Assembly (NCBI RefSeq): GCF_000585395.1
Contig: NZ_KK073875.1
Location: forward strand, 4,642,298 to 4,706,297
DNA from: Saccharibacillus sacchari DSM 19268
Lineage (GTDB): Bacteria > Bacillota > Bacilli > Paenibacillales > Paenibacillaceae
Length of the DNA: 64,000 nucleotides
Direction: 5' to 3'
Made by a program: the position numbers and the translations under genes. Positions 1 through 64,000 of this stretch are shown piece by piece. Position 1 is the first letter of the stretch; each line of letters opens with the position of its first letter. The notes below the pieces were generated by a model. It worked only from the letters and a program-made list of their open reading frames with translations. It was not told where the DNA came from and did not search any database.

Positions 1-202
1 ATTCCGCTTCCTCAGCGGCTTCCCGCGCACCTGCAACGGTATCATGATCAGTCAAAGCAATTCCTCTTAATCCGCGTTCCGCGGCAAGTCGAACCAACTC
101 TTTTGGCGTATTCATTCCGTCTGAAGCGGTACTGTGCATATGCAAGTCGTATCGTTCAGAGTCTGGCAGGGTATCTTTCGAGACTTGATTTCCTTCATTC
201 AT
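1..202 (-). CDS. PHP-domain metal-dependent phosphoesterase, N-terminal part
   Basis: Only the first 67 codons are inside the window; the rest lies beyond base 1. The start ATG (complement of 200-202) has AGGAAGGAGG about eight bases upstream. The protein begins with a short acidic tail, then DLHMHSTASDG and LRGIALTDHDTV. These are motifs I (HxH) and II (TDHD) of the PHP superfamily, which bind the catalytic metal ions of phosphoesterases such as the 3',5'-nucleotide bisphosphate phosphatase (TrpH/YciV) family. The start overlaps the last eight bases of the upstream LysR gene, so the two are probably cotranscribed and translationally coupled. The exact substrate cannot be judged from this fragment. 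Confidence 0.85.
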   Translation of the reverse strand, partial: MNEGNQVSKDTLPDSERYDLHMHSTASDGMNTPKELVRLAAERGLRGIALTDHDTVAGAREAAEEAE

Positions 203-1130
203 CTCGCTTGCCTCCTTCCTCGGACACTTCCCCGATTTGGCGTTCGCGCAGGAAATTCAAAAAAGCGACCGCCGCAATCGGAAGCAGCGTCGACTTTAGT
301 CGAATCGAATAGAACTGCCTTTTAAAAGACGCGTCCGCAACAGGAACCGCATGCAATAGTCCTAGAGCAAGCTCATGCTTCACCGAAGAAGGCGATAGCA
401 TCGTAACGCCGAGACCTGCCTCGACCGCCGATTTGACCGCTCCCGTACTGCCAAGCTCCATAACCGTTTGCAACGCGCGCGGATCCATGCCTTTAGCTTT
501 CCATTCTTCCTCCATCACCTGCCGCGTACCCGAACCTTCTTCGCGCAACACGAAAGGATAAGCCGATGCTTCCTCCAACGTAATTGACGTTCGCTCCGCA
601 AGCGCATGTCCGGTCGGCACGATCAAGCGCAATTCATCCTGCATCACCGACTCGCTAATGATATCCGGATGCGCGACAGGAGCTTCAACCAGCCCGAAAT
701 TCAAGGTGTGCCGGGCAATCTCGTCTAAAATTTGCGTCGTATTCATCACTTTGAGCGAGATTGCGATATCCGGATGCTGCCGGCCAAACGGGACCAAGAG
801 CGGCGGCAGTACATACTCACCGATCGTGTTGCTGGCCCCGAATTGCAGACGCCCTTCCAACTTATGCGTAAAACGAGCCATTTCCGTGTCCGTTTCCTGC
901 ATCAGCTCGATACTGCGCCTGGCAAACGGAATTAGCATGCGTCCCGACTCGGTCAGCTCGATTTTTTTGGTTGACCGGTTGAGCAGCTTCGTCCCAAAAT
1001 GCTCTTCCAACGCTTGTACCTGCATCGTAACCGCCGGCTGCGTCATATGCATCGCTGCCGCTGCCGCAGAAAAACTCCCTTTCTCCGCAACCGTATGAAA
1101 AATATGCAGCTGGTGAAAGTTAAGCGCCAT
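195..1130 (-). CDS. LysR-family transcriptional regulator
   Basis: A 311-residue protein of normal LysR length. Residues 4-63 form the winged helix-turn-helix (FHQLHIFHTVAEKGSFSAAA, then MTQPAVTMQVQALEEHFGTK), and residues 90-300 form the substrate-binding domain (LQFGASNTIGEYVLPPLL, GSGTRQVMEEEW, EAGLGVTMLSPSSV). It resembles the CysL/YwfK and CbbR branch, but the effector cannot be told from sequence. GAGGAGGA precedes the ATG. Its stop overlaps the start of the PHP gene. An intrinsic-terminator-like hairpin ends only 18 bases upstream of the start codon, so the gene either has a promoter squeezed into that space or is read through from the preceding gene. Confidence 0.9.
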   Translation of the reverse strand: MALNFHQLHIFHTVAEKGSFSAAAAAMHMTQPAVTMQVQALEEHFGTKLLNRSTKKIELTESGRMLIPFARRSIELMQETDTEMARFTHKLEGRLQFGASNTIGEYVLPPLLVPFGRQHPDIAISLKVMNTTQILDEIARHTLNFGLVEAPVAHPDIISESVMQDELRLIVPTGHALAERTSITLEEASAYPFVLREEGSGTRQVMEEEWKAKGMDPRALQTVMELGSTGAVKSAVEAGLGVTMLSPSSVKHELALGLLHAVPVADASFKRQFYSIRLKSTLLPIAAVAFLNFLRERQIGEVSEEGGKRDE

Positions 1131-1147
1131 TCCTTCGTCCTCCTCAC

Positions 1148-1180
1148 AAAAAAAGGCATGAAAATCGAAATTTTCATGCC
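1148..1180 (-). terminator. Intrinsic terminator, immediately upstream of the LysR gene
   Basis: A perfect 11-bp stem (GGCATGAAAAT / ATTTTCATGCC, 1155-1180, 4-base loop) is followed on the minus strand by seven T residues (1148-1154). It would end the transcript of the hypothetical gene at 1278-1715, and it also lies in the leader of the LysR gene. Confidence 0.8.
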
Positions 1181-1277
1181 TGGCCTTACCGGCTTGTCAA
1201 AGTTAGGCAAGCCATTGCTTATTCGATTGCGGGGTATTCCCCGTATGACCGACGCCCGTGTTCCAACGTCTCGCTCG

Positions 1278-1715
1278 CTACTTTTTTTTGCGTCCGTTTT
1301 TCATCAGCGTCATTCTTCGCGAATGCCGCAGCCAAGAGTAATACGATTTCAAATCGCGCAGCTCAATGGTCTCCGACATTTTGCCAAGAAACGTCACCAC
1401 GATCATTTTGTGCAGAGGGCCGCCTTCCACCTGGTAAGGGCCTGCCAACTCGCCGAATTCCGCTACGACGACAATATCGTCATCGATCAGATAAACGTCT
1501 TCTTCTTTGCGATAATACGGAAGCATTTGCTTGTTCTGCAAGCATTCCCACAGCCAGGCCGTAATCTCTTCCGTACTTTTTTGTCCGCTTTCGATCCGAT
1601 CGCCATAGCGGCTTTTGGCATGATTCGTAATGACGATGTCTGCCACCTTTTTGTCGCCGAGAGCGATGAAAAAAGGTTCGTAAGTGCTCCATCGTTCCGT
1701 CGCCTTATCCCGCAC
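1278..1715 (-). CDS. Conserved hypothetical protein
   Basis: A 145-residue protein read from GTG (complement of 1713-1715) preceded by CTCTGGAGAG at good spacing. No ATG competes nearby. The sequence is charged and soluble with no signal peptide or membrane segment. The N-terminal half is rich in acidic and aromatic residues (WSTYEPFFIALGDKKVADIV, ITNHAKSRYGDRI), the middle has two hydrophobic strands (DVYLIDDDIVVVAEFGELAG) and the C-terminus is strongly basic (RHSRRMTLMKNGRKKK). I do not recognise the family. It stands alone, followed by its own terminator, and is transcribed in the same direction as the LysR gene. Confidence 0.75.
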   Translation of the reverse strand: MRDKATERWSTYEPFFIALGDKKVADIVITNHAKSRYGDRIESGQKSTEEITAWLWECLQNKQMLPYYRKEEDVYLIDDDIVVVAEFGELAGPYQVEGGPLHKMIVVTFLGKMSETIELRDLKSYYSWLRHSRRMTLMKNGRKKK

Positions 1716-1862
1716 CGTTTATCACTCTCCAGAGACTCGACTTGGTCTTTTCTAACATACAATAGGTCTTTATATCTATGTATATATACCCAATATATTA
1801 CATCATGCCTCTAAGTTATACAAGCTGTTCAAGAAAAGCCAATTGCCAATCGCCCACGGTGC

Positions 1863-1895
1863 AGAAGAAGCGGCCCGAGCTGGGCCGCTTCTTCT
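1863..1895 (-). terminator. Probable terminator hairpin after ylbG
   Basis: A perfect 14-bp inverted repeat (AGAAGAAGCGGCCC / GGGCCGCTTCTTCT, 5-base loop) lies 20 bases past the ylbG stop. There is no clean T-run on the minus side, so termination is inferred from position and stem strength only. Confidence 0.5.
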
Positions 1896-1915
1896 TGTCT
1901 CCGCCAATCCGAAAT

Positions 1916-2200
1916 TCAGCCTGACAGCGCTTCGGAATCCGGAAGCTCCAATGGAGCATCCTCCGGAAGTTTGCTGCCGTAATCCGTCTTCAGATCAGTC
2001 CGATGCGATCTTTCGATTTTGCGTACGTAGGAGAGCCTGCGCATATGTTTCGCCGTTTCCTCCGCCCGATCGGCATTGAGATAAACGACGGCGTAGTGCA
2101 TCCGGCGCGATACGTAATGAAGCGTTCCGTATTTCTCCAAATTACGTGCCGCTTTCAGGTCGTTGACCCACACGATATAACCGATACGTTCCGGAACCAT
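1916..2200 (-). CDS. ylbG: YlbG family protein (DUF2129)
   Basis: A 94-residue protein. The start chosen is the ATG giving MVPERIGYIVWVNDLK, which matches the usual YlbG N-terminus and has AGAAGG nine bases upstream; an in-frame ATG 39 bases further up has no ribosome site. Conserved features include YIVWVNDLKAARNLEKYG, LHYVSRRMHYAVVYLN and VRKIERSHRTDLKTDY. YlbG is a small cytoplasmic protein of unknown biochemical role, usually encoded beside ylbF as here (gap about 45 bases), and the pair is probably cotranscribed. Family membership is clear; function is not known. Confidence 0.9.
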   Translation of the reverse strand: MVPERIGYIVWVNDLKAARNLEKYGTLHYVSRRMHYAVVYLNADRAEETAKHMRRLSYVRKIERSHRTDLKTDYGSKLPEDAPLELPDSEALSG

Positions 2201-2245
2201 GATGCTCGCACCTTCTTTCTGTAAATAACCGGCCGGCATCTTAGC

Positions 2246-2683
2246 TTAGCCGCAGCCGCAGGAACCGCCGCTTCCGCAACCCTTTTTGGGCAGCGGATCA
2301 TTCCCCGGTACCTTGATACTCGAAGAAACCGAATAGGCGATCGTCTCCGACATTTCAAAGAGCAGGTCGTCAAGCGCCTTTTCCGCTTCCTTAAAACGGG
2401 ATACGGCCTCGATCTCCTCCATCTCCCGTTCGACGAGCTCGACTTCCTCTTTCGCGGCGTGGAAATTCGGGTGAAAATGTCCGAAACGCTGCGTTTCTTC
2501 AAATAGTTCTTTCTTGGCGTTCAACTTGCCCATGAGACGCCGCACTTCCGGATGCTCTTGCATCCTTTCGCGCCAATATAAATAATCCGCAACTTCGACA
2601 GAACCGTTGATCATATCGCCCAATTCATATGCGCTCATGAGCACACAGGCCATGTCGACTGTTTCAATCTCCGATACGCTCAT
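2246..2683 (-). CDS. ylbF: YlbF (RicF) family regulator
   Basis: A 145-residue protein starting MSVSEIETVDMACVLMSAYE. An upstream extension from base 2761 is possible but has no ribosome site and lacks similarity. The body is a helical Com_YlbF domain (residues about 10-115). The C-terminus ends in a glycine-cysteine tail (KKGCGSGGSCGCG). In Bacillus subtilis YlbF acts with YmcA and YaaT in the Fe-S-bearing RicAFT complex, which promotes RNase Y-dependent mRNA maturation and supports competence, sporulation and biofilm development. The cysteine tail fits cluster ligation, though that assignment is inferred. ylbG follows directly. Confidence 0.9.
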   Translation of the reverse strand: MSVSEIETVDMACVLMSAYELGDMINGSVEVADYLYWRERMQEHPEVRRLMGKLNAKKELFEETQRFGHFHPNFHAAKEEVELVEREMEEIEAVSRFKEAEKALDDLLFEMSETIAYSVSSSIKVPGNDPLPKKGCGSGGSCGCG

Positions 2684-2835
2684 TGTGTCATCCCGCTTCT
2701 GTGCTGAAACTCTACCCGTTCCCACCCGGGAAGGGCAGGTACAATTATCATAGCACAACACCGAGCAGGATGTAAGCCTTTAACAGAAGAGGACAGGGCA
2801 GAAGATCTTCCACAATGAGGTCAGAAATACTCCCT

Positions 2836-4011
2836 TTAAGCCTGGCTTTTATCTGTAAGCGCAGCTTCCGCCATTGCAATCAGTAACGAAGCCGAGGCCG
2901 CCATCGCTTGCTCGTCAAAATCAAAGCGGGGATGATGATGCGGATAAACGAATCCCTTTTCGGAATTACCCGCTCCCACGAGCATGAAGCACCCCGGACG
3001 TTCTTTCAAATAATAAGCGAAGTCCTCGGCAGGCATAAGCGGAGTCGCCGTTTCGACCTTAAAGCCGGGCAAAGCCGAAGGTGCGACACGGAAAAACCGC
3101 TCCGCCTCCTCTGGATCATTGATCAATGCAGGGTAGCCGACCAAATATTCGACTTGTGCCGATGCGCCATAAACTTCTGCAACATGACTGCTGATCGCTT
3201 CGATTCGCTGACGAATTAATGCTCGCGTGTTTTCGTCGAACGTGCGCACCGTTCCGGTAATTCGCGTTTTCTCCGCTACTATGTTTTGCGCCGTGCCTCC
3301 GCTGATGGTTCCGATGCTCAAGACGGCCGGCCGAAGCGGGTCGACAGATCGGCTAACCACCGTTTGAAGCTGCATGACCAGAGCCGATGCCGCCACGATA
3401 CTGTCGACGGTCTCGTGCGGCATTCCCCCGTGGCCTCCGCGTCCCGTTATGTCAATGAAAAACTCATCCGTCGAAGCCATCATGGCCCCAGCCACGGAAG
3501 CTACCGTACCGACCGGAATCGGAGTCCACAGGTGAACGCCGTACACCGCATCGACGCCTTCAAGCGCTCCGTTTTCGATCATCGGCTTGGCACCGCCCGG
3601 GCAGACCTCTTCCGAAGCCTGGAACAACAATCGGATTTCTCCTTGCAAAGATTCCCGACGATCCGCAAAATAACGCGCTACTGCAAGTAACGCGGCCGTG
3701 TGCCCGTCATGTCCGCACGCGTGCATAACGCCTTCCCGCAGGGAGGCATACCCCGCTCCGCTTTCTTCCTTGATCGGAAGCGCGTCCATATCGGCCCGCA
3801 GCGCGATAACTCGGCCAGGCAACGCTCCGCGCACCGTACCGATTAAACCATAACCGCCCAGGCCTGTACGAACTTCGATACCGAAGCTTTCCAGTTTTTT
3901 CGCGACAAAAGCCGCCGTCTCGCGCTCTTTATAGGACAATTCGGGATGTTGATGCAGATGCCTGCGCCATTCTACCATCTCCGCAAATCTGAGTTCCATT
4001 GTTTCATTCAT
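2836..4011 (-). CDS. M20-family amidohydrolase (N-acyl amino acid / hippurate hydrolase type)
   Basis: A 391-residue metallopeptidase. The start MNETMELRFAEMVEWRRHLH has GGAAGGGA upstream; the longer frame from 4128 would add a basic tail without a ribosome site. Metal-binding and catalytic motifs are visible: RRHLHQHPELSYKE, RADMDALPIKEE, HACGHDGHTAALL, QASEEVCPGGAKPM and the late HHHPRFDFDEQA. The dimerisation (lid) domain sits between about residues 180 and 290 (GRGGHGGMPHETVDSI). This subfamily cleaves N-acetyl or other N-acyl groups from amino acids in the cytoplasm. It is monocistronic. Family certain, substrate not. Confidence 0.92.
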   Translation of the reverse strand: MNETMELRFAEMVEWRRHLHQHPELSYKERETAAFVAKKLESFGIEVRTGLGGYGLIGTVRGALPGRVIALRADMDALPIKEESGAGYASLREGVMHACGHDGHTAALLAVARYFADRRESLQGEIRLLFQASEEVCPGGAKPMIENGALEGVDAVYGVHLWTPIPVGTVASVAGAMMASTDEFFIDITGRGGHGGMPHETVDSIVAASALVMQLQTVVSRSVDPLRPAVLSIGTISGGTAQNIVAEKTRITGTVRTFDENTRALIRQRIEAISSHVAEVYGASAQVEYLVGYPALINDPEEAERFFRVAPSALPGFKVETATPLMPAEDFAYYLKERPGCFMLVGAGNSEKGFVYPHHHPRFDFDEQAMAASASLLIAMAEAALTDKSQA

Positions 4012-4165
4012 TGTTTCAGGTCCCTTCCGTTTAGCTTGTCTTCCACTGATAACCGCTTGCTTAATGCGCCTTTTCGTCATTGTAGCAAAAAACAAAAGCA
4101 TCGCCCACCGTTGTGGCAGGTCTTGCACCCCGGTTTCAAAGCGACTATGATGAAAGGTGAAGTTT

Positions 4166-4273
4166 TAGTACCTTATCAACTCTTAATCAAAGGATTATGT
4201 TCGCTGGAAACCCACACGCTTTAAGTGGGTTTCCGGCGGGCATAACCTTACTTTTAGCGTTGATAAGGTACTA
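4166..4273 (+). repeat. Dispersed hairpin repeat, family A, copy 1
   Basis: The element is bounded by a perfect 15-bp inverted repeat, TAGTACCTTATCAAC (4166-4180) and GTTGATAAGGTACTA (4259-4273). Inside is a long imperfect stem, CGCTGGAAACCCAC with GTGGGTTTCCGGCG, closed by a CGCTTTAA loop. The motifs TCAACTCTTAATCA and TTTAGCGTTGATAAGG recur in other copies. It fills most of the gap upstream of ftsW, ending 69 bases before its ATG. No open reading frame is inside. The remainder of the 4012-4342 gap shows nothing else that I can support. Confidence 0.8.
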
Positions 4274-4342
4274 GACGGGAATTCACATCATCTTACACAT
4301 AAACGGCGCTTTTCGCAGCGGCCGCCGAAGGATTGAACTTAC

Positions 4343-5626
4343 ATGAGCACAATTAGAACCAACAAAAGCAGTCAGACAGGTCGCTCAGGCGTCAAAACGA
4401 AAGCCAGGCCGCCCAAAGCTCCGCCCGATTTTCAATTATTGATTCTGACGCTGATTTTGACCGGATTCGGTTTGTTGATGGTATTCAGCGCCAGTTCGAG
4501 TTTTACGCTGCTTGGTAGTAAATTCAGAAATGATCCTTTGTATTTTGCCTTACCTCAACTTCAGTACGCTGTGCTAGGCATCTTCGTGATGCTGATCACG
4601 ATGAATATTCCTTATAAAAAGTTCAAAAAACTGTTTATTCCGATGTTTTTCCTGACCTTTATCCTGCTTGTGGCCGTACTGTTCATGCCTGCCGTCAACG
4701 GCGCGCACAGTTGGATCAGAATCGGCTCGTTCACCCTTCAACCAACTGAACTGGCGAAAATCAGCACGATTTTGTACCTGGCTGCTTTGATTTCGAAAAA
4801 AGGCGAACGTTTCCGCGATCTTCGCTCCGGCTTTATGCCCGTATTCGTCATTGTGTCGGTGATTGCCGGACTGGTCATGCTTCAACCCGACTTTGGTTCC
4901 TGCATGATTCTCGTTCTGGCTTGTCTTCTCGTGATCTATGCGGGCGGAGCGAGCATGAAGCATATTCTGGGCTCGATGTTGATCGTGGCCGTCATGCTCG
5001 GACTTTTTCTCGGAGCCAAAGAACTTCTCACTCCGAAAAGCGCTGACGAGGCCAGTGCGAATTCCAGTTATCGCGTCGATCGGATCCAAGCCTATCTTGA
5101 TCCGTTCGCCGATCCTAAAGGCTCTACCCAAAACCTGCTCAATTCGCTGATTGCCGTTGGCGAGGGCGGCACGACGGGTGCAGGTTACGGACAAAGCATT
5201 CAGAAGCTTTCGTATCTGTCCAACCCGCATAACGACTTTATCTTTGCGATTATCGGCGAAGAATTCGGATTCATCGGAACGGCAGCGTTCCTGCTGCTAT
5301 ATCTGTACTTCTTGTGGAGAGGATTGTTGGTTTCGCTTCGCTGTCCGGATATCTTCGGTACGCTGACCGGCGTCGGCATCGTCGGCCTGATCGGTATTCA
5401 AGCCTTTATCAACATCGGCGGCGTGACCAATACCATTCCGCTCACCGGCGTTACGCTTCCGTTCATCAGTCACGGCGGCACGTCCCTGCTCATCACCTTG
5501 TTCAGCATGGGGATCCTGCTCAGCATCTCGCGCGATTCCAAAAAAGCAAACTCTTCGATCAAGCAAGAGTCGACGGAAACGGTAACCGTGCCGGAACGCC
5601 GTCCGGCTTTGTACCGTTCCCGATAA
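4343..5626 (+). CDS. ftsW: FtsW/RodA/SpoVE-family peptidoglycan polymerase
   Basis: A 427-residue SEDS protein with a basic cytoplasmic N-terminus (residues 1-30) and about ten membrane segments. Family motifs include LLMVFSASS, the HSWIRIGSFTLQPTELAKIS stretch, MLQPDFGSCMILVLACLL, and NDFIFAIIGEEFGFIGT near residue 300, followed by the conserved GVTLPFISHGGTSLL. The SEDS family polymerises lipid II into glycan strands in the cell membrane, working with a class B PBP. No PBP gene is adjacent, so division (FtsW), elongation (RodA) and sporulation (SpoVE) roles cannot be separated with certainty; the isolated context and N-terminal tail fit FtsW. A family A hairpin lies in its upstream region and a strong terminator follows. 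Confidence 0.9.
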   Translation: MSTIRTNKSSQTGRSGVKTKARPPKAPPDFQLLILTLILTGFGLLMVFSASSSFTLLGSKFRNDPLYFALPQLQYAVLGIFVMLITMNIPYKKFKKLFIPMFFLTFILLVAVLFMPAVNGAHSWIRIGSFTLQPTELAKISTILYLAALISKKGERFRDLRSGFMPVFVIVSVIAGLVMLQPDFGSCMILVLACLLVIYAGGASMKHILGSMLIVAVMLGLFLGAKELLTPKSADEASANSSYRVDRIQAYLDPFADPKGSTQNLLNSLIAVGEGGTTGAGYGQSIQKLSYLSNPHNDFIFAIIGEEFGFIGTAAFLLLYLYFLWRGLLVSLRCPDIFGTLTGVGIVGLIGIQAFINIGGVTNTIPLTGVTLPFISHGGTSLLITLFSMGILLSISRDSKKANSSIKQESTETVTVPERRPALYRSR

Positions 5627-5684
5627 TCAAGCGACGGTTGAGGACAATGCGCATGATCGCTTGTCCTACCCGATCGATCCACGT

Positions 5685-5722
5685 AAAAAGGTTCTCCCTA
5701 GTCATCGGGAGAACCTTTTTTT
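5685..5722. terminator. Bidirectional terminator between ftsW and the Asp23 gene
   Basis: AAAAAGGTTCTCCC and GGGAGAACCTTTTTT pair perfectly around an 8-base loop, with T-runs on both strands, between two convergent genes. Confidence 0.9.
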
Positions 5723-5758
5723 GCTGCATGTGACGAATCGCCCGCTGATCTGCCTGTT

Positions 5759-6145
5759 TTAGCGGATACGGGAAGGCTCCTCGATCGAGATGTCGTCCTT
5801 GAAGGCGACGCCTTCGACTTTGACATTGACTTCGACCACTTTCAGTCCGGTCATATTTTCTACGGCTTCGCGAACATTCTGCTGCAGCATGCGACAGACT
5901 TCATGAATCGGCGTTTCATACAAGACGATGATGCGCAGGTCAATCGCCGTCTCCAACTGGCCGACTTCGACGGTCACGCCCTTCTGCACGTTTTTACCGC
6001 TCAGACGCTTCGCCCAGCCTTCTGACAAGCCTCCGGACATCGCGGCGATTCCCGGAGTTTCCAGTGCAGCCATTCCCGCAATTTTAGCTACGACATCGTT
6101 AGCGATTTGTACATTTCCATTGTCCAATTGCAATTGTTCGGACAT
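5759..6145 (-). CDS. Asp23/Gls24 family envelope stress protein
   Basis: A 128-residue protein. Of two ATGs six bases apart, the downstream one (MSEQLQLDNGNVQIANDV) is chosen, because GGAGGG abuts the upstream ATG with no spacer. The Asp23 domain covers nearly the whole length: VVAKIAGMAALETPGIAAM, GVTVEVGQLETAIDLRIIVL and REAVENMTGLKVVEVNVKVE. Proteins of this family (YloU, YqhY, Asp23) are small, cytoplasmic or membrane-tethered, and are linked to cell-envelope homeostasis or lipid metabolism; no biochemical activity is established. The gene is monocistronic, so it cannot be matched to the yloU-yloV or yqhY-accBC contexts. Confidence 0.88.
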   Translation of the reverse strand: MSEQLQLDNGNVQIANDVVAKIAGMAALETPGIAAMSGGLSEGWAKRLSGKNVQKGVTVEVGQLETAIDLRIIVLYETPIHEVCRMLQQNVREAVENMTGLKVVEVNVKVEGVAFKDDISIEEPSRIR

Positions 6146-6338
6146 GACCATCCCTCCTTACTTCATACCTCTAGTTTAAGGGCTAACCCCCTCGCAGCGC
6201 AAATGCCGTTTTTGACATTTTTCGCTTTCTTGTCTGTAAATCGTTTCATAAGCCATAAAAGTGACGTATATTTGGAATGGACCTGTTATATTGATTTTTA
6301 CATACCAAGCGAGATTTTATCGACGGAGGCCTGACCTT

Positions 6339-7499
6339 ATGAAAAAAATGCTTTCTCCCATCCTGCTCATTCTGACTTTTGCACTGAGCGCAGCGGGGCA
6401 TCTGCTCCATTGGAATCCCACGCTGGAGTTTGTACTCTCGGCGATCTCGGTCATCTTTGTAGCCGGCTTTCTCGGCCGCGCTACCGAAAGCGTTGCCCAC
6501 TATGCCGGACAGAGACTGGGCGGATTTTTGAATGCCACGTTCGGCAATGCGGCAGAGCTCATCATCGCCATTTTGTTGGTCAAAGAAGGACTGTTCGATA
6601 TGGTGAAGGCCAGCTTGACCGGATCGATTATCGGCAATCTGCTGTTGGTGCTCGGTCTCAGCTTGTTTGCCGGAGGAATGAAGTTCAAAGTGCAACGATT
6701 CAATGTTCCTCTTGCCGGAATGAACGGATCGCTGATGATCGTCGCAGTCATTGCTTTATTCGTCCCTGCCGTATTCTTGAATACGCACTCCATTGAAGGT
6801 TTGCAGATCGATACGCTCAGCCTGATCGTCGCCGGAATTCTGATCGTGGCTTATATCGCTTGGCTCGTTTTCTCGATGATTACCCATAAAGATTATTTGG
6901 CTGATCCGGTCGAAACTTCGCACGCAGGTGCAGCTGCAGTCCACGGAGCCGCAGGAGCGACATCCGGCAGTGCCGAAATGTCTCCTCCAGCTGCGTCTGA
7001 CACAGCCGCCGGGGAGGAACATGCCCCGACTTGGTCAAAAGGCCGCTCCATCCTCTATCTCGTGATCGCCACCGTCATGGTTGCTTTTGTCAGCGAATGG
7101 TTGGTCGGCACGCTTGATACGTTTACTACCCAATTCGGGCTCAGCGAACTGTTCGTCGGAGCGTTCGTCGTGGCGATCGTCGGCAACGCCGCCGAGCACA
7201 GCGCTGCAATTATGCTGGCCATGAAAAATAAAATCGGGGCTTCCGTCGAGATTGCAGTAGGCAGCAGCTTGCAAATTTCGCTGTTCGTCGCACCGGTGCT
7301 GATCTTCGTCAGCTTCTTCATGGGCGGTCTGAGCGGTACGATGGATATCGTATTTTCAACCATCGAGATCGTCGCGATCGCCGTATCCGTGTTCGTAGCC
7401 AAATCCATTATTCAGGACGGCGAGACCAATTGGTACGAAGGATTGCTATTGATCGCCGTCTACATCATCCTTGGCGTCTCGTTCTTCATGGTTCACTAA
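6339..7499 (+). CDS. Calcium/proton antiporter (CaCA family, CAX type)
   Basis: A 386-residue membrane protein. The start MKKMLSPILLILTF follows CGGAGG at good spacing; the longer frame from 6261 is not needed. There are about eleven membrane segments in two homologous halves. Both halves carry the CAX signature: NATFGNAAELIIAILLVKEG near residue 65 and VGNAAEHSAAIMLAMKNKIG near residue 285. The halves are joined by an alanine-rich hydrophilic linker (about residues 190-230). Family members exchange cytoplasmic Ca2+ for H+ across the cell membrane. The gene is monocistronic with a bidirectional terminator after it. Confidence 0.92.
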   Translation: MKKMLSPILLILTFALSAAGHLLHWNPTLEFVLSAISVIFVAGFLGRATESVAHYAGQRLGGFLNATFGNAAELIIAILLVKEGLFDMVKASLTGSIIGNLLLVLGLSLFAGGMKFKVQRFNVPLAGMNGSLMIVAVIALFVPAVFLNTHSIEGLQIDTLSLIVAGILIVAYIAWLVFSMITHKDYLADPVETSHAGAAAVHGAAGATSGSAEMSPPAASDTAAGEEHAPTWSKGRSILYLVIATVMVAFVSEWLVGTLDTFTTQFGLSELFVGAFVVAIVGNAAEHSAAIMLAMKNKIGASVEIAVGSSLQISLFVAPVLIFVSFFMGGLSGTMDIVFSTIEIVAIAVSVFVAKSIIQDGETNWYEGLLLIAVYIILGVSFFMVH

Positions 7500-7513
7500 A
7501 TTTCAAAAGCAAA

Positions 7514-7556
7514 CAAAAAAAGCGCGTACGGAGTCAATTCTCCATACGCGCTTTTG
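7514..7556. terminator. Bidirectional terminator, antiporter / ylaN
   Basis: A stem AAAGCGCGTACGGAG with CTCCATACGCGCTTT (one mismatch) is flanked by A-rich and T-rich tracts, between convergent genes. Confidence 0.88.
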
Positions 7557-7592
7557 TTATGTCGAAGTCTGAAAGAAGCAACGATCTGTTCG

Positions 7593-7880
7593 CTATTCCT
7601 TGTTGTTCAGAGCTTCGTAGAGAACCGCCAAATTGCGCTCCAGCTTGCTCACGATCTGCTTGCCTTCCGACTCGCCGACGAGGCCTGCACGAATCGCAAA
7701 ATCAACCTGTCTGGAAAAACCGTACATTTGCGTATCCAGCACTTCCTCATAGAGAGGACAGTAGCGGGTCGCCAGATTCTCCATCTGTACTTCTATCAAT
7801 TTCTCGATTTTATCTGCATCTTCCTGAAGAAGATTGGCTGCCTTGATTTGAAACTGCTCTTGCACGTCAGATGAAGTCAT
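7593..7880 (-). CDS. ylaN: YlaN family protein (DUF1507)
   Basis: A 95-residue all-helical protein with the highly conserved YlaN core: DADKIEKLIEVQMENLATRY, CPLYEEVLDTQMYGFSRQVD and FAIRAGLVGESEGK. YlaN is found only in Firmicutes. In B. subtilis it is essential under iron limitation, and in published work it has been reported to bind Fur and relieve Fur repression. A single cysteine lies in the RYCPLYEEV motif. A GGGGGAG ribosome site precedes the ATG. The gene appears monocistronic. Confidence 0.95.
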   Translation of the reverse strand: MTSSDVQEQFQIKAANLLQEDADKIEKLIEVQMENLATRYCPLYEEVLDTQMYGFSRQVDFAIRAGLVGESEGKQIVSKLERNLAVLYEALNNKE

Positions 7881-7992
7881 ATTTTCTCCCCCCTATGCCC
7901 GAAAGTGTGGCCGGCGTTTCTAATCTAATATTAGACGAATTTGAAGGGTAATACAAGAACCAGCTAACAAAATGTAAACGCGCACGAGCAAA

Positions 7993-8023
7993 AGCACCGT
8001 CCCGTTTAACAACGGGCGGTGCT
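7993..8023 (-). terminator. Hairpin after the HPr-like gene, possible terminator
   Basis: AGCACCGTCCCGT pairs with ACGGGCGGTGCT around a 6-base loop, about 140 bases past the stop of the HPr-like gene. The T-run is poor (TTTGCTC), so its role as a terminator is uncertain. Confidence 0.4.
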
Positions 8024-8025
8024 CA

Positions 8026-8142
8026 GTACGTCGACTTCGTATCTGATCAACTCTTAATCAGGGGATTACGTTCGGATCGAACCGTTCGCTTTTAAGCAAA
8101 GGTTCGCCCGATCCGCTCACCGAGCGTACACGGTCAACGTAC
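8026..8142 (+). repeat. Dispersed hairpin repeat, family A, copy 2 (diverged 3' arm)
   Basis: The motif ATCAACTCTTAATCAGGGG then ATTACGTTCG matches copy 1 in the same order. The inner stem is different in sequence, CGGATCG with CGATCCG plus AACC with GGTT, and closes on a CGCTTTTAAGC loop. The outer arm GTACGTCGAC pairs with GTCAACGTAC with one mismatch. The conserved TTTAGCG part of the 3' arm is degraded. It lies between two minus-strand genes. Confidence 0.65.
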
Positions 8143-8163
8143 AGGCTTGGAACTCGTTCCTGC

Positions 8164-8409
8164 TTATTCGGGTGCGATCACGACGTTGAGGTCGTGTTTT
8201 TCAAACACTTCAACCATAGCCGCTTTTGCCGCCTCGGCGTCCGGACCGATTACATGCAGCTCGTACTGTTGGCTGCTTACCAGCGTCGTGAACAATCCGA
8301 GGATGCTCTTGACGTCGATGTACTTGTTTTCGGATTGAAGAACGATCGAAGAAGAGAAGCGGGATGCGGTTTGCGCGATTTCGACAACCGCAGCGTTGTT
8401 TTTAGCCAT
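8164..8409 (-). CDS. HPr/Crh-like protein lacking the N-terminal strand and His15 region
   Basis: An 81-residue protein. Residues 4-70 align with residues from about 17 onward of HPr/Crh: AVVEIAQTASRFSSSIVLQS, then YIDVKSILGLFTTLVSSQQY and AEAAKAAMVEVFE. Ser35 in the VKSILGL motif corresponds to the regulatory Ser46 phosphorylated by HPr kinase. The first beta strand and the loop that would hold His15 are absent, so it cannot serve as a normal PTS phosphocarrier. Instead, ten extra residues (HDLNVVIAPE) follow the last helix. A Crh-like regulatory role through Ser35 is an inference. The ribosome site is GGAGGGATAAC and the gene is monocistronic. Confidence 0.75.
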   Translation of the reverse strand: MAKNNAAVVEIAQTASRFSSSIVLQSENKYIDVKSILGLFTTLVSSQQYELHVIGPDAEAAKAAMVEVFEKHDLNVVIAPE

Positions 8410-8530
8410 TGTTATCCCTCCGTCTTAGTTTCAAAATAATAGCTGGTGCTCACATGTTCCATGATAACTTGTATCCGCTTTCTTATCAACCGTTTTCCGC
8501 GTTTCTGAAACCTTTTGCGTGATTTAAAAA

Positions 8531-9646
8531 TTATTTCAAGTTTTCTGGATTCAAACATTCCAGTTCAGGAACAACGAAGATTCCGTCTTTGCGAATCAGT
8601 CGGTCGTCGAAATAAATCTCGCCGCCGCCGTACTCCGGACGTTGGATAAGCACGAGATCCCAGTGGATCGAAGAACGGTTGCCGTTATCCGCGATCTCGT
8701 AAGCTTGACCGGGCGTGAAGTGCAGGCTGCCCGCGATTTTTTCATCAAACAAAGTATCCTTCATCGGAGTCAGGATATATGGATTGAACCCGATCGCGAA
8801 TTCGCCGATATGGCGGGCGCCTTCGTCCGAATCGAGAATTTTGTTCAGCTTCTCTGTATCGTTGGACGTCGCTTCCACGATCTTTCCGTTTTCAAAACGG
8901 AACGTGACATTCTCAAAGGTAATGCCGTTGTAAACGCTGGCCGCGTTGTAGGCGATCGTGCCGTTGACGGAATCGCGAACCGGCGCCGTGTAGACTTCGC
9001 CGTCCGGAATGTTAGCCGTGCCGGAGCACTTGATTGCCGGAATGTTTTCGATGGAAAACGACAAGTCCGTGCCCGGGCTTACGATACGCACTTTCGATGT
9101 TTGGTTCATCAGTGCTTGCAGGGAATCCTGCGCACGGTCCATTTTGGCATAATCCAGATTGCAGACGTCGAAGTAGAAGTCTTCAAAGGCTTGCGTACTC
9201 ATATTCGCGAGCTGCGCCATGCTCGGGCTAGGATAACGCATGACGACCCATTTGGTATGCTTGACGCGCTGCTCGCTATGTACCGGATGATTGTAGAGCG
9301 AATTGTACATTTTCATCTTTTCTTCCGGTACATCGGCCAGCTCGTTCACATTTTCGCCCGAACGAATACCGATATAGCCTTGCATTTGCTTCATTCGGTT
9401 CAGATCCGTTTCCGCCCAAGTCCGGATCATGTCCTCCGTCGCATTCATCAGCATCGTACGCTGCACCATCTTATCGGTCAACAATACGAACGGATTGCCA
9501 CCCAGCGCCGCGATTTCTTCCACGACAGCTTGAAGCAGATCGCGCTCAGGTCCAATCATTTCAACCAGAATATTCTCGCCCGGTTGTACGTTAACGGAAT
9601 AACCCGCAAGCGTTTTGGCTAACTTTTGTACTCTAGGATCACGCAT
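8531..9646 (-). CDS. M29-family aminopeptidase (AmpS/PepS type)
   Basis: A 371-residue cytosolic metallo-aminopeptidase. The start MRDPRVQKLAKTLAGYSVNV has TGGAGGG upstream and gives the normal family N-terminus; a longer frame to 9721 is unsupported. Conserved M29 stretches include VQPGENILVEMIGPERDL, NIPDGEVYTAPVRDSVNGT with its metal-binding glutamate, GARHIGEFAIGFNPYI, and the histidine/aspartate pair near the end (GNRSSIHWDLVLIQRPEYGG). The enzyme removes N-terminal residues from peptides. It is monocistronic, with the terminator of the upstream cyclase gene about 155 bases before the start. Confidence 0.93.
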   Translation of the reverse strand: MRDPRVQKLAKTLAGYSVNVQPGENILVEMIGPERDLLQAVVEEIAALGGNPFVLLTDKMVQRTMLMNATEDMIRTWAETDLNRMKQMQGYIGIRSGENVNELADVPEEKMKMYNSLYNHPVHSEQRVKHTKWVVMRYPSPSMAQLANMSTQAFEDFYFDVCNLDYAKMDRAQDSLQALMNQTSKVRIVSPGTDLSFSIENIPAIKCSGTANIPDGEVYTAPVRDSVNGTIAYNAASVYNGITFENVTFRFENGKIVEATSNDTEKLNKILDSDEGARHIGEFAIGFNPYILTPMKDTLFDEKIAGSLHFTPGQAYEIADNGNRSSIHWDLVLIQRPEYGGGEIYFDDRLIRKDGIFVVPELECLNPENLK

Positions 9647-9802
9647 TGTATCTATTCCCTCCACGAATGGGCTCCGCTCTAACAGATCGGAATCCCTCTT
9701 AAATTGAACGACGGTCAACAAAAGGCGCCGCCGACGGCTTTACCATTGTAGCATTTCCCCCGCTTGAAGTCATGATTCATTCCGGCTTCCTTCGCAGAAA
9801 AC

Positions 9803-9852
9803 AAAAAAAGACGTTCCGTTAGGCTGCCAAGCCGCATCAGAACGTCTTTTTC
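9803..9852 (-). terminator. Terminator after the diguanylate cyclase gene
   Basis: AAAAAGACGTTC and GAACGTCTTTTT pair, with A-rich and T-rich flanks on both strands, about 40 bases past the cyclase stop. Confidence 0.85.
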
Positions 9853-9892
9853 GTTGGAATGCTTATACACCGCTTCGTATTCGTCATCCGAA

Positions 9893-11878
9893 TCACTCGG
9901 CCAACGCCGTATGAATTCGATTCCGGCCGCTATGCTTCGCTTGATACAAGGCCATATCCGCCCGGTAAAACAATGATTCTACGCTGATGGTCCCATTATC
10001 CTGCGACCATTCCGCGACCCCGCAGGAAACGGTGACCGAAGGGTCCGTTTCTTCCTCCACGAGACTGCGAATACGCTCGGCTACCAGCAGCGCTTCGTCC
10101 AACGTCGTTTCCGGGAAATAGATGGCCAACTCTTCCCCGCCCCAACGCGCCGAAACGTCAGTCATTCGGATCGAGCTTTTCATAATGCTGCTGATCTGCT
10201 GGAGAATCGAATCCCCGATCTGATGCCCGTACGTATCGTTGACCTGTTTGAAGCGATCGATATCGATAACGAGCAGCGCGCCCTTGGAACCTTCCAGTTG
10301 ATGGGCATGAATCCGCTCGTCCAGATGACGGCGTACATGCAGACCGGTCAGCGTATCGCGATTAGCCATGCGTTGAAGCTCGGCATGCAACGTCGCATTG
10401 CCCACCGCTAAGCCGATATGGGTCGATAACATTTGCAATAATTTAAAGTTTTCGTAAGAGAAGTAATGATGCTCCCGCTGAGCGAGCAGCACGGCACCCA
10501 TCGTTTTGCCATTGGAAATCAACGGGGCGGCGATCATGGAACGAGCTTCCCCCAATTCCATGAACCTCGAGGATACCGACGATTCCAGATAATCCGAAAC
10601 GATCAGCGGCTCCTGGGTACTTAGCACCTGTCCTCCGAACCCGTAGTCGCGGCTGAACGATGCGCCTTCAAGTTCGGATAAGTTGCATGCTACCACGTCA
10701 AAACGCTGCTCTTCCGGATTGTCTTTGACAATGCAGCAGTACTCTGCGCGGAAGATGCCCACCAATTCCTGGATCGCGAAAGAAAAGACGTCGCTGAGCT
10801 GCAAATTCTGATTCAAGCGCTTGGTCAGCTCATTGATCAGCAGCAATTCGCGAATCAGCAAATTGGATTGTTCGTACAATTTGGCATTTTCGAAAGCTTT
10901 GCCTGCCGTATCTGCAACCATGCCGAGCAAATGCGTGTCCAGGCGCTCCGGCGGCAGGTCGAGAAAGAAGTGGAACACTCCGTATACTCCCTGATGTCCG
11001 GCAAGCGGAAGAGCGACTTCGATTCTCTCCGGATGGCCCGGCGCAGGAATGCGTTCAACTTCAACGCTGCTCCGCATGAATGCGGTTGTGCAGATGTCCC
11101 TTTTTCGCTGATCCAATAAAAAGGCCTTCAACTGAGGGTTCGTGCTCTGGTAATCCTGCGTCATCAATAATTGGCAGCGCGCAGATGGATGCAAAACAAG
11201 CACGATACGAAGAAGCTCTTCCAATACGCCGTCGACGTTAAACTTGTCATACAACCGCCGAACCATGCGAAACAACGCCGAATCGCCGCTCAGCGCCGTC
11301 GCGCCGGCCTGCTTGGTGTACAGCGTATCGCGAATGAACGAATACTCCAGCCTCTGGTAAAAGCAGGTACGAAAATGAGCGCCGCCCATTTCAACCAAGC
11401 GCGGCATTCCGGCTGCTTCAGCTTCCGGAACCGAGCAACCTAGCACGGCAAATACGTCTCCGCCGCTTCGAGTGAAGATCGGAACTGCCAATGTTGCGCG
11501 GCCTCGCAAATACTCGCTTTCATGATGTTCCGGCGGAACGGTTACCGATTCCCTGCGCGCAAGGGACATCCATCCGGCATGCCGGGGTTCCTTTTTCAAC
11601 TGGAGAATCAAGTTCGGATCTCCGGCCGCCGCCTCGCCTTCATGGCTAAACAAAAACCATTCCACCTGCGGATCCTGCGAAAATCCCGCATTCTGCTCCT
11701 GCCAATCCGCGAAGCTCTCTCGAAGCAAAGCTTCTATATAAGGAAAATCGGCCGTACCGATGTCTACCGACTGAATCCAGAAAGACGGATCTTCGCGCGA
11801 AATGACAGGAAACAACGCTTCGCCGATTTCATCGCGCCGAATTTCTTCCACCGGGTTCTTCCCTGTGCGTTCGGACAT
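9893..11878 (-). CDS. GAF-domain diguanylate cyclase
   Basis: A 661-residue soluble protein. The start MSERTGKNPVEE follows AAGGAGAG. The N-terminal third has GAF-like sensor sequence; a clear GAF domain spans about residues 345-485 (LLINELTKRLNQNLQLSDVF, GFGGQVLSTQEPLIVSDYLE, SYENFKLLQMLSTHIGLAVG). The C-terminal GGDEF domain runs from about residue 490. Its active-site motif is GGEEL (580-584), and an RxxD inhibitory-site motif (RMTD, 571-574) sits five residues before it, as in product-inhibited cyclases. It should make cyclic di-GMP from two GTP. No membrane segment is seen. It is monocistronic, with a long hairpin in its leader. Confidence 0.92.
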   Translation of the reverse strand: MSERTGKNPVEEIRRDEIGEALFPVISREDPSFWIQSVDIGTADFPYIEALLRESFADWQEQNAGFSQDPQVEWFLFSHEGEAAAGDPNLILQLKKEPRHAGWMSLARRESVTVPPEHHESEYLRGRATLAVPIFTRSGGDVFAVLGCSVPEAEAAGMPRLVEMGGAHFRTCFYQRLEYSFIRDTLYTKQAGATALSGDSALFRMVRRLYDKFNVDGVLEELLRIVLVLHPSARCQLLMTQDYQSTNPQLKAFLLDQRKRDICTTAFMRSSVEVERIPAPGHPERIEVALPLAGHQGVYGVFHFFLDLPPERLDTHLLGMVADTAGKAFENAKLYEQSNLLIRELLLINELTKRLNQNLQLSDVFSFAIQELVGIFRAEYCCIVKDNPEEQRFDVVACNLSELEGASFSRDYGFGGQVLSTQEPLIVSDYLESSVSSRFMELGEARSMIAAPLISNGKTMGAVLLAQREHHYFSYENFKLLQMLSTHIGLAVGNATLHAELQRMANRDTLTGLHVRRHLDERIHAHQLEGSKGALLVIDIDRFKQVNDTYGHQIGDSILQQISSIMKSSIRMTDVSARWGGEELAIYFPETTLDEALLVAERIRSLVEEETDPSVTVSCGVAEWSQDNGTISVESLFYRADMALYQAKHSGRNRIHTALAE

Positions 11879-11915
11879 AACTTCTCTCCTTTGCCGAAAA
11901 CAATACCTAGCGCAA

Positions 11916-11957
11916 AGCCCGGTTTTTTGCAAAAAAAGAAGCTGCAAAAGCCGGGCT
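11916..11957 (-). promoter_or_regulatory. Long hairpin in the leader of the diguanylate cyclase gene
   Basis: AGCCCGGTTTTTTGCA (11916-11931) pairs with TGCAAAAGCCGGGCT (11943-11957) with one bulge, 38 bases upstream of the cyclase ATG. Neither side has a terminator T-run, and it does not match the cyclic-di-GMP riboswitch consensus I know. It may control transcription or translation of the gene; the role is inferred from position alone. Confidence 0.45.
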
Positions 11958-12104
11958 GGAATATTAGTAAAAATACCTCCTTCCTATATTACTCTTTTCG
12001 CCCCAGTTTTGCATCTTATTTTTCACTATTTCTACTCTTTATTGGGTCTTTCGGCTCAAGACGGTTATTACTTCGCCTATTTATTTTTTCTTTTCTTTTT
12101 AGCC

Positions 12105-12133
12105 TTGACTCCTTCCTCGTTATCCTATAAAAT
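12105..12133 (+). promoter_or_regulatory. Sigma-A promoter of rpsD
   Basis: TTGACT (12105-12110) and TAAAAT (12128-12133) are separated by 17 bases, preceding a leader of about 215 bases. Confidence 0.75.
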
Positions 12134-12138
12134 TTAAC

Positions 12139-12354
12139 GATGTATGAACGCCGGATACCTACGTATCCGGGTGTAACGGTGCGTCACCCTCACGCGTTTT
12201 GTTGCTATCGGGACAGCGGCTGAACTCTCCCGATATGAGTACGCTGATTCGTTTCTTCTATATGTAGAGAAGCGTCTCCGGCCTGCGTACGCGAAACAAA
12301 ATACGGCGCACACGCTTCCCCGGTCATTACACATGACAAAGGAGTTTTTCCAAT
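12139..12354 (+). promoter_or_regulatory. rpsD mRNA leader, probable S4 autoregulatory element
   Basis: A long untranslated leader separates the promoter from the rpsD ATG. It holds several pairing segments, for example CGGATAC with GTATCCG (about 12153-12169) and CGGGA with TCCCG near 12209-12233. In Firmicutes S4 represses its own mRNA by binding a structured leader, so this is the expected place. I cannot fold it against the Rfam model here. No open reading frame in it is credible. Confidence 0.6.
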
Positions 12355-12954
12355 ATGGCACGTTATACAGGTCCTAAATTCAAACTCAGCCGCCGCCTCG
12401 GTATTTCCCTGAGCGGTAACGGCAAAGATCTTAAGCGCAACTTCCCTCCGGGTCAACACGGCGCTAACCAACGCAGAAAACAAAGCAACTACGGCATGCA
12501 GCTTCAAGAAAAGCAAAAGCTGCGCCACATGTACGGTCTGGGCGAGAAGCAATTCCGCACATTGTTCGCAAAAGCACAAAAAATGCAAGGTATCGCCGGC
12601 GAGAACTTCATGTTCCTGCTGGAAAGCCGTTTGGACAACCTCGTTTACCGTCTGGGCTTCGCTAACTCCCGCGCAGGCGCGCGTCAGTTGGTTGCTCACG
12701 GTCACGTGACTGTTAACGGCAAAAAAGTCGACATCGCTTCTTACGCTGTCAGCCTTGGCGACGTAATCGGTCTTCGTGAAAAAAGCCGCGGCCTGTCTTC
12801 GATCAAAGAAGCTCTGGAAAACCGCAACCATGTACCTGGTTATGTCGAGTACAACGAAGCGGCTCTGGAAGGTAAATACCTTCGTTTGCCTGAGCGTGCG
12901 GAACTGTCGCAAGAAATCGATGAGAAGCAAATCGTCGAGTTCTACAACCGTTAA
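12355..12954 (+). CDS. rpsD: Small-subunit ribosomal protein S4
   Basis: A 199-residue protein starting [20 protein letters not shown], with the S4 N-terminal domain ([20 protein letters not shown]) and the S4 RNA-binding domain at about residues 90-150 ([40 protein letters not shown]). It binds 16S rRNA early in 30S assembly and autoregulates its own synthesis. AAAGGAG precedes the ATG. It lacks the zinc-finger cysteines of the C+ form. It is expressed alone from a strong promoter through a long leader and followed by a terminator. Confidence 0.98.
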
Positions 12955-12971
12955 TCGCAAGTCCGCTTTAT

Positions 12972-13000
12972 ACTCGCAAGCTTCGCGCTTGCGGGTATTT
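12972..13000 (+). terminator. Terminator after rpsD
   Basis: ACTCGCAAGC pairs with GCTTGCGGGT around a short loop, followed by ATTTTTTAT. Confidence 0.9.
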
Positions 13001-13175
13001 TTTATATCCGGCAGCTTGACCAAGTTAAACGTAAAGTTGCTTAGCCCCTTTTTCCGGCGTTTTTTTCCCGGTCTGCGCAAATCCCTCCTTCTTAGGCCCT
13101 CCTCCCCATTTCATATGCTGTTTTTCTTGTTTTTGTGCTATAATAAGCCCTGTCCAAAAGGAGGAAGATACGCCA

Positions 13176-16100
13176 ATGGCTGATGAGAACAAAAAGCCCA
13201 AAACGAAACCTCCCGTCAAGAAAAGATCTTTTTTCCGCAAAACGCTGACCTTCTTTAAATGGGTCGTCATTCTGGGTTTTGCAGCGGTTCTTTTCGGAGG
13301 AGGCGCGGCAACGGGGTATGTAACCTCCATACTCAAAGATGAGCCGGTGCGCACCAGAGCATCCATTGAACAGGCCATCGACGAGAACGCGATTACGGGC
13401 TTCGCTTATTTTCGGGACAGCTCCCCGATCGGTCAACTTCGTACTGACGAAGATCGCAGGCCGGTCGTTTACGACCAGATTCCGGAAAGTGTTATCGATG
13501 CGCTGGTTTCGATCGAAGACAAAAGCTTTTACGAGCATCCCGGCATTGATACAAAGGGTACGCTTCGCGCCGTCAAGCAGAAGCTGCTCAACGAACCGGT
13601 ACAGACCGGCGGCAGTACGCTGACTCAACAGCTTGCGCGGCGGGTGTTTTTAAGTTTGGATAAGACGAACGATCGCAAGATCAAAGAAATCCTGTTGTCC
13701 CTTCGCATGGAACGCTTCTTGTCCAAGGAAGAGATCATGACGGCTTATCTGAACAAGATGCCGTTCGGCAAAGGCTCGGCAGGGTATAATCTGTTCGGCG
13801 TGAAGGCGGCGGCCAAAGGCATTTTCGGCCTTAGCGACCCTTCGCAGCTCAATCTGGCCCAATCCGCTTATTTATCGGGACTTCCGCAGCTTCCGACTAC
13901 GTATTCCGCTTTTGACAGCCAAGGCAATTTTAACGAAAAAGGCTTCAAAAACGCGGTCAGCCGCCAACATCGCGTATTGGAAAATATGCTGGAGGACGGC
14001 AAGATCACGCAGAGCGAGCATGATGAAGCATTGGAATTCGATCTGCAAAGCTCTTTGGCAGGCCAAACGCCGAAAGCGTATGCGACTTATCCGTACTTGA
14101 TGGCGGAAGTCGAACGCGAAGCGACAAAGATTATCATGACGCTGCAAAATCCTAGCGGCGACGATGCTTCTTCAGAAGGAACCTCTTCTTACGAAGCAGC
14201 CAATCAAATGCTGTTGACCGGCGGTTATCGCGTGTACACGACGATCGACCGGGATATTTACAAAACGATGCGCGGCGTGGCGGAAAACCCGTCCAACTTC
14301 GGCGCGGCCGATCCGCAAGGTCTTCCGCAGCAGCTTGCCGCAAGCCTTGTCGATCAAAAAACAGGCGCGGTCATCGGCATGATCGAAGGCCGCAGCTTCA
14401 GCACGCTGGAGATGAACCTGTCCACCCAAATGAAGCGCCAACCGGGATCGACGATGAAACCGATCGCCGCTTACCTGCCGGCGCTGGACACCGGATTGAT
14501 TCAGCCGGCGGGAGTGGTCGACGACGCGCCGATCATTTTGCAGACGGGATCGACTTACCATATCCCGAAAAACGCCAACGGACGTTATCAAGGACTCGTG
14601 ACGGCGCGTTATGCGCTTAATCAGTCCCTGAATATTCCCGCGCTCAAATTGTTCAACGAAAAAGTGGGCATCGACAACGCTTGGGCATTCGCCAAAAAGC
14701 TCGGCATCACGACGATTACCGATACCGACTATAAAGCCCAAACGGGCGTGCTCGGCGGTATGAGCCAAGGCGTCACCGTCAAGGAGCTGACCGGCGCTTA
14801 CGCGGCGATCGGCAACGGCGGCGAGTTCAACGAGACCTACATGATCGAAAAGATCGTAGACTCGAAAGGCAATATTGTCTACAAACACCAAGTCAACCCG
14901 AGCCGAGTATTCTCCGAGCAGACGGCTTACCTGATGACAGATATGCTGGAGAGCGTAATCAGTGACGGAACAGGCAACGCCCGCGGCAGCAGCATTCCGC
15001 AAATGTTCAATCAATACGGCAACATCGCGGTCGCAGGCAAGACCGGATCGACGCAAGATTACGGCGACGTTTGGTTTATGGGCTTCACTCCCGACGTTAC
15101 GCTGGGCGTATGGTCCGGTTATAACGAGCCCGTCAATACGATGAATGACGATAAAGGGCGCGCACGGGTCCTATGGGCGACGATCATGAACGAATTGACG
15201 TCTTCACGTCCGGAACTCTTCCCTACGACGACATTCGCGGAACCCGAAGGTATCGTCAGCAAAACGGTGTCCGGTTTCAGCGGCAAGCTGCCGACGGAAT
15301 TGACCGTTCAATCAGGCAAGCTGGTCACGGATATTTTCAACGAAAAATACGTGCCGACCGATTACGACGACGGGCTCGTTAACGCCAAGTATATTGTGTA
15401 TAACGGCGTTAACTACGTGCCTCATCCGGAAACGCCGGACGATATGGTTCTGAAAAAAGTAACCGTCAATCGCGAAAAACCGATCAACCAACTCATTATC
15501 GAACTTAAAAACGCGTTATCCAAAATGCGTAACGCTCAACCGCTGGACTACTATATTCCGGCCGATGCGGGCGTGGATATGCCGAAGGAAGTCGATCCGC
15601 GCAGCGATGACGGTTCAGCCCCTTCCGCCCCGGTCAATGTCTGGATGAACAATTCCGGTACGGCGATCGCGTTCACGGCCAATTGGGAAAACGACGTCGT
15701 CGGCTACCGCTTGTACAGTTCATGGGACGGCGGCGGTTCCTTCCAATATGCCGGAGCCGTTCGAACAGGAGAGTTCTTGCAATTCCAAATCTCTCCAAGT
15801 TCGGCAATCCACTACGTGGTTGCAGTCGATGTAGCCGGCAATGAATCGGCACCGAGCCGAAAGGTAGGAGCAGCATACAGCCCGCCTCCTTCCGCGAATG
15901 AAAGTACGGAGGTTCCAACGGAGCAACCGGTGGTTGAAGGCACCGTAGTTCCGAACGACACTACCGAAGAATCGCCGGAAACCGAAACGCCGGTTGAAGA
16001 AGGACAACCGATCGGCGAGCTTGGCGGCGGAAGCAGCGACCCGACCGAACAGCCCGAAGAGACTCCGGTCGAAGAAGAAGCGCCTCCTGCGGCTGTCACG

Positions 16101-16367
16101 GCTCCGGTCGCTCCGGAACAGCTTCAAGGCAGCGCTTCGGCTTCCGGCGTTCAATTAAGCTGGAAAGCATCGGAAGGCGCCACTTCGTACACGATCTACT
16201 ACAGTGCGGCAGCGGATGGTCCGTTCACGGCAATCGGAAACTCTGCTTCGGCTTCGTTCACGTATACCGCTCAAGCCCCGTTTGAAGCTTTCTTCAAAAT
16301 ATCGGCTTCCAACGAAGCCGGCGAATCGCCGCAGTCGCAGACGCTGCACTCGGCGGCCAGCCAGTAA
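13176..16367 (+). CDS. Class A penicillin-binding protein with C-terminal fibronectin type III modules
   Basis: A 1063-residue bifunctional peptidoglycan synthase. A basic N-terminus is followed by one membrane anchor (about residues 27-52). The GT51 glycosyltransferase domain has Glu114 in SIEDKSFYEHPGID and GGSTLTQQLARRVFL. The transpeptidase domain carries STMK (active serine about 425), SLN (about 483) and KTG (about 621). After residue 780 come a fibronectin type III-like module (VNVWMNNSGTAIAFTANWEN), an acidic Thr/Pro/Glu linker (about 910-965) and a second such module (LQGSASASGVQLSWKASEG). It polymerises and cross-links glycan outside the membrane. AAAGGAGG precedes the ATG, and TATAAT lies at 13139-13144. 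Confidence 0.94.
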   Translation: MADENKKPKTKPPVKKRSFFRKTLTFFKWVVILGFAAVLFGGGAATGYVTSILKDEPVRTRASIEQAIDENAITGFAYFRDSSPIGQLRTDEDRRPVVYDQIPESVIDALVSIEDKSFYEHPGIDTKGTLRAVKQKLLNEPVQTGGSTLTQQLARRVFLSLDKTNDRKIKEILLSLRMERFLSKEEIMTAYLNKMPFGKGSAGYNLFGVKAAAKGIFGLSDPSQLNLAQSAYLSGLPQLPTTYSAFDSQGNFNEKGFKNAVSRQHRVLENMLEDGKITQSEHDEALEFDLQSSLAGQTPKAYATYPYLMAEVEREATKIIMTLQNPSGDDASSEGTSSYEAANQMLLTGGYRVYTTIDRDIYKTMRGVAENPSNFGAADPQGLPQQLAASLVDQKTGAVIGMIEGRSFSTLEMNLSTQMKRQPGSTMKPIAAYLPALDTGLIQPAGVVDDAPIILQTGSTYHIPKNANGRYQGLVTARYALNQSLNIPALKLFNEKVGIDNAWAFAKKLGITTITDTDYKAQTGVLGGMSQGVTVKELTGAYAAIGNGGEFNETYMIEKIVDSKGNIVYKHQVNPSRVFSEQTAYLMTDMLESVISDGTGNARGSSIPQMFNQYGNIAVAGKTGSTQDYGDVWFMGFTPDVTLGVWSGYNEPVNTMNDDKGRARVLWATIMNELTSSRPELFPTTTFAEPEGIVSKTVSGFSGKLPTELTVQSGKLVTDIFNEKYVPTDYDDGLVNAKYIVYNGVNYVPHPETPDDMVLKKVTVNREKPINQLIIELKNALSKMRNAQPLDYYIPADAGVDMPKEVDPRSDDGSAPSAPVNVWMNNSGTAIAFTANWENDVVGYRLYSSWDGGGSFQYAGAVRTGEFLQFQISPSSAIHYVVAVDVAGNESAPSRKVGAAYSPPPSANESTEVPTEQPVVEGTVVPNDTTEESPETETPVEEGQPIGELGGGSSDPTEQPEETPVEEEAPPAAVTAPVAPEQLQGSASASGVQLSWKASEGATSYTIYYSAAADGPFTAIGNSASASFTYTAQAPFEAFFKISASNEAGESPQSQTLHSAASQ

Positions 16368-16431
16368 GAAGTAGAATTCGGCAATCGATCAGCAATCTTC
16401 TGGCCCGGCTCGCACGGAAACTTGTTTGATG

Positions 16432-16478
16432 AAAAAGGCTGTCCCGGTACCGAATTTCGGTGACGGGACAGCCTTTTT
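16432..16478. terminator. Bidirectional terminator between the PBP gene and ccpA
   Basis: AAAAAGGCTGTCCCG pairs with CGGGACAGCCTTTTT around a 16-base loop that itself can pair (GGTACCGAA / TTCGGTG). It stands between convergent genes. Confidence 0.88.
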
Positions 16479-16524
16479 GTGTCTGAGCAACAATCGAATC
16501 CTTTACGATTGCGATGGAATAGGT

Positions 16525-16554
16525 AATGCCCGCAACCATACGGTTGCGGGCATT
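16525..16554. other. Perfect 13-bp hairpin between ccpA and the terminator
   Basis: AATGCCCGCAACC and GGTTGCGGGCATT are separated by four bases. No T-run follows on either strand, so it is not a textbook terminator. It lies about 90 bases past the ccpA stop and may protect the 3' end of the ccpA mRNA; that is a guess. Confidence 0.45.
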
Positions 16555-16643
16555 GTCCGTTTCGTCAAGCTGCTGCTTGACTTCTTCATCCGTTGCGCCC
16601 ATAAGCGCGATCGGATTATTTATTCTACTCATTCAAAAGTCGC

Positions 16644-17654
16644 CTAGTCGTTTACACGAGCGACGGACAGACGGAGAATCGTTTCATGCGGCAGGATCAC
16701 CTGCGAGTTTTCCACGTTCTCCTTCTTCATCAGCTTGGTTAACAAACGCATCGCTACCGCACCGATGTCATACATCGGTTGAGCGACCGTCGTCAGCTGA
16801 GGACGCACCATCGAAGCCATATGAATATTGTCGACGCTGATGATCGAGAAGTCATCCGGGACTTTGTAGCCTTCGTCCTGAATGCTGTGAATCGCGCCGA
16901 TTGCCATTTCATCCGTCGCCGCGAAGATCGCGGTCGGCTTATGCTTCAGGCCGAGGAAATACTTCATCGCTTCCACGCCGGACTCGTAACGATAATTGCC
17001 GATCCGAACCAGATCTTCCTGATACTCGATGCCTGCTGTTTCCAGCGCGCGTTTGTATCCTTGGAAGCGGGAGTAACCGTTTGCGGGATCTTGCAGCGTA
17101 CCGCTGATCATGGCGATTTCGCGGTGTCCGTGACGCACGAGCGTGCTCACTGCATCAAATGCAGCCGCTTCGTGATCGATGTCAACCGACGGAATCGTAC
17201 CGTTTTCATCTTTGGTCGCGCAAAGAACGATCGGCACGGATGCCGTCTGGAACGCTTGAACATGATCTTCGGTGATCGTTCCGCCCATGAACAGCAGACC
17301 GTCCACTTGCTTTTCAAGCAGCGTATTGATAACGCGAATTTCCTTGTCTTTCTTTTTGTCGGCATTACATAAAATAATATTGTAATGGTACATGTTGGCG
17401 ATATCTTCGATGCCGCGTGCAATTTCAGCGAAAATCGAGTTCGAAATATCAGGAATGACCACACCGACCGTTGTCGTCTTCTTGCTTGCCAGGCCGCGTG
17501 CAACCGCATTCGGACGGTAGCCGAGACGTTCGATAGCCTCGTATACCTTTTTGCGGGTTTGCGGCTTTACGTTAGGGTTGTTGTTTACGACCCGCGAAAC
17601 GGTGGCCATCGAGACTCCAGCTTCACGCGCCACATCATAAATAGTTACCGTCAC
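16644..17654 (-). CDS. ccpA: Catabolite control protein A (LacI/GalR family)
   Basis: A 336-residue global regulator of carbon metabolism. The start chosen is GTG (complement of 17652-17654), giving [15 protein letters not shown], because GGAGAG lies seven bases upstream; an ATG 15 bases earlier overlaps that ribosome site. Residues 3-58 form the LacI helix-turn-helix with the CcpA-specific stretch [15 protein letters not shown] and the hinge [20 protein letters not shown]. The effector domain follows, ending in [20 protein letters not shown], which is diagnostic of CcpA. With HPr-Ser-P or Crh-Ser-P it binds cre sites. It is monocistronic. Confidence 0.96.
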
Positions 17655-17776
17655 ATCTTTTCTCTCCATTGCCAGTAAATTTTTCAATCAGGTTTCAATG
17701 AATTACTTTCAAGCTTTCATTAGTACCATGATACGATAAATTTGCTTAGTGCGCAATGTTAACGCTTCACTTTTTC

Positions 17777-17808
17777 CAAAAAAGGCGACTGTCCTAAGAC
17801 AGTGCCTC
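17777..17808 (-). terminator. Terminator overlapping the ytxJ-like stop codon
   Basis: On the minus strand AGGCACTGTC pairs with GACAGTCGCCT (one bulge), and TTTTTT follows. The stop codon of the ytxJ-like gene falls in the loop. Confidence 0.85.
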
Positions 17809-18135
17809 TTGCAATGACGCAGAAGTGATCCGCGAATGTGAAGTGTTCCAGACCGCACGACCTTCTTTCAGCAAAATTGCTTGCGGAGAAGCATGTTCCA
17901 CGCCGAGACGATCCGCCGCTTCCAGCGATACCGGACGGTCCTCGACGACATGAATCAGTACATAGGAAGCATCTTCGTTCGGCGAGCCTTCCAGATAGCG
18001 CTGCGCTTCCGCATAAGCTCCCGCGCTGATCGGGCAGCGCGTGCTGTGTTTGAACAGCAACACCGGTTTTTCCTGAGATTCGCGGATGGCCGCCTCCAGC
18101 TCCTCGCTGGTCGTAATTTGTGTAAAAGTGCTCAT
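17794..18135 (-). CDS. ytxJ: YtxJ-type bacillithiol-system redox protein
   Basis: A 113-residue thioredoxin-fold protein. The start MSTFTQITTSEEL has GGAAGGAG upstream. Beta strand VLLFKHSTRCPIS carries a single active-site cysteine (Cys34) in a TRCPIS motif, characteristic of YtxJ, a monothiol bacilliredoxin-like protein. Residues 80-90 hold the cis-proline stretch (GVEHASPQAILLKEG). Such proteins are thought to reduce bacillithiol mixed disulfides in the cytoplasm. It ends in its own terminator. A half copy of repeat family A lies about 70 bases upstream of its start. Confidence 0.88.
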   Translation of the reverse strand: MSTFTQITTSEELEAAIRESQEKPVLLFKHSTRCPISAGAYAEAQRYLEGSPNEDASYVLIHVVEDRPVSLEAADRLGVEHASPQAILLKEGRAVWNTSHSRITSASLQEALS

Positions 18136-18205
18136 GAGCCAGTCTCCTTCCCATTTTGCGATAGTTATGGACGCAAGTCGATTATGCAAGACTTGCCTCC
18201 AGTGT

Positions 18206-18234
18206 TAGTACCCTGTCAATGCTAAAGGTAATAG
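18206..18234 (-). repeat. Half copy of repeat family A (copy 4, 3' arm only)
   Basis: Read on the minus strand it gives TACCTTTAGCATTGACAGGG then TACTA, matching the 3' arm of copies 1 and 3 (TTTAGCGTTGAYARGG). No partner arm or inner stem is recognisable. It lies 71 bases upstream of the ytxJ-like start codon, in the same orientation as that gene. Confidence 0.6.
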
Positions 18235-18293
18235 ATTTTAGTTTAACAACCAGGCAAAACGAAGTCAAAAATACGTGATATTCACTGACGCTT

Positions 18294-18746
18294 TTATGCC
18301 GGGGAGAAACGAACTTCCTGTCCATTGACGCACACTTTTTCCGTGAGCTGAGCCAGACGCGCCTCGATTTCTTTCATCCATGAAGAGTCCCCTACATCCC
18401 CCGCACAGCGGTACAAATCAAGCAGTGCATTGATCCGCGACGCGCAGCTGGCCATAATTTCCGCTTTGAGGGCATCCTTGGTATCGACTGCGCTGCACGT
18501 AAAGATCGTGTACACGATATGAGCCAGCTCGTTAAAATCCGTGAAATCCAAACCATAAGGCTCTGCATCGAGTGGCAGGTTCCGCAGCAGTGCAGCCATA
18601 TCTCTTCTAAGCCACGGAAGGACCTCTTCATGTTCGCATTTCGGGCAAATCAGAACCGGCACGTTGTCGATGCTGACATGCTTTTTGTAATCGACGAGCC
18701 GAAAATCCAGATCGTATCTTTGTCCGCAATTGCAATGTTCCAGCAT
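18294..18746 (-). CDS. Conserved hypothetical protein with a CxC...CxxC zinc ribbon
   Basis: A 150-residue protein. The start MLEHCNCGQRYDLDFRLVDY has GGAGGGG eight bases upstream; the longer frame from 18905 has no ribosome site. Two cysteine pairs (CNC at residues 5-7 and CPKC about 30 residues later) should bind one zinc ion, forming an N-terminal ribbon. The rest is helical (WLRRDMAALLRNLPLDAEPY, FNELAHIVYTIFTCSAVDTK) with two further single cysteines. I do not recognise the family beyond the zinc ribbon. It is monocistronic. Confidence 0.75.
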   Translation of the reverse strand: MLEHCNCGQRYDLDFRLVDYKKHVSIDNVPVLICPKCEHEEVLPWLRRDMAALLRNLPLDAEPYGLDFTDFNELAHIVYTIFTCSAVDTKDALKAEIMASCASRINALLDLYRCAGDVGDSSWMKEIEARLAQLTEKVCVNGQEVRFSPA

Positions 18747-18933
18747 CCAACAACCCCTCCAACATTGATAGTTTGCACCTCTTCCCAGCACGCTAAGGGC
18801 CAAGAAAAATACGAAAGAAACATAGTTGAGAAGATCTATTGAAATGGATTCGCTATAGCTTACGCAAATTCCTGCTTGTTTTCCAAATAAATTAAGCGCT
18901 TTCAAGAAATATTCTTTATCTTTTTCCCTCGTT

Positions 18934-18962
18934 TTGCGGACATCCTAACGGACTGCTACAAT
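18934..18962 (+). promoter_or_regulatory. Probable sigma-A promoter of the DJ-1/PfpI gene
   Basis: TTGCGG (18934-18939) and TACAAT (18957-18962) are spaced 17 bases, about 60 bases before the start codon. Confidence 0.55.
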
Positions 18963-19021
18963 GGTAGAGGTACGATTGATCTTTTTACATCACTTGCAGC
19001 TCAGAGAAAGGATCGGTGTAT

Positions 19022-19546
19022 ATGCGTCTTGACGGAAAAAAAGTCATTGCTTTGGTGGATGAAGAGTTCGAGGATTTGGAATTGTGGTATCCGATTTACC
19101 GGGTACGCGAAGAAGGAGCCGAGGTTCATCTGGCCGGAGCGGAAAAAGGCAAAACGTATATCGGCAAATATGGCGTTCCGGCAAAAACGGATTACGCCTT
19201 CGATGAACTGAACAGTTCGGACTACGACGGGATTCTGGTTCCCGGCGGATGGGCACCGGACAAGCTTCGCCGCTATCCGAAAGTCCTTGAATTGGTTCGC
19301 GAAATGCACGAGGCCAAAAAGCCGATCGGACAAATTTGTCACGCGGGCTGGGTGCTTGTATCCGCCCGTATTCTCGAAGGCGTGACGGTGACGTCCACGC
19401 CGGGCATACGCGACGATATGGAAAATGCCGGCGCGATCTGGAAAGATGAAGCGGTTGTTGTGGACGGGCATATTATTTCGGCTCGGAGACCGCCGGATCT
19501 GCCTCCTTACGGCGTCGCTTTTTGTGACGCATTGGCGGAAAGATAA
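19022..19546 (+). CDS. DJ-1/PfpI-family protein (general stress protein 18 / YfkM type)
   Basis: A 174-residue protein with the intracellular protease/glyoxalase-like DJ-1/PfpI fold. The ATG at 19022 follows GAGAAAGGATC; a GTG six bases earlier is possible but too close to it. The nucleophile elbow is ICHAGWVL with Cys106 and His107, and Glu16 in EEFEDLELWYP completes the usual Cys-His-Glu set. Family members are stress-induced and variously reported as proteases, deglycases or glyoxalase III; the true activity is not predictable. It is monocistronic and followed by a family B element, then a terminator. Confidence 0.9.
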   Translation: MRLDGKKVIALVDEEFEDLELWYPIYRVREEGAEVHLAGAEKGKTYIGKYGVPAKTDYAFDELNSSDYDGILVPGGWAPDKLRRYPKVLELVREMHEAKKPIGQICHAGWVLVSARILEGVTVTSTPGIRDDMENAGAIWKDEAVVVDGHIISARRPPDLPPYGVAFCDALAER

Positions 19547-19601
19547 CAAGAAAAAGCGTTTTTTTGAAAAAGGTGCTTGGGATATCGCCGGACTTCCTAT
19601 T

Positions 19602-19744
19602 CGTGGGGAGAAGCTGGGACGCTGCGGGAAAAATTCGTTCAGACCGCTGTTTCACTCGGAAAATGGATTGGATTGGGATAAGGAATTTTCCGAGTTCAAA
19701 GGCGTTTTCACTGAATTTCTCCCTCCGCTAGAGCTTCTCGTACG
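19602..19744 (+). repeat. Two-tier palindromic repeat, family B, copy 1
   Basis: It lies 55 bases after the PfpI stop. The outer arms pair (GGAGAAGCT with AGCTTCTC, GGGAAAAATTC with GAATTTCTCCC). An inner perfect stem ACTCGGAAAA / TTTTCCGAGT encloses TGGATTGGATTGGG. Also present are the family motifs CGCTGTTTCACTCGG and GTTCAAAGGCG. A terminator follows 22 bases later. Confidence 0.8.
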
Positions 19745-19766
19745 AATAAGAACCTGCGATATGCCG

Positions 19767-19792
19767 GCGCCCTTTCAAAGGGCGCTTTTTTT
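19767..19792 (+). terminator. Terminator after the PfpI gene and family B copy 1
   Basis: GCGCCCTTT pairs with AAAGGGCGC around a single-base loop and is followed by seven T residues. Confidence 0.9.
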
Positions 19793-19824
19793 GTTAAGGT
19801 ATTGGAGAGGGAAAGATAAACATA

Positions 19825-19866
19825 GAAAAAAGGGACGCGAACCGGAATGTTTGCCGTCCCTTTTTT
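19825..19866. terminator. Bidirectional terminator-like hairpin
   Basis: AAAAAAGGGACG pairs with CGTCCCTTTTTT across a 16-base loop, with A- and T-runs on both sides. Confidence 0.75.
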
Positions 19867-19917
19867 GAAGATAAGGATTACTTGCTTGGAAAAATACGAT
19901 TGTTTAAAGATTCGTAT

Positions 19918-20106
19918 AAATAACTGCGGATATCCATTTATGTTTTTCTAATTTCGGGATTTCGGGCAAATAAATGCCAAGATACATTTAATCGCTCTGT
20001 TTTGCGTCTATTTTCAATTTTTCTGTTGAAATAACTGTATATCGGCACTTATTTCTTTTTTCGCAAAAGGTCCGGATCGAATAAATGTATTTACGCACTT
20101 AATGAG
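19918..20106. repeat. Array of four degenerate inverted repeats in an AT-rich gap
   Basis: Four copies of a 25-26 bp motif of form AATAAMTG, eight to nine variable bases, CAYTTA begin near 19918, 19968, 20029 and 20080. Each is an imperfect palindrome. Spacings are about 50, 61 and 51 bases, near five or six helical turns. The gap between the convergent PfpI and ptsI genes (19547-20219) otherwise holds only family B copy 1 and two terminators, and no credible reading frame. Confidence 0.55.
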
Positions 20107-20219
20107 TATTCATCCGTTCCAAGCGTACTTCTTTCTGTTTCTACGCTACTGAAAACAAGTTCGCTTGTCCATGAAATTTTAAGCGGAATCAAATTTCGCT
20201 TTTGGTTTGTTGCTCGCCC

Positions 20220-21947
20220 TTAAGGACTCACCGGAGTTACGAAATCGGACAGTAGGCGTTCGATTTCGCCGGAGCGGGCGAGACGGAAGCTTTGGCGACC
20301 GGTTTCGCGGGCCGATGAAGCCGTGGTGTTCAGCACGCGGTGTTTGACGCGCAAAAGGGATTGGGGAGACATGCTGAGCTTTTGAATGCCCAGCTCCAAC
20401 CAGATCGGGATTGCGCGTTCGTCGCCGGCCATTTCGCCGCAGACGCTGACTTCGATGCCACGGTCGCGGGCAGCGTTGGCAGTCATTCGCAGCATGCGCA
20501 GAACCGCGGGATGGAACGGGTGATACATATGGGCGATTTGTTCGTTCATTCGGTCGACCGCAAGGACGTATTGGACCAGGTCGTTGGTTCCAATGCTGAA
20601 GAAATCGACTTCTTCGGCCAGAAGATCGGCGATTGCGGCGGCGGCGGGAACTTCGATCATGATGCCGATCGAAAGGTCGCGATCATAACTCTCGCCTCGC
20701 TCGTCGAGCTGGATCATCGCTTTGCGCAATAATTCTTTGGCTTGCCGAACTTCGTCGACCGAAGAAATCATCGGGAACAGCACACGTACGTCGCCGAACG
20801 CGCTGGCTCTTAAGATCGCCCGGAGTTGGGTCAGGAAAATGTCCGGGCGGTCCAAGCAGATGCGGATCGCACGGTAACCCAAAAACGGGTTATCTTCTTC
20901 CGGCAAAGCAAAGTAATCCAACTGTTTGTCGCCGCCGATATCCAGTGTGCGAATCACGACCGGATGGCCGGATGCGCGCTCCGCAATGCGGCGATAGATA
21001 TCGAATTGTTCTTCTTCTGTCGGGAATTCGGAACGGTCCATATAGAGGAATTCGGTACGGAATAAGCCGACGCCTTTGGCACCGTGTTTCATCGACGTTT
21101 CTAATTCTTTAAACGAACTGATGTTGGCCGCCAGCGTCAATTGTTCGCCGTCGCGCGTTACCGCATCGACTTCCGCCAACAACTGAAGCTGTTCCTTTTT
21201 CCGTTGAAGCTTCAGACGCTTTTCCTCGTACACGCGCTGGGTTTCTTGATCCGGATCCACGAACAGATGGCCCTCGTCTCCGTCGATTGCCAGCAGCTCA
21301 CCTGTTTGGAAAGGCTCTTCGCGCTTGCCTTCGAGTCCTGCAACGAGAGGAATTCCGATTGCGCGCGCCATAATTGCCGAATGCGACGTTTTGCCGCCGA
21401 TTAACGTCACGATTCCCAACACATGATTCGGATTAAGATGCACAAGCTGCGATGGTGAAAGTTCTTTGGCGACCAGGATATAAGGCTGCGTATCGGAAGG
21501 AAGCTTGATCTCCGGCGCTCCCAACAAATGCTTAAGCAGTCGATTGCCTACATCTTTAATATCCGCGGCCCGTTCTTTCATATATTCGTCATCTAGCAGG
21601 TCGAACATGGTGACGAAGTGGTCGATCGCTTCTTTGACCGCCACTTCCGCCGCTTTGTACTGCCGTTCGATAATCCCCCTAATTTCACTCATGAATACCG
21701 GATCTTCCAAAATGGCAAGATGGGCATCGAAAATGCTCGATTCTTCCGGTCCCACCATTTCTTTGACTTCTTTTTTCATGTCTTCGATCTCGCAACGGGA
21801 TGTGCGAATGCCTTCGGTCAGACGTTCGAATTCGCGCGTCAGATCGACAACGTCCATCTTCTGATCCGGTATATCCCACTCCCATGTCGGCAGAACGAAC
21901 GCTCTCCCTATCGCTACGCCGGGTGCGGCTCCGATACCGATTATCAT
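20220..21947 (-). CDS. ptsI: PTS enzyme I (phosphoenolpyruvate-protein phosphotransferase)
   Basis: A 575-residue cytoplasmic enzyme starting MIIGIGAAPGVAIG after GGGGAGG. The phosphohistidine is His189 in GGKTSHSAIMARAIGIP, the same position as in well-studied enzyme I proteins. The helical HPr-binding insert occupies about residues 30-145, and the C-terminal PEP-binding barrel contains VGLFRTEFLYMDR, FFSIGTNDLVQY and VSVCGEMAG with the catalytic cysteine. It takes phosphate from PEP and passes it to HPr. It follows ptsG by 53 bases with no promoter in the gap, so the two form an operon. ptsH, usually between them, is missing. Confidence 0.96.
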   Translation of the reverse strand: MIIGIGAAPGVAIGRAFVLPTWEWDIPDQKMDVVDLTREFERLTEGIRTSRCEIEDMKKEVKEMVGPEESSIFDAHLAILEDPVFMSEIRGIIERQYKAAEVAVKEAIDHFVTMFDLLDDEYMKERAADIKDVGNRLLKHLLGAPEIKLPSDTQPYILVAKELSPSQLVHLNPNHVLGIVTLIGGKTSHSAIMARAIGIPLVAGLEGKREEPFQTGELLAIDGDEGHLFVDPDQETQRVYEEKRLKLQRKKEQLQLLAEVDAVTRDGEQLTLAANISSFKELETSMKHGAKGVGLFRTEFLYMDRSEFPTEEEQFDIYRRIAERASGHPVVIRTLDIGGDKQLDYFALPEEDNPFLGYRAIRICLDRPDIFLTQLRAILRASAFGDVRVLFPMISSVDEVRQAKELLRKAMIQLDERGESYDRDLSIGIMIEVPAAAAIADLLAEEVDFFSIGTNDLVQYVLAVDRMNEQIAHMYHPFHPAVLRMLRMTANAARDRGIEVSVCGEMAGDERAIPIWLELGIQKLSMSPQSLLRVKHRVLNTTASSARETGRQSFRLARSGEIERLLSDFVTPVSP

Positions 21948-22000
21948 CGTCCTCCCCCTCCCGTTTCTCTGTGTTTGGTCGTACCTGGACTGAAGACCAT

Positions 22001-23878
22001 TCATTTGGAACCCGTCTCCTTGTCATAGAGCACGACCGACATGACCGACCCTTGTCCTTTTTTAACCGCTTTGAACGGCGCGAAGCTCCAAGACCGCACG
22101 CGGTCCGGATTCGTAATCAACATCGGCGTTGCCAGCGATTTTGCTTTTTCCCGCAGCAGCGGCAAATCGAATCGGATCAAAAGCTGTCCCGGTTCGACGA
22201 TGTCTCCCACTTCGACGAATGCTTCGAATGCGCCTTCGATATGCGAGGTGTCGATTCCGATATGCAGCAGCACATCGACCTCCTCGTTTGTACGAATGCC
22301 CAGCGCATGCTGCGTCGGATAGATATGCAGCACGGTACCGGCCACCGGTGACACCAACTCGTCTTTTTCCGGAATGAACGCGACCCCGTCGCCAACCAGT
22401 TTTTTCGCGAAAATCTGATCCGGCACTTCGTCAAGCGGCATCATTCGACCCTGCATCGGCGACGCGAACAGCACATGATCCAACTCGCGGTCGATCAGCT
22501 TGTTTATTTCTTCCCGGATCAACTCGGAGTAAGTACCGAACACGACCTGCACGTTTCCGCCGCCCAAGCGGATCAAGCCTGCCGAACCCAATGATTTGAG
22601 CGCATGCCCGTCGACTTTGCGATCGCTTTTGACGGTCAAACGAAGTCGCGTGATGCACGCTTGTACTTGAACGATATTTTCGCGTCCGCCCAGCGCTTGC
22701 AAGATCAGAGGAGCCCGATACGGAATATTGCCGGCCCAGTCTTCGAGCGTCGAACCTTCCTCCCGTCCGGGCGTCGGAATTTGGAACTTGCGAATCGCCC
22801 AACGGAACAAAATATAATAGCCCAGCCCGTATACGATCCCGATCGGAATCAGCAGCCAGCCGTTCGTCGACAAGTGGAAGTTTAATACGAAGTCGATCAA
22901 TCCGGCCGAATACGAAAAACCGTGATGGATATCGAGCGCATACGTCAGCCACATCGCAAATCCGGCCAATACGGCATGCAGCGCGAAAAGGAACGGCGAC
23001 GCGAATAAAAACGCAAATTCGATCTGTTCGGATACGCCCGTCAATAAGCAGACGAGCGCGGCACGCACAAACGTTTTGCGCACCTTCGGCTTCAAGTCTT
23101 CGCGTGCCTCGTGGATCACGGCCATCGCCGTTGCGGGCAGCGCAAACATCATGATCGGGAACAAGCCCGCCATGAAAAATCCCGCAGTCGGGTCGCCGGC
23201 AAAGAAGCGAGGCAAGTCGCCCTGCACGATCATGCCGGAAGCCGTCTCGTAGGAACCGAATTGAAACCATACGACATTGTTGAGCAAATGATGCAAGCCG
23301 AAAGCGGATAACCCCCGGTATAAAATCCCGTATACGAACAATCCGAATCCGCCGGTGGAACGAACCTCCGAATTCAGGAAATCGATCAGTGCCTGAAGAA
23401 CGGGTCCGACCGCCAGCATGGCAAAAGCGAACAACGCCGATAATAGCCCCATGAATAGCAGGACAAAGCGTGATCCGCCAAAAAATTGGATCGTCTCCGG
23501 AAGCTTGAAGTCTTTGAAGCGGTTGTACAATGCGCCGGCAATCGCGCCGAGCAGAATACCGATCAGCGTCGTCGGCTGAATCTGTCCGCTTGCGAAATGA
23601 TCGATAACCCTCTCGTAGATGACCATGCCCATAAGCGCTGCCAAGCCGGCATATCCCGCCTGATTGGCAAGCCCCAGCGCAACGCCTACGGCAAATATAT
23701 AAGGCAGGTAGAGCAGCACGCCCGATCCTGCTACGTTCAACGCTTCGGAAACAGCCGGAAGCCCCCACGCTCCCCAGGGGAGACTGCCTGCGCTGAGCAG
23801 AATAGCCGCTGCAGGCAGGACCATCGTCGGGATCATCACGGCCCGGCCGAGCTGTTGAAGCGAACCTAACCAATTCAA
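22001..23878 (-). CDS. ptsG: PTS glucose/N-acetylglucosamine transporter, IICBA fusion
   Basis: A 625-residue protein. The start chosen is TTG (complement of 23876-23878), giving MNWLGSLQQLGRAV, because AGGAGAGGG sits about six bases upstream; no ATG is well placed. The IIC membrane domain covers about residues 1-370, with the conserved GLHHLLNNVVWFQFGSYE. The IIB domain follows, with the phosphocysteine in ACITRLRLTVKS. The IIA domain has the phosphohistidine in DVLLHIGIDTSHIEG. Sugar is phosphorylated as it crosses the membrane. The sequence is of the PtsG/NagE class; glucose versus N-acetylglucosamine cannot be fixed. A strong promoter lies just upstream and the leader is too short for a GlcT-type antiterminator site. 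Confidence 0.92.
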   Translation of the reverse strand: MNWLGSLQQLGRAVMIPTMVLPAAAILLSAGSLPWGAWGLPAVSEALNVAGSGVLLYLPYIFAVGVALGLANQAGYAGLAALMGMVIYERVIDHFASGQIQPTTLIGILLGAIAGALYNRFKDFKLPETIQFFGGSRFVLLFMGLLSALFAFAMLAVGPVLQALIDFLNSEVRSTGGFGLFVYGILYRGLSAFGLHHLLNNVVWFQFGSYETASGMIVQGDLPRFFAGDPTAGFFMAGLFPIMMFALPATAMAVIHEAREDLKPKVRKTFVRAALVCLLTGVSEQIEFAFLFASPFLFALHAVLAGFAMWLTYALDIHHGFSYSAGLIDFVLNFHLSTNGWLLIPIGIVYGLGYYILFRWAIRKFQIPTPGREEGSTLEDWAGNIPYRAPLILQALGGRENIVQVQACITRLRLTVKSDRKVDGHALKSLGSAGLIRLGGGNVQVVFGTYSELIREEINKLIDRELDHVLFASPMQGRMMPLDEVPDQIFAKKLVGDGVAFIPEKDELVSPVAGTVLHIYPTQHALGIRTNEEVDVLLHIGIDTSHIEGAFEAFVEVGDIVEPGQLLIRFDLPLLREKAKSLATPMLITNPDRVRSWSFAPFKAVKKGQGSVMSVVLYDKETGSK

Positions 23879-23906
23879 AGACGTCCCTCTCCTCTCTTCC
23901 CTACAA

Positions 23907-23935
23907 ATGTTAAGCTTTGAAAGATCGTTTGTCAA
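23907..23935 (-). promoter_or_regulatory. Sigma-A promoter of ptsG-ptsI
   Basis: On the minus strand TTGACA (23930-23935) and TAACAT (23907-23912) are separated by exactly 17 bases. The start site would fall about 20 bases before the TTG start codon. Confidence 0.75.
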
Positions 23936-24043
23936 AGAAATTACGAGGCTGCAAATCAAAGAAAAAACAAACGGCCGGACAGGGTGATTTTCCACTTAAA
24001 CAGAAAGAGTATGTATGCAAAATGAGCGAATATGGATCGAGTC

Positions 24044-24084
24044 GAAAAAATGAAGCGGCCGCACTTATCGAGCGCGGCCGCTTC
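24044..24084 (-). terminator. Terminator after the CoA-binding protein gene
   Basis: GAAGCGGCCGC and GCGGCCGCTTC pair perfectly with an 11-base loop, followed on the minus strand by ATTTTTT. Confidence 0.88.
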
Positions 24085-24114
24085 TTCATTCTTCATTCGA
24101 CTACAATCCGCGGA

Positions 24115-24549
24115 TCAGCGTCGGCTTCCGGCACCGGTCACGGCGTCTTCCACCTTGATGCAGCGATCCATGATGACGGTCAGTCCTGCTTCTCCGGCAA
24201 TCTCGGCAGCTTCGTCGCTGAAGACGCCGGATTGCAGCCACAGTGCCTTGGCGCCCGCCGCTACGGCTTCGCGCGCAACGTCCGCGCAAAATTCGCTGCG
24301 GCGGAATACGTCCACGATATCGATCGGCTCAGGCACCTCCGCTAATGAAGCGTAACAAGTCTCGCCGAGAATCTGTTGTCCGGCGGCGGTCGGGTTTACC
24401 GGAATGATCCGATAGCCGCGCGACTGCATCGCTTGCGAAACCATATAGGATGTCCGGTCGCTTTTATCGGAGAGTCCGACCACGGCGATATTGCCCGCTT
24501 TTTCAAGCAATGCGCCGATCTCGTCCCGGCTTGGATTTTGAAAAGGCAT
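24115..24549 (-). CDS. CoA-binding protein (YccU/YneT family)
   Basis: A 144-residue single-domain Rossmann protein. The start MPFQNPSRDEIGALLEKAGN has AAAGGAGG upstream. The nucleotide-binding stretch is NIAVVGLSDKSDRTSYMVSQ; later motifs are YRIIPVNPTAAGQQILGET, PIDIVDVFRRSEFCADV and KALWLQSGVFSDEAAEIAGE, matching the stand-alone CoA-binding domain family related to succinyl-CoA synthetase alpha. The conserved near-terminal cysteine is in VIMDRCIKVE. The physiological role is unknown. It starts 17 bases after the aroA stop and is probably cotranscribed with it. Confidence 0.9.
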   Translation of the reverse strand: MPFQNPSRDEIGALLEKAGNIAVVGLSDKSDRTSYMVSQAMQSRGYRIIPVNPTAAGQQILGETCYASLAEVPEPIDIVDVFRRSEFCADVAREAVAAGAKALWLQSGVFSDEAAEIAGEAGLTVIMDRCIKVEDAVTGAGSRR

Positions 24550-24566
24550 AGATATTCCTCCTTTTC

Positions 24567-25859
24567 TTATTCTTTTACCCATTCGACATTTGCGCCAAGC
24601 GCGATCATGTCATCGAAAAAGCCCGGGTACGATTTGGCAACGTGATGCGCGTCGGTGATCGTCACCGGCTCGTCCGCTCTAAGTCCCACGATCGTCAGCG
24701 CCATAATGACGCGGTGGTCGTAATGCGAATCGATCCGAACGCCGCCCGCTACGCCCTGCGGACGCCCGTGCACGATAATCTCGGCCTGCTTTTCCTCGAC
24801 GTCGGCCCCGGCTTTGCGCAGTTCGTTCAGATAGTCGGTAATCCGATCGCATTCTTTGTAACGAAGGTTCTCGACATTGTAAAAACGCGAGGTTCCTTCA
24901 GCAAAGACGGCTGCCGCTACCATCGCAAGCACGGCATCGGTCGCAGCGTCGCCGTCGAATTCCAAAGCTTTCAGCTGACCGGTTCCTTTTACGACCGCGA
25001 TATCGTTCTCATGCGTCAACGGAGTTTCCATCATTTGCAGGACATCGACCACGGCGCGTTCGCCCTGCTTGCTGTTTACCGCCAAACGGCGTACAGTGAC
25101 GTCGGACGGAACTACCGCAGCTGCCGAAAGGATCGCCGCGGAACCCGGATAGTCGCCTTGAACGGAATATTCGCCTGCTCGATAAGCTTGGCCTCCGGGC
25201 ACGCGGAACAGCGAATAGTCTTCGTTGGCTTCGACCCGGATTCCCGCTTGCTCCAACACTTCCAGCGTTTGACCGACGACGACTTTCGATTTCAGGTCGC
25301 CGGTTACGGTAATCTCGCTATCGGCTTCGAGCAGCGGCGTCAGGAACAGAAGCGCGCTCAAATACTGCGAACTGACTTCGCCGGATACGGTGATTTTGCC
25401 GCCTTGCACGGGCCCTTTGACCGTGATCGGCAGACGACCGCCGTTATCGTCGATCGTCGCTCCCATTTGACGCAGCGCCTCGATCAGATCGTCATGCGGG
25501 CGTTTGCCGAGGGAATCGGGATACGTATTGACGAAATGTACGTCTTCCGACAACGCGGCGATCGCGAGCAGGAAGCGCAGCACCGCGCCTGCATTGCCTA
25601 CATTAAGTTCCGCGACGCGTTTCGGATTGCGGCCGAAGCCTTTGATCACGATTTTCTCGTCGTCTTCTTCAAGTTCCGCGCCCAGCTCCGCAATGCAGCG
25701 GCGCATCGCATCGCTGTCTTCGCTGTGTGCCGGGAAACGTACCGTGCTTGTTCCGTCCGCAAGCGCGGCGACAAGCAGGTAACGGGTCGTGTAGTTTTTG
25801 GAGGACAGCGCCTCGATCGTTCCTTCAAGCTTTTCCGTTCGTCTGACAATCACGTCCAT
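24567..25859 (-). CDS. aroA: EPSP synthase (3-phosphoshikimate 1-carboxyvinyltransferase), divergent active site
   Basis: A 430-residue shikimate-pathway enzyme that joins PEP to shikimate 3-phosphate. The two-domain fold is intact. The N-terminal motif is SSKNYTTRYLL with the PEP/substrate-binding Lys21 and Arg26. The usual NAGTAMRP motif appears as NAGAVLRF (residues 89-96), so the threonine and proline next to the PEP site are alanine and phenylalanine. The C-terminal RYKECDRI, SHYDHRVIMAL and AKSYPGFF motifs keep the expected acidic, Arg and Lys residues. It is not within an aromatic operon; the only close neighbour is the downstream CoA-binding gene. Confidence 0.92.
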   Translation of the reverse strand: MDVIVRRTEKLEGTIEALSSKNYTTRYLLVAALADGTSTVRFPAHSEDSDAMRRCIAELGAELEEDDEKIVIKGFGRNPKRVAELNVGNAGAVLRFLLAIAALSEDVHFVNTYPDSLGKRPHDDLIEALRQMGATIDDNGGRLPITVKGPVQGGKITVSGEVSSQYLSALLFLTPLLEADSEITVTGDLKSKVVVGQTLEVLEQAGIRVEANEDYSLFRVPGGQAYRAGEYSVQGDYPGSAAILSAAAVVPSDVTVRRLAVNSKQGERAVVDVLQMMETPLTHENDIAVVKGTGQLKALEFDGDAATDAVLAMVAAAVFAEGTSRFYNVENLRYKECDRITDYLNELRKAGADVEEKQAEIIVHGRPQGVAGGVRIDSHYDHRVIMALTIVGLRADEPVTITDAHHVAKSYPGFFDDMIALGANVEWVKE

Positions 25860-25902
25860 GACTATATTCCTCCAATATTGTGGGTCTGATTTCTATTTAA
25901 AT

Positions 25903-25932
25903 TTGACACAAGTTTTTCCTCTTCGCTATCAT
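25903..25932 (+). promoter_or_regulatory. Sigma-A promoter of the rhodanese gene
   Basis: TTGACA (25903-25908) and TATCAT (25927-25932) are 18 bases apart, 35 bases before the start codon. Confidence 0.7.
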
Positions 25933-25967
25933 GGATTTATCCCAACCGAAAGAAAGGCAGGATTGCC

Positions 25968-26276
25968 ATGAATTCTATTGCACAAATCCAACCTTCGGAG
26001 CTGCGCGAGCGCATCGAACAAGGTAATGTACCGCTGATGATCGACGTACGCGAACCCGAAGAAGTCGCCCAGGGCATGATCCCCGGCGCCGTCCATATCC
26101 CTCTCGGCCAGTTGGCCGGCCGATTGGACGAACTCGATCAAGATCGCGAGACAGTGTTTATTTGCCGCAGCGGCTATCGCAGCGAACGGGCTTGCGAATA
26201 TCTGGAGCAGTCCGGATTCGACAAGGTGATCAATCTCGAAGGCGGTATGATCGCCTGGAGCGAAGACGAAGCCTGA
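25968..26276 (+). CDS. Single-domain rhodanese-like sulfurtransferase
   Basis: A 102-residue rhodanese domain. Conserved features are PLMIDVREPEEVAQGMIPGA, VHIPLGQLAGRL, the active-site loop FICRSGYRSERA with Cys66, and a C-terminal VINLEGGMIAWSE. Small rhodaneses of this kind move sulfane sulfur between thiols in the cytoplasm; the acceptor is not known. GAAAGGCAGGA precedes the ATG. It is monocistronic with its own promoter, and family B copy 2 begins 15 bases after its stop codon. Confidence 0.92.
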   Translation: MNSIAQIQPSELRERIEQGNVPLMIDVREPEEVAQGMIPGAVHIPLGQLAGRLDELDQDRETVFICRSGYRSERACEYLEQSGFDKVINLEGGMIAWSEDEA

Positions 26277-26290
26277 TCCGGGCGGCTTAT

Positions 26291-26514
26291 TCGCGGGTGA
26301 CGCGGAGGGCGCTGCGGGAGAAATTGCCAGCATAGGCTTCCGAAGTGCATTTCTTCGAAATGCTTCACAAAACGCTGTCTCACTCGGAAAACTGGATTGG
26401 AATTTAAATGGAAGTTTTCTGAGTTCAAAGGCCAACATAGCGCTACATGTTACCGCAGGTTTTCTTCGAAATTCTGTATTTCACTGAATTTCTCCCTCCG
26501 CTCGGCGCGTGTCC
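26291..26514 (+). repeat. Two-tier palindromic repeat, family B, copy 2 (long form)
   Basis: Outer arms include GGGAGAAATT with AATTTCTCCC and flanking GC-rich arms. The inner stem is ACTCGGAAAACT with AGTTTTCTGAGT. The core CGCTGTCTCACTCGGAAAA, TGGATTGGAATTTAAA and GTTCAAAGGC matches the other copies. It also carries a segment shared only with copy 3 (GTTACCGCAGGTTTTCTTCG). It is followed by a T-run at 26527-26533 and a small hairpin. Confidence 0.8.
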
Positions 26515-26561
26515 AAGAATAAGAGATTTTTTTAATTAAATAGCGTTACTGAAATACCATG

Positions 26562-26582
26562 AGGAGCCGTAGGGCTCCTTTT
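26562..26582 (+). terminator. Small terminator-like hairpin downstream of the rhodanese gene
   Basis: AGGAGCC pairs with GGCTCCT around a 4-base loop and is followed by four T residues. The rest of the 26515-26750 stretch is AT-rich and shows no gene that I can support. Confidence 0.6.
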
Positions 26583-26752
26583 GTATATCAAATAAAAAAG
26601 ACTGCAAAGCTTGATCGCTTCTATTACTATACATGGTTTTGCTTTTTAGTTCAATAATTAGACGCTGTGAAGCGTTAAAATATCTACATTTGAGGCCGCT
26701 GATGAACAAGTTTATATTCGCGACTCGATCACCGCTAAAAATTCCGAATAAC

Positions 26753-26797
26753 AAAAAACGGCTGAGGGCAGTCCCGGAAGACGGCCCCCGCCGTTTT
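26753..26797 (-). terminator. Terminator after gnd
   Basis: On the minus strand AAAACGGC pairs with GCCGTTTT, with an inner GGGGGC / GCCCTC pairing, followed by TTTTTTG. Confidence 0.75.
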
Positions 26798-26854
26798 GCG
26801 AATTCGAACCGGGTTAAGCGTGAACGATTCGAAGTTGGTTTGAAAATTTGGGTC

Positions 26855-28273
26855 TTAGTTGTCCAGTTGCAGCCATTCGTGGTGGAACACGCCTTCTTTG
26901 TCGATACGTTTGAACGTATGGGCGCCGAAGTAGTCGCGTTGCGCTTGCAGCAGGTTGGCCGGCAGGCGTTCCGTGCGGTAGCTGTCGTAGTAAGCCAGGG
27001 CGCTGGAGAATCCAGGAACCGGAATACCGTTTGTGACAGCCGTCGCGATGACTTTACGCCACGAATCCTGATAGTTCTCGACAACGTCCTTGAAGTAGTC
27101 GTCGAGGAGCAGGTTGGCAAGTGCGCCGTCTTTGTCGTAAGCGTCCTTGATGTTTTGCAGGAACTGCGAACGGATGATGCAACCGCCGCGGAAGATCATG
27201 GCGATGTTGCCGTATTGCAGATCCCAGCCGTATTCGTCGGAAGCCGCGCGCATTTGGGCGAAGCCTTGCGCGTACGATACGATTTTGCTTGCGAACAATG
27301 CTTTACGCACGTTCTCGATGAACTCTGCGCGATCGCCGGAGAAAGCTTCGGTCTTCGGTCCGCTCAGCACTTTGCTTGCGGCAACGCGCTCTTCCTTCAT
27401 TGCTGACAGGAAGCGCGCGAATACGGATTCCGTAATCATGGACAGCGGAACGCCCAGGTCGAGCGCGCTTTGGCTTGTCCATTTGCCCGTGCCTTTTTGG
27501 CCGGCGGAGTCCAGAATCACGTCAACCATGGCTTTACCTGTTTCTTCGTCTTTTTGCGAGAAGATATCCGTCGTGATCTCGATCAGGTAGCTGTCGAGTT
27601 CGCCTTTGTTCCAATCGCCGAAGATCTGGTGCAGTTCGTCCGTGTCGGCACCTACGACGTCTTTCAGCAGGTGGTAAGCTTCGCCGATCAACTGCATGTC
27701 GCCGTATTCGATACCGTTGTGCACCATCTTGACGTAATGGCCCGCGCCGCCCGGTCCGATGTACGTGCAGCAAGGATCTCCGTTTACGTGAGCCGAGATT
27801 GCAGTCAGGATCGGTTCAACCAATTCATACGCGCTCTTCGGTCCGCCCGGCATGATCGAAGGGCCTTTCAGCGCGCCTTCTTCGCCGCCCGATACGCCCG
27901 TGCCGATGAAGCGGAAGCCTTTGCCTTCCAGCTCTTCGCTGCGGCGCTGAGTGTCAGGGAAGTAGGCGTTGCCGCCGTCGATGATGATGTCGCCTTGATC
28001 CAGGAAAGGAATCAATTGTTCAATCGTCGCGTCAGTTGCCGGACCCGCTTGAACCATGATCAGGATTTTGCGCGGTACTTCGAGGGATTGAACGAATTCT
28101 TCCACCGAGAACGTGCCGATCAGGTTTTTGCCTTTTGCTTCCTCGACCAGATCGTGAGTCTTCTGCGGGGAACGGTTATATACCGAGACGGTAAACCCTT
28201 TGCTTTCGATATTGAGCGCCAAATTTTTGCCCATGACGGCAAGGCCGACTACGCCAATTTGCTGTTTCGACAT
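26855..28273 (-). CDS. gnd: 6-phosphogluconate dehydrogenase, decarboxylating
   Basis: A 472-residue enzyme of the pentose phosphate pathway, converting 6-phosphogluconate and NADP+ to ribulose 5-phosphate, CO2 and NADPH. The N-terminal Rossmann motif is [20 protein letters not shown] and the coenzyme-discriminating residues are VYNRSPQKT. The substrate motifs include [40 protein letters not shown] and [12 protein letters not shown]. The family tail [20 protein letters not shown] is complete. GGAGAACC precedes the ATG. It is monocistronic with a good promoter and a terminator. Its ribulose 5-phosphate product is the formaldehyde acceptor used by HxlA elsewhere in this window. Confidence 0.97.
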
Positions 28274-28321
28274 TTTAGGTTCTCCATCCTTTGCGTATGA
28301 AATAGAGTTGCAATAATTTTC

Positions 28322-28350
28322 ATTGTACCCGTTTTGTTTAGTAAAGTGAA
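28322..28350 (-). promoter_or_regulatory. Probable sigma-A promoter of gnd
   Basis: On the minus strand TTCACT (28345-28350) and TACAAT (28322-28327) have a 17-base spacer, about 50 bases before the start codon. Confidence 0.6.
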
Positions 28351-28525
28351 GTCCTCGGAATTAGGAATACATTCAAAATGATATACTTAATCCGTGGATT
28401 TTTAAAAAGATTCGGTCGCTTTAACGTCGCAAAGCGCGTCAGTAAGCCAAAAACGCGATTTTGTTCACTCGGAATCTTTTCGAAAAATAAATCACGGCTT
28501 CATAAACTCTTCATGTTCCCCAAGC

Positions 28526-28556
28526 TTGTTCGCCCCCCTCCCGCCTATGCTATAAT
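28526..28556 (+). promoter_or_regulatory. Probable sigma-A promoter of yktB
   Basis: TATAAT is perfect (28551-28556); TTGTTC (28526-28531) is a weak partner at a long 19-base spacing. The rest of 28351-28525 shows nothing that I can support. Confidence 0.5.
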
Positions 28557-28605
28557 GGCCGATGAATCGCTTGTCCGAGCGGCTATTTTTGAAAGGGGCA
28601 CGAAC

Positions 28606-29241
28606 ATGGATTTTCAGGGTTTTGTCGAAAAAGACTTTGCTGTATTCGAAATAGAGGGGCTGGAGCCCCGCATGGACGCTTTGATCGCGAATGTCCGTCC
28701 AAAGCTGACCGAGCTAGGAAATGCGCTGACTCCGTTTCTGACGGCTACCTGCGGCGAAGAAATGTTTCCGCACGTCGCCAAACACGCTCGCCGCACCGTC
28801 CATCCTCCGAACGATACCTGGGTTGCCTGGGCAGCCAACAAACGGGGCTATAAAGCGCTGCCGCATTTTCAAGTAGGAATGTTCGCGGATTATCTGTTCA
28901 TCGTAATGGCTGTCATTTACGAAAGCCCGAACAAAACGGTGCTCGCCAACGCGCTGGGCAAACACGAACGCAAAGTGCTGGATCTCGTGCCGAAAGAACG
29001 GCAAGAACAATTCTACTGGTCCGTTGATCACACAAAACCCGGCGGCACGAAGCATTCGGAACTGGGCAAAAACGGTCTGAAAAGCATCGCGGAACGTCTG
29101 GGCACGGTCAAAAAATCCGAAGTGCTCTGCGGGCGTTTTCTGCAAAAAGACGATCCGCTGCTGCAAGACGGGGAAGAGCTCGTCAAAACAATCGAAGAAA
29201 CGTTCGAGACGCTGCTTCCTCTGTATAAAATGGCATTTTGA
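28606..29241 (+). CDS. yktB: YktB family protein (DUF1054)
   Basis: A 211-residue protein. The ATG at 28606 (MDFQGFVEKDFAVFEIEGLE) follows GAAAGGGG; the upstream frame to 28378 has no ribosome site. Family motifs are visible throughout: MDALIANVRPKLTELGNAL, HVAKHARRTVHPPNDTWVAW, YKALPHFQVGMFADYLFIVM and WSVDHTKPGGTKHSEL. YktB proteins are Firmicute-specific, soluble and of unknown function. Length is typical. It is monocistronic with its own promoter and terminator. Confidence 0.92.
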   Translation: MDFQGFVEKDFAVFEIEGLEPRMDALIANVRPKLTELGNALTPFLTATCGEEMFPHVAKHARRTVHPPNDTWVAWAANKRGYKALPHFQVGMFADYLFIVMAVIYESPNKTVLANALGKHERKVLDLVPKERQEQFYWSVDHTKPGGTKHSELGKNGLKSIAERLGTVKKSEVLCGRFLQKDDPLLQDGEELVKTIEETFETLLPLYKMAF

Positions 29242-29245
29242 CGCC

Positions 29246-29297
29246 AAAGACCGCCGATTCGCTTCATGCCACGCATGCGCGAACCGGCGGTCTTTTT
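29246..29297 (+). terminator. Terminator after yktB
   Basis: AAAGACCGCCG pairs with CGGCGGTCTTT, with an inner ATTCGC/GCGAA pairing, followed by TTTTTA. Confidence 0.88.
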
Positions 29298-29407
29298 ACG
29301 CGACGACATCGCCTCGATAACTGTGACGCGAAAAAGATCGGTTAGCGCCAGAATGCCGAATCTTTCGCGACTCCGCTCCGGAATGCCGACGCGGGCGCGG
29401 TTGACCT

Positions 29408-30202
29408 TTACATCCCTTTGAACGAGCCGCCGTTAACCGGATACTCCGCCCCGAACGCGTACTCGGCACGATCCGAAGACAGGAACACGATCATCGACGC
29501 GATATCCTCGGGCTGGCCGATCCGTCCGACAGGCAATTCGCGCACCTCGTCCACGAAGAAGTCGATGACCTCGTCTTTCGGCTTGCCGAACTTTTCCGAA
29601 ATCGCGTCGATCATTCCGCCCGGCTGGTCCCAAATATTCGTATGCGTCGGTCCCGGCGATACGGTATTGACGCGCACGCCTTTTTCCCCGAATTCCATCG
29701 ACAACGCTTTGCCCACGCTGAGCAGTCCCGCCTTGAAGGCCGAATAATCGACCGACATAGGCTGCGGTTGGCGCGCGTCTTCCGAAGCCACGCTGATAAT
29801 GACGCCTTTTCCCTGCTCCACCATATGCGGAATCGCCGCTCTCGACGTGCGCACCATGCTCATCAGGTTGTTTTGATACGTTTCTTCCCACTGCTCTTCG
29901 GTCGTCCCGAGAAACCCGCCCAGCCTGGAATGCGAAATACCGGCGTTGTTAATCAAAATGTCGATGCGCCCGAACTTTTCGATCGCGGCGCGAACCAGCT
30001 TTTTCGGACCTTCCGCCGTGCTCAAATCCGCTTCCACCGCCAAAACGACGTCTTCGCCGCCAAGCTCGCGAATCTGCTCCGGATGCCGGCTCGCCCCGAC
30101 GACTTTCGCGCCTTCTTCCAAAAACAATTTCGCCGTGGCCAGCCCGATCCCTGAACTCGCTCCCGTCACGATCACGACTTTCCCATTCAAATCCAGCTGC
30201 AT
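29408..30202 (-). CDS. Short-chain dehydrogenase/reductase
   Basis: A 264-residue classical SDR. The start MQLDLNGKVVIVTGASSGIG follows CAGGAGG. The cofactor motif is TGASSGIG (residues 14-21), the NNAG motif is LINNAGISHSRLGG, the catalytic serine precedes the YSAFK catalytic Tyr-xxx-Lys, and a PGPTHTNIWDQPGG loop covers the substrate. The basic GASRHPEQIRE after strand two suggests NADP(H). The substrate is unknown; the family includes many uncharacterised soluble oxidoreductases. It is monocistronic. Confidence 0.9.
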   Translation of the reverse strand: MQLDLNGKVVIVTGASSGIGLATAKLFLEEGAKVVGASRHPEQIRELGGEDVVLAVEADLSTAEGPKKLVRAAIEKFGRIDILINNAGISHSRLGGFLGTTEEQWEETYQNNLMSMVRTSRAAIPHMVEQGKGVIISVASEDARQPQPMSVDYSAFKAGLLSVGKALSMEFGEKGVRVNTVSPGPTHTNIWDQPGGMIDAISEKFGKPKDEVIDFFVDEVRELPVGRIGQPEDIASMIVFLSSDRAEYAFGAEYPVNGGSFKGM

Positions 30203-30317
30203 GCGATATTCCTCCTGTTGATCCGATTTAAAGCGTTTTACTGAACAAAACTCACCTTCTTTTTTTAACCGTTTCGGCAATATTCAATCTTGAAGAGTTC
30301 GTGGAATATAAAGGAAA

Positions 30318-30345
30318 CAAAAAAAGCCGCCATGCATGGCGGCTT
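30318..30345 (-). terminator. Terminator after the MFS gene
   Basis: A perfect 22-base palindrome, AAGCCGCCATG / CATGGCGGCTT, is followed on the minus strand by TTTTTTTG. Confidence 0.88.
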
Positions 30346-30409
30346 CAGGTTATTGAGAAAATTACGCTTGTGGGAGAAGGCAGAAGCCTCCTATTCGCAC
30401 ACGGCCGAG

Positions 30410-31693
30410 TTACTGGGAGAGCCGGGTTGCCCGGGACATCGAAGCATGGATCAGCAGCAAGAACACCATGGAAATCGCACTTGCCCAGAACGGGGCTTGA
30501 GGTCCGATATGATCCCAGGTCCAGCCGCCCGCCAGAGGTCCGATGACCGTTCCGAGTCCCTGAAGCGTAAGGAATACCCCCCAGATCGCTCCCCGTTCCT
30601 TTTCAGGCACCAGTTCCGCCAAAAGCGTATTCCAAGCCGGAAGAATCATCGCGAAGCCTAAACCCGCGGTCAGCACGAAGCTCCAAACCATCAGCATGGC
30701 ATGCGTCGAAGCCAGTCCGCTTAACGCAACCACCGCAAGCAGAAAGCCGATGTGCAAAAACCAACGCGTCCCGAATTTGTCGACGAGTTTCCCCACGGGA
30801 ATCATCCCGACGACGGCCACGCCGCCGCCCACGATGAGCAGCAGGTTAAACTGCCCCGGCGTCATCCCCAATTCGTTGCGAATATAGACGGAAATAACCG
30901 GGCTCAAAATGCCGATGACAAAAGATTGAAGAAACATCGCCGGGTACAATAACGGAGTCAACTTTAGCGCCGTCAATGCCCGAAACACTTTGCGTACGGA
31001 GTAAGCCGAACGGACGGTATGGCGCTTGACGAGACGGTGAACCTTTTTCGAAAAAGAAAAACCGGCATGCGGACGACGAATCAACTTGGGAGTTAGCGGA
31101 GTGAACATTTGGCGGGGCAACAATATCGCGGCGGCGGTCACGACGGCCATAACGCCCAGCAGCACCCAAAACACGACCCGGTACGTATCGCCGATAATCA
31201 GATTGGATACGACCGGACCCGCTCCGGTTCCCGCCAGGGTCGCGATCTGAATACTGGCCATTTTGGACCCGGTTCCCCCATTCTGTTGGGCGTCCATGCT
31301 GATGGTGCTCATGACGACGGGCCAGATCGGCGCCGTTCCGATTCCCAGCAGCGCGCAAGCGGTAATCAGCGAAGGTCCGGTCATGGAGAATGCGATCACC
31401 ACGACCGCCGCCCAGGACAGCAGCAATCCTCCCGTAATGGTACCTCGCAGGCCCACGTGTTCAGCCATCCATCCTGCCGGACTGCGCAGCAGATTTTCTC
31501 CCACGTACTGCAAAGAAAAGGCCAAACTGATCGTCAGCGCCGACAAACGCAGCGTATCGTGCATATAGACGGGCAGTACCGCTACCAACAATGCGCCTTT
31601 GACGAACTCGACCAAGAAAACGATAATCCACAAACAAGTAAACACGGAAAAAAGCTTCGGCATCGACTTTGCGCCCTCGATCCGTTTGTTCAT
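30410..31693 (-). CDS. Major facilitator superfamily transporter
   Basis: A 427-residue protein with twelve membrane segments. The start MNKRIEGAKSMPKLFSVFTC has AAAGGGGCAAGAGG upstream. The loop between segments 2 and 3 holds the MFS motif A variant RSPAGWMAEHVGLRGTITGG, and the second half holds its repeat PVGKLVDKFGTRWFLHIG. A basic central loop (about residues 190-230) joins the two six-helix halves. This layout is typical of drug or small-molecule exporters, but the substrate is not predictable. It is monocistronic, with a terminator after it. Confidence 0.9.
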   Translation of the reverse strand: MNKRIEGAKSMPKLFSVFTCLWIIVFLVEFVKGALLVAVLPVYMHDTLRLSALTISLAFSLQYVGENLLRSPAGWMAEHVGLRGTITGGLLLSWAAVVVIAFSMTGPSLITACALLGIGTAPIWPVVMSTISMDAQQNGGTGSKMASIQIATLAGTGAGPVVSNLIIGDTYRVVFWVLLGVMAVVTAAAILLPRQMFTPLTPKLIRRPHAGFSFSKKVHRLVKRHTVRSAYSVRKVFRALTALKLTPLLYPAMFLQSFVIGILSPVISVYIRNELGMTPGQFNLLLIVGGGVAVVGMIPVGKLVDKFGTRWFLHIGFLLAVVALSGLASTHAMLMVWSFVLTAGLGFAMILPAWNTLLAELVPEKERGAIWGVFLTLQGLGTVIGPLAGGWTWDHIGPQAPFWASAISMVFLLLIHASMSRATRLSQ

Positions 31694-31830
31694 AACCTCT
31701 TGCCCCTTTCGGGCCGCTTGCGTGGTCATCGCAGCAGGCCTCTCCACATCCCGCGCTCTTTTGAACGCGGTTTTCTATTTATCGATCCATACGTAGCAAG
31801 TTCCTTATGCCATTATATCGGCTCCTTTGA

Positions 31831-32754
31831 TCAGAAGTCTAACAAGCCGGACGGCGCTTCAGGCAACATAGGCAGATCATACGCATCCAACTCCTCACGC
31901 AGCTCAAAACCGCATTTTACATACAGATGGGTTGCCGCCGCGTTGGCTGCCGCAACCGTGAGTCGAACTTCGCCGGGCGCAAATTCCGTGAATAACAGCT
32001 CCAACGATGCCAAAAGCAGACGCGTTCCCACTCCCTGTCCCCTTGCTTGCGGCAGCGTGGCCAGAAATTCGATATCCCCTTCCGCAAACGTCCCATTCCC
32101 CGAAATACAGGCATAGCCCAGCAATTCCCCTGCATGAACGCAGCCCAACAATCGATAGTCCGTTTCCTGTCGGCTCAATAGAGAAGCACCGTTTGCGTAG
32201 GAACCCGGAAAAGCTTCATCATGCAGACGAGCAAACGCTTCGTAATGAACAGGTTCCAACGCATTGATCCCCTCGGCGTCCGCCGCTCCCTGGAAGCGTT
32301 CGCGCTGTAAGGCCAGCGTCATATGTCGGCTTTTAAAGTTAGCTCCGACTCGCTCCATCAGCGCAGCAGCTTCGGCGTTCCGGCGATGATAGAACCCTTG
32401 AAGCCTTGCAACTCTTCCGTTCAGATCAATCATGCCCGCATTCCACAGCTCGCGCACAATGACTTCTCGACTTTCCGTTTCGGTACGCACAAAAGGTCCC
32501 CATATCTCTGCCGTGCCGCTCTCCGAATCCACGTCGAATCCGAGCAGGCCCGCCAGTCGATCCTCTAAAAAAGCGACTTTAAAATTCCGGCTTAGTTCTT
32601 CTTCCGAAAAGTCGTTTTTCAGCGTATGCCCAATCTCGGTCGCATGCGTGCCGCAATATCCGACATGTCGGTGTTCCAACCGATTTTGCTCCGAAATAAG
32701 AATAGACATGGCTTCGATATGGGCGATTCGGGCGCTCCTTATACTGACGTTCAT
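31831..32754 (-). CDS. Double-domain GNAT acetyltransferase
   Basis: A 307-residue protein starting MNVSIRSARIAHIEAMSILI after GGGGGGAGAAG. It contains two GNAT folds in tandem. The N-terminal copy (about 1-145) is diverged, with VAFLEDRLAGLLGFDVDSES and no clear acetyl-CoA motif. The C-terminal copy (about 150-300) carries the acetyl-CoA loop LPQARGQGVGTRLLLASLEL and the late strand VAAANAAATHLYVKCGFELR. Only the second copy is likely to be catalytic. The substrate is unknown. It is transcribed divergently from speA, about 140 bases away. Confidence 0.85.
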   Translation of the reverse strand: MNVSIRSARIAHIEAMSILISEQNRLEHRHVGYCGTHATEIGHTLKNDFSEEELSRNFKVAFLEDRLAGLLGFDVDSESGTAEIWGPFVRTETESREVIVRELWNAGMIDLNGRVARLQGFYHRRNAEAAALMERVGANFKSRHMTLALQRERFQGAADAEGINALEPVHYEAFARLHDEAFPGSYANGASLLSRQETDYRLLGCVHAGELLGYACISGNGTFAEGDIEFLATLPQARGQGVGTRLLLASLELLFTEFAPGEVRLTVAAANAAATHLYVKCGFELREELDAYDLPMLPEAPSGLLDF

Positions 32755-32894
32755 CTCTTCTTCTCCCCCCGCATATCCGGGTCCGCAAAATTGCCTTCTT
32801 GCAATCCGGCCCCGTTTTGCTATACTCAGTTTGTTTGATTTTTTTATTAGTGCTTCAACATACTCTACGCACACGAAAGGTTGTGACAACCCTA

Positions 32895-34373
32895 ATGGAT
32901 CATGCTCGTACTCCGCTTTTCACTGCGCTTCAGCGCCATGCGGATCAAAATCCGGTACAGTTTCACATTCCAGGTCACAAGAAAGGAATGGGGATGGATC
33001 CGGAATTTCGTGAATTTATTGGGGATAACGCCCTTTCCATAGACCTGATAAATATCGCTCCCCTTGACGATTTGCATCAGCCTATGGGCGTGATCGAAGA
33101 AGCGCAGCAGCTTGCCGCGGACGCATTCGGCGCTACGCATACCTTCTTCTCCGTTCAAGGCACAAGCAGCGCGATCATTACGATGATCCTGTCTGTGTGC
33201 GGTCCGGGCGACAAAATCATCGTCCCGCGCAACGTGCACAAGTCGATTCTCGGCGCCATCATTTATGCAGGAGCCAAACCGGTATTCATTGCGCCGGAAC
33301 GCGATACCAACCTCGGGATCGATCACGGCATCACGGTAAGCTCGGTGAAAAAAGCACTGAAACTGCACGGCGATGCCAAAGCTCTGCTCGTTATCAACCC
33401 GACCTACTACGGCGTGTGCGCGGATCTGCAGCAGATCGTCGCATTGTCGCACAGCTACGGCGTTCCCGTGCTGGTCGACGAGGCTCACGGCGTCCTGATC
33501 CATTTCCACGACCAATTGCCGTTATCGGCGATGCAGGCCGGAGCGGACATGGCAGCGACGAGCGTGCACAAATTGGGCGGTTCGATGACGCAAAGCTCGG
33601 TACTCAACGTGAATACGCGCAACGGCTACATCAATCCCAAACGGGTACAGACGGTGATCAGCATGCTGACCACGACGTCCACCTCTTATATTCTGCTCGC
33701 TTCGCTCGATACGGCCCGCCGTCAGCTTGCGCTGAACGGATATGCGATGGCCGAGCGCGCGCTCGATTTCGCAGACTATGCGCGAAGCGCGATCAACCAG
33801 ATCGAAGGCCTGTACTGCTTCGGCGAAGAAATTCTCGGCAGCGAAGCGACGTACGACTACGACCCGACCAAGATCACGATTCAGGTTCGCCGTCTCGGCA
33901 TCACGGGATACGAAGCCGAGAACTGGCTGCGCGACAATCATAACATCGAAGTCGAAATGAGCGACATGTACAACGTCCTGTGCCTCATTACAGCCGGCGA
34001 CAACGAAGATACAGTCAAGATCCTGCTAAGCGCGCTGCGCGAGATGGCTGAGGAATTCCGCGGTCAAGGCAAAGCGGTCAAAGAACTGGCAGTCAAGATT
34101 CCGGACATTCCGCATTTGGCCCTGCTTCCGCGCGACGCTTTCTACGGCGAGACCGAGTCGATTCCGTTCAAGGATTCGGCGGACCGCATCATCGCCGAGT
34201 TCATCTACGTGTACCCGCCGGGCATTCCGATCCTGCTGCCGGGCGAGGTTATCACGCAAGAGAACATCGATTATATCACGGATCACGTCGAAGTCGGCCT
34301 GCCGGTCAAAGGACCGGAAGATCGCAGCGTGCAGTTCGTCAAAGTTATCGTAGAGCCGGGCGCGATCCGTTAA
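32895..34373 (+). CDS. speA: Arginine decarboxylase (PLP-dependent, Orn/Lys/Arg family)
   Basis: A 492-residue enzyme closely matching B. subtilis SpeA along its length (TPLFTALQRHADQNPVQFHI, DLINIAPLDDLHQPMGVIEE, SVLNVNTRNGYINPKRVQ). The PLP lysine is Lys226 in TSVHKLGGSMTQSS, and the preceding DEAHGV aspartate binds the pyridine nitrogen. It makes agmatine from arginine, the first step of polyamine synthesis. The ATG at 32895 gives the family N-terminus, but the ribosome site is poor: AAAGG lies about 14 bases upstream with a small GGTTGT/ACAACC hairpin between. Family B copy 3 and a terminator follow. Confidence 0.93.
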   Translation: MDHARTPLFTALQRHADQNPVQFHIPGHKKGMGMDPEFREFIGDNALSIDLINIAPLDDLHQPMGVIEEAQQLAADAFGATHTFFSVQGTSSAIITMILSVCGPGDKIIVPRNVHKSILGAIIYAGAKPVFIAPERDTNLGIDHGITVSSVKKALKLHGDAKALLVINPTYYGVCADLQQIVALSHSYGVPVLVDEAHGVLIHFHDQLPLSAMQAGADMAATSVHKLGGSMTQSSVLNVNTRNGYINPKRVQTVISMLTTTSTSYILLASLDTARRQLALNGYAMAERALDFADYARSAINQIEGLYCFGEEILGSEATYDYDPTKITIQVRRLGITGYEAENWLRDNHNIEVEMSDMYNVLCLITAGDNEDTVKILLSALREMAEEFRGQGKAVKELAVKIPDIPHLALLPRDAFYGETESIPFKDSADRIIAEFIYVYPPGIPILLPGEVITQENIDYITDHVEVGLPVKGPEDRSVQFVKVIVEPGAIR

Positions 34374-34422
34374 AAGGGGTTTGTGCATGGTGTTCGGGAA
34401 GGCCGCTCAGGGGGCCTCAGGC

Positions 34423-34648
34423 TGTCGAAAAAGTCACGTTGGCGCGGGAAGCGAGAAGACTCCGAGAAAAATTCGTTCAATTCGCTGTCTCACTCGGAAA
34501 GTGGATTGGATTTGAATAAGGTATCTTTCCGAGTTCAAAGGCGTCAACATCGCGCTGAATGTTACCGCAGGTTTTCTTCGAAATCCTGTATTTCACTGAA
34601 TTTTTCTCTCCGTCTTCTCGCTTCCAGCTACGTTAGACTTTCTCGACA
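34423..34648 (+). repeat. Two-tier palindromic repeat, family B, copy 3 (long form)
   Basis: It begins 50 bases after the speA stop. Outer arms pair over a long distance: TGTCGA with TCGACA, GGAAGCGAGAAGAC with GTCTTCTCGCTTCC, AGAAAAATTC with GAATTTTTCT. The inner stem is ACTCGGAAAG with CTTTCCGAGT. The core CGCTGTCTCACTCGG, TGGATTGGATTTGAA and GTTCAAAGGCG is intact. The speA terminator lies directly after it, so the whole element should be in the speA 3'-UTR. Confidence 0.85.
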
Positions 34649-34650
34649 TG

Positions 34651-34675
34651 TTAAGGCCGCTTATGCGGCCTTTTT
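34651..34675 (+). terminator. Terminator after speA and family B copy 3
   Basis: AAGGCCGC and GCGGCCTT pair around TTAT, followed by TTTTTG. Confidence 0.9.
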
Positions 34676-34736
34676 GTTTTGTGTAGTATAACGCAAAAAC
34701 GGATGCGCTCGTTCGAGACATCTGTTTTTTTGCATC

Positions 34737-34767
34737 AAAAAAGCGGCCTCGCTCGGGGAGGCCGCTT
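34737..34767 (-). terminator. Terminator after the DUF1292 gene
   Basis: AAGCGGCCTC pairs with GAGGCCGCTT, followed on the minus strand by TTTTTTG. Confidence 0.9.
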
Positions 34768-34771
34768 CTTC

Positions 34772-35104
34772 TTATTCTTCGCCTTGTGCCGCAACCAGCT
34801 CGTTATAAGCTGCTTCGACCTTGGCCCACTCTTCTTCTTCCTCAATGTTGACGAGAACGGTCTCGCCGTCTTCTTCTTCGAGGCGCAGAATGAAGCCGTC
34901 GGCTTCCGGATTGTTGCGCTCGAGCAGCAAAGCATAAACGTCTTCGCCGACGTCGAAAGTCTGTACGAGAACCATTTCTTTCTCGTTGCCTTCTTCGTCG
35001 CTGAATGCGACTACGATCTCTTCGTCGTGGCTATGGTCATGACCGCATCCGCAATCGTCGCCGTGCTCGTGATTGTGGGAATGGTTATGTTCGTGTTCGC
35101 TCAT
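34772..35104 (-). CDS. DUF1292 protein with a histidine-rich N-terminus
   Basis: A 110-residue acidic protein. The C-terminal two thirds match the DUF1292 (YrzB-like) family: EIVVAFSDEEGNEKEMVLVQ, VYALLLERNNPEADGFILRL and VLVNIEEEEEWAKVEAAYNE. The first 28 residues are different: eight histidines alternate with Glu, Asn, Asp and Ser around a CGC motif, a pattern seen in metal-binding tails. Metal binding by this tail is inferred; the DUF1292 core has no known activity. It is monocistronic with a terminator. Confidence 0.88.
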   Translation of the reverse strand: MSEHEHNHSHNHEHGDDCGCGHDHSHDEEIVVAFSDEEGNEKEMVLVQTFDVGEDVYALLLERNNPEADGFILRLEEEDGETVLVNIEEEEEWAKVEAAYNELVAAQGEE

Positions 35105-35221
35105 TGTGGTAAAACCCCGTTTCTACAGCGCATACGCGCAAGCATATACGCCCTGAATTTAATAGACACAGATTATCCTACCACTTCGTCCGCCGGAGGT
35201 CAATTTGCCTCGTCACTTCGT

Positions 35222-35770
35222 TTAATCGACGGCGTTGATCGTTTTTTGAGCCACCATCGAGTAGGAACCGCCGCTCTTTTTGATATAAAACTCGACGTAA
35301 TATTTGCCCGCGCGGCTGAAGTCGTAGGTAAAGTCGTACGTCTTGAACCAGAAGTTGTCTTTGCGCGAACTCAACTCCTGCGACTGAATGTCTTTCACTT
35401 CCCCGGACGGGTTGCGAATGGCTACTTTTACGGCTTCGATATCGGTATTCAGGTTGTCGATTTGCGAGAAGATATAGAATTTCAGCTTCCCTACGCTGAC
35501 GTTACCGAACGGCGTATCTCCTTTGAAAAGAAAAATATCGACGTTGGGCTTGGTAAAAGTCACGGTTCTCGTATTGTCGTTATACTCAGCCAAACCGTCG
35601 AACTCGCGAACCGGCACATATGTAGTTCCGTCGATCAGGTAACCGCCCGTGCTTACCGCGCTACCGTTAATCAGAACCCGTATTTTCTGAAAAGCCGAAT
35701 CGGCAAATGCAACGGAACCGCTGAGCAGCGACAAAGCCAGCGTACAGACCGCAATTCTTTTCCACCTCAT
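35222..35770 (-). CDS. Secreted stalk-domain (copper amine oxidase N-terminal-like) protein
   Basis: A 182-residue protein with a clear signal peptide (MRWKRIAVCTLALSLLSGSV, cleavage after AFA). Residues 28-70 form one stalk-domain repeat (IRVLINGSAVSTGGYLIDGT, TYVPVREFDGLAEYNDNTRT). The rest is beta-rich (KLKFYIFSQIDNLNTDIEAV, FSRAGKYYVEFYIKKSGGSY), like an Ig-type fold. Stalk-domain proteins are common in the Paenibacillus envelope and are thought to be extracellular modules; no enzyme motif is present. It is monocistronic and divergent from the metallo-hydrolase gene. Confidence 0.85.
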   Translation of the reverse strand: MRWKRIAVCTLALSLLSGSVAFADSAFQKIRVLINGSAVSTGGYLIDGTTYVPVREFDGLAEYNDNTRTVTFTKPNVDIFLFKGDTPFGNVSVGKLKFYIFSQIDNLNTDIEAVKVAIRNPSGEVKDIQSQELSSRKDNFWFKTYDFTYDFSRAGKYYVEFYIKKSGGSYSMVAQKTINAVD

Positions 35771-36009
35771 TTTCCGGCGTCATCCTCTCTATGTCGTTGG
35801 AATTTTCGCAAGTCGAGGCACTTCCCCTCTGCATCGCTTGCAGGCCTTTTCATAAAGCCTTTCTTATACATGTATACTCCGCCGCCGCTGTCAAGTTGCG
35901 GTCCTTTTGTTGATTCCGGCAGGGAAATCGTCCATAATAATGCGGAAGAAACGGCATGCGTCGGATAGGTCGCCGATGCTCGTCGACTACAGAAATGGGG
36001 GCATGTGCA

Positions 36010-36738
36010 ATGAAGCTGCAAATGATCGGAACAGGAAACGCTTTTGCCAAGAAATACTTCAATAACAACGCATTGATCGAGCAAGACGGATTCAAGCTGT
36101 TGATCGACTGCGGCATTACCGCGCCTCTGGCGCTGTACGAGCTGGGCATCGGCATGGAAGAGCTTGATGCCGTGCTGATCACGCATACGCACGGGGACCA
36201 TGTAGGCGGCCTGGAAGAGTACGGTTTTCAGATGAAGTTCAAGCATGGACGCAAGCCGGTGCTGTATATGGCGGATACGTTGATCGAACCGCTGTGGAAC
36301 CATACGTTATCCGGCGGGATGACGCAGGAAGGGTTGGACAAGCTCGAAGACGCGTTTGAAGTGAGGCAGTTGCGGGCAGGCGAAGTTCAGGAGCTTGCGC
36401 CGAATTTATGCGTGGAGCTGCTGCGGACTCGGCATATCGCGGGGAAGAAGAGCTATTCGGCCATTTTGAACCGGGATGTGTTCTATAGCGCGGATATGAC
36501 GTTCGACCGGGAGTTGTTGGAGACCTTGGTGCGCGATCGCGGGATACGGAGAATTTTACATGAGGTACAGCTTGAAGGGCCGGGTCAGGTGCATACGACG
36601 CTGGACGAGTTGTTGTCGCTGCCGGAAGAGATTCAGGAGATGACGAAACTGATGCATTATGCGGACAATAAGGATCAGTTTGAAGGACGGACGGGGAAGA
36701 TGGGCTTCCTTGAGCAGGGGGAGGTTTATTCGATCTGA
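36010..36738 (+). CDS. MBL-fold metallo-hydrolase (RNase Z-like)
   Basis: A 242-residue protein. The ATG at 36010 follows GGGGGC; the reading frame extends upstream to 35956 without a better site. The MBL zinc motif is [16 protein letters not shown] (HxHxDH), with further ligands [23 protein letters not shown] and [18 protein letters not shown]. The pattern is closest to the RNase Z/YycJ-like side of the family rather than to beta-lactamases. The substrate is unknown. Codon use becomes markedly richer in G near the 3' end. Family B copy 4 starts about 12 bases past the stop codon. Confidence 0.88.
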
Positions 36739-36750
36739 GGGTGGCGCTTG

Positions 36751-36880
36751 GGGCGGGGCTGCGGGGGAGTTCGTTTCGGTCGCGTGTTGCAATCGGGAAA
36801 TTTGAATTGGGTTTAAATGGGGATTTCCCGATTGCAAAGGCGAACGCTTCGCTCCTGCACTGAACTCCCCCTCCGCCCTG
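36751..36880 (+). repeat. Two-tier palindromic repeat, family B, copy 4 (diverged)
   Basis: A perfect 15-bp inner stem TTGCAATCGGGAAAT / ATTTCCCGATTGCAA encloses TTGAATTGGGTTTAAATGG. Outer arms GGGCGG and GGGGGAGTTC pair with GAACTCCCCC and CGCCC. The primary sequence differs from other copies, yet the layout, the GATTGGATTT-like loop and CAAAGGCG are kept. Confidence 0.7.
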
Positions 36881-36920
36881 CTTCGACGCTCGGATAAACG
36901 TTTAGGGATGTAGAGCTTGC

Positions 36921-36960
36921 GAGAAAAGGATCGACGCGAATTTGCGCCGATCCTTTTCTC
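36921..36960. terminator. Bidirectional terminator between the metallo-hydrolase and P450 genes
   Basis: GAGAAAAGGATCG and CGATCCTTTTCTC pair perfectly, with an inner CGC/GCG pairing, between convergent genes. Confidence 0.85.
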
Positions 36961-37036
36961 GTTGCTTAAAACGCCTTATTTTTAGTTCGCATGAGTTATG
37001 CGCGCCCTGCTCCCTTCGGGAGGACGGGAGAGAGCT

Positions 37037-37066
37037 CTACTTCTACTTCTACTTCTACTTCTACTT
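37037..37066. repeat. Tandem hexanucleotide repeat (CTACTT)5
   Basis: Five exact head-to-tail CTACTT units lie 22 bases past the stop codon of the P450 gene. A shorter related run (CTTCTACTTCTA) occurs near 42747. Confidence 0.9.
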
Positions 37067-37087
37067 ATCATACAGCCTATTTGTGAC

Positions 37088-40000
37088 TTAAATCCCTGTC
37101 CATACGTCCTTCACGTAGCGGCCGGATTCCTGGAGACCGTCGAGCCACTTCTGCGACTCTTCTTCGCTTGCGCCGTGAACGTCGGCGTAAGCGCGGCGCA
37201 GGGTGGTTTCGACGTCGGGTGCCATGCGGGTGCCGTCGCCGCAGACGTAGAAGATGCCTCCCGCGTCCAGCAGGCGGACGACTTCGGTTGTGTTTTCGGC
37301 CATGCGGTGCTGCACATAGGTTTTGGGTTGGCCGTCGACGCGGGAGAAAGCGGTGTGCAGGTGCACGAGACCTTCTTGAGCGTAGGCTTCCAATTCGTCT
37401 TGGTAGAGATAGTCGGTATCCGGGTTGCGGCAGCCGAAGTAGAGTTGGGCTTCGCCGAGGGCGATGCCTTGTTCATGTTGGACGTGACGGGCTTGCAGGA
37501 AGCCGCGGAACGGGGCCAACCCTGTTCCGGGGCCGACCATGATGATCGGCGTCGTTGGATCTTCCGGCAAAGCGAAGCCGCTGCCCGGGTCGCGGATAAA
37601 GGCGGATAGTTCGGTGCCTTCAGGGAGCGAAGCCAGGTAGTTGGAGGCAATGCCTGCGTATTCGCCGTTGCCGCTGCGCGCCGGGCCGCGAACGACGGCT
37701 ACGGTGAGGCTTAGTTTGCTCGCGTCAAGCTTGGGTGAGCTGGAAATGGAGTAGTAACGCGGCTTCAATGGCGGAAGCAACGTCAAGAAGCGATGGAATT
37801 CCATTTCGCAGGCCCGGTATTTTTCCAGGATATCCAGCATGGTCAGGCGTTTGAACAAGACTTCGCGCTTATAGGTCTCGTCGTCGTTCATTAGGGCTTC
37901 GATTTCGACGCGATGCGGCGGACAAACGGTATGTTCCGCAAGTTCCTTGAGCTGTGCCCGGGTGGCAGGCTCCTGAAGTTCCACGCTGCTTGTGAGCAGT
38001 TCGCGCAGCTCTACGGCTTGATCCAACGGCAGATGCGCCGCCGCGCGGCCGCTGCCGCGAAGTTGCACTTGCGCATCTCCCTGAAGACCGAAACGGGATA
38101 AGACCCGATCCACTAACGTACGCGGATTGCGCGGCAGGACGCCCAGATGATCGCCTTCTTTGTATGAAGCGCCGGAAGGTACTTGCAGTTCGATATGCAA
38201 AGTGCTGCGTCCGCCTTCCGGCCGCTGCAGCTCGAAGCTGCGCAAGAGGGTCATCGGAATCGCGCCGTACGTATCCGCGAGCGGCGATGAAGATCGGGAA
38301 TCCTGGATGAACTCGACCGCGATACCGCCTGCTTGTTCTTCTGCCGCTTCAGGTACCTTCGCTTCAATCCCCAATGCTTTTAGCGCGGCCGGCCACAGTT
38401 GAATTTTCCACTCGTCGAGCATTTGCTCGAAGTCATCGTTGGCATCGCCTTCGCCGCGTTCCAGCGCTTTTTGCCCGCCGATCCGTTCCAGCGCTTCATC
38501 GACCAGGCGAGGAATCCGCTGATAAGTGCTGGCCCAGTTGCGGTCCCCGCAACCAAAGACGGCGTAGTGCAGACCTTTTGCTTCGTTGGCTTGCGCCTTT
38601 TCCAACCAAGCGACGAAATTCCCTGCATTGGACGGCGGACGTCCGTTGTAGGAAGCGGTAACGACGATCAGCAGACCTTGTTTAGGGAGGTTATCCGTCG
38701 CGTTGTCCATTTTCGATACGGTCGGCCGGAAGCCGAAGCGCTCGCCCTCCTCGGCCAGCTCATGCGCAATCCCCTCCGCCGTTCCCAAATTGGAGCCGTA
38801 CAAAATCGTTAACGGAGTCTCGTGTCGATTCACTTCGATAAGCTGTTCTCGGGATTCCGGTTCGGCAGCCGCTGCTCCGGCCGGACCGCTACCTTCGCTA
38901 CCGAATACCGAACCGACCGGAGCCATCGGCGCATTGGCGCGCGGACGTACTTGCATCGTGAAGCCGTCCGGCTTGAGGGTTAGCGTCTCCTTGACCTTCA
39001 GTTCATAATTCGCGCCGTCCGCAAACTCGAAATGCCGCAGCAGCACTCCCAAGACCAGCGTTGCTTCGTGCAGGGCAAACTGCTGACCGATGCAAGCCCG
39101 CTGGCCGTTGCCGAAAGGCTTATAGGCATCGTCGGGCACTTTCGAAGGATCTTCGAACCGTTCGGGCCGGAAAGCTTCGACGTCGTCGCCCCATGCGTCT
39201 TTGTCCCGATGCAGCACCGGGATCAGCACATTGACCGCCTCGCCCTGTTTCATCGGGTAACGTCCGGCGAGCAGCGTATCTTCTTTGGCTCGCAGGGAAA
39301 AGGCTGGGGCGGTCGGCCAAAGTCGCAGCGATTCGCTCAAGATCATCCGGATGTACTTCATCTCGCGCACCTGCTTGTAAGTCGGCGCAGAGGAATCGCT
39401 CAGGATCCGGTCCACTTCGTCTTGCGCTTTTTTCAGCTTATCCGGATTATGCAGCAGGAAGTATAGGGCAAAAGACAGCAATCCGCTGGTCGTCTCGTGT
39501 CCCGCGATGAGGAAAGTAATGATCTGATAGCGGATATTTTCGTCGGACAATGCTTCGCCCGTATCGGAATCTTCGCCGCTCAGCATGTTATTCAATAAAT
39601 CGTTCTCGCCCTGGTCCCCGTGTTCGCGGCGTTCCTTCACGATCTTGTCGACAAGCGAGAACATGTAGTCGATATCATGACGCATTTGCGCCTTTTTGCC
39701 GATCATCAGCTTATTCTGCACGCCCAGACGCTGAAGCTGACTCATGGCTTCGTCCAGCGAACGCGTCATGGCTTCAACGAACGGATGATTGGACTCCCGG
39801 TAAAAGCTGTTGAAGCGATAATGGAAACCGCATAGTCCGATCGTATCCAATGTCAGGCGAGTCATGTCTTCGGGCACGTCGACGAATTCTTCGGGATTCA
39901 GCCGCGCCCACTTCTGCACAAGCTGCATCGCGATATCGACCATCATATCGTGATAGCCGATCATGGCGCGTTGACTGAAGCTCGGCATCAAAATATTGTG

Positions 40001-40309
40001 CGCTTTGCGCCAGTTGGGTTCTTCCGTCCAGCTCGTAAACAGTCCGTCTCCGGCAAAGGAACGAACATTTTGCAGCGGAGCCCAGACATTTTTCTCGAAT
40101 CGGGATTCGTCGCAGGCATCGCCTACCAGCTCTCGGCCGGAAATATAAAGATTGCCCGAACGTCCGGGCAGATCCATTTTGAAAATAGGACCCTGCTCCT
40201 CCGCCAGCTTCATGAGCGATTGGACGGGAGCTTTAGTATCGACGAGCGGCAAATTGCCGAGCGGGCCGAATGTTTTGGGTTGAGGAATGATCGTTTCGTT
40301 CGTTGCCAT
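37088..40309 (-). CDS. Bifunctional cytochrome P450/NADPH-P450 reductase (CYP102A, P450 BM3 type)
   Basis: A 1073-residue self-sufficient fatty-acid hydroxylase closely matching P450 BM3. The start [20 protein letters not shown] follows GAAAGGAGATC. The heme domain (1-470) has the I-helix AGHETTSG (about 269-276), ESLR at 326-329, and the heme ligand Cys406 in [14 protein letters not shown]. The substrate-channel arginine (Arg50) and active-site phenylalanine (Phe91) of BM3 are kept, but the residue matching BM3 Tyr51 is leucine. The FMN domain follows ([20 protein letters not shown]), then the FAD/NADPH domain ([34 protein letters not shown]). hxlR lies upstream in the same direction with family B copy 5 between. 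Confidence 0.96.
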
Positions 40310-40554
40310 GTTTCGATCTCCTTTCTTTGCTTCAGCAGACCATATGACTGATTGACCCATTTGAGCATTCGGTTCTGAAGCACTTCTCTACCCTTGTCCC
40401 GTTCACCGCTGATTGAAACGAATTTTTCAGAAAATAAGCAAAAAGCCCTCCCCGTGTCTTCAGTCCCTATAAATAAGGAGCGAAGTATCGAAAAAGGCTG
40501 TTATTTAAAAAATGGTAAATATCGACGCTTTATCTTTCCCGCTCCACCGTAGCT

Positions 40555-40689
40555 GGAAGCGAGAAGACGGAGAGAAAAATTCAGTTCAAGACGCCTTTGA
40601 ACTTGGAAAACCTACAACTAAAATTCCAATCCAGTTTTCCAAGTGAGACAGCGAATTGAACGAATTTTTCTCGCAGTCTTCTCGCTTCC
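40555..40689 (-). repeat. Two-tier palindromic repeat, family B, copy 5 (minus orientation)
   Basis: Read on the minus strand it begins nine bases past the hxlR stop. Outer arms GGAAGCGAGAAGAC / GTCTTCTCGCTTCC and GAGAAAAATTC / GAATTTTTCTC, and inner arms CTTGGAAAAC / GTTTTCCAAG, all pair. The core CGCTGTCTCACTTGG, TGGATTGGAATTTT and GTTCAAAGGCG matches copies 1-3. A short fragment resembling the 5' edge (GAAAAATTCGTTTCAAT) recurs near 40410-40430. Apart from these, the 40310-40698 gap shows no gene. Confidence 0.85.
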
Positions 40690-40698
40690 CCGCCTACC

Positions 40699-41055
40699 TC
40701 ACTTTTTCCAGATCACTTCTTCGCCGTACTTTTTGCCCCAATCGTACATCATGCGCAGCACGGGGGTCAGGCTTTCGCCGTAGGCGGTCAGCGAGTATTC
40801 GACTTTGGGCGGGACTTCACGGTACACTTCCCGATGGACGAGCAAGTCTTCCTCCAGTTCGCGCAATTGGTTGGTCAGCATCTTTTGCGTAATATTGGGA
40901 ATCAGCTTTTTCAATTCGCTGAAGCGCTTCGTTCCTTCGAGTCCGAGATGCCAGAGGATGATCAGTTTCCACTTGCCTCCGATGACAGCCAGGGTGAGTT
41001 CTTTTTCGCAGTTGATTGCTTGCAGGTCGATCCGTTCTTTGACTTCGCTTGCCAT
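40699..41055 (-). CDS. hxlR: HxlR-family transcriptional regulator
   Basis: A 118-residue winged-helix protein of the MarR-like HxlR family, starting [20 protein letters not shown] after CGGAGGG. The signature is [40 protein letters not shown] and [20 protein letters not shown]. One cysteine (Cys16) lies at the position used for thiol sensing in related regulators. It is divergent from hxlA-hxlB, the same arrangement as in B. subtilis, where HxlR activates hxlAB in response to formaldehyde. That supports the name, although the P450 gene downstream could be another target. Confidence 0.88.
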
Positions 41056-41076
41056 CGTTAAATCCCTCCGTATATA

Positions 41077-41115
41077 GGTTGGTGAGTTCCAATAGTATAC
41101 ATTAGAACCGTACCT
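41077..41115. promoter_or_regulatory. Inverted repeat between hxlR and hxlA, possible operator
   Basis: GTTC (41086-41089) and GAAC (41105-41108) flank a GTATAC centre, with outer AGGT and ACCT arms. It overlaps a TATACT hexamer that could be the hxlR -10 box. Binding by HxlR is inferred. Confidence 0.4.
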
Positions 41116-41341
41116 TCCTGCAAAGAAAGTAAGGGCAGATCGGATACCGGCTTCGCTCAATCCCTTGTCCCGCGCAATAGTATCCCCCACGTAACTTCCC
41201 CACTTCAAAGTGCCTTCTTCCGCTTCTGCCGGTTGAGGCTTACAATAAATCCAGACGGCACGCTGTCCGGTTCGCCCGGATCGCTGAAAATAAATTCGAA
41301 CGTGCCTTAAACCCAACTTAACCGATAAGGAGTGTTTGTAT

Positions 41342-41992
41342 ATGAAATTGCAATTGGCATTGGATCTGGTCGACATCCCTGGAGCGATCGAAGTCGTTAA
41401 AGAGGTAGAAGCTTATATCGATATCGTGGAAATCGGCACGCCGATCGTCATCAACGAAGGCCTGCACGCGGTAAAAGCATTGAAAGAAGCGTTCCCGCAG
41501 CTCGACGTTCTGGCCGACCTGAAAGTCATGGACGCAGGCGGTTACGAAGTCATGAAAGCAACGGAAGCCGGCGCAAGCATCGTGACGGTTCTGGGCGCGT
41601 CGAACGACTCGACGATCCGCGGCGCCGTGGAAGAAGCGAAAAAGCACGGCACGCAAATCCTGATCGACATGATCAACGTGCCGAACCTGGCCGAGCGCGC
41701 CGCTCAAGTCGACGCTCTGGGCGTGGACTACATCTGCGTGCACACCGGCTACGATCTGCAAGCGGAAGGCCAAAGCCCGTTCGAAGACCTGCAAACGATC
41801 AAAGCCGTCGTGAAAAACGCGAAAACGGCTGTTGCCGGCGGCATCAAGCTGGACACGCTGCCGGGCGTTATCGCGGCTCAACCGGACCTCGTAATCGTAG
41901 GCGGCGGTATCGCGGGCCAAGACGACAAAGCAGCTACAGCCGCTGAAATGCGCCGCCTGATCCAAGAAGGTTCTGCTGCGGCTCAGGTCTAA
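41342..41992 (+). CDS. hxlA: 3-hexulose-6-phosphate synthase
   Basis: A 216-residue enzyme of the orotidine-5'-phosphate decarboxylase superfamily. The start [20 protein letters not shown] follows AAGGAG. The catalytic [11 protein letters not shown] motif (a KxD variant) and the phosphate-binding [13 protein letters not shown] and [15 protein letters not shown] are intact. It condenses formaldehyde with ribulose 5-phosphate to D-arabino-3-hexulose 6-phosphate, the fixing step of the ribulose monophosphate pathway. hxlB begins four bases after its stop, so the two are cotranscribed. The regulator hxlR is divergent upstream. Confidence 0.95.
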
Positions 41993-41996
41993 GCAT

Positions 41997-42578
41997 ATGA
42001 GCAGCCAACCTTCGGCACTCGCGGTCACGACGGATTTTGCCGCGCAAGTGGCTGCCGAACTGACCGAGGCCGTGCGCGGCATCGATCAAGCGCAGGCCGA
42101 AGCATTCGTTGAAGCACTGGATAGCGCGGCAAACGTTTTTACGGCCGGCGCGGGACGCTCCGGCTTGATGGGCAAAGCTTTGGCGATGCGGTTGATGCAC
42201 GGCGGCTCCGCGGCCCATGTGGTAGGGGAAACGACGACGCCGGGCATCGGTCCGGGCGATCTGCTCGTTATCGCATCGGGTTCGGGCGAGACCCGGACAT
42301 TGGTGCCCATGGCTGAAAAAGCGCGTGAATTGGGCGCCGATGTTGCGGTGGTCACGTTGAAGCCCGACTCCACGCTCGCCAAGCTGGCGACGCTGGTCGT
42401 TCAGCTTCCGGGAGCTTCCAAGTCCCGCGAAAATGACGACTACGCAACCATCCAGCCGATGGGTTCGTTATTCGAGCAAACGCTGCTGCTGTTTTTCGAC
42501 GCCTCCGTACTGCGCTTAATGCAGCGGCGGGGACTCGACGGCAACAAAATGTACGGCAAGCATGCCAACTTGGAATAA
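41997..42578 (+). CDS. hxlB: 6-phospho-3-hexuloisomerase
   Basis: A 193-residue SIS-domain isomerase. Sugar-phosphate binding motifs are FTAGAGRSGLMGKALAMRLM and PGDLLVIASGSGETRTLVPM, and the conserved C-terminal region is YATIQPMGSLFEQTLLLFFD. It converts hexulose 6-phosphate from HxlA into fructose 6-phosphate, completing formaldehyde assimilation or detoxification. It follows hxlA by four bases. The hxlA 3' end supplies no strong ribosome site, suggesting translational coupling. A terminator follows. Confidence 0.95.
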   Translation: MSSQPSALAVTTDFAAQVAAELTEAVRGIDQAQAEAFVEALDSAANVFTAGAGRSGLMGKALAMRLMHGGSAAHVVGETTTPGIGPGDLLVIASGSGETRTLVPMAEKARELGADVAVVTLKPDSTLAKLATLVVQLPGASKSRENDDYATIQPMGSLFEQTLLLFFDASVLRLMQRRGLDGNKMYGKHANLE

Positions 42579-42601
42579 CGCTCAGTACGAAATTTCAACC
42601 G

Positions 42602-42636
42602 AAAGCCGATTCTTCTTTACGAAGAGTCGGCTTTTT
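42602..42636 (+). terminator. Terminator after hxlAB
   Basis: AAAGCCGATTCTTC and GAAGAGTCGGCTTT pair with one mismatch, followed by TTTTC. Confidence 0.85.
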
Positions 42637-42798
42637 CGGGCTTTTTCCTTCTATCATGAACTTTCTTTTTTTCATAATCTGTCGATAAAAAGGTTCCGAG
42701 AACTTATTTAGGTTTATTTTTAAATTAGACGTTTCCTTGCCTTCCTTCTACTTCTACTAATGCTCCTGCACAATCCGAGAAAAGGAGCCGGACCCCTT

Positions 42799-43506
42799 AT
42801 GTCCAATTACACCGTTTCGGACACGATTCGTTATAAGACGCTTTCTTTGTTCGCCGAGCATTTCGGCATTTCGCCGGCGCGCGTATCGGTAACGGTAAAC
42901 GACAGCTGCGTCATCATCTGCGCGGAACGCTTTTTGCAGCCGATCGTGGAATCGATGATTCACGAAGCTTCGCAAGGCGCCCTTCAATCGACCCGGGAAC
43001 TGATGGTCGGCTATTTGATGCCGGAACTTTGCCGTTATATCTTCAACGATTGCGGCCTTCCGGTCGAAACGCATGCCTACGATTGGAATGACGACGATCT
43101 ATCCTGCCTGATTTTCATGATGTTCAGCGAGCCGGCCTGTTTGCGCGAAAACGAGCCTTACCCGGAGCAAAACAAAGTTCATCGCAATATCGCCACGCTG
43201 ACATACGATCTTCAGCGGTTTCCGGAAAAAATCTATTCGTTTTGGATGGAACGCACAATGCTCGTGATCATTCGGGACGGCACGCTGACCGAGGTCGAAA
43301 AAGCTTTGATCGAAGACGAACATTGCGAAGTGTTGCGCATCTCCAAACGGCGGGTGGAAAAAAAGAAGTTTTGCGAAGAACCGCCGTTCGGCGGCATCGC
43401 GAATCGAAGCGTAAAAGGCATCTACATCGACTGGATTTTCCCGCACGATCGCAGCATATTGGTGTACGTATTCGATAAAGCCCGGCCGAAGCTATTTTAC
43501 GACTGA
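42799..43506 (+). CDS. DUF2294-type protein, first of a tandem pair
   Basis: A 235-residue soluble protein beginning MSNYTVSDTIRYKTLSLFAE after AAAGGAG. It contains what look like two halves with similar patterns: an N-terminal domain with SVTVNDSCVIICAERFLQPI, and ALQSTRELMVGYLMPELCRY, then a second with KIYSFWMERTMLVIIRDGTL. This matches the DUF2294 family (often labelled Na+-translocating membrane potential-generating system-like), whose function is unknown; I see no membrane segment. The next gene is a clear paralogue 45 bases downstream, and the two are probably cotranscribed. Confidence 0.8.
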   Translation: MSNYTVSDTIRYKTLSLFAEHFGISPARVSVTVNDSCVIICAERFLQPIVESMIHEASQGALQSTRELMVGYLMPELCRYIFNDCGLPVETHAYDWNDDDLSCLIFMMFSEPACLRENEPYPEQNKVHRNIATLTYDLQRFPEKIYSFWMERTMLVIIRDGTLTEVEKALIEDEHCEVLRISKRRVEKKKFCEEPPFGGIANRSVKGIYIDWIFPHDRSILVYVFDKARPKLFYD

Positions 43507-43551
43507 GATCGAATCCAAACGCTACTTTATTCAAAGGAGACCTACTTGACC

Positions 43552-44247
43552 ATGACGATTGAAAAAATCACCCACTCTATCCGACAAACCGTTTTTTCGT
43601 TATTCGAGACGAACTTCGGCAAACGACCCGAAGCCGTCAGGGTCTCCGCCAACGAAAAATGTTTGATTATCCGCATCGAAGGTTTTCTGGGCAGCATCAT
43701 GGAAACGATGATTGCCGAAAAATCGTACGGCGCTTTGAACTCTACCCGGGAGCTTATCGTCGGCTACATGCTGTCGCAGCTCGACCAAGACTTGAGCAGC
43801 GAATTGAATTTGGACGTCGCCCATTTTTATTACGATTGGAACGACTCGGACCTGAGCTGCACCATTTCCGTCATTTTGCGGGAAGACGAGCATTATGCGT
43901 TGGACGATCCTTATCCGGGCAAAGAAGAAGTGCATCAGAAGGTCGTCGATATTACGCAAAAGGTACAAAAGGTCCCCGAGAAAATCCATTCGTTTTGGGT
44001 AGACGGCGATTTTCTGGTGGTCATCCGCGGCGGCCTGCTGATCGAATTGGAAACGGCGCTGCTGGAAGCCGGTCACGAATCCGCTCTGCGGATCGCCAAA
44101 CGAAAAGTCGAAAAGCGCTATTTCGCGCAGAAAATGAATTTGGCCAAAATCGTGGGACGTCAGCCTACCGGCGTCTATCTCGACTGGGCGTTCGATCTGG
44201 ACCGCAGCATGATCGTCTACTCTTTCGATTCCGAAACGAGCCGTTAA
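43552..44247 (+). CDS. DUF2294-type protein, second of a tandem pair
   Basis: A 231-residue paralogue of the preceding gene, collinear with it: SANEKCLIIRIEGFLGSIME, ALNSTRELIVGYMLSQLDQD, YDWNDSDLSCTISVILREDE and KIHSFWVDGDFLVVIRGGLL. The ATG at 43552 makes the two N-termini equal in length; a TTG six bases earlier is better spaced from AAAGGAG and remains possible. The copies differ enough to suggest an old duplication with separate roles. A bidirectional terminator follows. Function is unknown. Confidence 0.8.
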   Translation: MTIEKITHSIRQTVFSLFETNFGKRPEAVRVSANEKCLIIRIEGFLGSIMETMIAEKSYGALNSTRELIVGYMLSQLDQDLSSELNLDVAHFYYDWNDSDLSCTISVILREDEHYALDDPYPGKEEVHQKVVDITQKVQKVPEKIHSFWVDGDFLVVIRGGLLIELETALLEAGHESALRIAKRKVEKRYFAQKMNLAKIVGRQPTGVYLDWAFDLDRSMIVYSFDSETSR

Positions 44248-44280
44248 GGTAAATGGACAGATTTTGGATAAAAGGCAAAC

Positions 44281-44312
44281 AAAAACCGGCCTGGTGAACA
44301 GGCCGGTTTTTT
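44281..44312. terminator. Bidirectional terminator
   Basis: AAAACCGGCCT pairs with AGGCCGGTTTT, with A- and T-runs on either side, between convergent genes. Confidence 0.9.
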
Positions 44313-44338
44313 CAGTTGCTGCTTGTCGCTTTGTTGCG

Positions 44339-44605
44339 TCATTCGTTCTCGCCGGTCATTTCGATGCGGTCGATCCCTTGCACCGTGATCGACACTTCGA
44401 AATTGCCGTCGCCTACGGGACTCATCCTCAGCAGGCCCCGTTCGGCAAGATAGCGGTAAGCGAGCTTGCGCTCCGTCTCTCCGTTGATCTCGTCTCCGGA
44501 CAAGATACTCGGCTCGCCCGCAAGCTCGAACCAACTGTCGTACAGCCTGCCCAGCACTTCGCGCCGAAGGCCCCGGCGGCGGTTGAACTGTCCCATGCGT
44601 TCCAA
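44339..44605 (-). CDS. Hypothetical protein
   Basis: An 88-residue protein. TTG (complement of 44603-44605) is chosen as start because GGAGGAG lies seven bases upstream; an ATG nine bases downstream is too far from that site. The N-terminus is basic (GQFNRRRGLRREVLGRLYD), the middle is acidic (SILSGDEINGETERKLAYRY) and the C-terminus is a short beta-rich stretch (NFEVSITVQGIDRIEM). The pattern resembles a small winged helix, but I do not recognise a family. It lies 89 bases after the next upstream gene and may share its transcript. Confidence 0.6.
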   Translation of the reverse strand: MERMGQFNRRRGLRREVLGRLYDSWFELAGEPSILSGDEINGETERKLAYRYLAERGLLRMSPVGDGNFEVSITVQGIDRIEMTGENE

Positions 44606-44693
44606 AAGACTTCTCCTCCTTCGTGTGTGGATCGCGGGGCCCTTCGCTTTGCGCTTCGGCTTCAAACGAAAGCCCTCACTTCCTATTACACGA

Positions 44694-45281
44694 TTAAGGT
44701 CTTGTTCGACGCTCCGTCGATTCTCGAAGAATCCCGGCAGCCAAGGCATGAACGCGTTCCAGCTCCAAATCCGCTTCGATACGCGCATACGGATTATTCG
44801 GATCGATCGGCTCCGACTCGACGGCTGTCGCTTGCCGCACGATGTCCAGCAGGCGCTTCAACGCTTGAGGTTCCAGCATATCCGGATCGATGCAAGCGCA
44901 GGCCGTAAGCACGCCTTCAAACGCCAGGGCGATCGTCAGCGACAGGCTTTCGTACTGCTTCCACTTTTGCTCCGCGAACGTGACCAACGGCTCACCCGCA
45001 CGCTCCGGCCGAAACCGCTTGAACGCTTCGCAAACGGCGTCTTCGTCGGCAAAGCCCAATTCTTCAAGCAGACGGCGTACCGCAACTTCCGAACCCCGTT
45101 CCGCCAAAGCCAGATAAGCCAGCTTCCGATGCGGTTTCTTTTTGGAATCCGCCAGTTCGAGCAGAGCCGCTTCGTTCGGGTGCTCCAGACCTTCCGCCGC
45201 TAAAGCGGCTTGCAGTTTCTCCAGCTCTTTCGCGGAAAAATCAGGCTTGACGCCGTCTTGGAAAAACGGACGATCAGCCAT
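44694..45281 (-). CDS. Hypothetical protein coupled to the GH3 gene
   Basis: A 195-residue, helix-rich, soluble protein starting [20 protein letters not shown]. Its ATG overlaps the last eight bases of the beta-glucosidase gene, and GGAGAAGC within that gene serves as ribosome site, so translation is probably coupled. The sequence has a HEAT-like alternation of short amphipathic helices ([40 protein letters not shown]) but no motif that I can name. A cysteine pair (TACACID) lies near residue 130. Coupling suggests joint expression with the glucosidase; a shared function is only a guess. Confidence 0.7.
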
Positions 45282-47607
45282 TAAGCTTCTCCAACAGTTC
45301 GTTGAGCTTTTGCTCGCCGTCCGGTTTGGCAGCGAAACCGACCGCGGCCCGAAGCGGCAGGTAACGTCCGACCGCCTCCATCATGCCGGCCTGATCGTGT
45401 CCATCGTCATCTTCATCTTCGCTCTGCGCTGCCTTTTCGTCCTCCGCAGGCGGCGTGAACAGTCCGCCTTGCAGGAATTCGTCCAGCAGCGCTTTCTTCT
45501 CCGGGGACAGGCGTCCCGGCTGCATCAAGTCGCCGATCAGCGAGTTGCGATGCACCGGTTCCAGGACAGGCTGGTCGCCTTCGATCTGCACTTCGGCCGT
45601 CAGCGCGATATCGCGCGAAGACGATCCGACGCCCACCTCGAACATGCCGCTCTCCACGCGCCAACCGCCGGTTTGAACGTCGTAGTAGGCGAAGGCTCTG
45701 CGGTCGAGCGTCAACGACACCGTCTTGCTTTCGCCCGGCTCAAGCTCTACTTTTTCAAACCCCTTCAATTCTTGCTGAGGACGGTCCACGGTGCTTTCCA
45801 CGTCGCGGACATACAGCTGCACGATCTCCTTAGCCGCGACGCTGCCCGTATTTTTCACCTGCACGCTGACTTCAAGACCTGCATCCGCCGAAGTCTGCGA
45901 AGCGCTCAGCTTCAGCTCGGAGTAAGCAAACGTCGTATAGGACAAGCCAAAACCGAACGGGAACAATGGCTGTATCGCCTTCTTGTCATAATAACGGTAG
46001 CCGACGTAAATGCCTTCCCGGTATTCTACCCGGTCGCCGACGCCGGGGAAACTGAGATACGCCGGCGTGTCTTCGATACGCACCGGGAACGTCTCGGCCA
46101 GCTTGCCGGAAGGACTCACGTTGCCGAACAGAATATCCGCGATCGCGCCGCCCAGTGCTTGACCGCCGAGATAGGCTTCCAGCAGCCCTTTGACCCCGCC
46201 GAGCCACGGCATCTCAACAGGCGAGCCGTTGCTGAGGACGACGACCAGATTCGGCTGCGCTTTCGACAGTTCTTCGATCAGCTTGAGTTGGTTGTCCGGC
46301 AAACGCAGATGCGTGCGGTCATACCCTTCCGACTCGTAAGCATCCGGCAGTCCCGCATAGAGCACGACCACGTCGGAATTCGCTGCCAGTTTCACCGCTT
46401 CCGCAATTTTCGCTTCGTCGACGGTGTCGCCTTTGAGGCTGTAGCCGCTCGCATAACTGACCTCGGCATCGCCCGCTTCCTGCACAAACTCGTCATACGC
46501 GACTTCCAGCTTGGTCGGCTTGATATGCGAGCTGCCGCCGCCTTGGTAACGGGGACGTTTCGCCAGTTCGCCGATGACCGCGATTTTGCCCGAGCGCTTC
46601 AGCGGCAGGACGCGATCGTCGTTTTTGAGCAGCACCATGCTTTCGCGGGCCACGCGGCGGGCAAGAGCATGATGCTCGTCTTTATCATACGTCGCATTTT
46701 CGACTTTCTCGGCCACGGAACGGAACACGACGCGCAGAATTCGCTCAACAGCCGCGTTCAATTTCTCCTCGGATAACGTGCCGTTTTTGACCGCTTCCGC
46801 GATCTTGCCGTCCCCGATTCCGCCGCTCGACGGCATTTCCAGCTCCAGTCCCGCCGCAAGCCCTTCCGCCCGTTCGTTTACGGCGCCCCAGTCGGATACG
46901 ACGAAGCCTTCCAATCCCCACTCTTCCTTTAAAATATCATTCAGCAGGTACGGATGTTCTGAAGCATACGTGCCGTTGACGCGGTTGTACGAGCACATCA
47001 CTGTCCACGGTTGGCCTTTTTTAACCGCGCCCTCGAAGCTCGCCAGATAGATTTCGCGCAGCGTGCGCTCGTCGACGATCGCGTCCACGGACATGCGGCG
47101 ATGCTCCTGATTATTGACGGCAAAATGCTTCAGCGACGTGCCGACGCCCTGGCTTTGCACGCCCTGGATATGGCTGGCCGCGATCTCCGAGGATAGGTAC
47201 GGATCTTCGGAAAAGTATTCGAAGTTGCGTCCGCACAGCGGCGAGCGCTTGATGTTCGCACCCGGTCCGAGCAGCACCGCCACGTTCTCCGCCTGACATT
47301 CTTCGCCGAGCGCCGTGCCCATTTGCCGGATCAGGTCGCGGTCCCACGACGATGCGATCCCGGCCGCCGAAGGAAAACAGGTCGCGGGCACGCTGTCGTT
47401 CAGCCCCAGGTGATCCGCGCCTTCCGCCTGCTTGCGCAATCCGTGCGGACCGTCGGTCACCATCACGGACGGAATGCCCAGACGCTCGATGCCTTTGGTA
47501 TGCCAGAAATCCTGACCCGAGCAAAGGCCCGCTTTTTCCTCCAACGTCATTTGAGCGATCAGTTCTTTGATATTCGGCGTTTCTTTGGCTTGATTATGCT
47601 GACTCAT
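45274..47607 (-). CDS. Glycoside hydrolase family 3 beta-glucosidase
   Basis: A 777-residue enzyme starting [20 protein letters not shown] after GAGGAGATC. The N-terminal (beta/alpha)8 domain carries substrate-binding [20 protein letters not shown] and [12 protein letters not shown], and the nucleophile Asp239 in [16 protein letters not shown]3 C-terminal alpha/beta domain (about 320-540) and a fibronectin III-like domain (about 580-660, [20 protein letters not shown]) follow. No signal peptide is seen, so it is cytoplasmic and probably acts on imported oligosaccharides. It is divergent from an AraC regulator, and a cre-like site overlaps its probable promoter. Confidence 0.94.
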
Positions 47608-47709
47608 ATTCGATCTCCTCTCGGTATGGGGCAGGAATGGCGAAGATACTTGCAAGACTAACTAAGTTGTTATTTGGACCGTTTGGCGGCATTTTAATCG
47701 TTCACGATT

Positions 47710-47726
47710 ATTGTAGAGCGTTTTCA
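47710..47726 (-). promoter_or_regulatory. cre-like CcpA site overlapping a -10 box upstream of the GH3 gene
   Basis: On the minus strand TGAAAACGCTCTACA (47712-47726) matches the cre consensus TGWAANCGNTNWCA except for one extra base near its end, and it overlaps TACAAT (47710-47715). Such overlap would allow CcpA repression. The CcpA gene is in this window. This is a pattern match only. Confidence 0.45.
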
Positions 47727-47825
47727 TTGCAAAATTCTATTAAGAAAAAGACCTTTTTTGTAGTTTTCGCAGCTAACCTTTAAAATGATAGCAAGAAGAT
47801 TCGGGAGGGCGAGGGATTGTTGGAT

Positions 47826-48641
47826 ATGGAGAAAAGCCGAAGCGAAACGGGCGATACGTTGATGAAAGATCAGAAGGTAATCCATGACGTCTCGACGTCC
47901 TTTTCCGCCTTCGCGGACGATCGGGAGCTGCTGCGCAATCTGGCGAGAAGTCGGCAAAATCAACATCTGCATCACGACCTCCCTACCGAACGCAAAATGC
48001 TGCAATACATACGCGAAGGCCGCGGCGAGGAATTGGAAGCTTTTTTGACGGACTGGGGGCAGCGCGAAGATTTCGGCATCTTGTCCCGCAGCAGCTTGCT
48101 TCGCCATAAGAAAAATCTGACGATCTGCGGCATTACGCTCTATACGCGGGCGGCGATCGAAGGCGGATTGAATGCCGAGATTGCATTTACGCTCAGCGAT
48201 CTGTTGATCCAGCGCGTGGAAGAGCAGCATTCGCCGGAAGACGTGGATCGGTTGTCGACCGTCGCGGTACGCGAATTCGCGCAGCGGGTACGGAAAGCAC
48301 GGGAATCTTCGGGCAGCGGTACGTTCGAGGCTTGCCGGCAGTACATTTTCAATCATTTGTATGAGGAACTGCCTCTCTCCCGTCTAGGCGCCGCGACCGG
48401 GCTTAACCCCTCTTATCTGTCTCGACTGTGCAAAAAGGAAACGGGGTTGTCGCTGTCTGCTTATATTCGGCGGGAGAAAGTGGAGGAAGCGAAAAGACTG
48501 TTGGAATTGAACGAGTATACGTTGTCGGAGATTTGCGTGCTGCTGCGGTTTAATGATCAGAGTCATTTTACGCAGGTGTTTAAAGCATGGAGCGGAGTAA
48601 CGCCGGGGGCGTATCGGAAACGGTTTGCGAAGAAAAATTGA
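47826..48641 (+). CDS. AraC-family transcriptional regulator
   Basis: A 271-residue protein. The ATG at 47826 lies ten bases after GAGGG; two TTG codons just upstream are alternatives. The N-terminal 165 residues have no recognised sensor fold, although TICGITLYTRAAIEGGLNAE and LRNLARSRQNQHLHHDLPTE resemble the YesN-like group without a receiver domain. The C-terminal helix-turn-helix pair is typical (LPLSRLGAATGLNPSYLSRL and LSEICVLLRFNDQSHFTQVF, ending GVTPGAYRKRFA). It is divergent from the beta-glucosidase gene and probably controls it; the inducer is unknown. Confidence 0.9.
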   Translation: MEKSRSETGDTLMKDQKVIHDVSTSFSAFADDRELLRNLARSRQNQHLHHDLPTERKMLQYIREGRGEELEAFLTDWGQREDFGILSRSSLLRHKKNLTICGITLYTRAAIEGGLNAEIAFTLSDLLIQRVEEQHSPEDVDRLSTVAVREFAQRVRKARESSGSGTFEACRQYIFNHLYEELPLSRLGAATGLNPSYLSRLCKKETGLSLSAYIRREKVEEAKRLLELNEYTLSEICVLLRFNDQSHFTQVFKAWSGVTPGAYRKRFAKKN

Positions 48642-48733
48642 AGATTTTAGGGGAAAGTGCTTGCTATACGTCTGGGACCTATGGTATGATCTTTCTTGTC
48701 GACAAGAGTTCAACTCTTGTGCAAGCCATATGA

Positions 48734-48805
48734 AGGACGGTAGCTCAGCGGGAGAGCACTATCTTGACAGGGTAGGGGTCATGGGTTCGATCCCCATCCG
48801 TCCTA
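48734..48805 (+). tRNA. tRNA-Val (GAC anticodon)
   Basis: The 72-base cloverleaf is complete. The acceptor stem AGGACGG pairs with CCGTCCT, the D arm is GCTC/GAGC, the anticodon stem CTATC/GGTAG holds loop TTGACAG (anticodon GAC), and the T arm is ATGGG-TTCGATC-CCCAT. The discriminator is A and CCA is not encoded. It stands alone, with an intrinsic terminator five bases after its end. The DNA beyond the terminator is distinctly AT-rich. Confidence 0.93.
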
Positions 48806-48810
48806 TACTT

Positions 48811-48841
48811 AAAAACCACTTGGATATCCAAGTGGTTTTTT
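48811..48841 (+). terminator. Terminator after tRNA-Val
   Basis: AAAAACCACTTGG pairs perfectly with CCAAGTGGTTTTT around a 4-base loop and is followed by T residues; it also faces the minus-strand gene. Confidence 0.9.
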
Positions 48842-48857
48842 GTTGTGTGAATATAAA

Positions 48858-49370
48858 TTACTCAGTAACCTTTGCAACTTTATTAGCATTATCCCACTTT
48901 ACAGTTGCACCTGCTGCCTCTACTGCATTTCTCAAACTTACAAAGACACGATTGCTTTTCGTCTCAATGAACGGAACGTGACGCATAGGTAAAGTCTTCT
49001 TCCCATTTACTTCACTAGTAAAACTTTTTAAAGAATATTTTAACTCAAGCCCAGACTTCGAGGCAGTAAGAGCCAAGCGATTTTTATCAAAAGTAAATTC
49101 CATTCCTAACTGTTCAAAAAGATCTTTAGCAGGTACCATTAGGCTTCCGTTTACAATAACTGGTTTAGGGGTAGTGCTTAGAGCTTTTCCATTCCAATTC
49201 AAATTGCCTATTGTAGAATGCGAATATGGATTATCTACAACATATGGAGGCTCCACGAGACCAACCGGCGGTTCCGAATCAACATGATTAGTTGCGGCGC
49301 TCGCTTGTACGCTTAAACCAATTGCCGTGCCTGCTACCATTAAAAATGAGAAGATCTTTTTTGTTCTCAA
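48858..49370 (-). CDS. Secreted stalk-domain protein in an AT-rich patch
   Basis: A 170-residue protein with a signal peptide (MRTKKIFSFLMVAGTAIGLS, cleavage near ASA). The mature part has a proline-rich spacer (DSEPPVGLVEPPYVVDNPYS) and then a pair of stalk-domain half repeats (KPVIVNGSLMVPAKDLFEQL, RVFVSLRNAVEAAGATVKWD), as in copper amine oxidase N-terminal-like domains. Base composition and codon choice are clearly more AT-rich than in neighbouring genes, suggesting recent acquisition next to the tRNA gene. Function is unknown. Confidence 0.82.
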   Translation of the reverse strand: MRTKKIFSFLMVAGTAIGLSVQASAATNHVDSEPPVGLVEPPYVVDNPYSHSTIGNLNWNGKALSTTPKPVIVNGSLMVPAKDLFEQLGMEFTFDKNRLALTASKSGLELKYSLKSFTSEVNGKKTLPMRHVPFIETKSNRVFVSLRNAVEAAGATVKWDNANKVAKVTE

Positions 49371-49455
49371 AAGTACTACCTCCTTTAATTATTTTGTTTA
49401 ATCATATGAACGATGTTCATTGGAAAAAGTTGCATTTAACTTATATATTTATTAA

Positions 49456-49510
49456 GGCGTGTCTTCAAACCTCGGTAAAAGATGCACGTTGGCAGGTTTG
49501 AAGACACGCC
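49456..49510. repeat. 55-bp element with perfect 17-bp inverted ends
   Basis: GGCGTGTCTTCAAACCT (49456-49472) and AGGTTTGAAGACACGCC (49494-49510) are exact inverted repeats around a 21-base centre. Neither side has a T-run, so it is not a typical terminator. The length and perfection of the arms resemble joined insertion-sequence ends or a tiny MITE, but no transposase is near. Confidence 0.6.
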
Positions 49511-49537
49511 CTAGATAACTCATGCAACCATAAACGT

Positions 49538-49568
49538 AAAAAACCGCTCCTTTTACAAAGGAACGGTT
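49538..49568 (-). terminator. Terminator after the 70-residue hypothetical gene
   Basis: AACCGCTCCTTT pairs with AAAGGAACGGTT with one mismatch, followed on the minus strand by TTTTTTACG. Confidence 0.85.
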
Positions 49569-49606
49569 CGTGCGCACGAGCTTTATCTAATTGCCAAATT
49601 TCTATT

Positions 49607-49819
49607 CTACGCTTCTTCCCCGCTATCCTCTTCCCGAATATCATAAAACCAGAAATACTTGATCGTCGCCGTGTTGATGGTATTGCCGTCGATCTCGATC
49701 CACGCATTCGAGGTGATATCTTCCGGCAGTCGTTCGAACTCTTCTTCGCCGATTCCGATCTCCAGCACTTCTCCGTCGGTGAAATGAATCGCGATTACTG
49801 TCGTTTCTTCCGTTTCCAT
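49607..49819 (-). CDS. Small acidic hypothetical protein
   Basis: A 70-residue protein starting METEETTVIAIHFTDGEVLE; GGGGGAGG lies at normal spacing upstream, and the longer frame is a basic extension without a site. The sequence suggests a small beta-barrel (VIAIHFTDGEVLEIGIGEEE, NTINTATIKYFWFYDIREED) ending in an acidic tail. I do not recognise a named family. It is divergent from the next gene. Confidence 0.7.
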   Translation of the reverse strand: METEETTVIAIHFTDGEVLEIGIGEEEFERLPEDITSNAWIEIDGNTINTATIKYFWFYDIREEDSGEEA

Positions 49820-49987
49820 CTTCACGCCTCCCCCTTTGGTTTCGACTCCCCTTTTCAATTCGACGCCGCCGGTCCGTTTCCTTTTTCTTGACCGCATCTC
49901 CTATTTTCGAAAACGCATACGGTAGATTTGGGTTGCTGCCTTCCCTTCTGGTAAACTGAAAGAGACTTCAATTAGAGGAGGATGTTC

Positions 49988-50308
49988 ATGCAGCTTAATC
50001 AACTGACCCGTCAGGGAGAAGAGCTTCGTCATAAAGTCGAGAAGGCCGAGGATTTTCGGAATATTACGCTCTGGCTGTCCAGCGCCGCCGTTTATTTGGA
50101 AGCCCGGCACAAAGGGCTCAAAGAAACGGCTTCGTTCATCGCGGAAAAAGACAAGTTCAAATCGCTCGTGCTCGACAAGGAAGAGTATTCGATCAATCTG
50201 TTCGACTCCCTGATCGGAACGCTCAAAGCAATTGAGATGCTGGAAGACATGCAATCTCAGAAACAAAGCGAATCGAGCCGCGGCGCGCGCAACTGGAACG
50301 ACTTTTAA
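49988..50308 (+). CDS. Hypothetical helical protein
   Basis: A 106-residue protein. The ATG at 49988 is preferred, since GAGGAGG abuts the ATG six bases earlier. It is entirely helical, charged and soluble (RQGEELRHKVEKAEDFRNIT, AAVYLEARHKGLKETASFIA, SLIGTLKAIEMLEDMQSQKQ) with a Ser/Arg/Asn tail. No motif of a known family is evident. Family A copy 3 begins 9 bases after its stop codon, ahead of the GH32 gene. Confidence 0.7.
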   Translation: MQLNQLTRQGEELRHKVEKAEDFRNITLWLSSAAVYLEARHKGLKETASFIAEKDKFKSLVLDKEEYSINLFDSLIGTLKAIEMLEDMQSQKQSESSRGARNWNDF

Positions 50309-50316
50309 ATACCTAC

Positions 50317-50423
50317 GTTCCCTTTCAACTCTTAATCACAGGTTTACGTTTTCCTGAAACGCATACGCTTTAGGTGCGATTCAGGAAAACGTATTCCTAC
50401 CTTTAGCGTTGACAAGGGACTAG
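50317..50423 (+). repeat. Dispersed hairpin repeat, family A, copy 3
   Basis: Outer arms GTTCCCTTTCAAC and GTTGACAAGGGAC pair. The inner stem ACGTTTTCCTGAA / TTCAGGAAAACGT is a perfect 13 bp, extended by CGCA/TGCG, and closes on a TACGCTTTAGG loop. The motifs TCAACTCTTAATCA, AGGTTTACGTT and TTTAGCGTTGACAAGG match copy 1 although the stem sequence is unrelated. It ends 35 bases before the GH32 start codon. Confidence 0.8.
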
Positions 50424-50458
50424 ACTTATGCACCCAACCCAAAGGAGGATGAACCCAG

Positions 50459-52033
50459 GTGACATCGCCGCAAAAAAAACATCTCGAAGCGTTGGAACGC
50501 GCCGAAGCTTCCATCGCCGAGGCACGGGAACGCGTCGCGCAGGACCGTTGGAGGCTGCGTTATCACGCGGCGGCTCCCGCTTATTGGATCAACGATCCGA
50601 ACGGCTTCAGCTTTTACCGCGGCGAATACCATCTGTTCTATCAGCATCATCCATACTCGCCGGAGTGGGGACCGATGTATTGGGGACACGTTAAAAGCCG
50701 CGATCTGGCGCGTTGGGAACATCTGCCGATCGCTCTCGCGCCGACGGAAGACTATGAGCGCGACGGCTGTTTTTCCGGCAGCGCGATCGAAAAAGACGGC
50801 AAGATTTGGCTGATGTACACGGGCAACGTCTGGACGGGCGAAGATCGGGATCACGATTTGAAGCAGGTTCAGGCGTTGGCTTACAGCGAAGACGGGATCC
50901 GTTTTGAAAAGTTTGCGGGCAACCCGGTTATTTCCGCTGCGCCGGAAGGCGACGTGCATCCTTTCCATTTCCGCGATCCCAAGGTATGGAAGCACGGCGA
51001 GACCTATTATTGCGTGCTGGGTTCGCAGACGACGGATCGCCGCAGCGGCCAGGTTCTGCTCTATCGGTCAAGCAATCTGACGGACTGGAGTTTCGTGAGC
51101 ATCATGGCCGGCGGTCAAGAACCGACCGAGACGCTGGGCTACATGTGGGAATGCCCGGATTTGTTCGCTTTGAACGGTCAAGATATACTGGTCTGCTCGC
51201 CTCAAGGCATGAAGCCTGCCGGCGAACTTTACCATAATCTGCATCAATCCGGCTACATGCTCGGCAAGCTGGACTATGATACGGGTCGTTTCGAGCACGG
51301 CGATTTGCAATTGCTCGATTACGGTTTTGACTTCTATGCCCCGCAAACGACCGAAGACGATCAAGGGCGCCGTATTCTGATCGCTTGGATGGCCATGTGG
51401 GAGGACAAAATGCCGGAGCAGATCCGGGGCTGGGCGGGTGCCATGACGATTCCCCGCGTGCTGACGCTCGAAAACGGGCGGATTCTCAGCAGACCGGCAC
51501 CGGATCTCGCAAAGCTGCGCGGCGAAGGCGTGACCTACGGGCAGATCCGGATCGCCGATACTTCTCGGGAAAAAATCTATGCCGAACGTGAAGAATACGT
51601 GATGCCTTCGGTAAGCAGCGATATTCGCGGCGGGCAAGAATTCGCGGGCGTGAACGGCGATTGCTTGGAGCTGGAAGTCGAATTCGATGCCGGGTCCGCC
51701 GCGTCCTTCGGCCTTTCCTTGCGCGTAGGGGAAACATCGGGCGAAGAAACGCTTTTGACGTATGATCGGGAGCAGCAGAAGCTGATCCTGGATCGGGAAC
51801 GCTCCGGGGCGGGTTCCGGCGGAATCCGCAAAGCCCCCCTTGCTTTGCGGGAAAATCGGCTCCGGATGCGAATATTCATCGATCGCTCTTCCGTCGAAAT
51901 CTTTGCGGGGGACGGCGAAGTGGCAATATCCGCGCGAATTTATCCCGGCGTCGACTCGACGGGGATACGGTTCTTCGCGGAAGGCGGCGAATCGGCATTG
52001 ACCGCGCTGCACTGCTGGCCGCTGGACCGATAA
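50459..52033 (+). CDS. Glycoside hydrolase family 32 (sucrose-6-phosphate hydrolase type)
   Basis: A 524-residue enzyme read from GTG at 50459 after AAAGGAGGATGAACC. The five-bladed propeller has the nucleophile Asp46 in AYWINDPNGF, the transition-state stabiliser in FHFRDPKVWKHG and the acid/base glutamate in MWECPDLFALNG. A C-terminal beta-sandwich starts near residue 385. There is no signal peptide, so it acts in the cytoplasm on sucrose 6-phosphate or similar fructosides. No sucrose PTS gene is adjacent. Family A copy 3 occupies its leader region. Confidence 0.93.
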   Translation: MTSPQKKHLEALERAEASIAEARERVAQDRWRLRYHAAAPAYWINDPNGFSFYRGEYHLFYQHHPYSPEWGPMYWGHVKSRDLARWEHLPIALAPTEDYERDGCFSGSAIEKDGKIWLMYTGNVWTGEDRDHDLKQVQALAYSEDGIRFEKFAGNPVISAAPEGDVHPFHFRDPKVWKHGETYYCVLGSQTTDRRSGQVLLYRSSNLTDWSFVSIMAGGQEPTETLGYMWECPDLFALNGQDILVCSPQGMKPAGELYHNLHQSGYMLGKLDYDTGRFEHGDLQLLDYGFDFYAPQTTEDDQGRRILIAWMAMWEDKMPEQIRGWAGAMTIPRVLTLENGRILSRPAPDLAKLRGEGVTYGQIRIADTSREKIYAEREEYVMPSVSSDIRGGQEFAGVNGDCLELEVEFDAGSAASFGLSLRVGETSGEETLLTYDREQQKLILDRERSGAGSGGIRKAPLALRENRLRMRIFIDRSSVEIFAGDGEVAISARIYPGVDSTGIRFFAEGGESALTALHCWPLDR

Positions 52034-52184
52034 CTCTCAACTTGGGCATCGCCTTGGAGCGGTTTCTTCGCATATCCCGAACGGTCGGCAATAACTCGTT
52101 CCGTGCCTCGACAACAGTGACGTACATCACTGTTGTTACCGCTTACAAGGGTTATGCTGGAAACACGAATCAGGGAAGGTGGCG

Positions 52185-52442
52185 ATGGAATTGGCAACTC
52201 CTAATCTTCTGTACCAGATTTTAAAAGAAATTCAATGGGAAAAAGACCCCACGGCACTCAGTCTCGGCGTCGATCAAAAGAAGTTCACGCAGGTATTGCT
52301 CGAAGTCGATCAGGCAGGTTACGCGTCCAACATTTCATTTCTCCAGACGAACGGCGGTGCGGCTATTCCGTTCGCCGAGTACTCCAGGCTAAGACCGGCC
52401 GGCATGGAATTTATAAAAAGTTACGAACACGGCGTGCGATAA
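52185..52442 (+). CDS. YjcQ-family small winged-helix protein
   Basis: An 85-residue protein. The ATG at 52185 follows GGAAGG; an in-frame GTG six bases earlier is an alternative. MELATPNLLYQILKEIQWEK, then QKKFTQVLLEVDQAGYASNI and LRPAGMEFIKSYEHG, match the YjcQ family of small winged-helix proteins, many of them phage-associated and without known function. No other phage gene is near. Its stop codon falls in the loop of its own terminator. Confidence 0.7.
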   Translation: MELATPNLLYQILKEIQWEKDPTALSLGVDQKKFTQVLLEVDQAGYASNISFLQTNGGAAIPFAEYSRLRPAGMEFIKSYEHGVR

Positions 52443-52462
52443 TTCGCACGCCGTGTTTTTTT
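52426..52462 (+). terminator. Terminator overlapping the yjcQ-like stop codon
   Basis: AACACGGCGTGCG and CGCACGCCGTGTT pair perfectly around a loop that contains the TAA stop, followed by TTTTTTT. Confidence 0.92.
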
Positions 52463-52481
52463 GATGTAAAAGTCCGGACTT

Positions 52482-53075
52482 TTACATACCGGCTACAGGC
52501 TTCTCACCCACTTCGATGGTCCGGATCACGCGAGCGGGATTGCCGCCGACAATGGTGTTGTCAGGTACATTTTTCGTCACAACCGCTCCGGATGCAATCA
52601 CTGCATTATCTCCGATAGTCACGCCCGGATTGATAATCGCCCGGCCGCCGATCCAGACGTTATGCCCGATCGTGATCGGCTTGCCAAGCTCCGGCCCGGC
52701 TATTCGCTCGTACGGGTCAATCGGATGCGTCGCCGTATAGATGCTAACGCCCGGCGCCAACATGCAGTTGTCCCCGATCCGCACCTCGCATACATCCAGA
52801 ATCGTGCAGTCGAAATTGGCAAAAAAGTTTTCTCCGACATGGATGTTGTAGCCGTAGTCGACGCGCAAGCTCGGTTCGATATATACGTTTTCCCCCGTCG
52901 ACCCGAAAAGTTCCTTCAACAAAGCCGTCCGTTGTTCCGGTTCTTCCTCTGTAGTCGCGTTGAACTGTCGAATCAGCTTTTTGGCATGCAGGCTCTCCGC
53001 GCGCAGCTCCTCGTCCCAAGCTTTATACAATTCTCCGGCTAACATTTTTTCTTTTTCGGTACGTTCGCGTTCCAC
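52482..53075 (-). CDS. Maltose/galactoside O-acetyltransferase (hexapeptide-repeat family)
   Basis: A 197-residue trimeric left-handed beta-helix enzyme. GTG (complement of 53073-53075) is the start, giving [20 protein letters not shown], which matches the Maa N-terminus; GAAAGGATG lies upstream. The N-terminal MacA cap (1-60) is followed by hexapeptide repeats ([16 protein letters not shown] through [20 protein letters not shown]). The catalytic histidine is in YTATHPIDP, and [20 protein letters not shown] binds acetyl-CoA. It acetylates non-metabolised sugars. It follows the ROK regulator by 18 bases, so the two are cotranscribed. Confidence 0.92.
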
Positions 53076-53093
53076 GATTCGATCATCCTTTCT

Positions 53094-54125
53094 TTAATAA
53101 CGTTTCTCCACGAGTTCCAGCGAATAAGACAAGCTCTCCATCGTCATCGCAATCAGTCCGTTTAAATACGGTTCTCCCGGCGATTCCAGCCAGAGCAACT
53201 GCGGCATATGCTCGGGCGGAATGACATCCAGGCAGCGTTCGCGGATCATCGCCAGATCGTTCTCCTCCACCTGTTCGCCCGTCAGCGCAATCAAACCGGG
53301 ATTCACGATAGCCGTTAGACTGGCTACCGCATGCGCGGCAAGTGGAATAAAAGTCTTCTTCGAATTGAGTCTTCGCAGCTGCTCTTCACGCGAAATTCCG
53401 AACGGCAAAAAGGAGACCTCTCCGGCAAAACGACTGGTTCCCCGATGGATATGTCCGTCGATCATCAAGCCCGCACCCGGAAAACAATCCGGCACGAAGA
53501 TCATTACGGCCAGCGTTCCCGGCTCTTCCCAGTTCTGCTCCTGATATAAACCGTACACGGTCAGATTCATATCATTTTCCACAATGACCCGTACTCCGTA
53601 CTTCTCGCTGATTCGCTGCTCCAGCGGCACGCCGATCAACTTTTCCGCGTCGCAAATGTTGATGATGCCCTCATGTACAAGCCCGGGAATCCCGATTCCG
53701 ACCGCCTTGATCTGTGCATGCTTGCCGAGCAGCACGCCGACCAACGTATCGATCGCAGCTTCATCGAGCGCCGATACTTCACGGGAACGTCGCTCGATGA
53801 CTGTTCCGGACGAGTCGGCAATAGCATACACAAGCATGGGACGGCTATTTTCAAATACGGCACAGATACAAGCGATATACGAATAATCGGCGTTGTATGC
53901 AAAGCGTCTGGCGCGTCGTCCTCCGCTGGATGCTTCCGGCTCGTCCTCCAACGCCTCTCCGCGATCCAGCATCTCGCTTAGCAGCGTGCCGCATGTCGCG
54001 ATACTGAGTCCGGTGGCTTCCGCGATCGAAGATTTCGTTCCGTATCCCTCGCGACGAAGGGCATGGCGTACCCGCTCTTCATTCATCTTCTTCACTTTAA
54101 CCGAACTATGCGCAACGGACGGCAT
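53094..54125 (-). CDS. ROK-family transcriptional repressor
   Basis: A 343-residue NagC/XylR-type regulator. The start MPSVAHSSVKVKKMNEERVR follows CGAAAGGGTG. Residues 13-75 form a winged helix (ALRREGYGTKSSIAEATGLS, ATCGTLLSEMLDRGEALEDE). The ROK body has DAEKLIGVPLEQRISEKYGV, VIVENDMNLTVYGLYQEQ and RGTSRFAGEVSFLPFG. The usual zinc-binding CxCGxxGC motif is missing, and the kinase DxGxT loop is degraded, so it should be purely regulatory. It heads an operon with the acetyltransferase. An inverted repeat overlaps its likely promoter. Confidence 0.88.
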   Translation of the reverse strand: MPSVAHSSVKVKKMNEERVRHALRREGYGTKSSIAEATGLSIATCGTLLSEMLDRGEALEDEPEASSGGRRARRFAYNADYSYIACICAVFENSRPMLVYAIADSSGTVIERRSREVSALDEAAIDTLVGVLLGKHAQIKAVGIGIPGLVHEGIINICDAEKLIGVPLEQRISEKYGVRVIVENDMNLTVYGLYQEQNWEEPGTLAVMIFVPDCFPGAGLMIDGHIHRGTSRFAGEVSFLPFGISREEQLRRLNSKKTFIPLAAHAVASLTAIVNPGLIALTGEQVEENDLAMIRERCLDVIPPEHMPQLLWLESPGEPYLNGLIAMTMESLSYSLELVEKRY

Positions 54126-54149
54126 GTTCTCACCCTTTCGTCGATGGCC

Positions 54150-54174
54150 ACTTTCAATAATACTTATCGAAAGT
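54150..54174. promoter_or_regulatory. Inverted repeat upstream of the ROK gene, possible autoregulatory operator
   Basis: ACTTTC (54150-54155) and GAAAGT (54169-54174) flank an AT-rich centre that includes TATTAT on the minus strand, a possible -10 box. Confidence 0.4.
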
Positions 54175-54311
54175 AAAATCATAAGACACACTATACTTAT
54201 ATCGCTTGCCTTTGTCCAGCTGAACGATAAAAAGTACAATTAAAAAATGAACCGTTCGAATCGTTCGTTTGTTGTATAGGCGAATCTACCGGAAAGGAGA
54301 CTAGGCTGACC

Positions 54312-54854
54312 GTGACCAACCAAGAGCTATTCGAGACTTACCGTTCCGACGTCTATCGAATGTGCTATTACATGCTCGGACAATCCGCCGACGCCGAAGA
54401 CATCTGCCAGGAAGTATTCATGACAGCTTTTTGGAGCGATTGGGCCAGCATGACGAACGTGAAGGCTTGGCTGCTGAAGATTTCCGTCAATCAATGCCTG
54501 AATGTGTTGAGACGCCGCAGCAATCTGCGTTCCAAGCTAACGAAGCATTCGCATCGATTCGTCGGAAGTCCCGAGCGTACGCCGGAAGAACAGTTCCAGG
54601 CACGCGAAGGAGCCATAGAATGGGCCGAATGCATCTCGCGCTTGCCGATCAAAATACGGACCGTGATTTCGCTGCGGTTCGTGCATGATCTGAGTACAAG
54701 CGAAATTGCCGAGCTGCTCAACATTCCGCAAGGAACCGTCAAGTCCAGGCAGTACAAGGGATTGAAGCTGCTTCGAAGCCAACTTGAACGCGCAGAAAAA
54801 AAGACGGAATCAATCAAAGGAGGACGTTATGAATACAAACCTCACAAAGGATAA
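54312..54854 (+). CDS. ECF-type RNA polymerase sigma factor
   Basis: A 180-residue extracytoplasmic-function sigma factor read from GTG at 54312, with AAAGGAG twelve bases upstream. Region 2 is FETYRSDVYRMCYYMLGQSA, DAEDICQEVFMTAFWSDWAS, and VKAWLLKISVNQCLNVLRRR. Region 4 is VISLRFVHDLSTSEIAELLN, IPQGTVKSRQYKGLKLLRSQ. It overlaps the following gene by 26 bases, the usual layout of a sigma factor and its anti-sigma factor. The signal that releases it is unknown. Confidence 0.92.
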   Translation: MTNQELFETYRSDVYRMCYYMLGQSADAEDICQEVFMTAFWSDWASMTNVKAWLLKISVNQCLNVLRRRSNLRSKLTKHSHRFVGSPERTPEEQFQAREGAIEWAECISRLPIKIRTVISLRFVHDLSTSEIAELLNIPQGTVKSRQYKGLKLLRSQLERAEKKTESIKGGRYEYKPHKG

Positions 54855-56526
54855 ATCCCCATCGTTAGAAACGCTGGAGACGACGCTGCATCAACAGGTC
54901 GGACCTCAGGTTGCGATTCGCGAGCCGGATTACGATGCGATGTGGATGCGGATGGAAGCGGAATTGGAGCGAGGCAATCGTTCTGCGGCAGGCGGCCGTA
55001 CAACGTCTCGGGCTCGCGTTCGCAAGGTCGCGTTAGCTACTACGCTCGGAGCCGCGCTGATCGCGGTCCCTGCTTATGCCGCTATTCAGTACGACTGGAG
55101 CGATCTGCTGCAAGGCCGCGAAGGCATTCAGACGGCTTTGGCGCAAGGCTTGGGGCAAGAGATTGATCGTTCGGTCACCCACGACGGCGTGACGCTGACG
55201 CTGCATACGGCAATTATCGACGAAGGTCGGACCCTGATCTTGTACAGCCTGGACGGCGAAGCGCGCAGCGATCAGTTCTCGGGCTTCTCGACGATCACGA
55301 TTACAGATGCAAATGGTAAGGCGTTTGAAGCTTATGCCCACGTCGCGCAATCCGCTGATTCGGGAGACGACTCCCGCCTTGCTACAGGCTACTTCGAAAC
55401 GGATTGGTCGCCCAGCGCTTCTTCCGAAGCCGTAAGTTTCAGCGCAGACGGGATTACTTTCACGACAGATGCCGAAACTCCGCTTGCCTTCAATGCTTCG
55501 GATACCGGAACCTATCGCACGGATGTGCATGAATCAGGGATCGCTCAAGTCGAACTTGGCGCCTTCACCCAACCTGACGGACAAACGCTGATCCGAACCA
55601 CGTTAATTCCGGAATCCGGTTCGCAGCAAGCCCCTTCCGCCAGCCTTGTCGCCTATGACCGCACGGGAAAACTCATCCAACCTGTAAAAGGAAGCATGCA
55701 CGGAACGCCCGACGGCAGCGGCGGCTTTTTCAATCAGGATACGTTTTCTACAACGGATCTGCTTCAAAAAGGCGTAACGTACAAGCTGCTTTACAGTAAA
55801 CAGAGTGAACAGATTGACGCAATCTGGGATTTCCCGTTAGTTCTGGACAAGTCCAAAATGGCTCATGCCAGTACCAAACAAAAGCTGGATATCCAGTTTG
55901 GTTCCGGAGAAACGGATGTACGAATCAAGCAATTGACGATTACTCCGGCTCAAATTCGGATCGATATGAATCTGGGAAAGCTCGGCCATTTGACGCCATT
56001 CAAAGAATATCAGTTGTTGGTGGACGGAAAAGCAATCGACTTGGGATTTTGGTTGGCGAGAGAAAAAAATCCCGGAGACGTCATTCTGTCGCTGGATCGC
56101 CCTGCCGACTTGCAACTCACAGCCGACTCTACGATAGAATTGCGTGCGCGTCATGAACTATTGAACCATAAAGGCGACCTTCCTGCCCCTGTGCAACTTG
56201 CAAATATCGGCGAGCAAAAACAGTCTCTAACCACGAACTTCGGCGGCTATCCGGTCACCTGGACGTATTATAAGCAAGAAGGCAATCTGGTCGTTCAGAC
56301 TTCCAGCGAAGATCCGAATTTCGGCGGAATCGGCCAAACGTACATCGGCAGCAAGCGTATCCTGTCCGACGAACGTTCCTTCCGAATTTGGGGAGACGCC
56401 GGTAATTCGCTTACGGAAATCTACAACAATTACGAAGGCGATTCCGCCGAGATGCACATTTTCAGTTACAGCGAGCATCGACCGGAGCAGGAAGCCAAAG
56501 CGACCCTGTATTCCCCGGCACAATAA
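54829..56526 (+). CDS. DUF4179 membrane-anchored anti-sigma factor
   Basis: A 565-residue protein starting MNTNLTKDKSPSLETLETTL after AAAGGAGG inside the end of the sigma gene. The cytoplasmic N-terminus (1-75) would bind the sigma factor, one membrane segment lies at about 77-95 (VALATTLGAALIAVPAYAAI), and the remainder is a large extracellular beta-rich region. DUF4179 occupies about residues 60-170 (LARGLGQEIDRSV-like stretch, ALAQGLGQEIDRSVTHDGVT); more Ig-like segments follow. The size is typical of Paenibacillus members of the family. It is translationally coupled to the sigma factor and followed by a terminator. Confidence 0.85.
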   Translation: MNTNLTKDKSPSLETLETTLHQQVGPQVAIREPDYDAMWMRMEAELERGNRSAAGGRTTSRARVRKVALATTLGAALIAVPAYAAIQYDWSDLLQGREGIQTALAQGLGQEIDRSVTHDGVTLTLHTAIIDEGRTLILYSLDGEARSDQFSGFSTITITDANGKAFEAYAHVAQSADSGDDSRLATGYFETDWSPSASSEAVSFSADGITFTTDAETPLAFNASDTGTYRTDVHESGIAQVELGAFTQPDGQTLIRTTLIPESGSQQAPSASLVAYDRTGKLIQPVKGSMHGTPDGSGGFFNQDTFSTTDLLQKGVTYKLLYSKQSEQIDAIWDFPLVLDKSKMAHASTKQKLDIQFGSGETDVRIKQLTITPAQIRIDMNLGKLGHLTPFKEYQLLVDGKAIDLGFWLAREKNPGDVILSLDRPADLQLTADSTIELRARHELLNHKGDLPAPVQLANIGEQKQSLTTNFGGYPVTWTYYKQEGNLVVQTSSEDPNFGGIGQTYIGSKRILSDERSFRIWGDAGNSLTEIYNNYEGDSAEMHIFSYSEHRPEQEAKATLYSPAQ

Positions 56527-56560
56527 GACTCGCTTGTACATGAGCAGCGTCAGCCAACTC

Positions 56561-56600
56561 AAAAAACGCCATTCTTCCCTTTTGGGAGGACTGGCGTTTT
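56561..56600. terminator. Bidirectional terminator
   Basis: AAAACGCCATTCTTCCC and GGGAGGACTGGCGTTTT pair with minor mismatches between two convergent genes. Confidence 0.85.
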
Positions 56601-56630
56601 CGTACGATTACGGTCGATTGTTCACTGCAT

Positions 56631-57800
56631 TTATTTCGACAGCTTGTAGCTTACCGTAGCTTCTTGTCCGAATACAGATCCCGGCGCAATCCGCTTGTAG
56701 GTGAAGATTAACTGCTCGCCGTCTTGCCGGTCGAAGCGAAGTCTCGAACTCAGCAGCAGCGGATCGCCGACGTCGCTCGATACTTCAGACCACTCTTTTG
56801 CTTCCGCAGCGTCCAGCAGCTTCTGATCCAATCTCGCCGCTTCGCCCGTTCGAAGGTTCGCGATCGTCGGTTGAAGCGTATCGAAAGCGCGAACCAGCAA
56901 GTAATCCGCCGTCACGGACTCTACGATAAACGGCCCTGTCTGCTTCGTCAGTTCTGCCAAATTATATTCGGCCGCCGGACTGCCCCCCGCGCCCACCACT
57001 TCAACCGTCTGTCCATCCGTCAGGTAGGCTCGTTGCGCGGGAAGCCGCTGCGGTCCCAGCTCCGTAGGCAGGTACATGCCGGAGTATCGAAAATGTGCTT
57101 GCTTCTTTACAATGCCGTCTTTGACGAGATATTGGAAGCGATTCTGCACGGCCTGCATGGAAGCTCCGTATTGCCGTTCTACCGTCAGTACATAAGCGTT
57201 CCCGCCCAAGCCGCGCACATCGACAGTTCCCCATTCCAGTTCCGAGACGTCCGCTTGCGCAAGCTTTTTCGGCACGCCGGATTCCAACGAGTAGACCTCG
57301 CCCGAAGTAAACGACACCCATGCCGTGCGGCCGCCGGATGTATCCATGCGATAACGCTCAGGGTCTTCAAGCGTAGCGCTTCCTCTCGCGGAATCCCAAC
57401 CGGCTTTACTTTTTAGTGCTGTAGATAGCGTGCGCAGCGGGACGAACACCTGATTATTTTCCGAAAATGCTGCCGTACTCTTCATCCGCTGTCCGTTAAT
57501 CTCGGCTGTTTCATTCCCCAGCTTCATCCGAACGGTGGCATCCGGTCGCACTAGCGTCAATATTTTGGAGTCGCGATCATACTCGACGAGAAACCCGAGC
57601 AGTTCCGAGAGCCTGCTGATCGGCATGTACGTATGTCCCGCGCGAACTTCAAGCTCTCCGTTTTCTACGGAAGATCCATTAATGGACAACGATAACGGTT
57701 TGGGTGCAGCCGCTTGGGCTTCTTGATGCGGCAGCGGCGCGATCAACAAGCTGCCCGCAAGCAGTCCCGCCGCCCATTTGACCCATCTATTTTTCATCAT
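56631..57800 (-). CDS. Secreted stalk-domain protein
   Basis: A 389-residue protein. The ATG pair at 57800/57797 follows GGAGG; the first is chosen. A signal peptide (KWAAGLLAGSLLIAPLPHQE, cleavage near AQA) precedes a stalk-domain pair (about residues 35-140: LSLSINGSSVENGELEVRAG, HTYMPISRLSELLGFLVEYD, VFVPLRTLSTALKSKAGWD). The remainder is beta-rich with no known motif (GGRTAWVSFTSGEVYSLESG, VESVTADYLLVRAFDTLQPT). It may be a sensor or ligand-binding module at the cell surface. It is convergent with the anti-sigma factor gene. Confidence 0.85.
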   Translation of the reverse strand: MMKNRWVKWAAGLLAGSLLIAPLPHQEAQAAAPKPLSLSINGSSVENGELEVRAGHTYMPISRLSELLGFLVEYDRDSKILTLVRPDATVRMKLGNETAEINGQRMKSTAAFSENNQVFVPLRTLSTALKSKAGWDSARGSATLEDPERYRMDTSGGRTAWVSFTSGEVYSLESGVPKKLAQADVSELEWGTVDVRGLGGNAYVLTVERQYGASMQAVQNRFQYLVKDGIVKKQAHFRYSGMYLPTELGPQRLPAQRAYLTDGQTVEVVGAGGSPAAEYNLAELTKQTGPFIVESVTADYLLVRAFDTLQPTIANLRTGEAARLDQKLLDAAEAKEWSEVSSDVGDPLLLSSRLRFDRQDGEQLIFTYKRIAPGSVFGQEATVSYKLSK

Positions 57801-57989
57801 GATAGGTAATACCTCCGATCGGCATTGCGCCATACGGCGCAAATCTTCTTTTATTAAGACGTTCGGAGTCAAGATTTAGTTTCCGAATGTCCCGATCCTT
57901 TTTTCCATTTTACATCAAGTCGAGTCAGTTAGGGGCTTTTTCGGGTAATGCACATGCTGTACGCCCAAATCGAAAGGAGCCCAAAACCG

Positions 57990-59096
57990 ATGAGTGAAAA
58001 AGTATTTATCAGCCCGGGCAAGTACGTGCAGGGCAAAGACGTTGTAGACAAGGCCGGAGAATATGCCAAAGCGCTCGGCAAATCGGCACTGGTGATCGCG
58101 GATTCGATCGTTTGGCCGATCGCAGGCGATCGCGTTACCGCAAGTTTCGAAGCCGCAGGGATCTCTGTTACCAAAGCCGAATTCAAAGGCGAAGCCTCCC
58201 GCGGCGAGATCAAGCGAATCGCGGAATTGGGAAAAGACATCGACCTGGTCGTCGGCGTAGGCGGCGGCAAAACGCTGGATACGGCAAAAGCCGTCAATGA
58301 CGTGCTCGGCGCGGCATGCGTCATTATTCCGACCACCGCTTCGACCGATGCGCCGACCAGCGCCCTATCCGTATTATATACCGACGACGGCGCGTTCGAC
58401 GCGTATTCTTTTTATAAGAAAAATCCGGATCTGATTCTGGTTGATACGAAAGTCATTGCCGGAGCGCCTCCGCTCTTCCTGACTTCCGGCATCGCAGACG
58501 CTCTGGCGACTTGGGTCGAATGCCGCGCGGTGATCGAAGCGCGGGCAACGACCATGGCGGGCGGCCTGACCACGCTGGCGGCAGAGGCCATCGCGCGCAA
58601 ATGCGAAGAGACGCTGTTCGATTACGGGCTGCTCGCTTACGAGTCGGTCAAGCGCAAAGTGGTTACTCCGGCGCTGGATGCGGTTATCGAGGCCAATACG
58701 CTGCTCAGCGGTCTGGGCTTCGAAAGCGGCGGCTTGGCCGGAGCGCATGCGATCCATAACGGCTTCACGGTGCTGGAAGGCGATATTCACCATATGACGC
58801 ACGGGCAAAAAGTGACTTTCGGCACGCTCGTTCAGCTGGCGTTGGAGCGCCGTCCGATCCATGAGATCGAGCGCTACATCGACTTCTATCTGAAGCTGGA
58901 TCTGCCGGTGACGCTGGAAGATCTGCATCTGAAAGACGTCTCGAACGAAGACTTGTACCGCGTGGCCGAGGCCGCGACGAAAGAAGGCGAGACCGCGCAC
59001 AATCTGCCGTTCCCGGTGACGGCCGGCGACGTGCTGGACGCGATTTTGGCGGCGGATCAGTATTCGTTGGCGTATAAGGCGAAGATCGGCGGCTAA
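57990..59096 (+). CDS. gldA: Glycerol dehydrogenase
   Basis: A 368-residue iron/zinc-dependent alcohol dehydrogenase of the GldA type. The start [20 protein letters not shown] follows AAAGGAG. NAD-binding motifs are [20 protein letters not shown] and [20 protein letters not shown]. Metal ligands are the aspartate of [14 protein letters not shown] and the histidines of [10 protein letters not shown] and [14 protein letters not shown]. It oxidises glycerol to dihydroxyacetone with NAD+. No dihydroxyacetone kinase is adjacent. It is monocistronic with a strong terminator. Confidence 0.95.
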
Positions 59097-59110
59097 AACC
59101 CGATATCCCG

Positions 59111-59151
59111 AAAACCCCTGACTCCGAATATGACGGGGTCAGGGGTTTTTT
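59111..59151. terminator. Bidirectional terminator after gldA
   Basis: AAAACCCCTGAC and GTCAGGGGTTTT pair perfectly and are followed by TTTAT, between convergent genes. Confidence 0.9.
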
Positions 59152-59170
59152 ATGAACGGAAAACCAATAG

Positions 59171-60883
59171 TTATTCGAATGCCGGAAGCGTATAAAGGGC
59201 GCGTCCGGATACCGAATCTGCATACCAAATGACTTGCTCCCCGTTCAAAACGGGCTGCCCTTCTCCCAAACGATAATAAGGCATGCTGCGAACCGGTTCG
59301 ACAGGTGTCCCTTGCTCGTCGATACGCACATATTTCAGATCGCCGATTTTCCCGTTCAGATCATACTCCTGCCACAACACCATCAAACGGTTTCCGGATA
59401 ATTCGATCAGCTTCGGAACCGAGCCGATTCGATCGGTACCGCTGTAGGTCGCGAGCGTAACTTCACGAACCGCCGATTCGTTCAATGTCGTTTTCGGCAG
59501 TGCGCTGAGTTTGATATCCCGCTGATCCAGTTCCATGCCGACAAGCTCAAAAGAGGTATATCCTCGAACCTTGCTATGGTCGACCGAATTCCAAGCGACC
59601 AGATAATCCGACGTCGTTGCTTCGAATCCCCCGATCGACACCCCTGTCACGTTCGCCCCCGTTGAACCCGGAATATCGAAAAGGTCAACCTCTTGGTACG
59701 AAGTTCCGTTCCCTTTATGAAGCACGATCGACCTTGGATACGCATCGCCGTGATCGACCAGCACATGCTCGTTTCCGTCGAAAGTGACGTATTGATCAAA
59801 AGAGTGGCTGACATGGTTCTTTTGGAATCGGCCCAAATCGTTGGATACAGTCATCGTTGATGTATTGATGATGATCGTCAGTTGCGATTGATGGTTCAGT
59901 CCATCGTCGGTGGTGTATCGTTTTCGGGCCGTATGGACCACGAGCGTATCTCCTTGTTCGGCCATACGCAAGCTGCCCGACTGAAATGGGCTTACCGTAT
60001 AACTCTGCCCTCCGGTGACGGATACGCTGTCGATTCGTTTGAAGCTTTTATCATAGCGCACGATTCGAATCACTTCTTTTGCGTCATTTTCCTCTGTGTT
60101 GATCTGTCCGTAAACTGCGTAATGATAATTGCTTCCACTGAAAAAACCGCCGAAAATCGGAAGTTCGTAAGGAATCGCTTCGCTTTTTTGCAGCTTGTGA
60201 TCGGCCGAATATGTCTCGACGGTCAATGCGGATCGGCTATCGTTGCCGAACACGCTGCGTGTTGTTCCCTCGGAATCGGCCAACAAATAGGCATGGGTCG
60301 GCTCTTTCCAACGAGAGAATTCACTTGAAGACTGATATTGCGTGCTCACCGGATACGCGCTTTGCAGCGAGTATGCGCCTTCCGGAAGCCGGGCGGAGAG
60401 TTCAATCCGGTCTTCGATCGAGTCGTAACGCAAATTGAAATCCGTCAATCGGGCTAAATCACGCAGACGGAAGTAGGTACTGCCTTCAATCTGATACGCA
60501 TCCACCAAAACTGGTCGGCCGTCGATCAAAATGTCGGCATTCGTTTTTTGGGCATAGTTCTCGTACTTTACGGACGGTTTGGCTTGACCAGGCTCACCCG
60601 CGTAAGCCTGACCGTTCAAGATTTCGACTTTGCGCTGCTCTTCGTTCCAACGAACCTGAAATTGGCTGGATGTTCCGCTGAACAGCTCAGCCACGTCGCG
60701 CAGACGATAATAGGTGCTGTTTGCAATCGTATAACCTTTCAGGTCGGCATAGGTTCCCTCCATCGTTACCTGGCTCCACGCCCGGCTCGCCAACACTTTT
60801 GCGTTTGCCGCGGAAACGGAGACGGATGCCCCTGCACCCGTCAACAACACCACGCCCAACAACCCTAACATTATTTTTTTCAT
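59171..60883 (-). CDS. Secreted protein with two stalk-domain repeats and a propeller-like region
   Basis: A 570-residue protein starting MKKIMLGLLGVVLLTGAGAS after AGAGGGGGAG. The signal peptide is cleaved near SAA. Two similar stalk-domain repeats follow: YTIANSTYYRLRDVAELFSG and YQIEGSTYFRLRDLARLTDF. From residue 150 on, repeated strands of the kind SDYLVAWNSVDHSKVRGYTS, NRLMVLWQEYDLNGKIGDLK and HYAVYGQINTEENDAKEVIR suggest a beta-propeller, which is inferred. No catalytic motif is seen. It is monocistronic, in the region downstream of the GGDEF-EAL gene. Confidence 0.82.
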   Translation of the reverse strand: MKKIMLGLLGVVLLTGAGASVSVSAANAKVLASRAWSQVTMEGTYADLKGYTIANSTYYRLRDVAELFSGTSSQFQVRWNEEQRKVEILNGQAYAGEPGQAKPSVKYENYAQKTNADILIDGRPVLVDAYQIEGSTYFRLRDLARLTDFNLRYDSIEDRIELSARLPEGAYSLQSAYPVSTQYQSSSEFSRWKEPTHAYLLADSEGTTRSVFGNDSRSALTVETYSADHKLQKSEAIPYELPIFGGFFSGSNYHYAVYGQINTEENDAKEVIRIVRYDKSFKRIDSVSVTGGQSYTVSPFQSGSLRMAEQGDTLVVHTARKRYTTDDGLNHQSQLTIIINTSTMTVSNDLGRFQKNHVSHSFDQYVTFDGNEHVLVDHGDAYPRSIVLHKGNGTSYQEVDLFDIPGSTGANVTGVSIGGFEATTSDYLVAWNSVDHSKVRGYTSFELVGMELDQRDIKLSALPKTTLNESAVREVTLATYSGTDRIGSVPKLIELSGNRLMVLWQEYDLNGKIGDLKYVRIDEQGTPVEPVRSMPYYRLGEGQPVLNGEQVIWYADSVSGRALYTLPAFE

Positions 60884-61002
60884 CTTGCTCCCCCTCTGGC
60901 ATCTATACCCTCTTTGTATCTTGCTAACTAGCTTATATACAACTTTACCATAAAACCAAAATTCTTCTTGAGCCATTCGGTCTATTCCATCATGTCCGAA
61001 CG

Positions 61003-61030
61003 AAAAAAAGACCGTCGATACGCGACGGCC
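61003..61030 (-). terminator. Terminator after the GGDEF-EAL gene
   Basis: On the minus strand GGCCGTCG pairs with CGACGGTC around a 5-base loop, followed by TTTTTTT. Confidence 0.85.
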
Positions 61031-61070
61031 TTTCCGTTTCATTATTCGAAGCTGTGCAATGATTCGACCT

Positions 61071-63380
61071 TTATACCGTACGCGTGATGCGGTAGGGTCC
61101 GAGCAGCAGCTGCTCCACCCCTTCCGCGGGTAACGGTCGGCTCAGATAATAGCCTTGTACTTCATCGCAGCCTGCCGCACGCAGGAACTCCAACTGCTCG
61201 ATCGTTTCCACGCCTTCAGCAAGCACTTCCATATTCAAGCTGCGCCCGATAGCGATGATCGCCTGAACCATATTGCCGCGTTCCTTCTCGATATCGATTC
61301 CGTCGACGAAAAAGCGGTCGATTTTCAGCAGATGAGGTTCGAAGGTGCGCAGATATTTCAATGAAGCGTAGCCGGTTCCGAAATCGTCGATGGCCAGCCG
61401 GATCCCTGTGTCGCGAAGCAAGCGAAGCTGGGCGGATACCTTTTCCACGTCCCGAATTGCCAGCGACTCCGTCACTTCGATGGTCATGTTCTCCGGATCG
61501 ACTCCGGTTTCGCGCAGCGTATGCAGAATCTTTTCGACGAACAATTCGTCTTGGAACTGATACGGCGAGACGTTCACGCTCATCCGAAGCGAACCATAGC
61601 CTTGGCGCATCCATTCGACCTGCTGCCGGCAAGCCGTCTTCATCACCCACTCGCCGATCGGAATGATCATGCCGGTCTCCTCCGCAACCGGAATAAATTC
61701 GACGGGAGAGATCGGGCCTAATGTCGGGTGGTTCCAGCGAATCAGCGCCTCAACGCCGACAATATGACAGGTTTGGATATTTTTTTGCAGCTGATAATGC
61801 AAGGATATCTCTCCGCGCTCAATCGCGCCGCGCATCTCGTGTTCCAGTTCGACTTTATACGCCAGGCGCTCCCCCATGCTCGGTTCGAAGAACAAGCTTT
61901 TCTGGTGCCGGTTCTTTTTCGCCTCGTGCATGGCCATATCCGCGCTTCGCATCAATTCGTCCGCCGTGGAACCGTCTCGCGGATATAATGCAGCACCGAT
62001 GCTCGCGCAGCCGTAAAGCACGATGCCGTCCAGCATGATCGGCTTTTTGAACACTTCTTCGATCGCCGCAATGGTTCGGTAAGCCTCCACTTCCCCTTCA
62101 AGCGGGTCGACCAGAACGGTAAATTCATCGCCTCCCTGGCGCGCGAGCAGGCGTGAAGCCGGAATGTATTCGCGCAGCCGGTCGGCAACCACTTGCAGCA
62201 GTTGGTCGCCGATCGTATGTCCCAGGCTGTCATTAACATGCTTGAAACGATCCAGGTCGAAAAAGAGCAGGGCAAGCTGATACCGCCCCTCTTGCGCACG
62301 CTGTACAGCTCCGCGCAGCTCGGCATCGAATTTGCGGCGATTCGGCAGTCCGGTCAACGAGTCGTGATTGGCTTCATGTTCTTTGACTTCGACCGTATGC
62401 GTCAGCCGCCCGAGCAAGTAGTCGTTTTCGATAAAGGTCAAGATCAGGCGCGCAATAATGAGCAGCACGGCCAGCGCGCTGCCTACGACCATGACGTTAA
62501 ACTCCGACAGCTCTTGCAGAATGATCGCGAACAAAGCAATCAGGCTGACATAAGGCAACAGCCGCCGCAGCCAGCTCAGATGGTTCATCCAAGCGGCGGA
62601 CGTTCGTTTGCTGCGCTCTTTCGGCCCGCCTTCCAAAGAATCCAACCCGGCGAGAGCGATACACAAGATCGAAGCCGTCCAGGTCAGGTCGATCGGACTG
62701 CCCAGCAAATACGTGCCGTTCAATTGCATGTACAGATAGATCGAATCGCCTAAAGCCAGCAGCAAAACGCTCGCGACCAGGCCGGAATCCGTCCGGACAT
62801 TACCGATGGTTTGATTCGCGAACAACAGCAGGCTTAACAGGAACAGATTGCCCAGATCAATAATGGGGTAGCTGAGATTGAATAATGCCTGAGTCCAATT
62901 TTCATCCATGGACATGACGAGCAGCGGCGAAATAATCAGACTCCAGCTAAATACCGCCGTCGTGGACATGAAAATGGAAGCATCCAGCAAATACTGTATC
63001 AGCCGAAGACTTTTCAGCCGCTGATACACGACGATAAGCAAACCGAGGAACAAGAGTCCCCCCTGCGAAACCCAAAAAAAATCAGCAAGGCTGGGAGAAG
63101 CCAAGACGATCCGATCCGAAACCGTATCGACGAACAGAAGCAGCAGCGACAACAAATAAAACAAACTGCTCAAAGTCGCGAACATCCAGAATAGGCGATT
63201 TTGCGGTGCCGAACGCAGCGTCACGCGCAGCAAAATCAGCGTACATATTAGAATCGGCACGATATTCAAATGGCCGATCCACGTAAGCGCGGTCTCATTC
63301 CCTTGGTTCAAGCGAGATAAAATAAAGAAAAGAACGAGATAACCCGCAGAGATTCCATAGAACAGGGATTTGTGTTTCAT
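61071..63380 (-). CDS. Membrane GGDEF-EAL cyclic-di-GMP turnover protein
   Basis: A 769-residue protein starting [20 protein letters not shown] after CGGAGG. Nine or so membrane segments fill residues 5-320. The GGDEF domain has an intact GGDEF (416-420) but no RxxD inhibitory site before it. The EAL domain has EAL (544-546) in [33 protein letters not shown] (665 onward), KIDRFF and EGVET, the full set for phosphodiesterase activity. The common HYQPQ motif reads HYQLQ. Whether it makes or breaks cyclic di-GMP, or both, cannot be told. A short family A hairpin lies 35 bases upstream of its start. Confidence 0.93.
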
Positions 63381-63414
63381 TTCTGCGGCCTCCGATAAAA
63401 GAGTAAGAGCTACG

Positions 63415-63455
63415 ACCTTGTCCACTTTTAGTCTTAACTTGAGCGTTGACAAGGT
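63415..63455 (+). repeat. Shortened hairpin related to repeat family A (copy 5)
   Basis: ACCTTGTCCAC pairs with GTTGACAAGGT (one mismatch), and the 3' arm context GAGCGTTGACAAGG resembles TTTAGCGTTGAYAAGG. The inner stem is missing. It lies 35 bases upstream of the GGDEF-EAL start codon, on the opposite strand sense. Confidence 0.55.
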
Positions 63456-63535
63456 AATACTTTTTATATCGGCTTCTTGCTTATCCTCGCTTAGTCGTTT
63501 TTACTTTTAATTACATAATTTAATTTCAAAGGGAG

Positions 63536-64000
63536 TCAGGTCACTCGATTTCGATACATTTTTTCCACTCCGAACAAAACAATTAACAGCACCGCGCACA
63601 CTCCGTACATCCCCGAATACGAAAGCCGATCCGCTAACGGCCCCATCACTAAGCCTCCGAGCGAAATGCCCAAGTCCGCCGAAGCGATAAACAAACCGAG
63701 CAGTACGTTCCGAGATGCTTTGGGCAGGCTGAAGGTTAGGTAGGTCGTTAATGCCGGATATAAAAAAGCCTGTGCAAATCCCATTAACAAGGCGGCTGTA
63801 TAAAAAGCAAACGGGCCGACCGTCGAAGCAAGAGCCAGCAGCAATGCCGACAAAAGAGCGAGCGTAATCATTCCCTGCACAAAACGGGGCCGCCATATTC
63901 CGTCCGAAGGAATGCGTTTACGCAAAACTAACCTTGCAACGACAATGACCGCAGCCTGAACCGTCATATACAGGCCCGCGTTGCCGTAAGCGACCTGCGA
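63536..64000 (-). CDS. Major facilitator superfamily transporter, C-terminal part
   Basis: The last 154 codons of a gene that continues past base 64000. The fragment contains about five membrane segments in the second MFS half: GMITLALLSALLLALASTVG, FYTAALLMGFAQAFLYPALT, LLGLFIASADLGISLGGLVM and MYGVCAVLLIVLFGVEKMYR. The pattern resembles the YfcJ/YitG-like efflux group, but the substrate cannot be assigned. The visible frame has no interruption. Nothing that looks like a terminator follows before the family A hairpin. Confidence 0.85.
   Translation of the reverse strand, partial: SQVAYGNAGLYMTVQAAVIVVARLVLRKRIPSDGIWRPRFVQGMITLALLSALLLALASTVGPFAFYTAALLMGFAQAFLYPALTTYLTFSLPKASRNVLLGLFIASADLGISLGGLVMGPLADRLSYSGMYGVCAVLLIVLFGVEKMYRNRVT

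Follow-up and report, generated by a model that had tools for sequence, protein, structure and literature searches.

The repeat termed family B in Saccharibacillus sacchari DSM 19268 is very probably a non-autonomous MITE that has ends of the IS1182 insertion sequence (IS) family, is moved in trans and is targeted to intrinsic terminators. The element is short, with terminal inverted repeats and no coding sequence, it has target-site duplications in the form of copied hairpins, and a partner IS in the same genome has matching ends. It also avoids called genes, reaches a high copy number with a patchy distribution among genomes, and is missing from an orthologous site in relatives. Family B looks like a new family, although the kind of element to which it belongs, the MITE, is already known.

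The window, a 64,000-nt stretch of this genome, contains five mutually alignable copies at the positions given by the initial annotation. A covariance model of the family, the check proposed there, recovers all five on the expected strands with scores of 75-164 bits, and no further copy in the window is credible (best other non-overlapping match, E 0.2). B1 (19590..19754, core 19602-19744, plus strand) belongs to the subtype with CCTATTCGT and ACGAATAAG ends and is followed directly on its 3′ side by what by eye resembles a terminator hairpin with a T-run (19762..19794, plus strand). B2 (26287..26525, core 26291-26514, plus strand) carries extra sequence in both arms, and B4 (36725..36900, core 36751-36880, plus strand) has divergent stems and an outer arm that appears to cover the upstream stop codon. 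B5 (40540..40710, core 40555-40689, minus strand) is of the young subtype and has a degenerate left end that overlaps the stop codon at 40699-40701. The outer limits of these four copies are approximate. B3 (34423..34648, plus strand) is an insertion in the speA terminator that is unseen in 11 of 11 congeners. Its left end, TCAGGC followed by TGTCGAAAAAGTCACG (34417..34438, plus strand), is an IS1182-type terminal inverted repeat, and its right end is GACTTTCTCGACA (34636..34648, plus strand). The speA terminator hairpin is duplicated around it, with a 5′ copy, AAGGCCGCTCAGGGGGCC (34399..34416, plus strand), and a 3′ copy with T-run, AAGGCCGCTTATGCGGCCTTTTT (34653..34675, plus strand).

Compared with shuffled sequences, folding is much more stable for B3 and B5 (z scores of −7.0 and −7.2) and moderately so for B1 (z −2.8). 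The inner stem proposed for the family forms in B1 and B5, but the minimum-energy fold of B3 has a competing pairing instead. The repeat had not been recognized as a described family, in agreement with Rfam: a scan of the window gives nothing at gathering score except a tRNA, and four loci searched at E ≤ 1 give matches far below gathering score only.

A profile derived, like the covariance model, from the family B copies themselves found 156 copies in 2.4 Mb of the 6.08-Mb genome. Some of these are pieces of one copy, and the 148 matches of at least 90 nt were kept. None of the 148 overlaps a gene, as called by our own script, by more than 30 nt. Elements are roughly 190 bp long (about 150-240 bp). 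That stem sequence varies while pairing is kept holds across all 148 copies, in which 117 distinct inner stems have a mean of 10.68 of 12 positions paired; a control that reassigned the 3′ strands among copies under an identical offset search gave 9.32 of 12 (sd 0.065, 200 shuffles). The single-stranded motifs described as fixed behave differently from each other: CAAAGG[CT] is present in 146/148 copies, whereas the 5′ motif is variable, reading GCTGT[CT]TCAC in 87/148 and CGCGTGTTG in 34/148. Seven copies that form a tandem array were excluded from flank, orientation and terminator-side counts, leaving 141, which by subtype comprise 56 young, 79 older and 6 unassigned copies. Among the 56 young copies, no coding frame is open across the core in more than 13, and core lengths are spread over the three remainders modulo 3 (14, 23 and 19). 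The CCTATTCGT ends first resembled those of a separate transposon; in copies from relatives they are the inner part of TGTCGAGAAAGTCCTATTCGT, and the idea of two unrelated end types was rejected. No IS with CCTATTCGT-type ends was recognized in motif searches in which six of seven lone sites were read.

The ends of the element point to its partner. Young copies start with TCAGGC followed by TGTCGAGAAAGT and end with ACTTTCTCGACA followed by CGTTGA. A 1.56-kb IS in the same genome starts with TCAGGC followed by TGTCGAGAAAC and ends with GTTTCTCGACA followed by TTCTGA, and its end motif is common to the element. Family B ends match an insertion-sequence end, an outcome that the initial annotation had itself named as telling against its claim. 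Fuzzy left and right ends are found in 49/81 and 65/81 copies from relatives and in 42/141 and 80/141 copies from the genome itself. The partner IS has two features of the IS1182 family, a DDE transposase matching NCBIfam IS1182 model NF033551 and insertion at palindromes or hairpins. A 257-aa part of the transposase scores 286.5 bits against this model (cut-off 270), and a 190-aa part scores 212 bits, below the cut-off; a second IS of the same genome (L033, 453 aa) reaches 460 bits. In each of the four full copies of the partner IS that were read, the transposase frame is split, which makes them putatively active at most and counts against the MITE reading. Three of these four copies (L031, L032 and L228) lie between duplicated hairpins, with flank scores of 42, 40 and 62, as does the second IS, with a flank score of 52. 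The fourth, L227 in genome G002, has a different hairpin at each end (flank score 16), and hairpin duplication is therefore not universal; the IS remnant L231 has a flank score of 14. A further point against the MITE reading is that the interior of the element does not derive from the IS by internal deletion: the two have no homology of note past their ends (190 blastn-short matches to the element interior, the 15 listed being 9-14 nt with E values of 0.016 or weaker).

Duplication of the target hairpin, called at a local alignment score of at least 28, is more frequent in the copies from relatives than in the genome itself. In other Saccharibacillus, 49 of 81 copies lie between direct duplicates of a terminator hairpin, as compared with 0 of 401 mismatched pairs. 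This set was drawn from named Saccharibacillus records around matches of one subtype pattern, and 81 of 89 had full, distinct flanks. The 30 best-scoring loci in five congeners give 22/30 versus 0/289 mismatched pairs; these cleanest sets are selected, being best-scoring or of a single subtype. The genome itself gives 13/141 copies versus 0/702 mismatched pairs, and the 128/141 copies without duplication at this cut-off count against the MITE reading. The hairpins that flank the element differ between sites. At the speA orthologues of 11/11 congeners, the covariance model finds no match to the element even at E ≤ 1, and a terminator hairpin is visible by eye in all 11; nearer congeners have, by eye, a single hairpin of the speA-terminator kind.

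These observations suggest a route by which the element might spread. A transposase acting in trans would recognize the element ends, the element would insert at the foot of the stem-loop of an intrinsic terminator, and the whole hairpin would be copied, leaving a hairpin on both sides of the element. We infer that mobilization in trans is due to the partner IS or a close relative, and this order of events at the target hairpin is likewise a reconstruction. Copies would lie 3′ of genes because terminators are the target.

The distribution is patchy. At E ≤ 1e-10, at least 15 matches occur in each of six of the 12 same-genus genomes, S. sacchari among them, and none in the other six; the best 150 candidates per genome were scored, and genome-wide counts are therefore lower bounds. 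An IS with the shared ends is present in the genome itself, G002 and G003, and remnants are present in G002 and G008, such that four of the six bearing genomes have an IS or remnant. No such IS was found in bearing genomes G007 and G010, though some copies there have duplicated hairpins, and this too counts against the MITE reading. PF13751 has no match in the six non-bearing genomes, and the resulting association (4/6 versus 0/6) is suggestive only. Viral contigs searched with one subtype pattern gave no match.

The initial annotation described the repeat as occurring only in sense orientation 3′ of genes. This is true of the five copies in the window, for which chance alone would give five of five in sense with a probability of about 0.06 (0.56^5) at the genome rate, but it fails across the 2.4 Mb surveyed. 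Of 148 copies, 79 are in sense after a gene, 52 are antisense with both neighboring genes in one direction, and the other 17 occupy divergent gaps, the tandem array accounting for 7 of these (79, 52 and 10 for the remaining 141). In co-directional gaps of this genome, antisense copies outnumber sense copies by 52 to 26, and the duplicated copies of relatives divide 9 sense to 10 antisense. The genome survey and the relatives' copies between duplicated hairpins rule out a sense-only rule. The same annotation had allowed two readings, a 3′-UTR module and a mobile element that inserts directionally; mobility is strongly supported by the duplicated hairpins, the empty orthologous site, the patchy distribution and the IS with matching ends, whereas direction relative to the gene is not supported by these counts.

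Copies do show a bias with respect to hairpins. Within 150 nt, 66 of the 141 copies have a hairpin with a T- or A-run on the 3′ side only, 15 on the 5′ side only, 14 on both sides and 46 on neither. Among sense copies, the terminator-like hairpin is on the 3′ rather than the 5′ side by 48 to 6 (22 to 2 paired, 26 to 4 single); among antisense copies the ratios of 5 to 3 paired and 13 to 6 single are not significant. At a different cut-off, young copies give 16 to 6 (p 0.05) and older copies 30 to 5. The bias, strong in sense copies and not significant in antisense ones, falls short of proving a pure hairpin-polarity rule.

The MITE reading leaves the compensated inner stems, the nearly fixed CAAAGG and the facing pairs of neighboring copies unexplained. 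It is conceivable, if rather unlikely, that the core is itself a selected nucleic-acid module, with copies settling with their 3′ end towards the terminator hairpin. The fold might be recognized by a transposase or a host factor responsible for the polarity of insertion relative to the hairpin, or the core might be a 3′-end RNA element kept where sense transcription reaches the terminator. We regard as still less probable a 3′-UTR RNA module for mRNA stability or regulation that is selected where useful, with mobility only its mode of spread. The stems and CAAAGG fit such a module, as do the hairpin side bias of sense copies and their position a median of 33 nt past the stop codon, where they would add long structured 3′ ends to transcripts. 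Nonetheless, 52/141 copies run antisense to both of their co-directional neighbor genes, 10/141 lie in divergent gaps, the relatives' duplicated copies have no orientation preference, the speA copy is missing from every congener compared, and half of the same-genus genomes lack copies among their 150 best candidates at E ≤ 1e-10. If the 2.4-Mb sample is typical, extrapolation from 156 gives about 400 copies in the genome, and with many MITE copies at terminators the repeat comes to resemble a 3′-UTR motif. Placement 3′ of genes together with covariation does not prove RNA function.

Movement of REP/BIME-like palindromes by a REP-associated tyrosine (Y1) transposase is very improbable. Y1 elements are not known to make a target duplication, whereas family B has target duplications and ends that match a DDE IS of the IS1182 family. 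Both REP/BIME and family B are multi-copy extragenic palindromes with oppositely oriented neighbors, as far as the available text on the former goes, but family B is longer and has IS1182-type ends and target duplications (PMC2817692). It is hardly credible that hairpins and element arose jointly as a long-lived bidirectional terminator, despite an enrichment of convergent gaps among relatives' duplicated copies (26/46 versus 85/365 background gaps; 72 copies had a gene on both sides, 46 of them duplicated), since copies of one element lie between hairpins that differ by site and the element-free congeners contradict joint origin at speA, the only site examined.

Known IS1182-family elements are close in kind to the proposed MITE. 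According to the portions available, IS1272/TnSha1 of staphylococci and ISCbo5 likewise target stem-loops, mostly terminators, with no primary-sequence consensus reported (PMC5678879, PMC4923244, PMC3098183), and for ISCbo5 the surrounding hairpin is described at gene ends (PMC3098183). All of these, whether IS or composite elements, encode a transposase, whereas family B is gene-less. One branch of the IS1272 model duplicates the stem-loop on both sides, and insertion of IS1272 reportedly replaces the hairpin or deletes part of it, with no duplication (PMC5678879, PMC4923244), unlike family B, in many copies of which the hairpin is duplicated. Bacterial MITEs such as QMITE of Coxiella and pneumococcal RUP, BOX and SPRITE are, in the part of a review available, similarly short and non-coding, with terminal inverted repeats, structured transcripts, many intergenic copies and nested insertions (PMC10969869). 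Family B differs from the MITEs described there in its IS1182-type ends, its terminator-hairpin target and its duplication of the whole hairpin, and the term IS1182 does not occur in the main text of that review (PMC10969869). No description of family B is among the literature matches listed (titles and abstract openings, a scope outside which most subscription papers fall), and the listed papers naming Saccharibacillus and transposase concern, by title, other genera.

The hairpin duplications and element-free sites across Saccharibacillus constitute a natural experiment on how IS1182-type transposases choose and copy stem-loops, and also on the effect that an added structured 3′ end has on expression. 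Neighboring copies, in addition, face each other independently of gene direction, with 25 convergent and 0 divergent pairs, a bias that presents a specific puzzle open to testing.

The five copies of the family B repeat in the window (B1 to B4 on the plus strand, B5 on the minus strand, together spanning 19602-40689) for which the initial annotation proposed a shared plan, were located and align with one another, and they are the only credible window matches of the family covariance model. Rfam searches with the window and with family B loci returned no family for the repeat. BLAST and covariance-model searches reveal many more copies beyond the window, which occupies positions 4642298-4706297 of a 6.08-Mb genome. 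We found 156 copies in 2.4 Mb of this genome, surveyed as three blocks after removal of reverse-strand self-matches, a density that extrapolates to ~400 copies per genome. Each of the 148 copies of at least 90 nt in the 2.4 Mb shares at most 30 nt with any called gene.

To count gaps and orientations, we used the 141 copies that remain when one seven-copy tandem array is left out. Sense copies located 3' of a gene number 79 (53 in convergent and 26 in co-directional gaps), while another 52 lie antisense in gaps between co-directional genes; the remaining 10 occupy divergent gaps. Placement just 3' of a gene and in its direction therefore holds for all five window copies but is wrong as a rule, and at the genome-wide observed rate five of five in sense is a ~6% event. 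B5, and apparently also B4, overruns the stop codon of its upstream gene. The tandem array (L075; G000:C1:4581313-4582151 of the same genome) carries the B core seven times with a 124-bp period, amid identical duplications of 1.1 and 1.3 kb.

Among the findings listed beforehand as refuting the initial account was a match to an insertion-sequence end. Such a match was found, as the family B start is shared with an IS1182-family insertion sequence (IS). Young copies, which form one subtype with a median identity of 83% (300 random pairs), start with TGTCGAGAAAGT and end with ACTTTCTCGACA. A two-mismatch search of the genome with this start also matched one end of both copies of a 1,558-bp IS encoding a PF13751 transposase, whose termini read TCAGGC/TGTCGAGAAAC at the start and GTTTCTCGACA/TTCTGA at the end. 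NCBIfam assigns the larger transposase piece to the IS1182 family (286.5 bits), and the smaller piece hits the same model below cut-off. The same split into two ORFs (190 and 257 aa, in different frames) recurs in loci L031, L032, L227 (G002) and L228 (G003) from three species, suggesting programmed frameshifting, not decay. A second IS1182-family IS in the genome (L033) has TGTCGACAAA at one end, TGTTGACAAA at the opposite end, an open 453-aa transposase frame and a duplicated hairpin. CRISPR-like repeats (GTCGCTCCCCACGCGGGAGCGTGGATTGAAAC) lie at ~800-1020 of L031, close to a copy of the IS1182-type IS and to a B copy.

Many family B copies are flanked by duplicated hairpins, as most IS copies are. 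Such hairpins flank both IS copies of this genome, the L033 element and one IS copy in the congener G003; at the IS copy of G002, the hairpins at the two ends differ. In the 30 best-scoring loci of five congeners, the typical arrangement is hairpin-TCAGGC-TGTCGAGAAAGT...ACTTTCTCGACA-CGTTGA-hairpin-T-run, in which the hairpins vary between sites yet match across the element. Duplication, scored as a local alignment of at least 28 between both flanks, was detected at 22 of these 30 loci versus 0 of 289 mismatched flank pairs, and at 49 of 81 copies recovered with one subtype pattern from named Saccharibacillus records, versus 0 of 401. The corresponding values for the own genome are 13 of 141 and 0 of 702, a low rate that we infer to reflect decay of the second hairpin in older copies.

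By eye, only B3 among the window copies has a clear duplication, with hairpins at 34399-34416 (AAGGCCGCTCAGGGGGCC) and 34653-34670 (AAGGCCGCTTATGCGGCC). B1 passes the cut-off with a score of 32; its alignment looks low-complexity, so it is not counted as clear. The gene upstream of B3, earlier labeled speA-like, has an orthologue in all 11 congeners, and at this one site compared the covariance model (E <= 1) detects no family B element in any of the 11 regions. A terminator hairpin is visible 3' of the gene in each, of the same kind in the nearest congeners (e.g. GGCCGCTTGAATGCGGCC in G003).

The best reading is that family B is a new Saccharibacillus family of MITEs, short gene-less transposable elements, with IS1182-type ends that insert into intrinsic terminators. 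Its grounds are the IS1182-type ends, whole-hairpin duplication in many copies, the single empty site, the lack of copies in called genes, and a high copy number with patchy distribution. An IS1182-family transposase would act in trans on family B ends. In published accounts, IS1272 targets stem-loops and a model is given that includes a branch duplicating the stem-loop on both sides (PMC5678879), IS1272 itself reportedly takes the place of the hairpin or removes part of it (PMC5678879, PMC4923244), and ISCbo5, of the IS1182 family, is located in hairpins at gene ends (PMC3098183). No description of family B was found in the literature searched, and it is judged a new family of a known kind; its conserved fold and facing pairs are what stop it from being wholly ordinary. 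A deleted IS as the origin of the interior was rejected by comparison with the IS, and the interior of young copies contains no conserved reading frame.

Of the two initial proposals, a 3'-UTR module and a mobile element with directional insertion, the latter survives as to mobility, but not as to direction relative to genes: in relatives, copies with duplicated hairpins carry a hairpin on each side, and their orientation relative to genes is unbiased (9 sense, 10 antisense). Neighboring copies do face each other. Of 26 pairs less than 700 bp apart in the own-genome survey (tandem array left out), 25 are convergent and none divergent (p 6e-8), and the lone same-direction pair (gap 14) is perhaps one split copy. 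Gene direction does not explain this bias, because 18 of the 26 pairs lie between co-directional genes. A hairpin separates the pair members in 19 of 26 cases versus 11 of 52 length-matched outer flanks. Of the 141 copies, 66 have a terminator-like hairpin solely 3' of the element and 15 solely 5' of it, an excess that is not significant for antisense copies alone. Relatives yielded two convergent pairs and, among the matches listed, one same-direction pair. Given the two-sided hairpins and lack of orientation bias in relatives, pairs may acquire their polarity when the second insertion takes place or when one hairpin is subsequently lost.

At E <= 1e-10, the covariance model matches five congener genomes (G002, 22; G003, 87; G007, 39; G008, 15; G010, 75), with zero matches in six other genomes of the genus and two of other families; at the stricter 1e-30, six further genomes of the order give zero. 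In a scan of 84,980 species, each represented by one genome, a subtype pattern matched at least 107 stretches; the 80 listed all belong to Saccharibacillus, which makes it very probable that the window stems from this genus. Of the six genomes bearing family B, four also contain an IS, or a remnant of one, that shares its ends, a count that omits PF13751 matches without shared ends (L034, L229); the six same-genus genomes without family B have no PF13751 match. No IS with shared ends was found in G007 and G010, although copies with duplicated hairpins are present there, and the MITE reading must account for this by invoking loss, a gap in the assembly or a different donor.

Folded singly, B3 and B5 far surpass dinucleotide shuffles and B1 does so moderately. 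The inner stem described initially appears in the lowest-energy folds of B1 and B5, but not in that of B3. Across 117 distinct stems, 10.68 of 12 inner-stem positions pair, versus 9.32 (sd 0.065) when strands are taken from other copies with the same offset search. RNAalifold predicts 25 pairs for 34 aligned copies, eight with pair-keeping changes on both sides, and the covariation term is small. Of the single-stranded motifs initially described as fixed, CAAAGG[CT] is present in 146 of 148 copies, whereas the 5' motif has at least two forms (GCTGT[CT]TCAC in 87 of 148, CGCGTGTTG in 34).

B2 (26433-26500) and B3 (34545-34612) have in common a 68-nt stretch of the 3' arm, 91% alike and with an extra side hairpin, which is also visible in some further copies and is possibly a nested smaller insertion. 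A second palindromic repeat family (TTAGTACCTTATCAACTC...) occurs at 4168-4276 and 50317-50425, and in part at 8036-8074 and 63429-63459. Similar sequence lies inside family-B-like outer arms at G000:C1:5560316, where hairpin elements are nested in hairpin elements.
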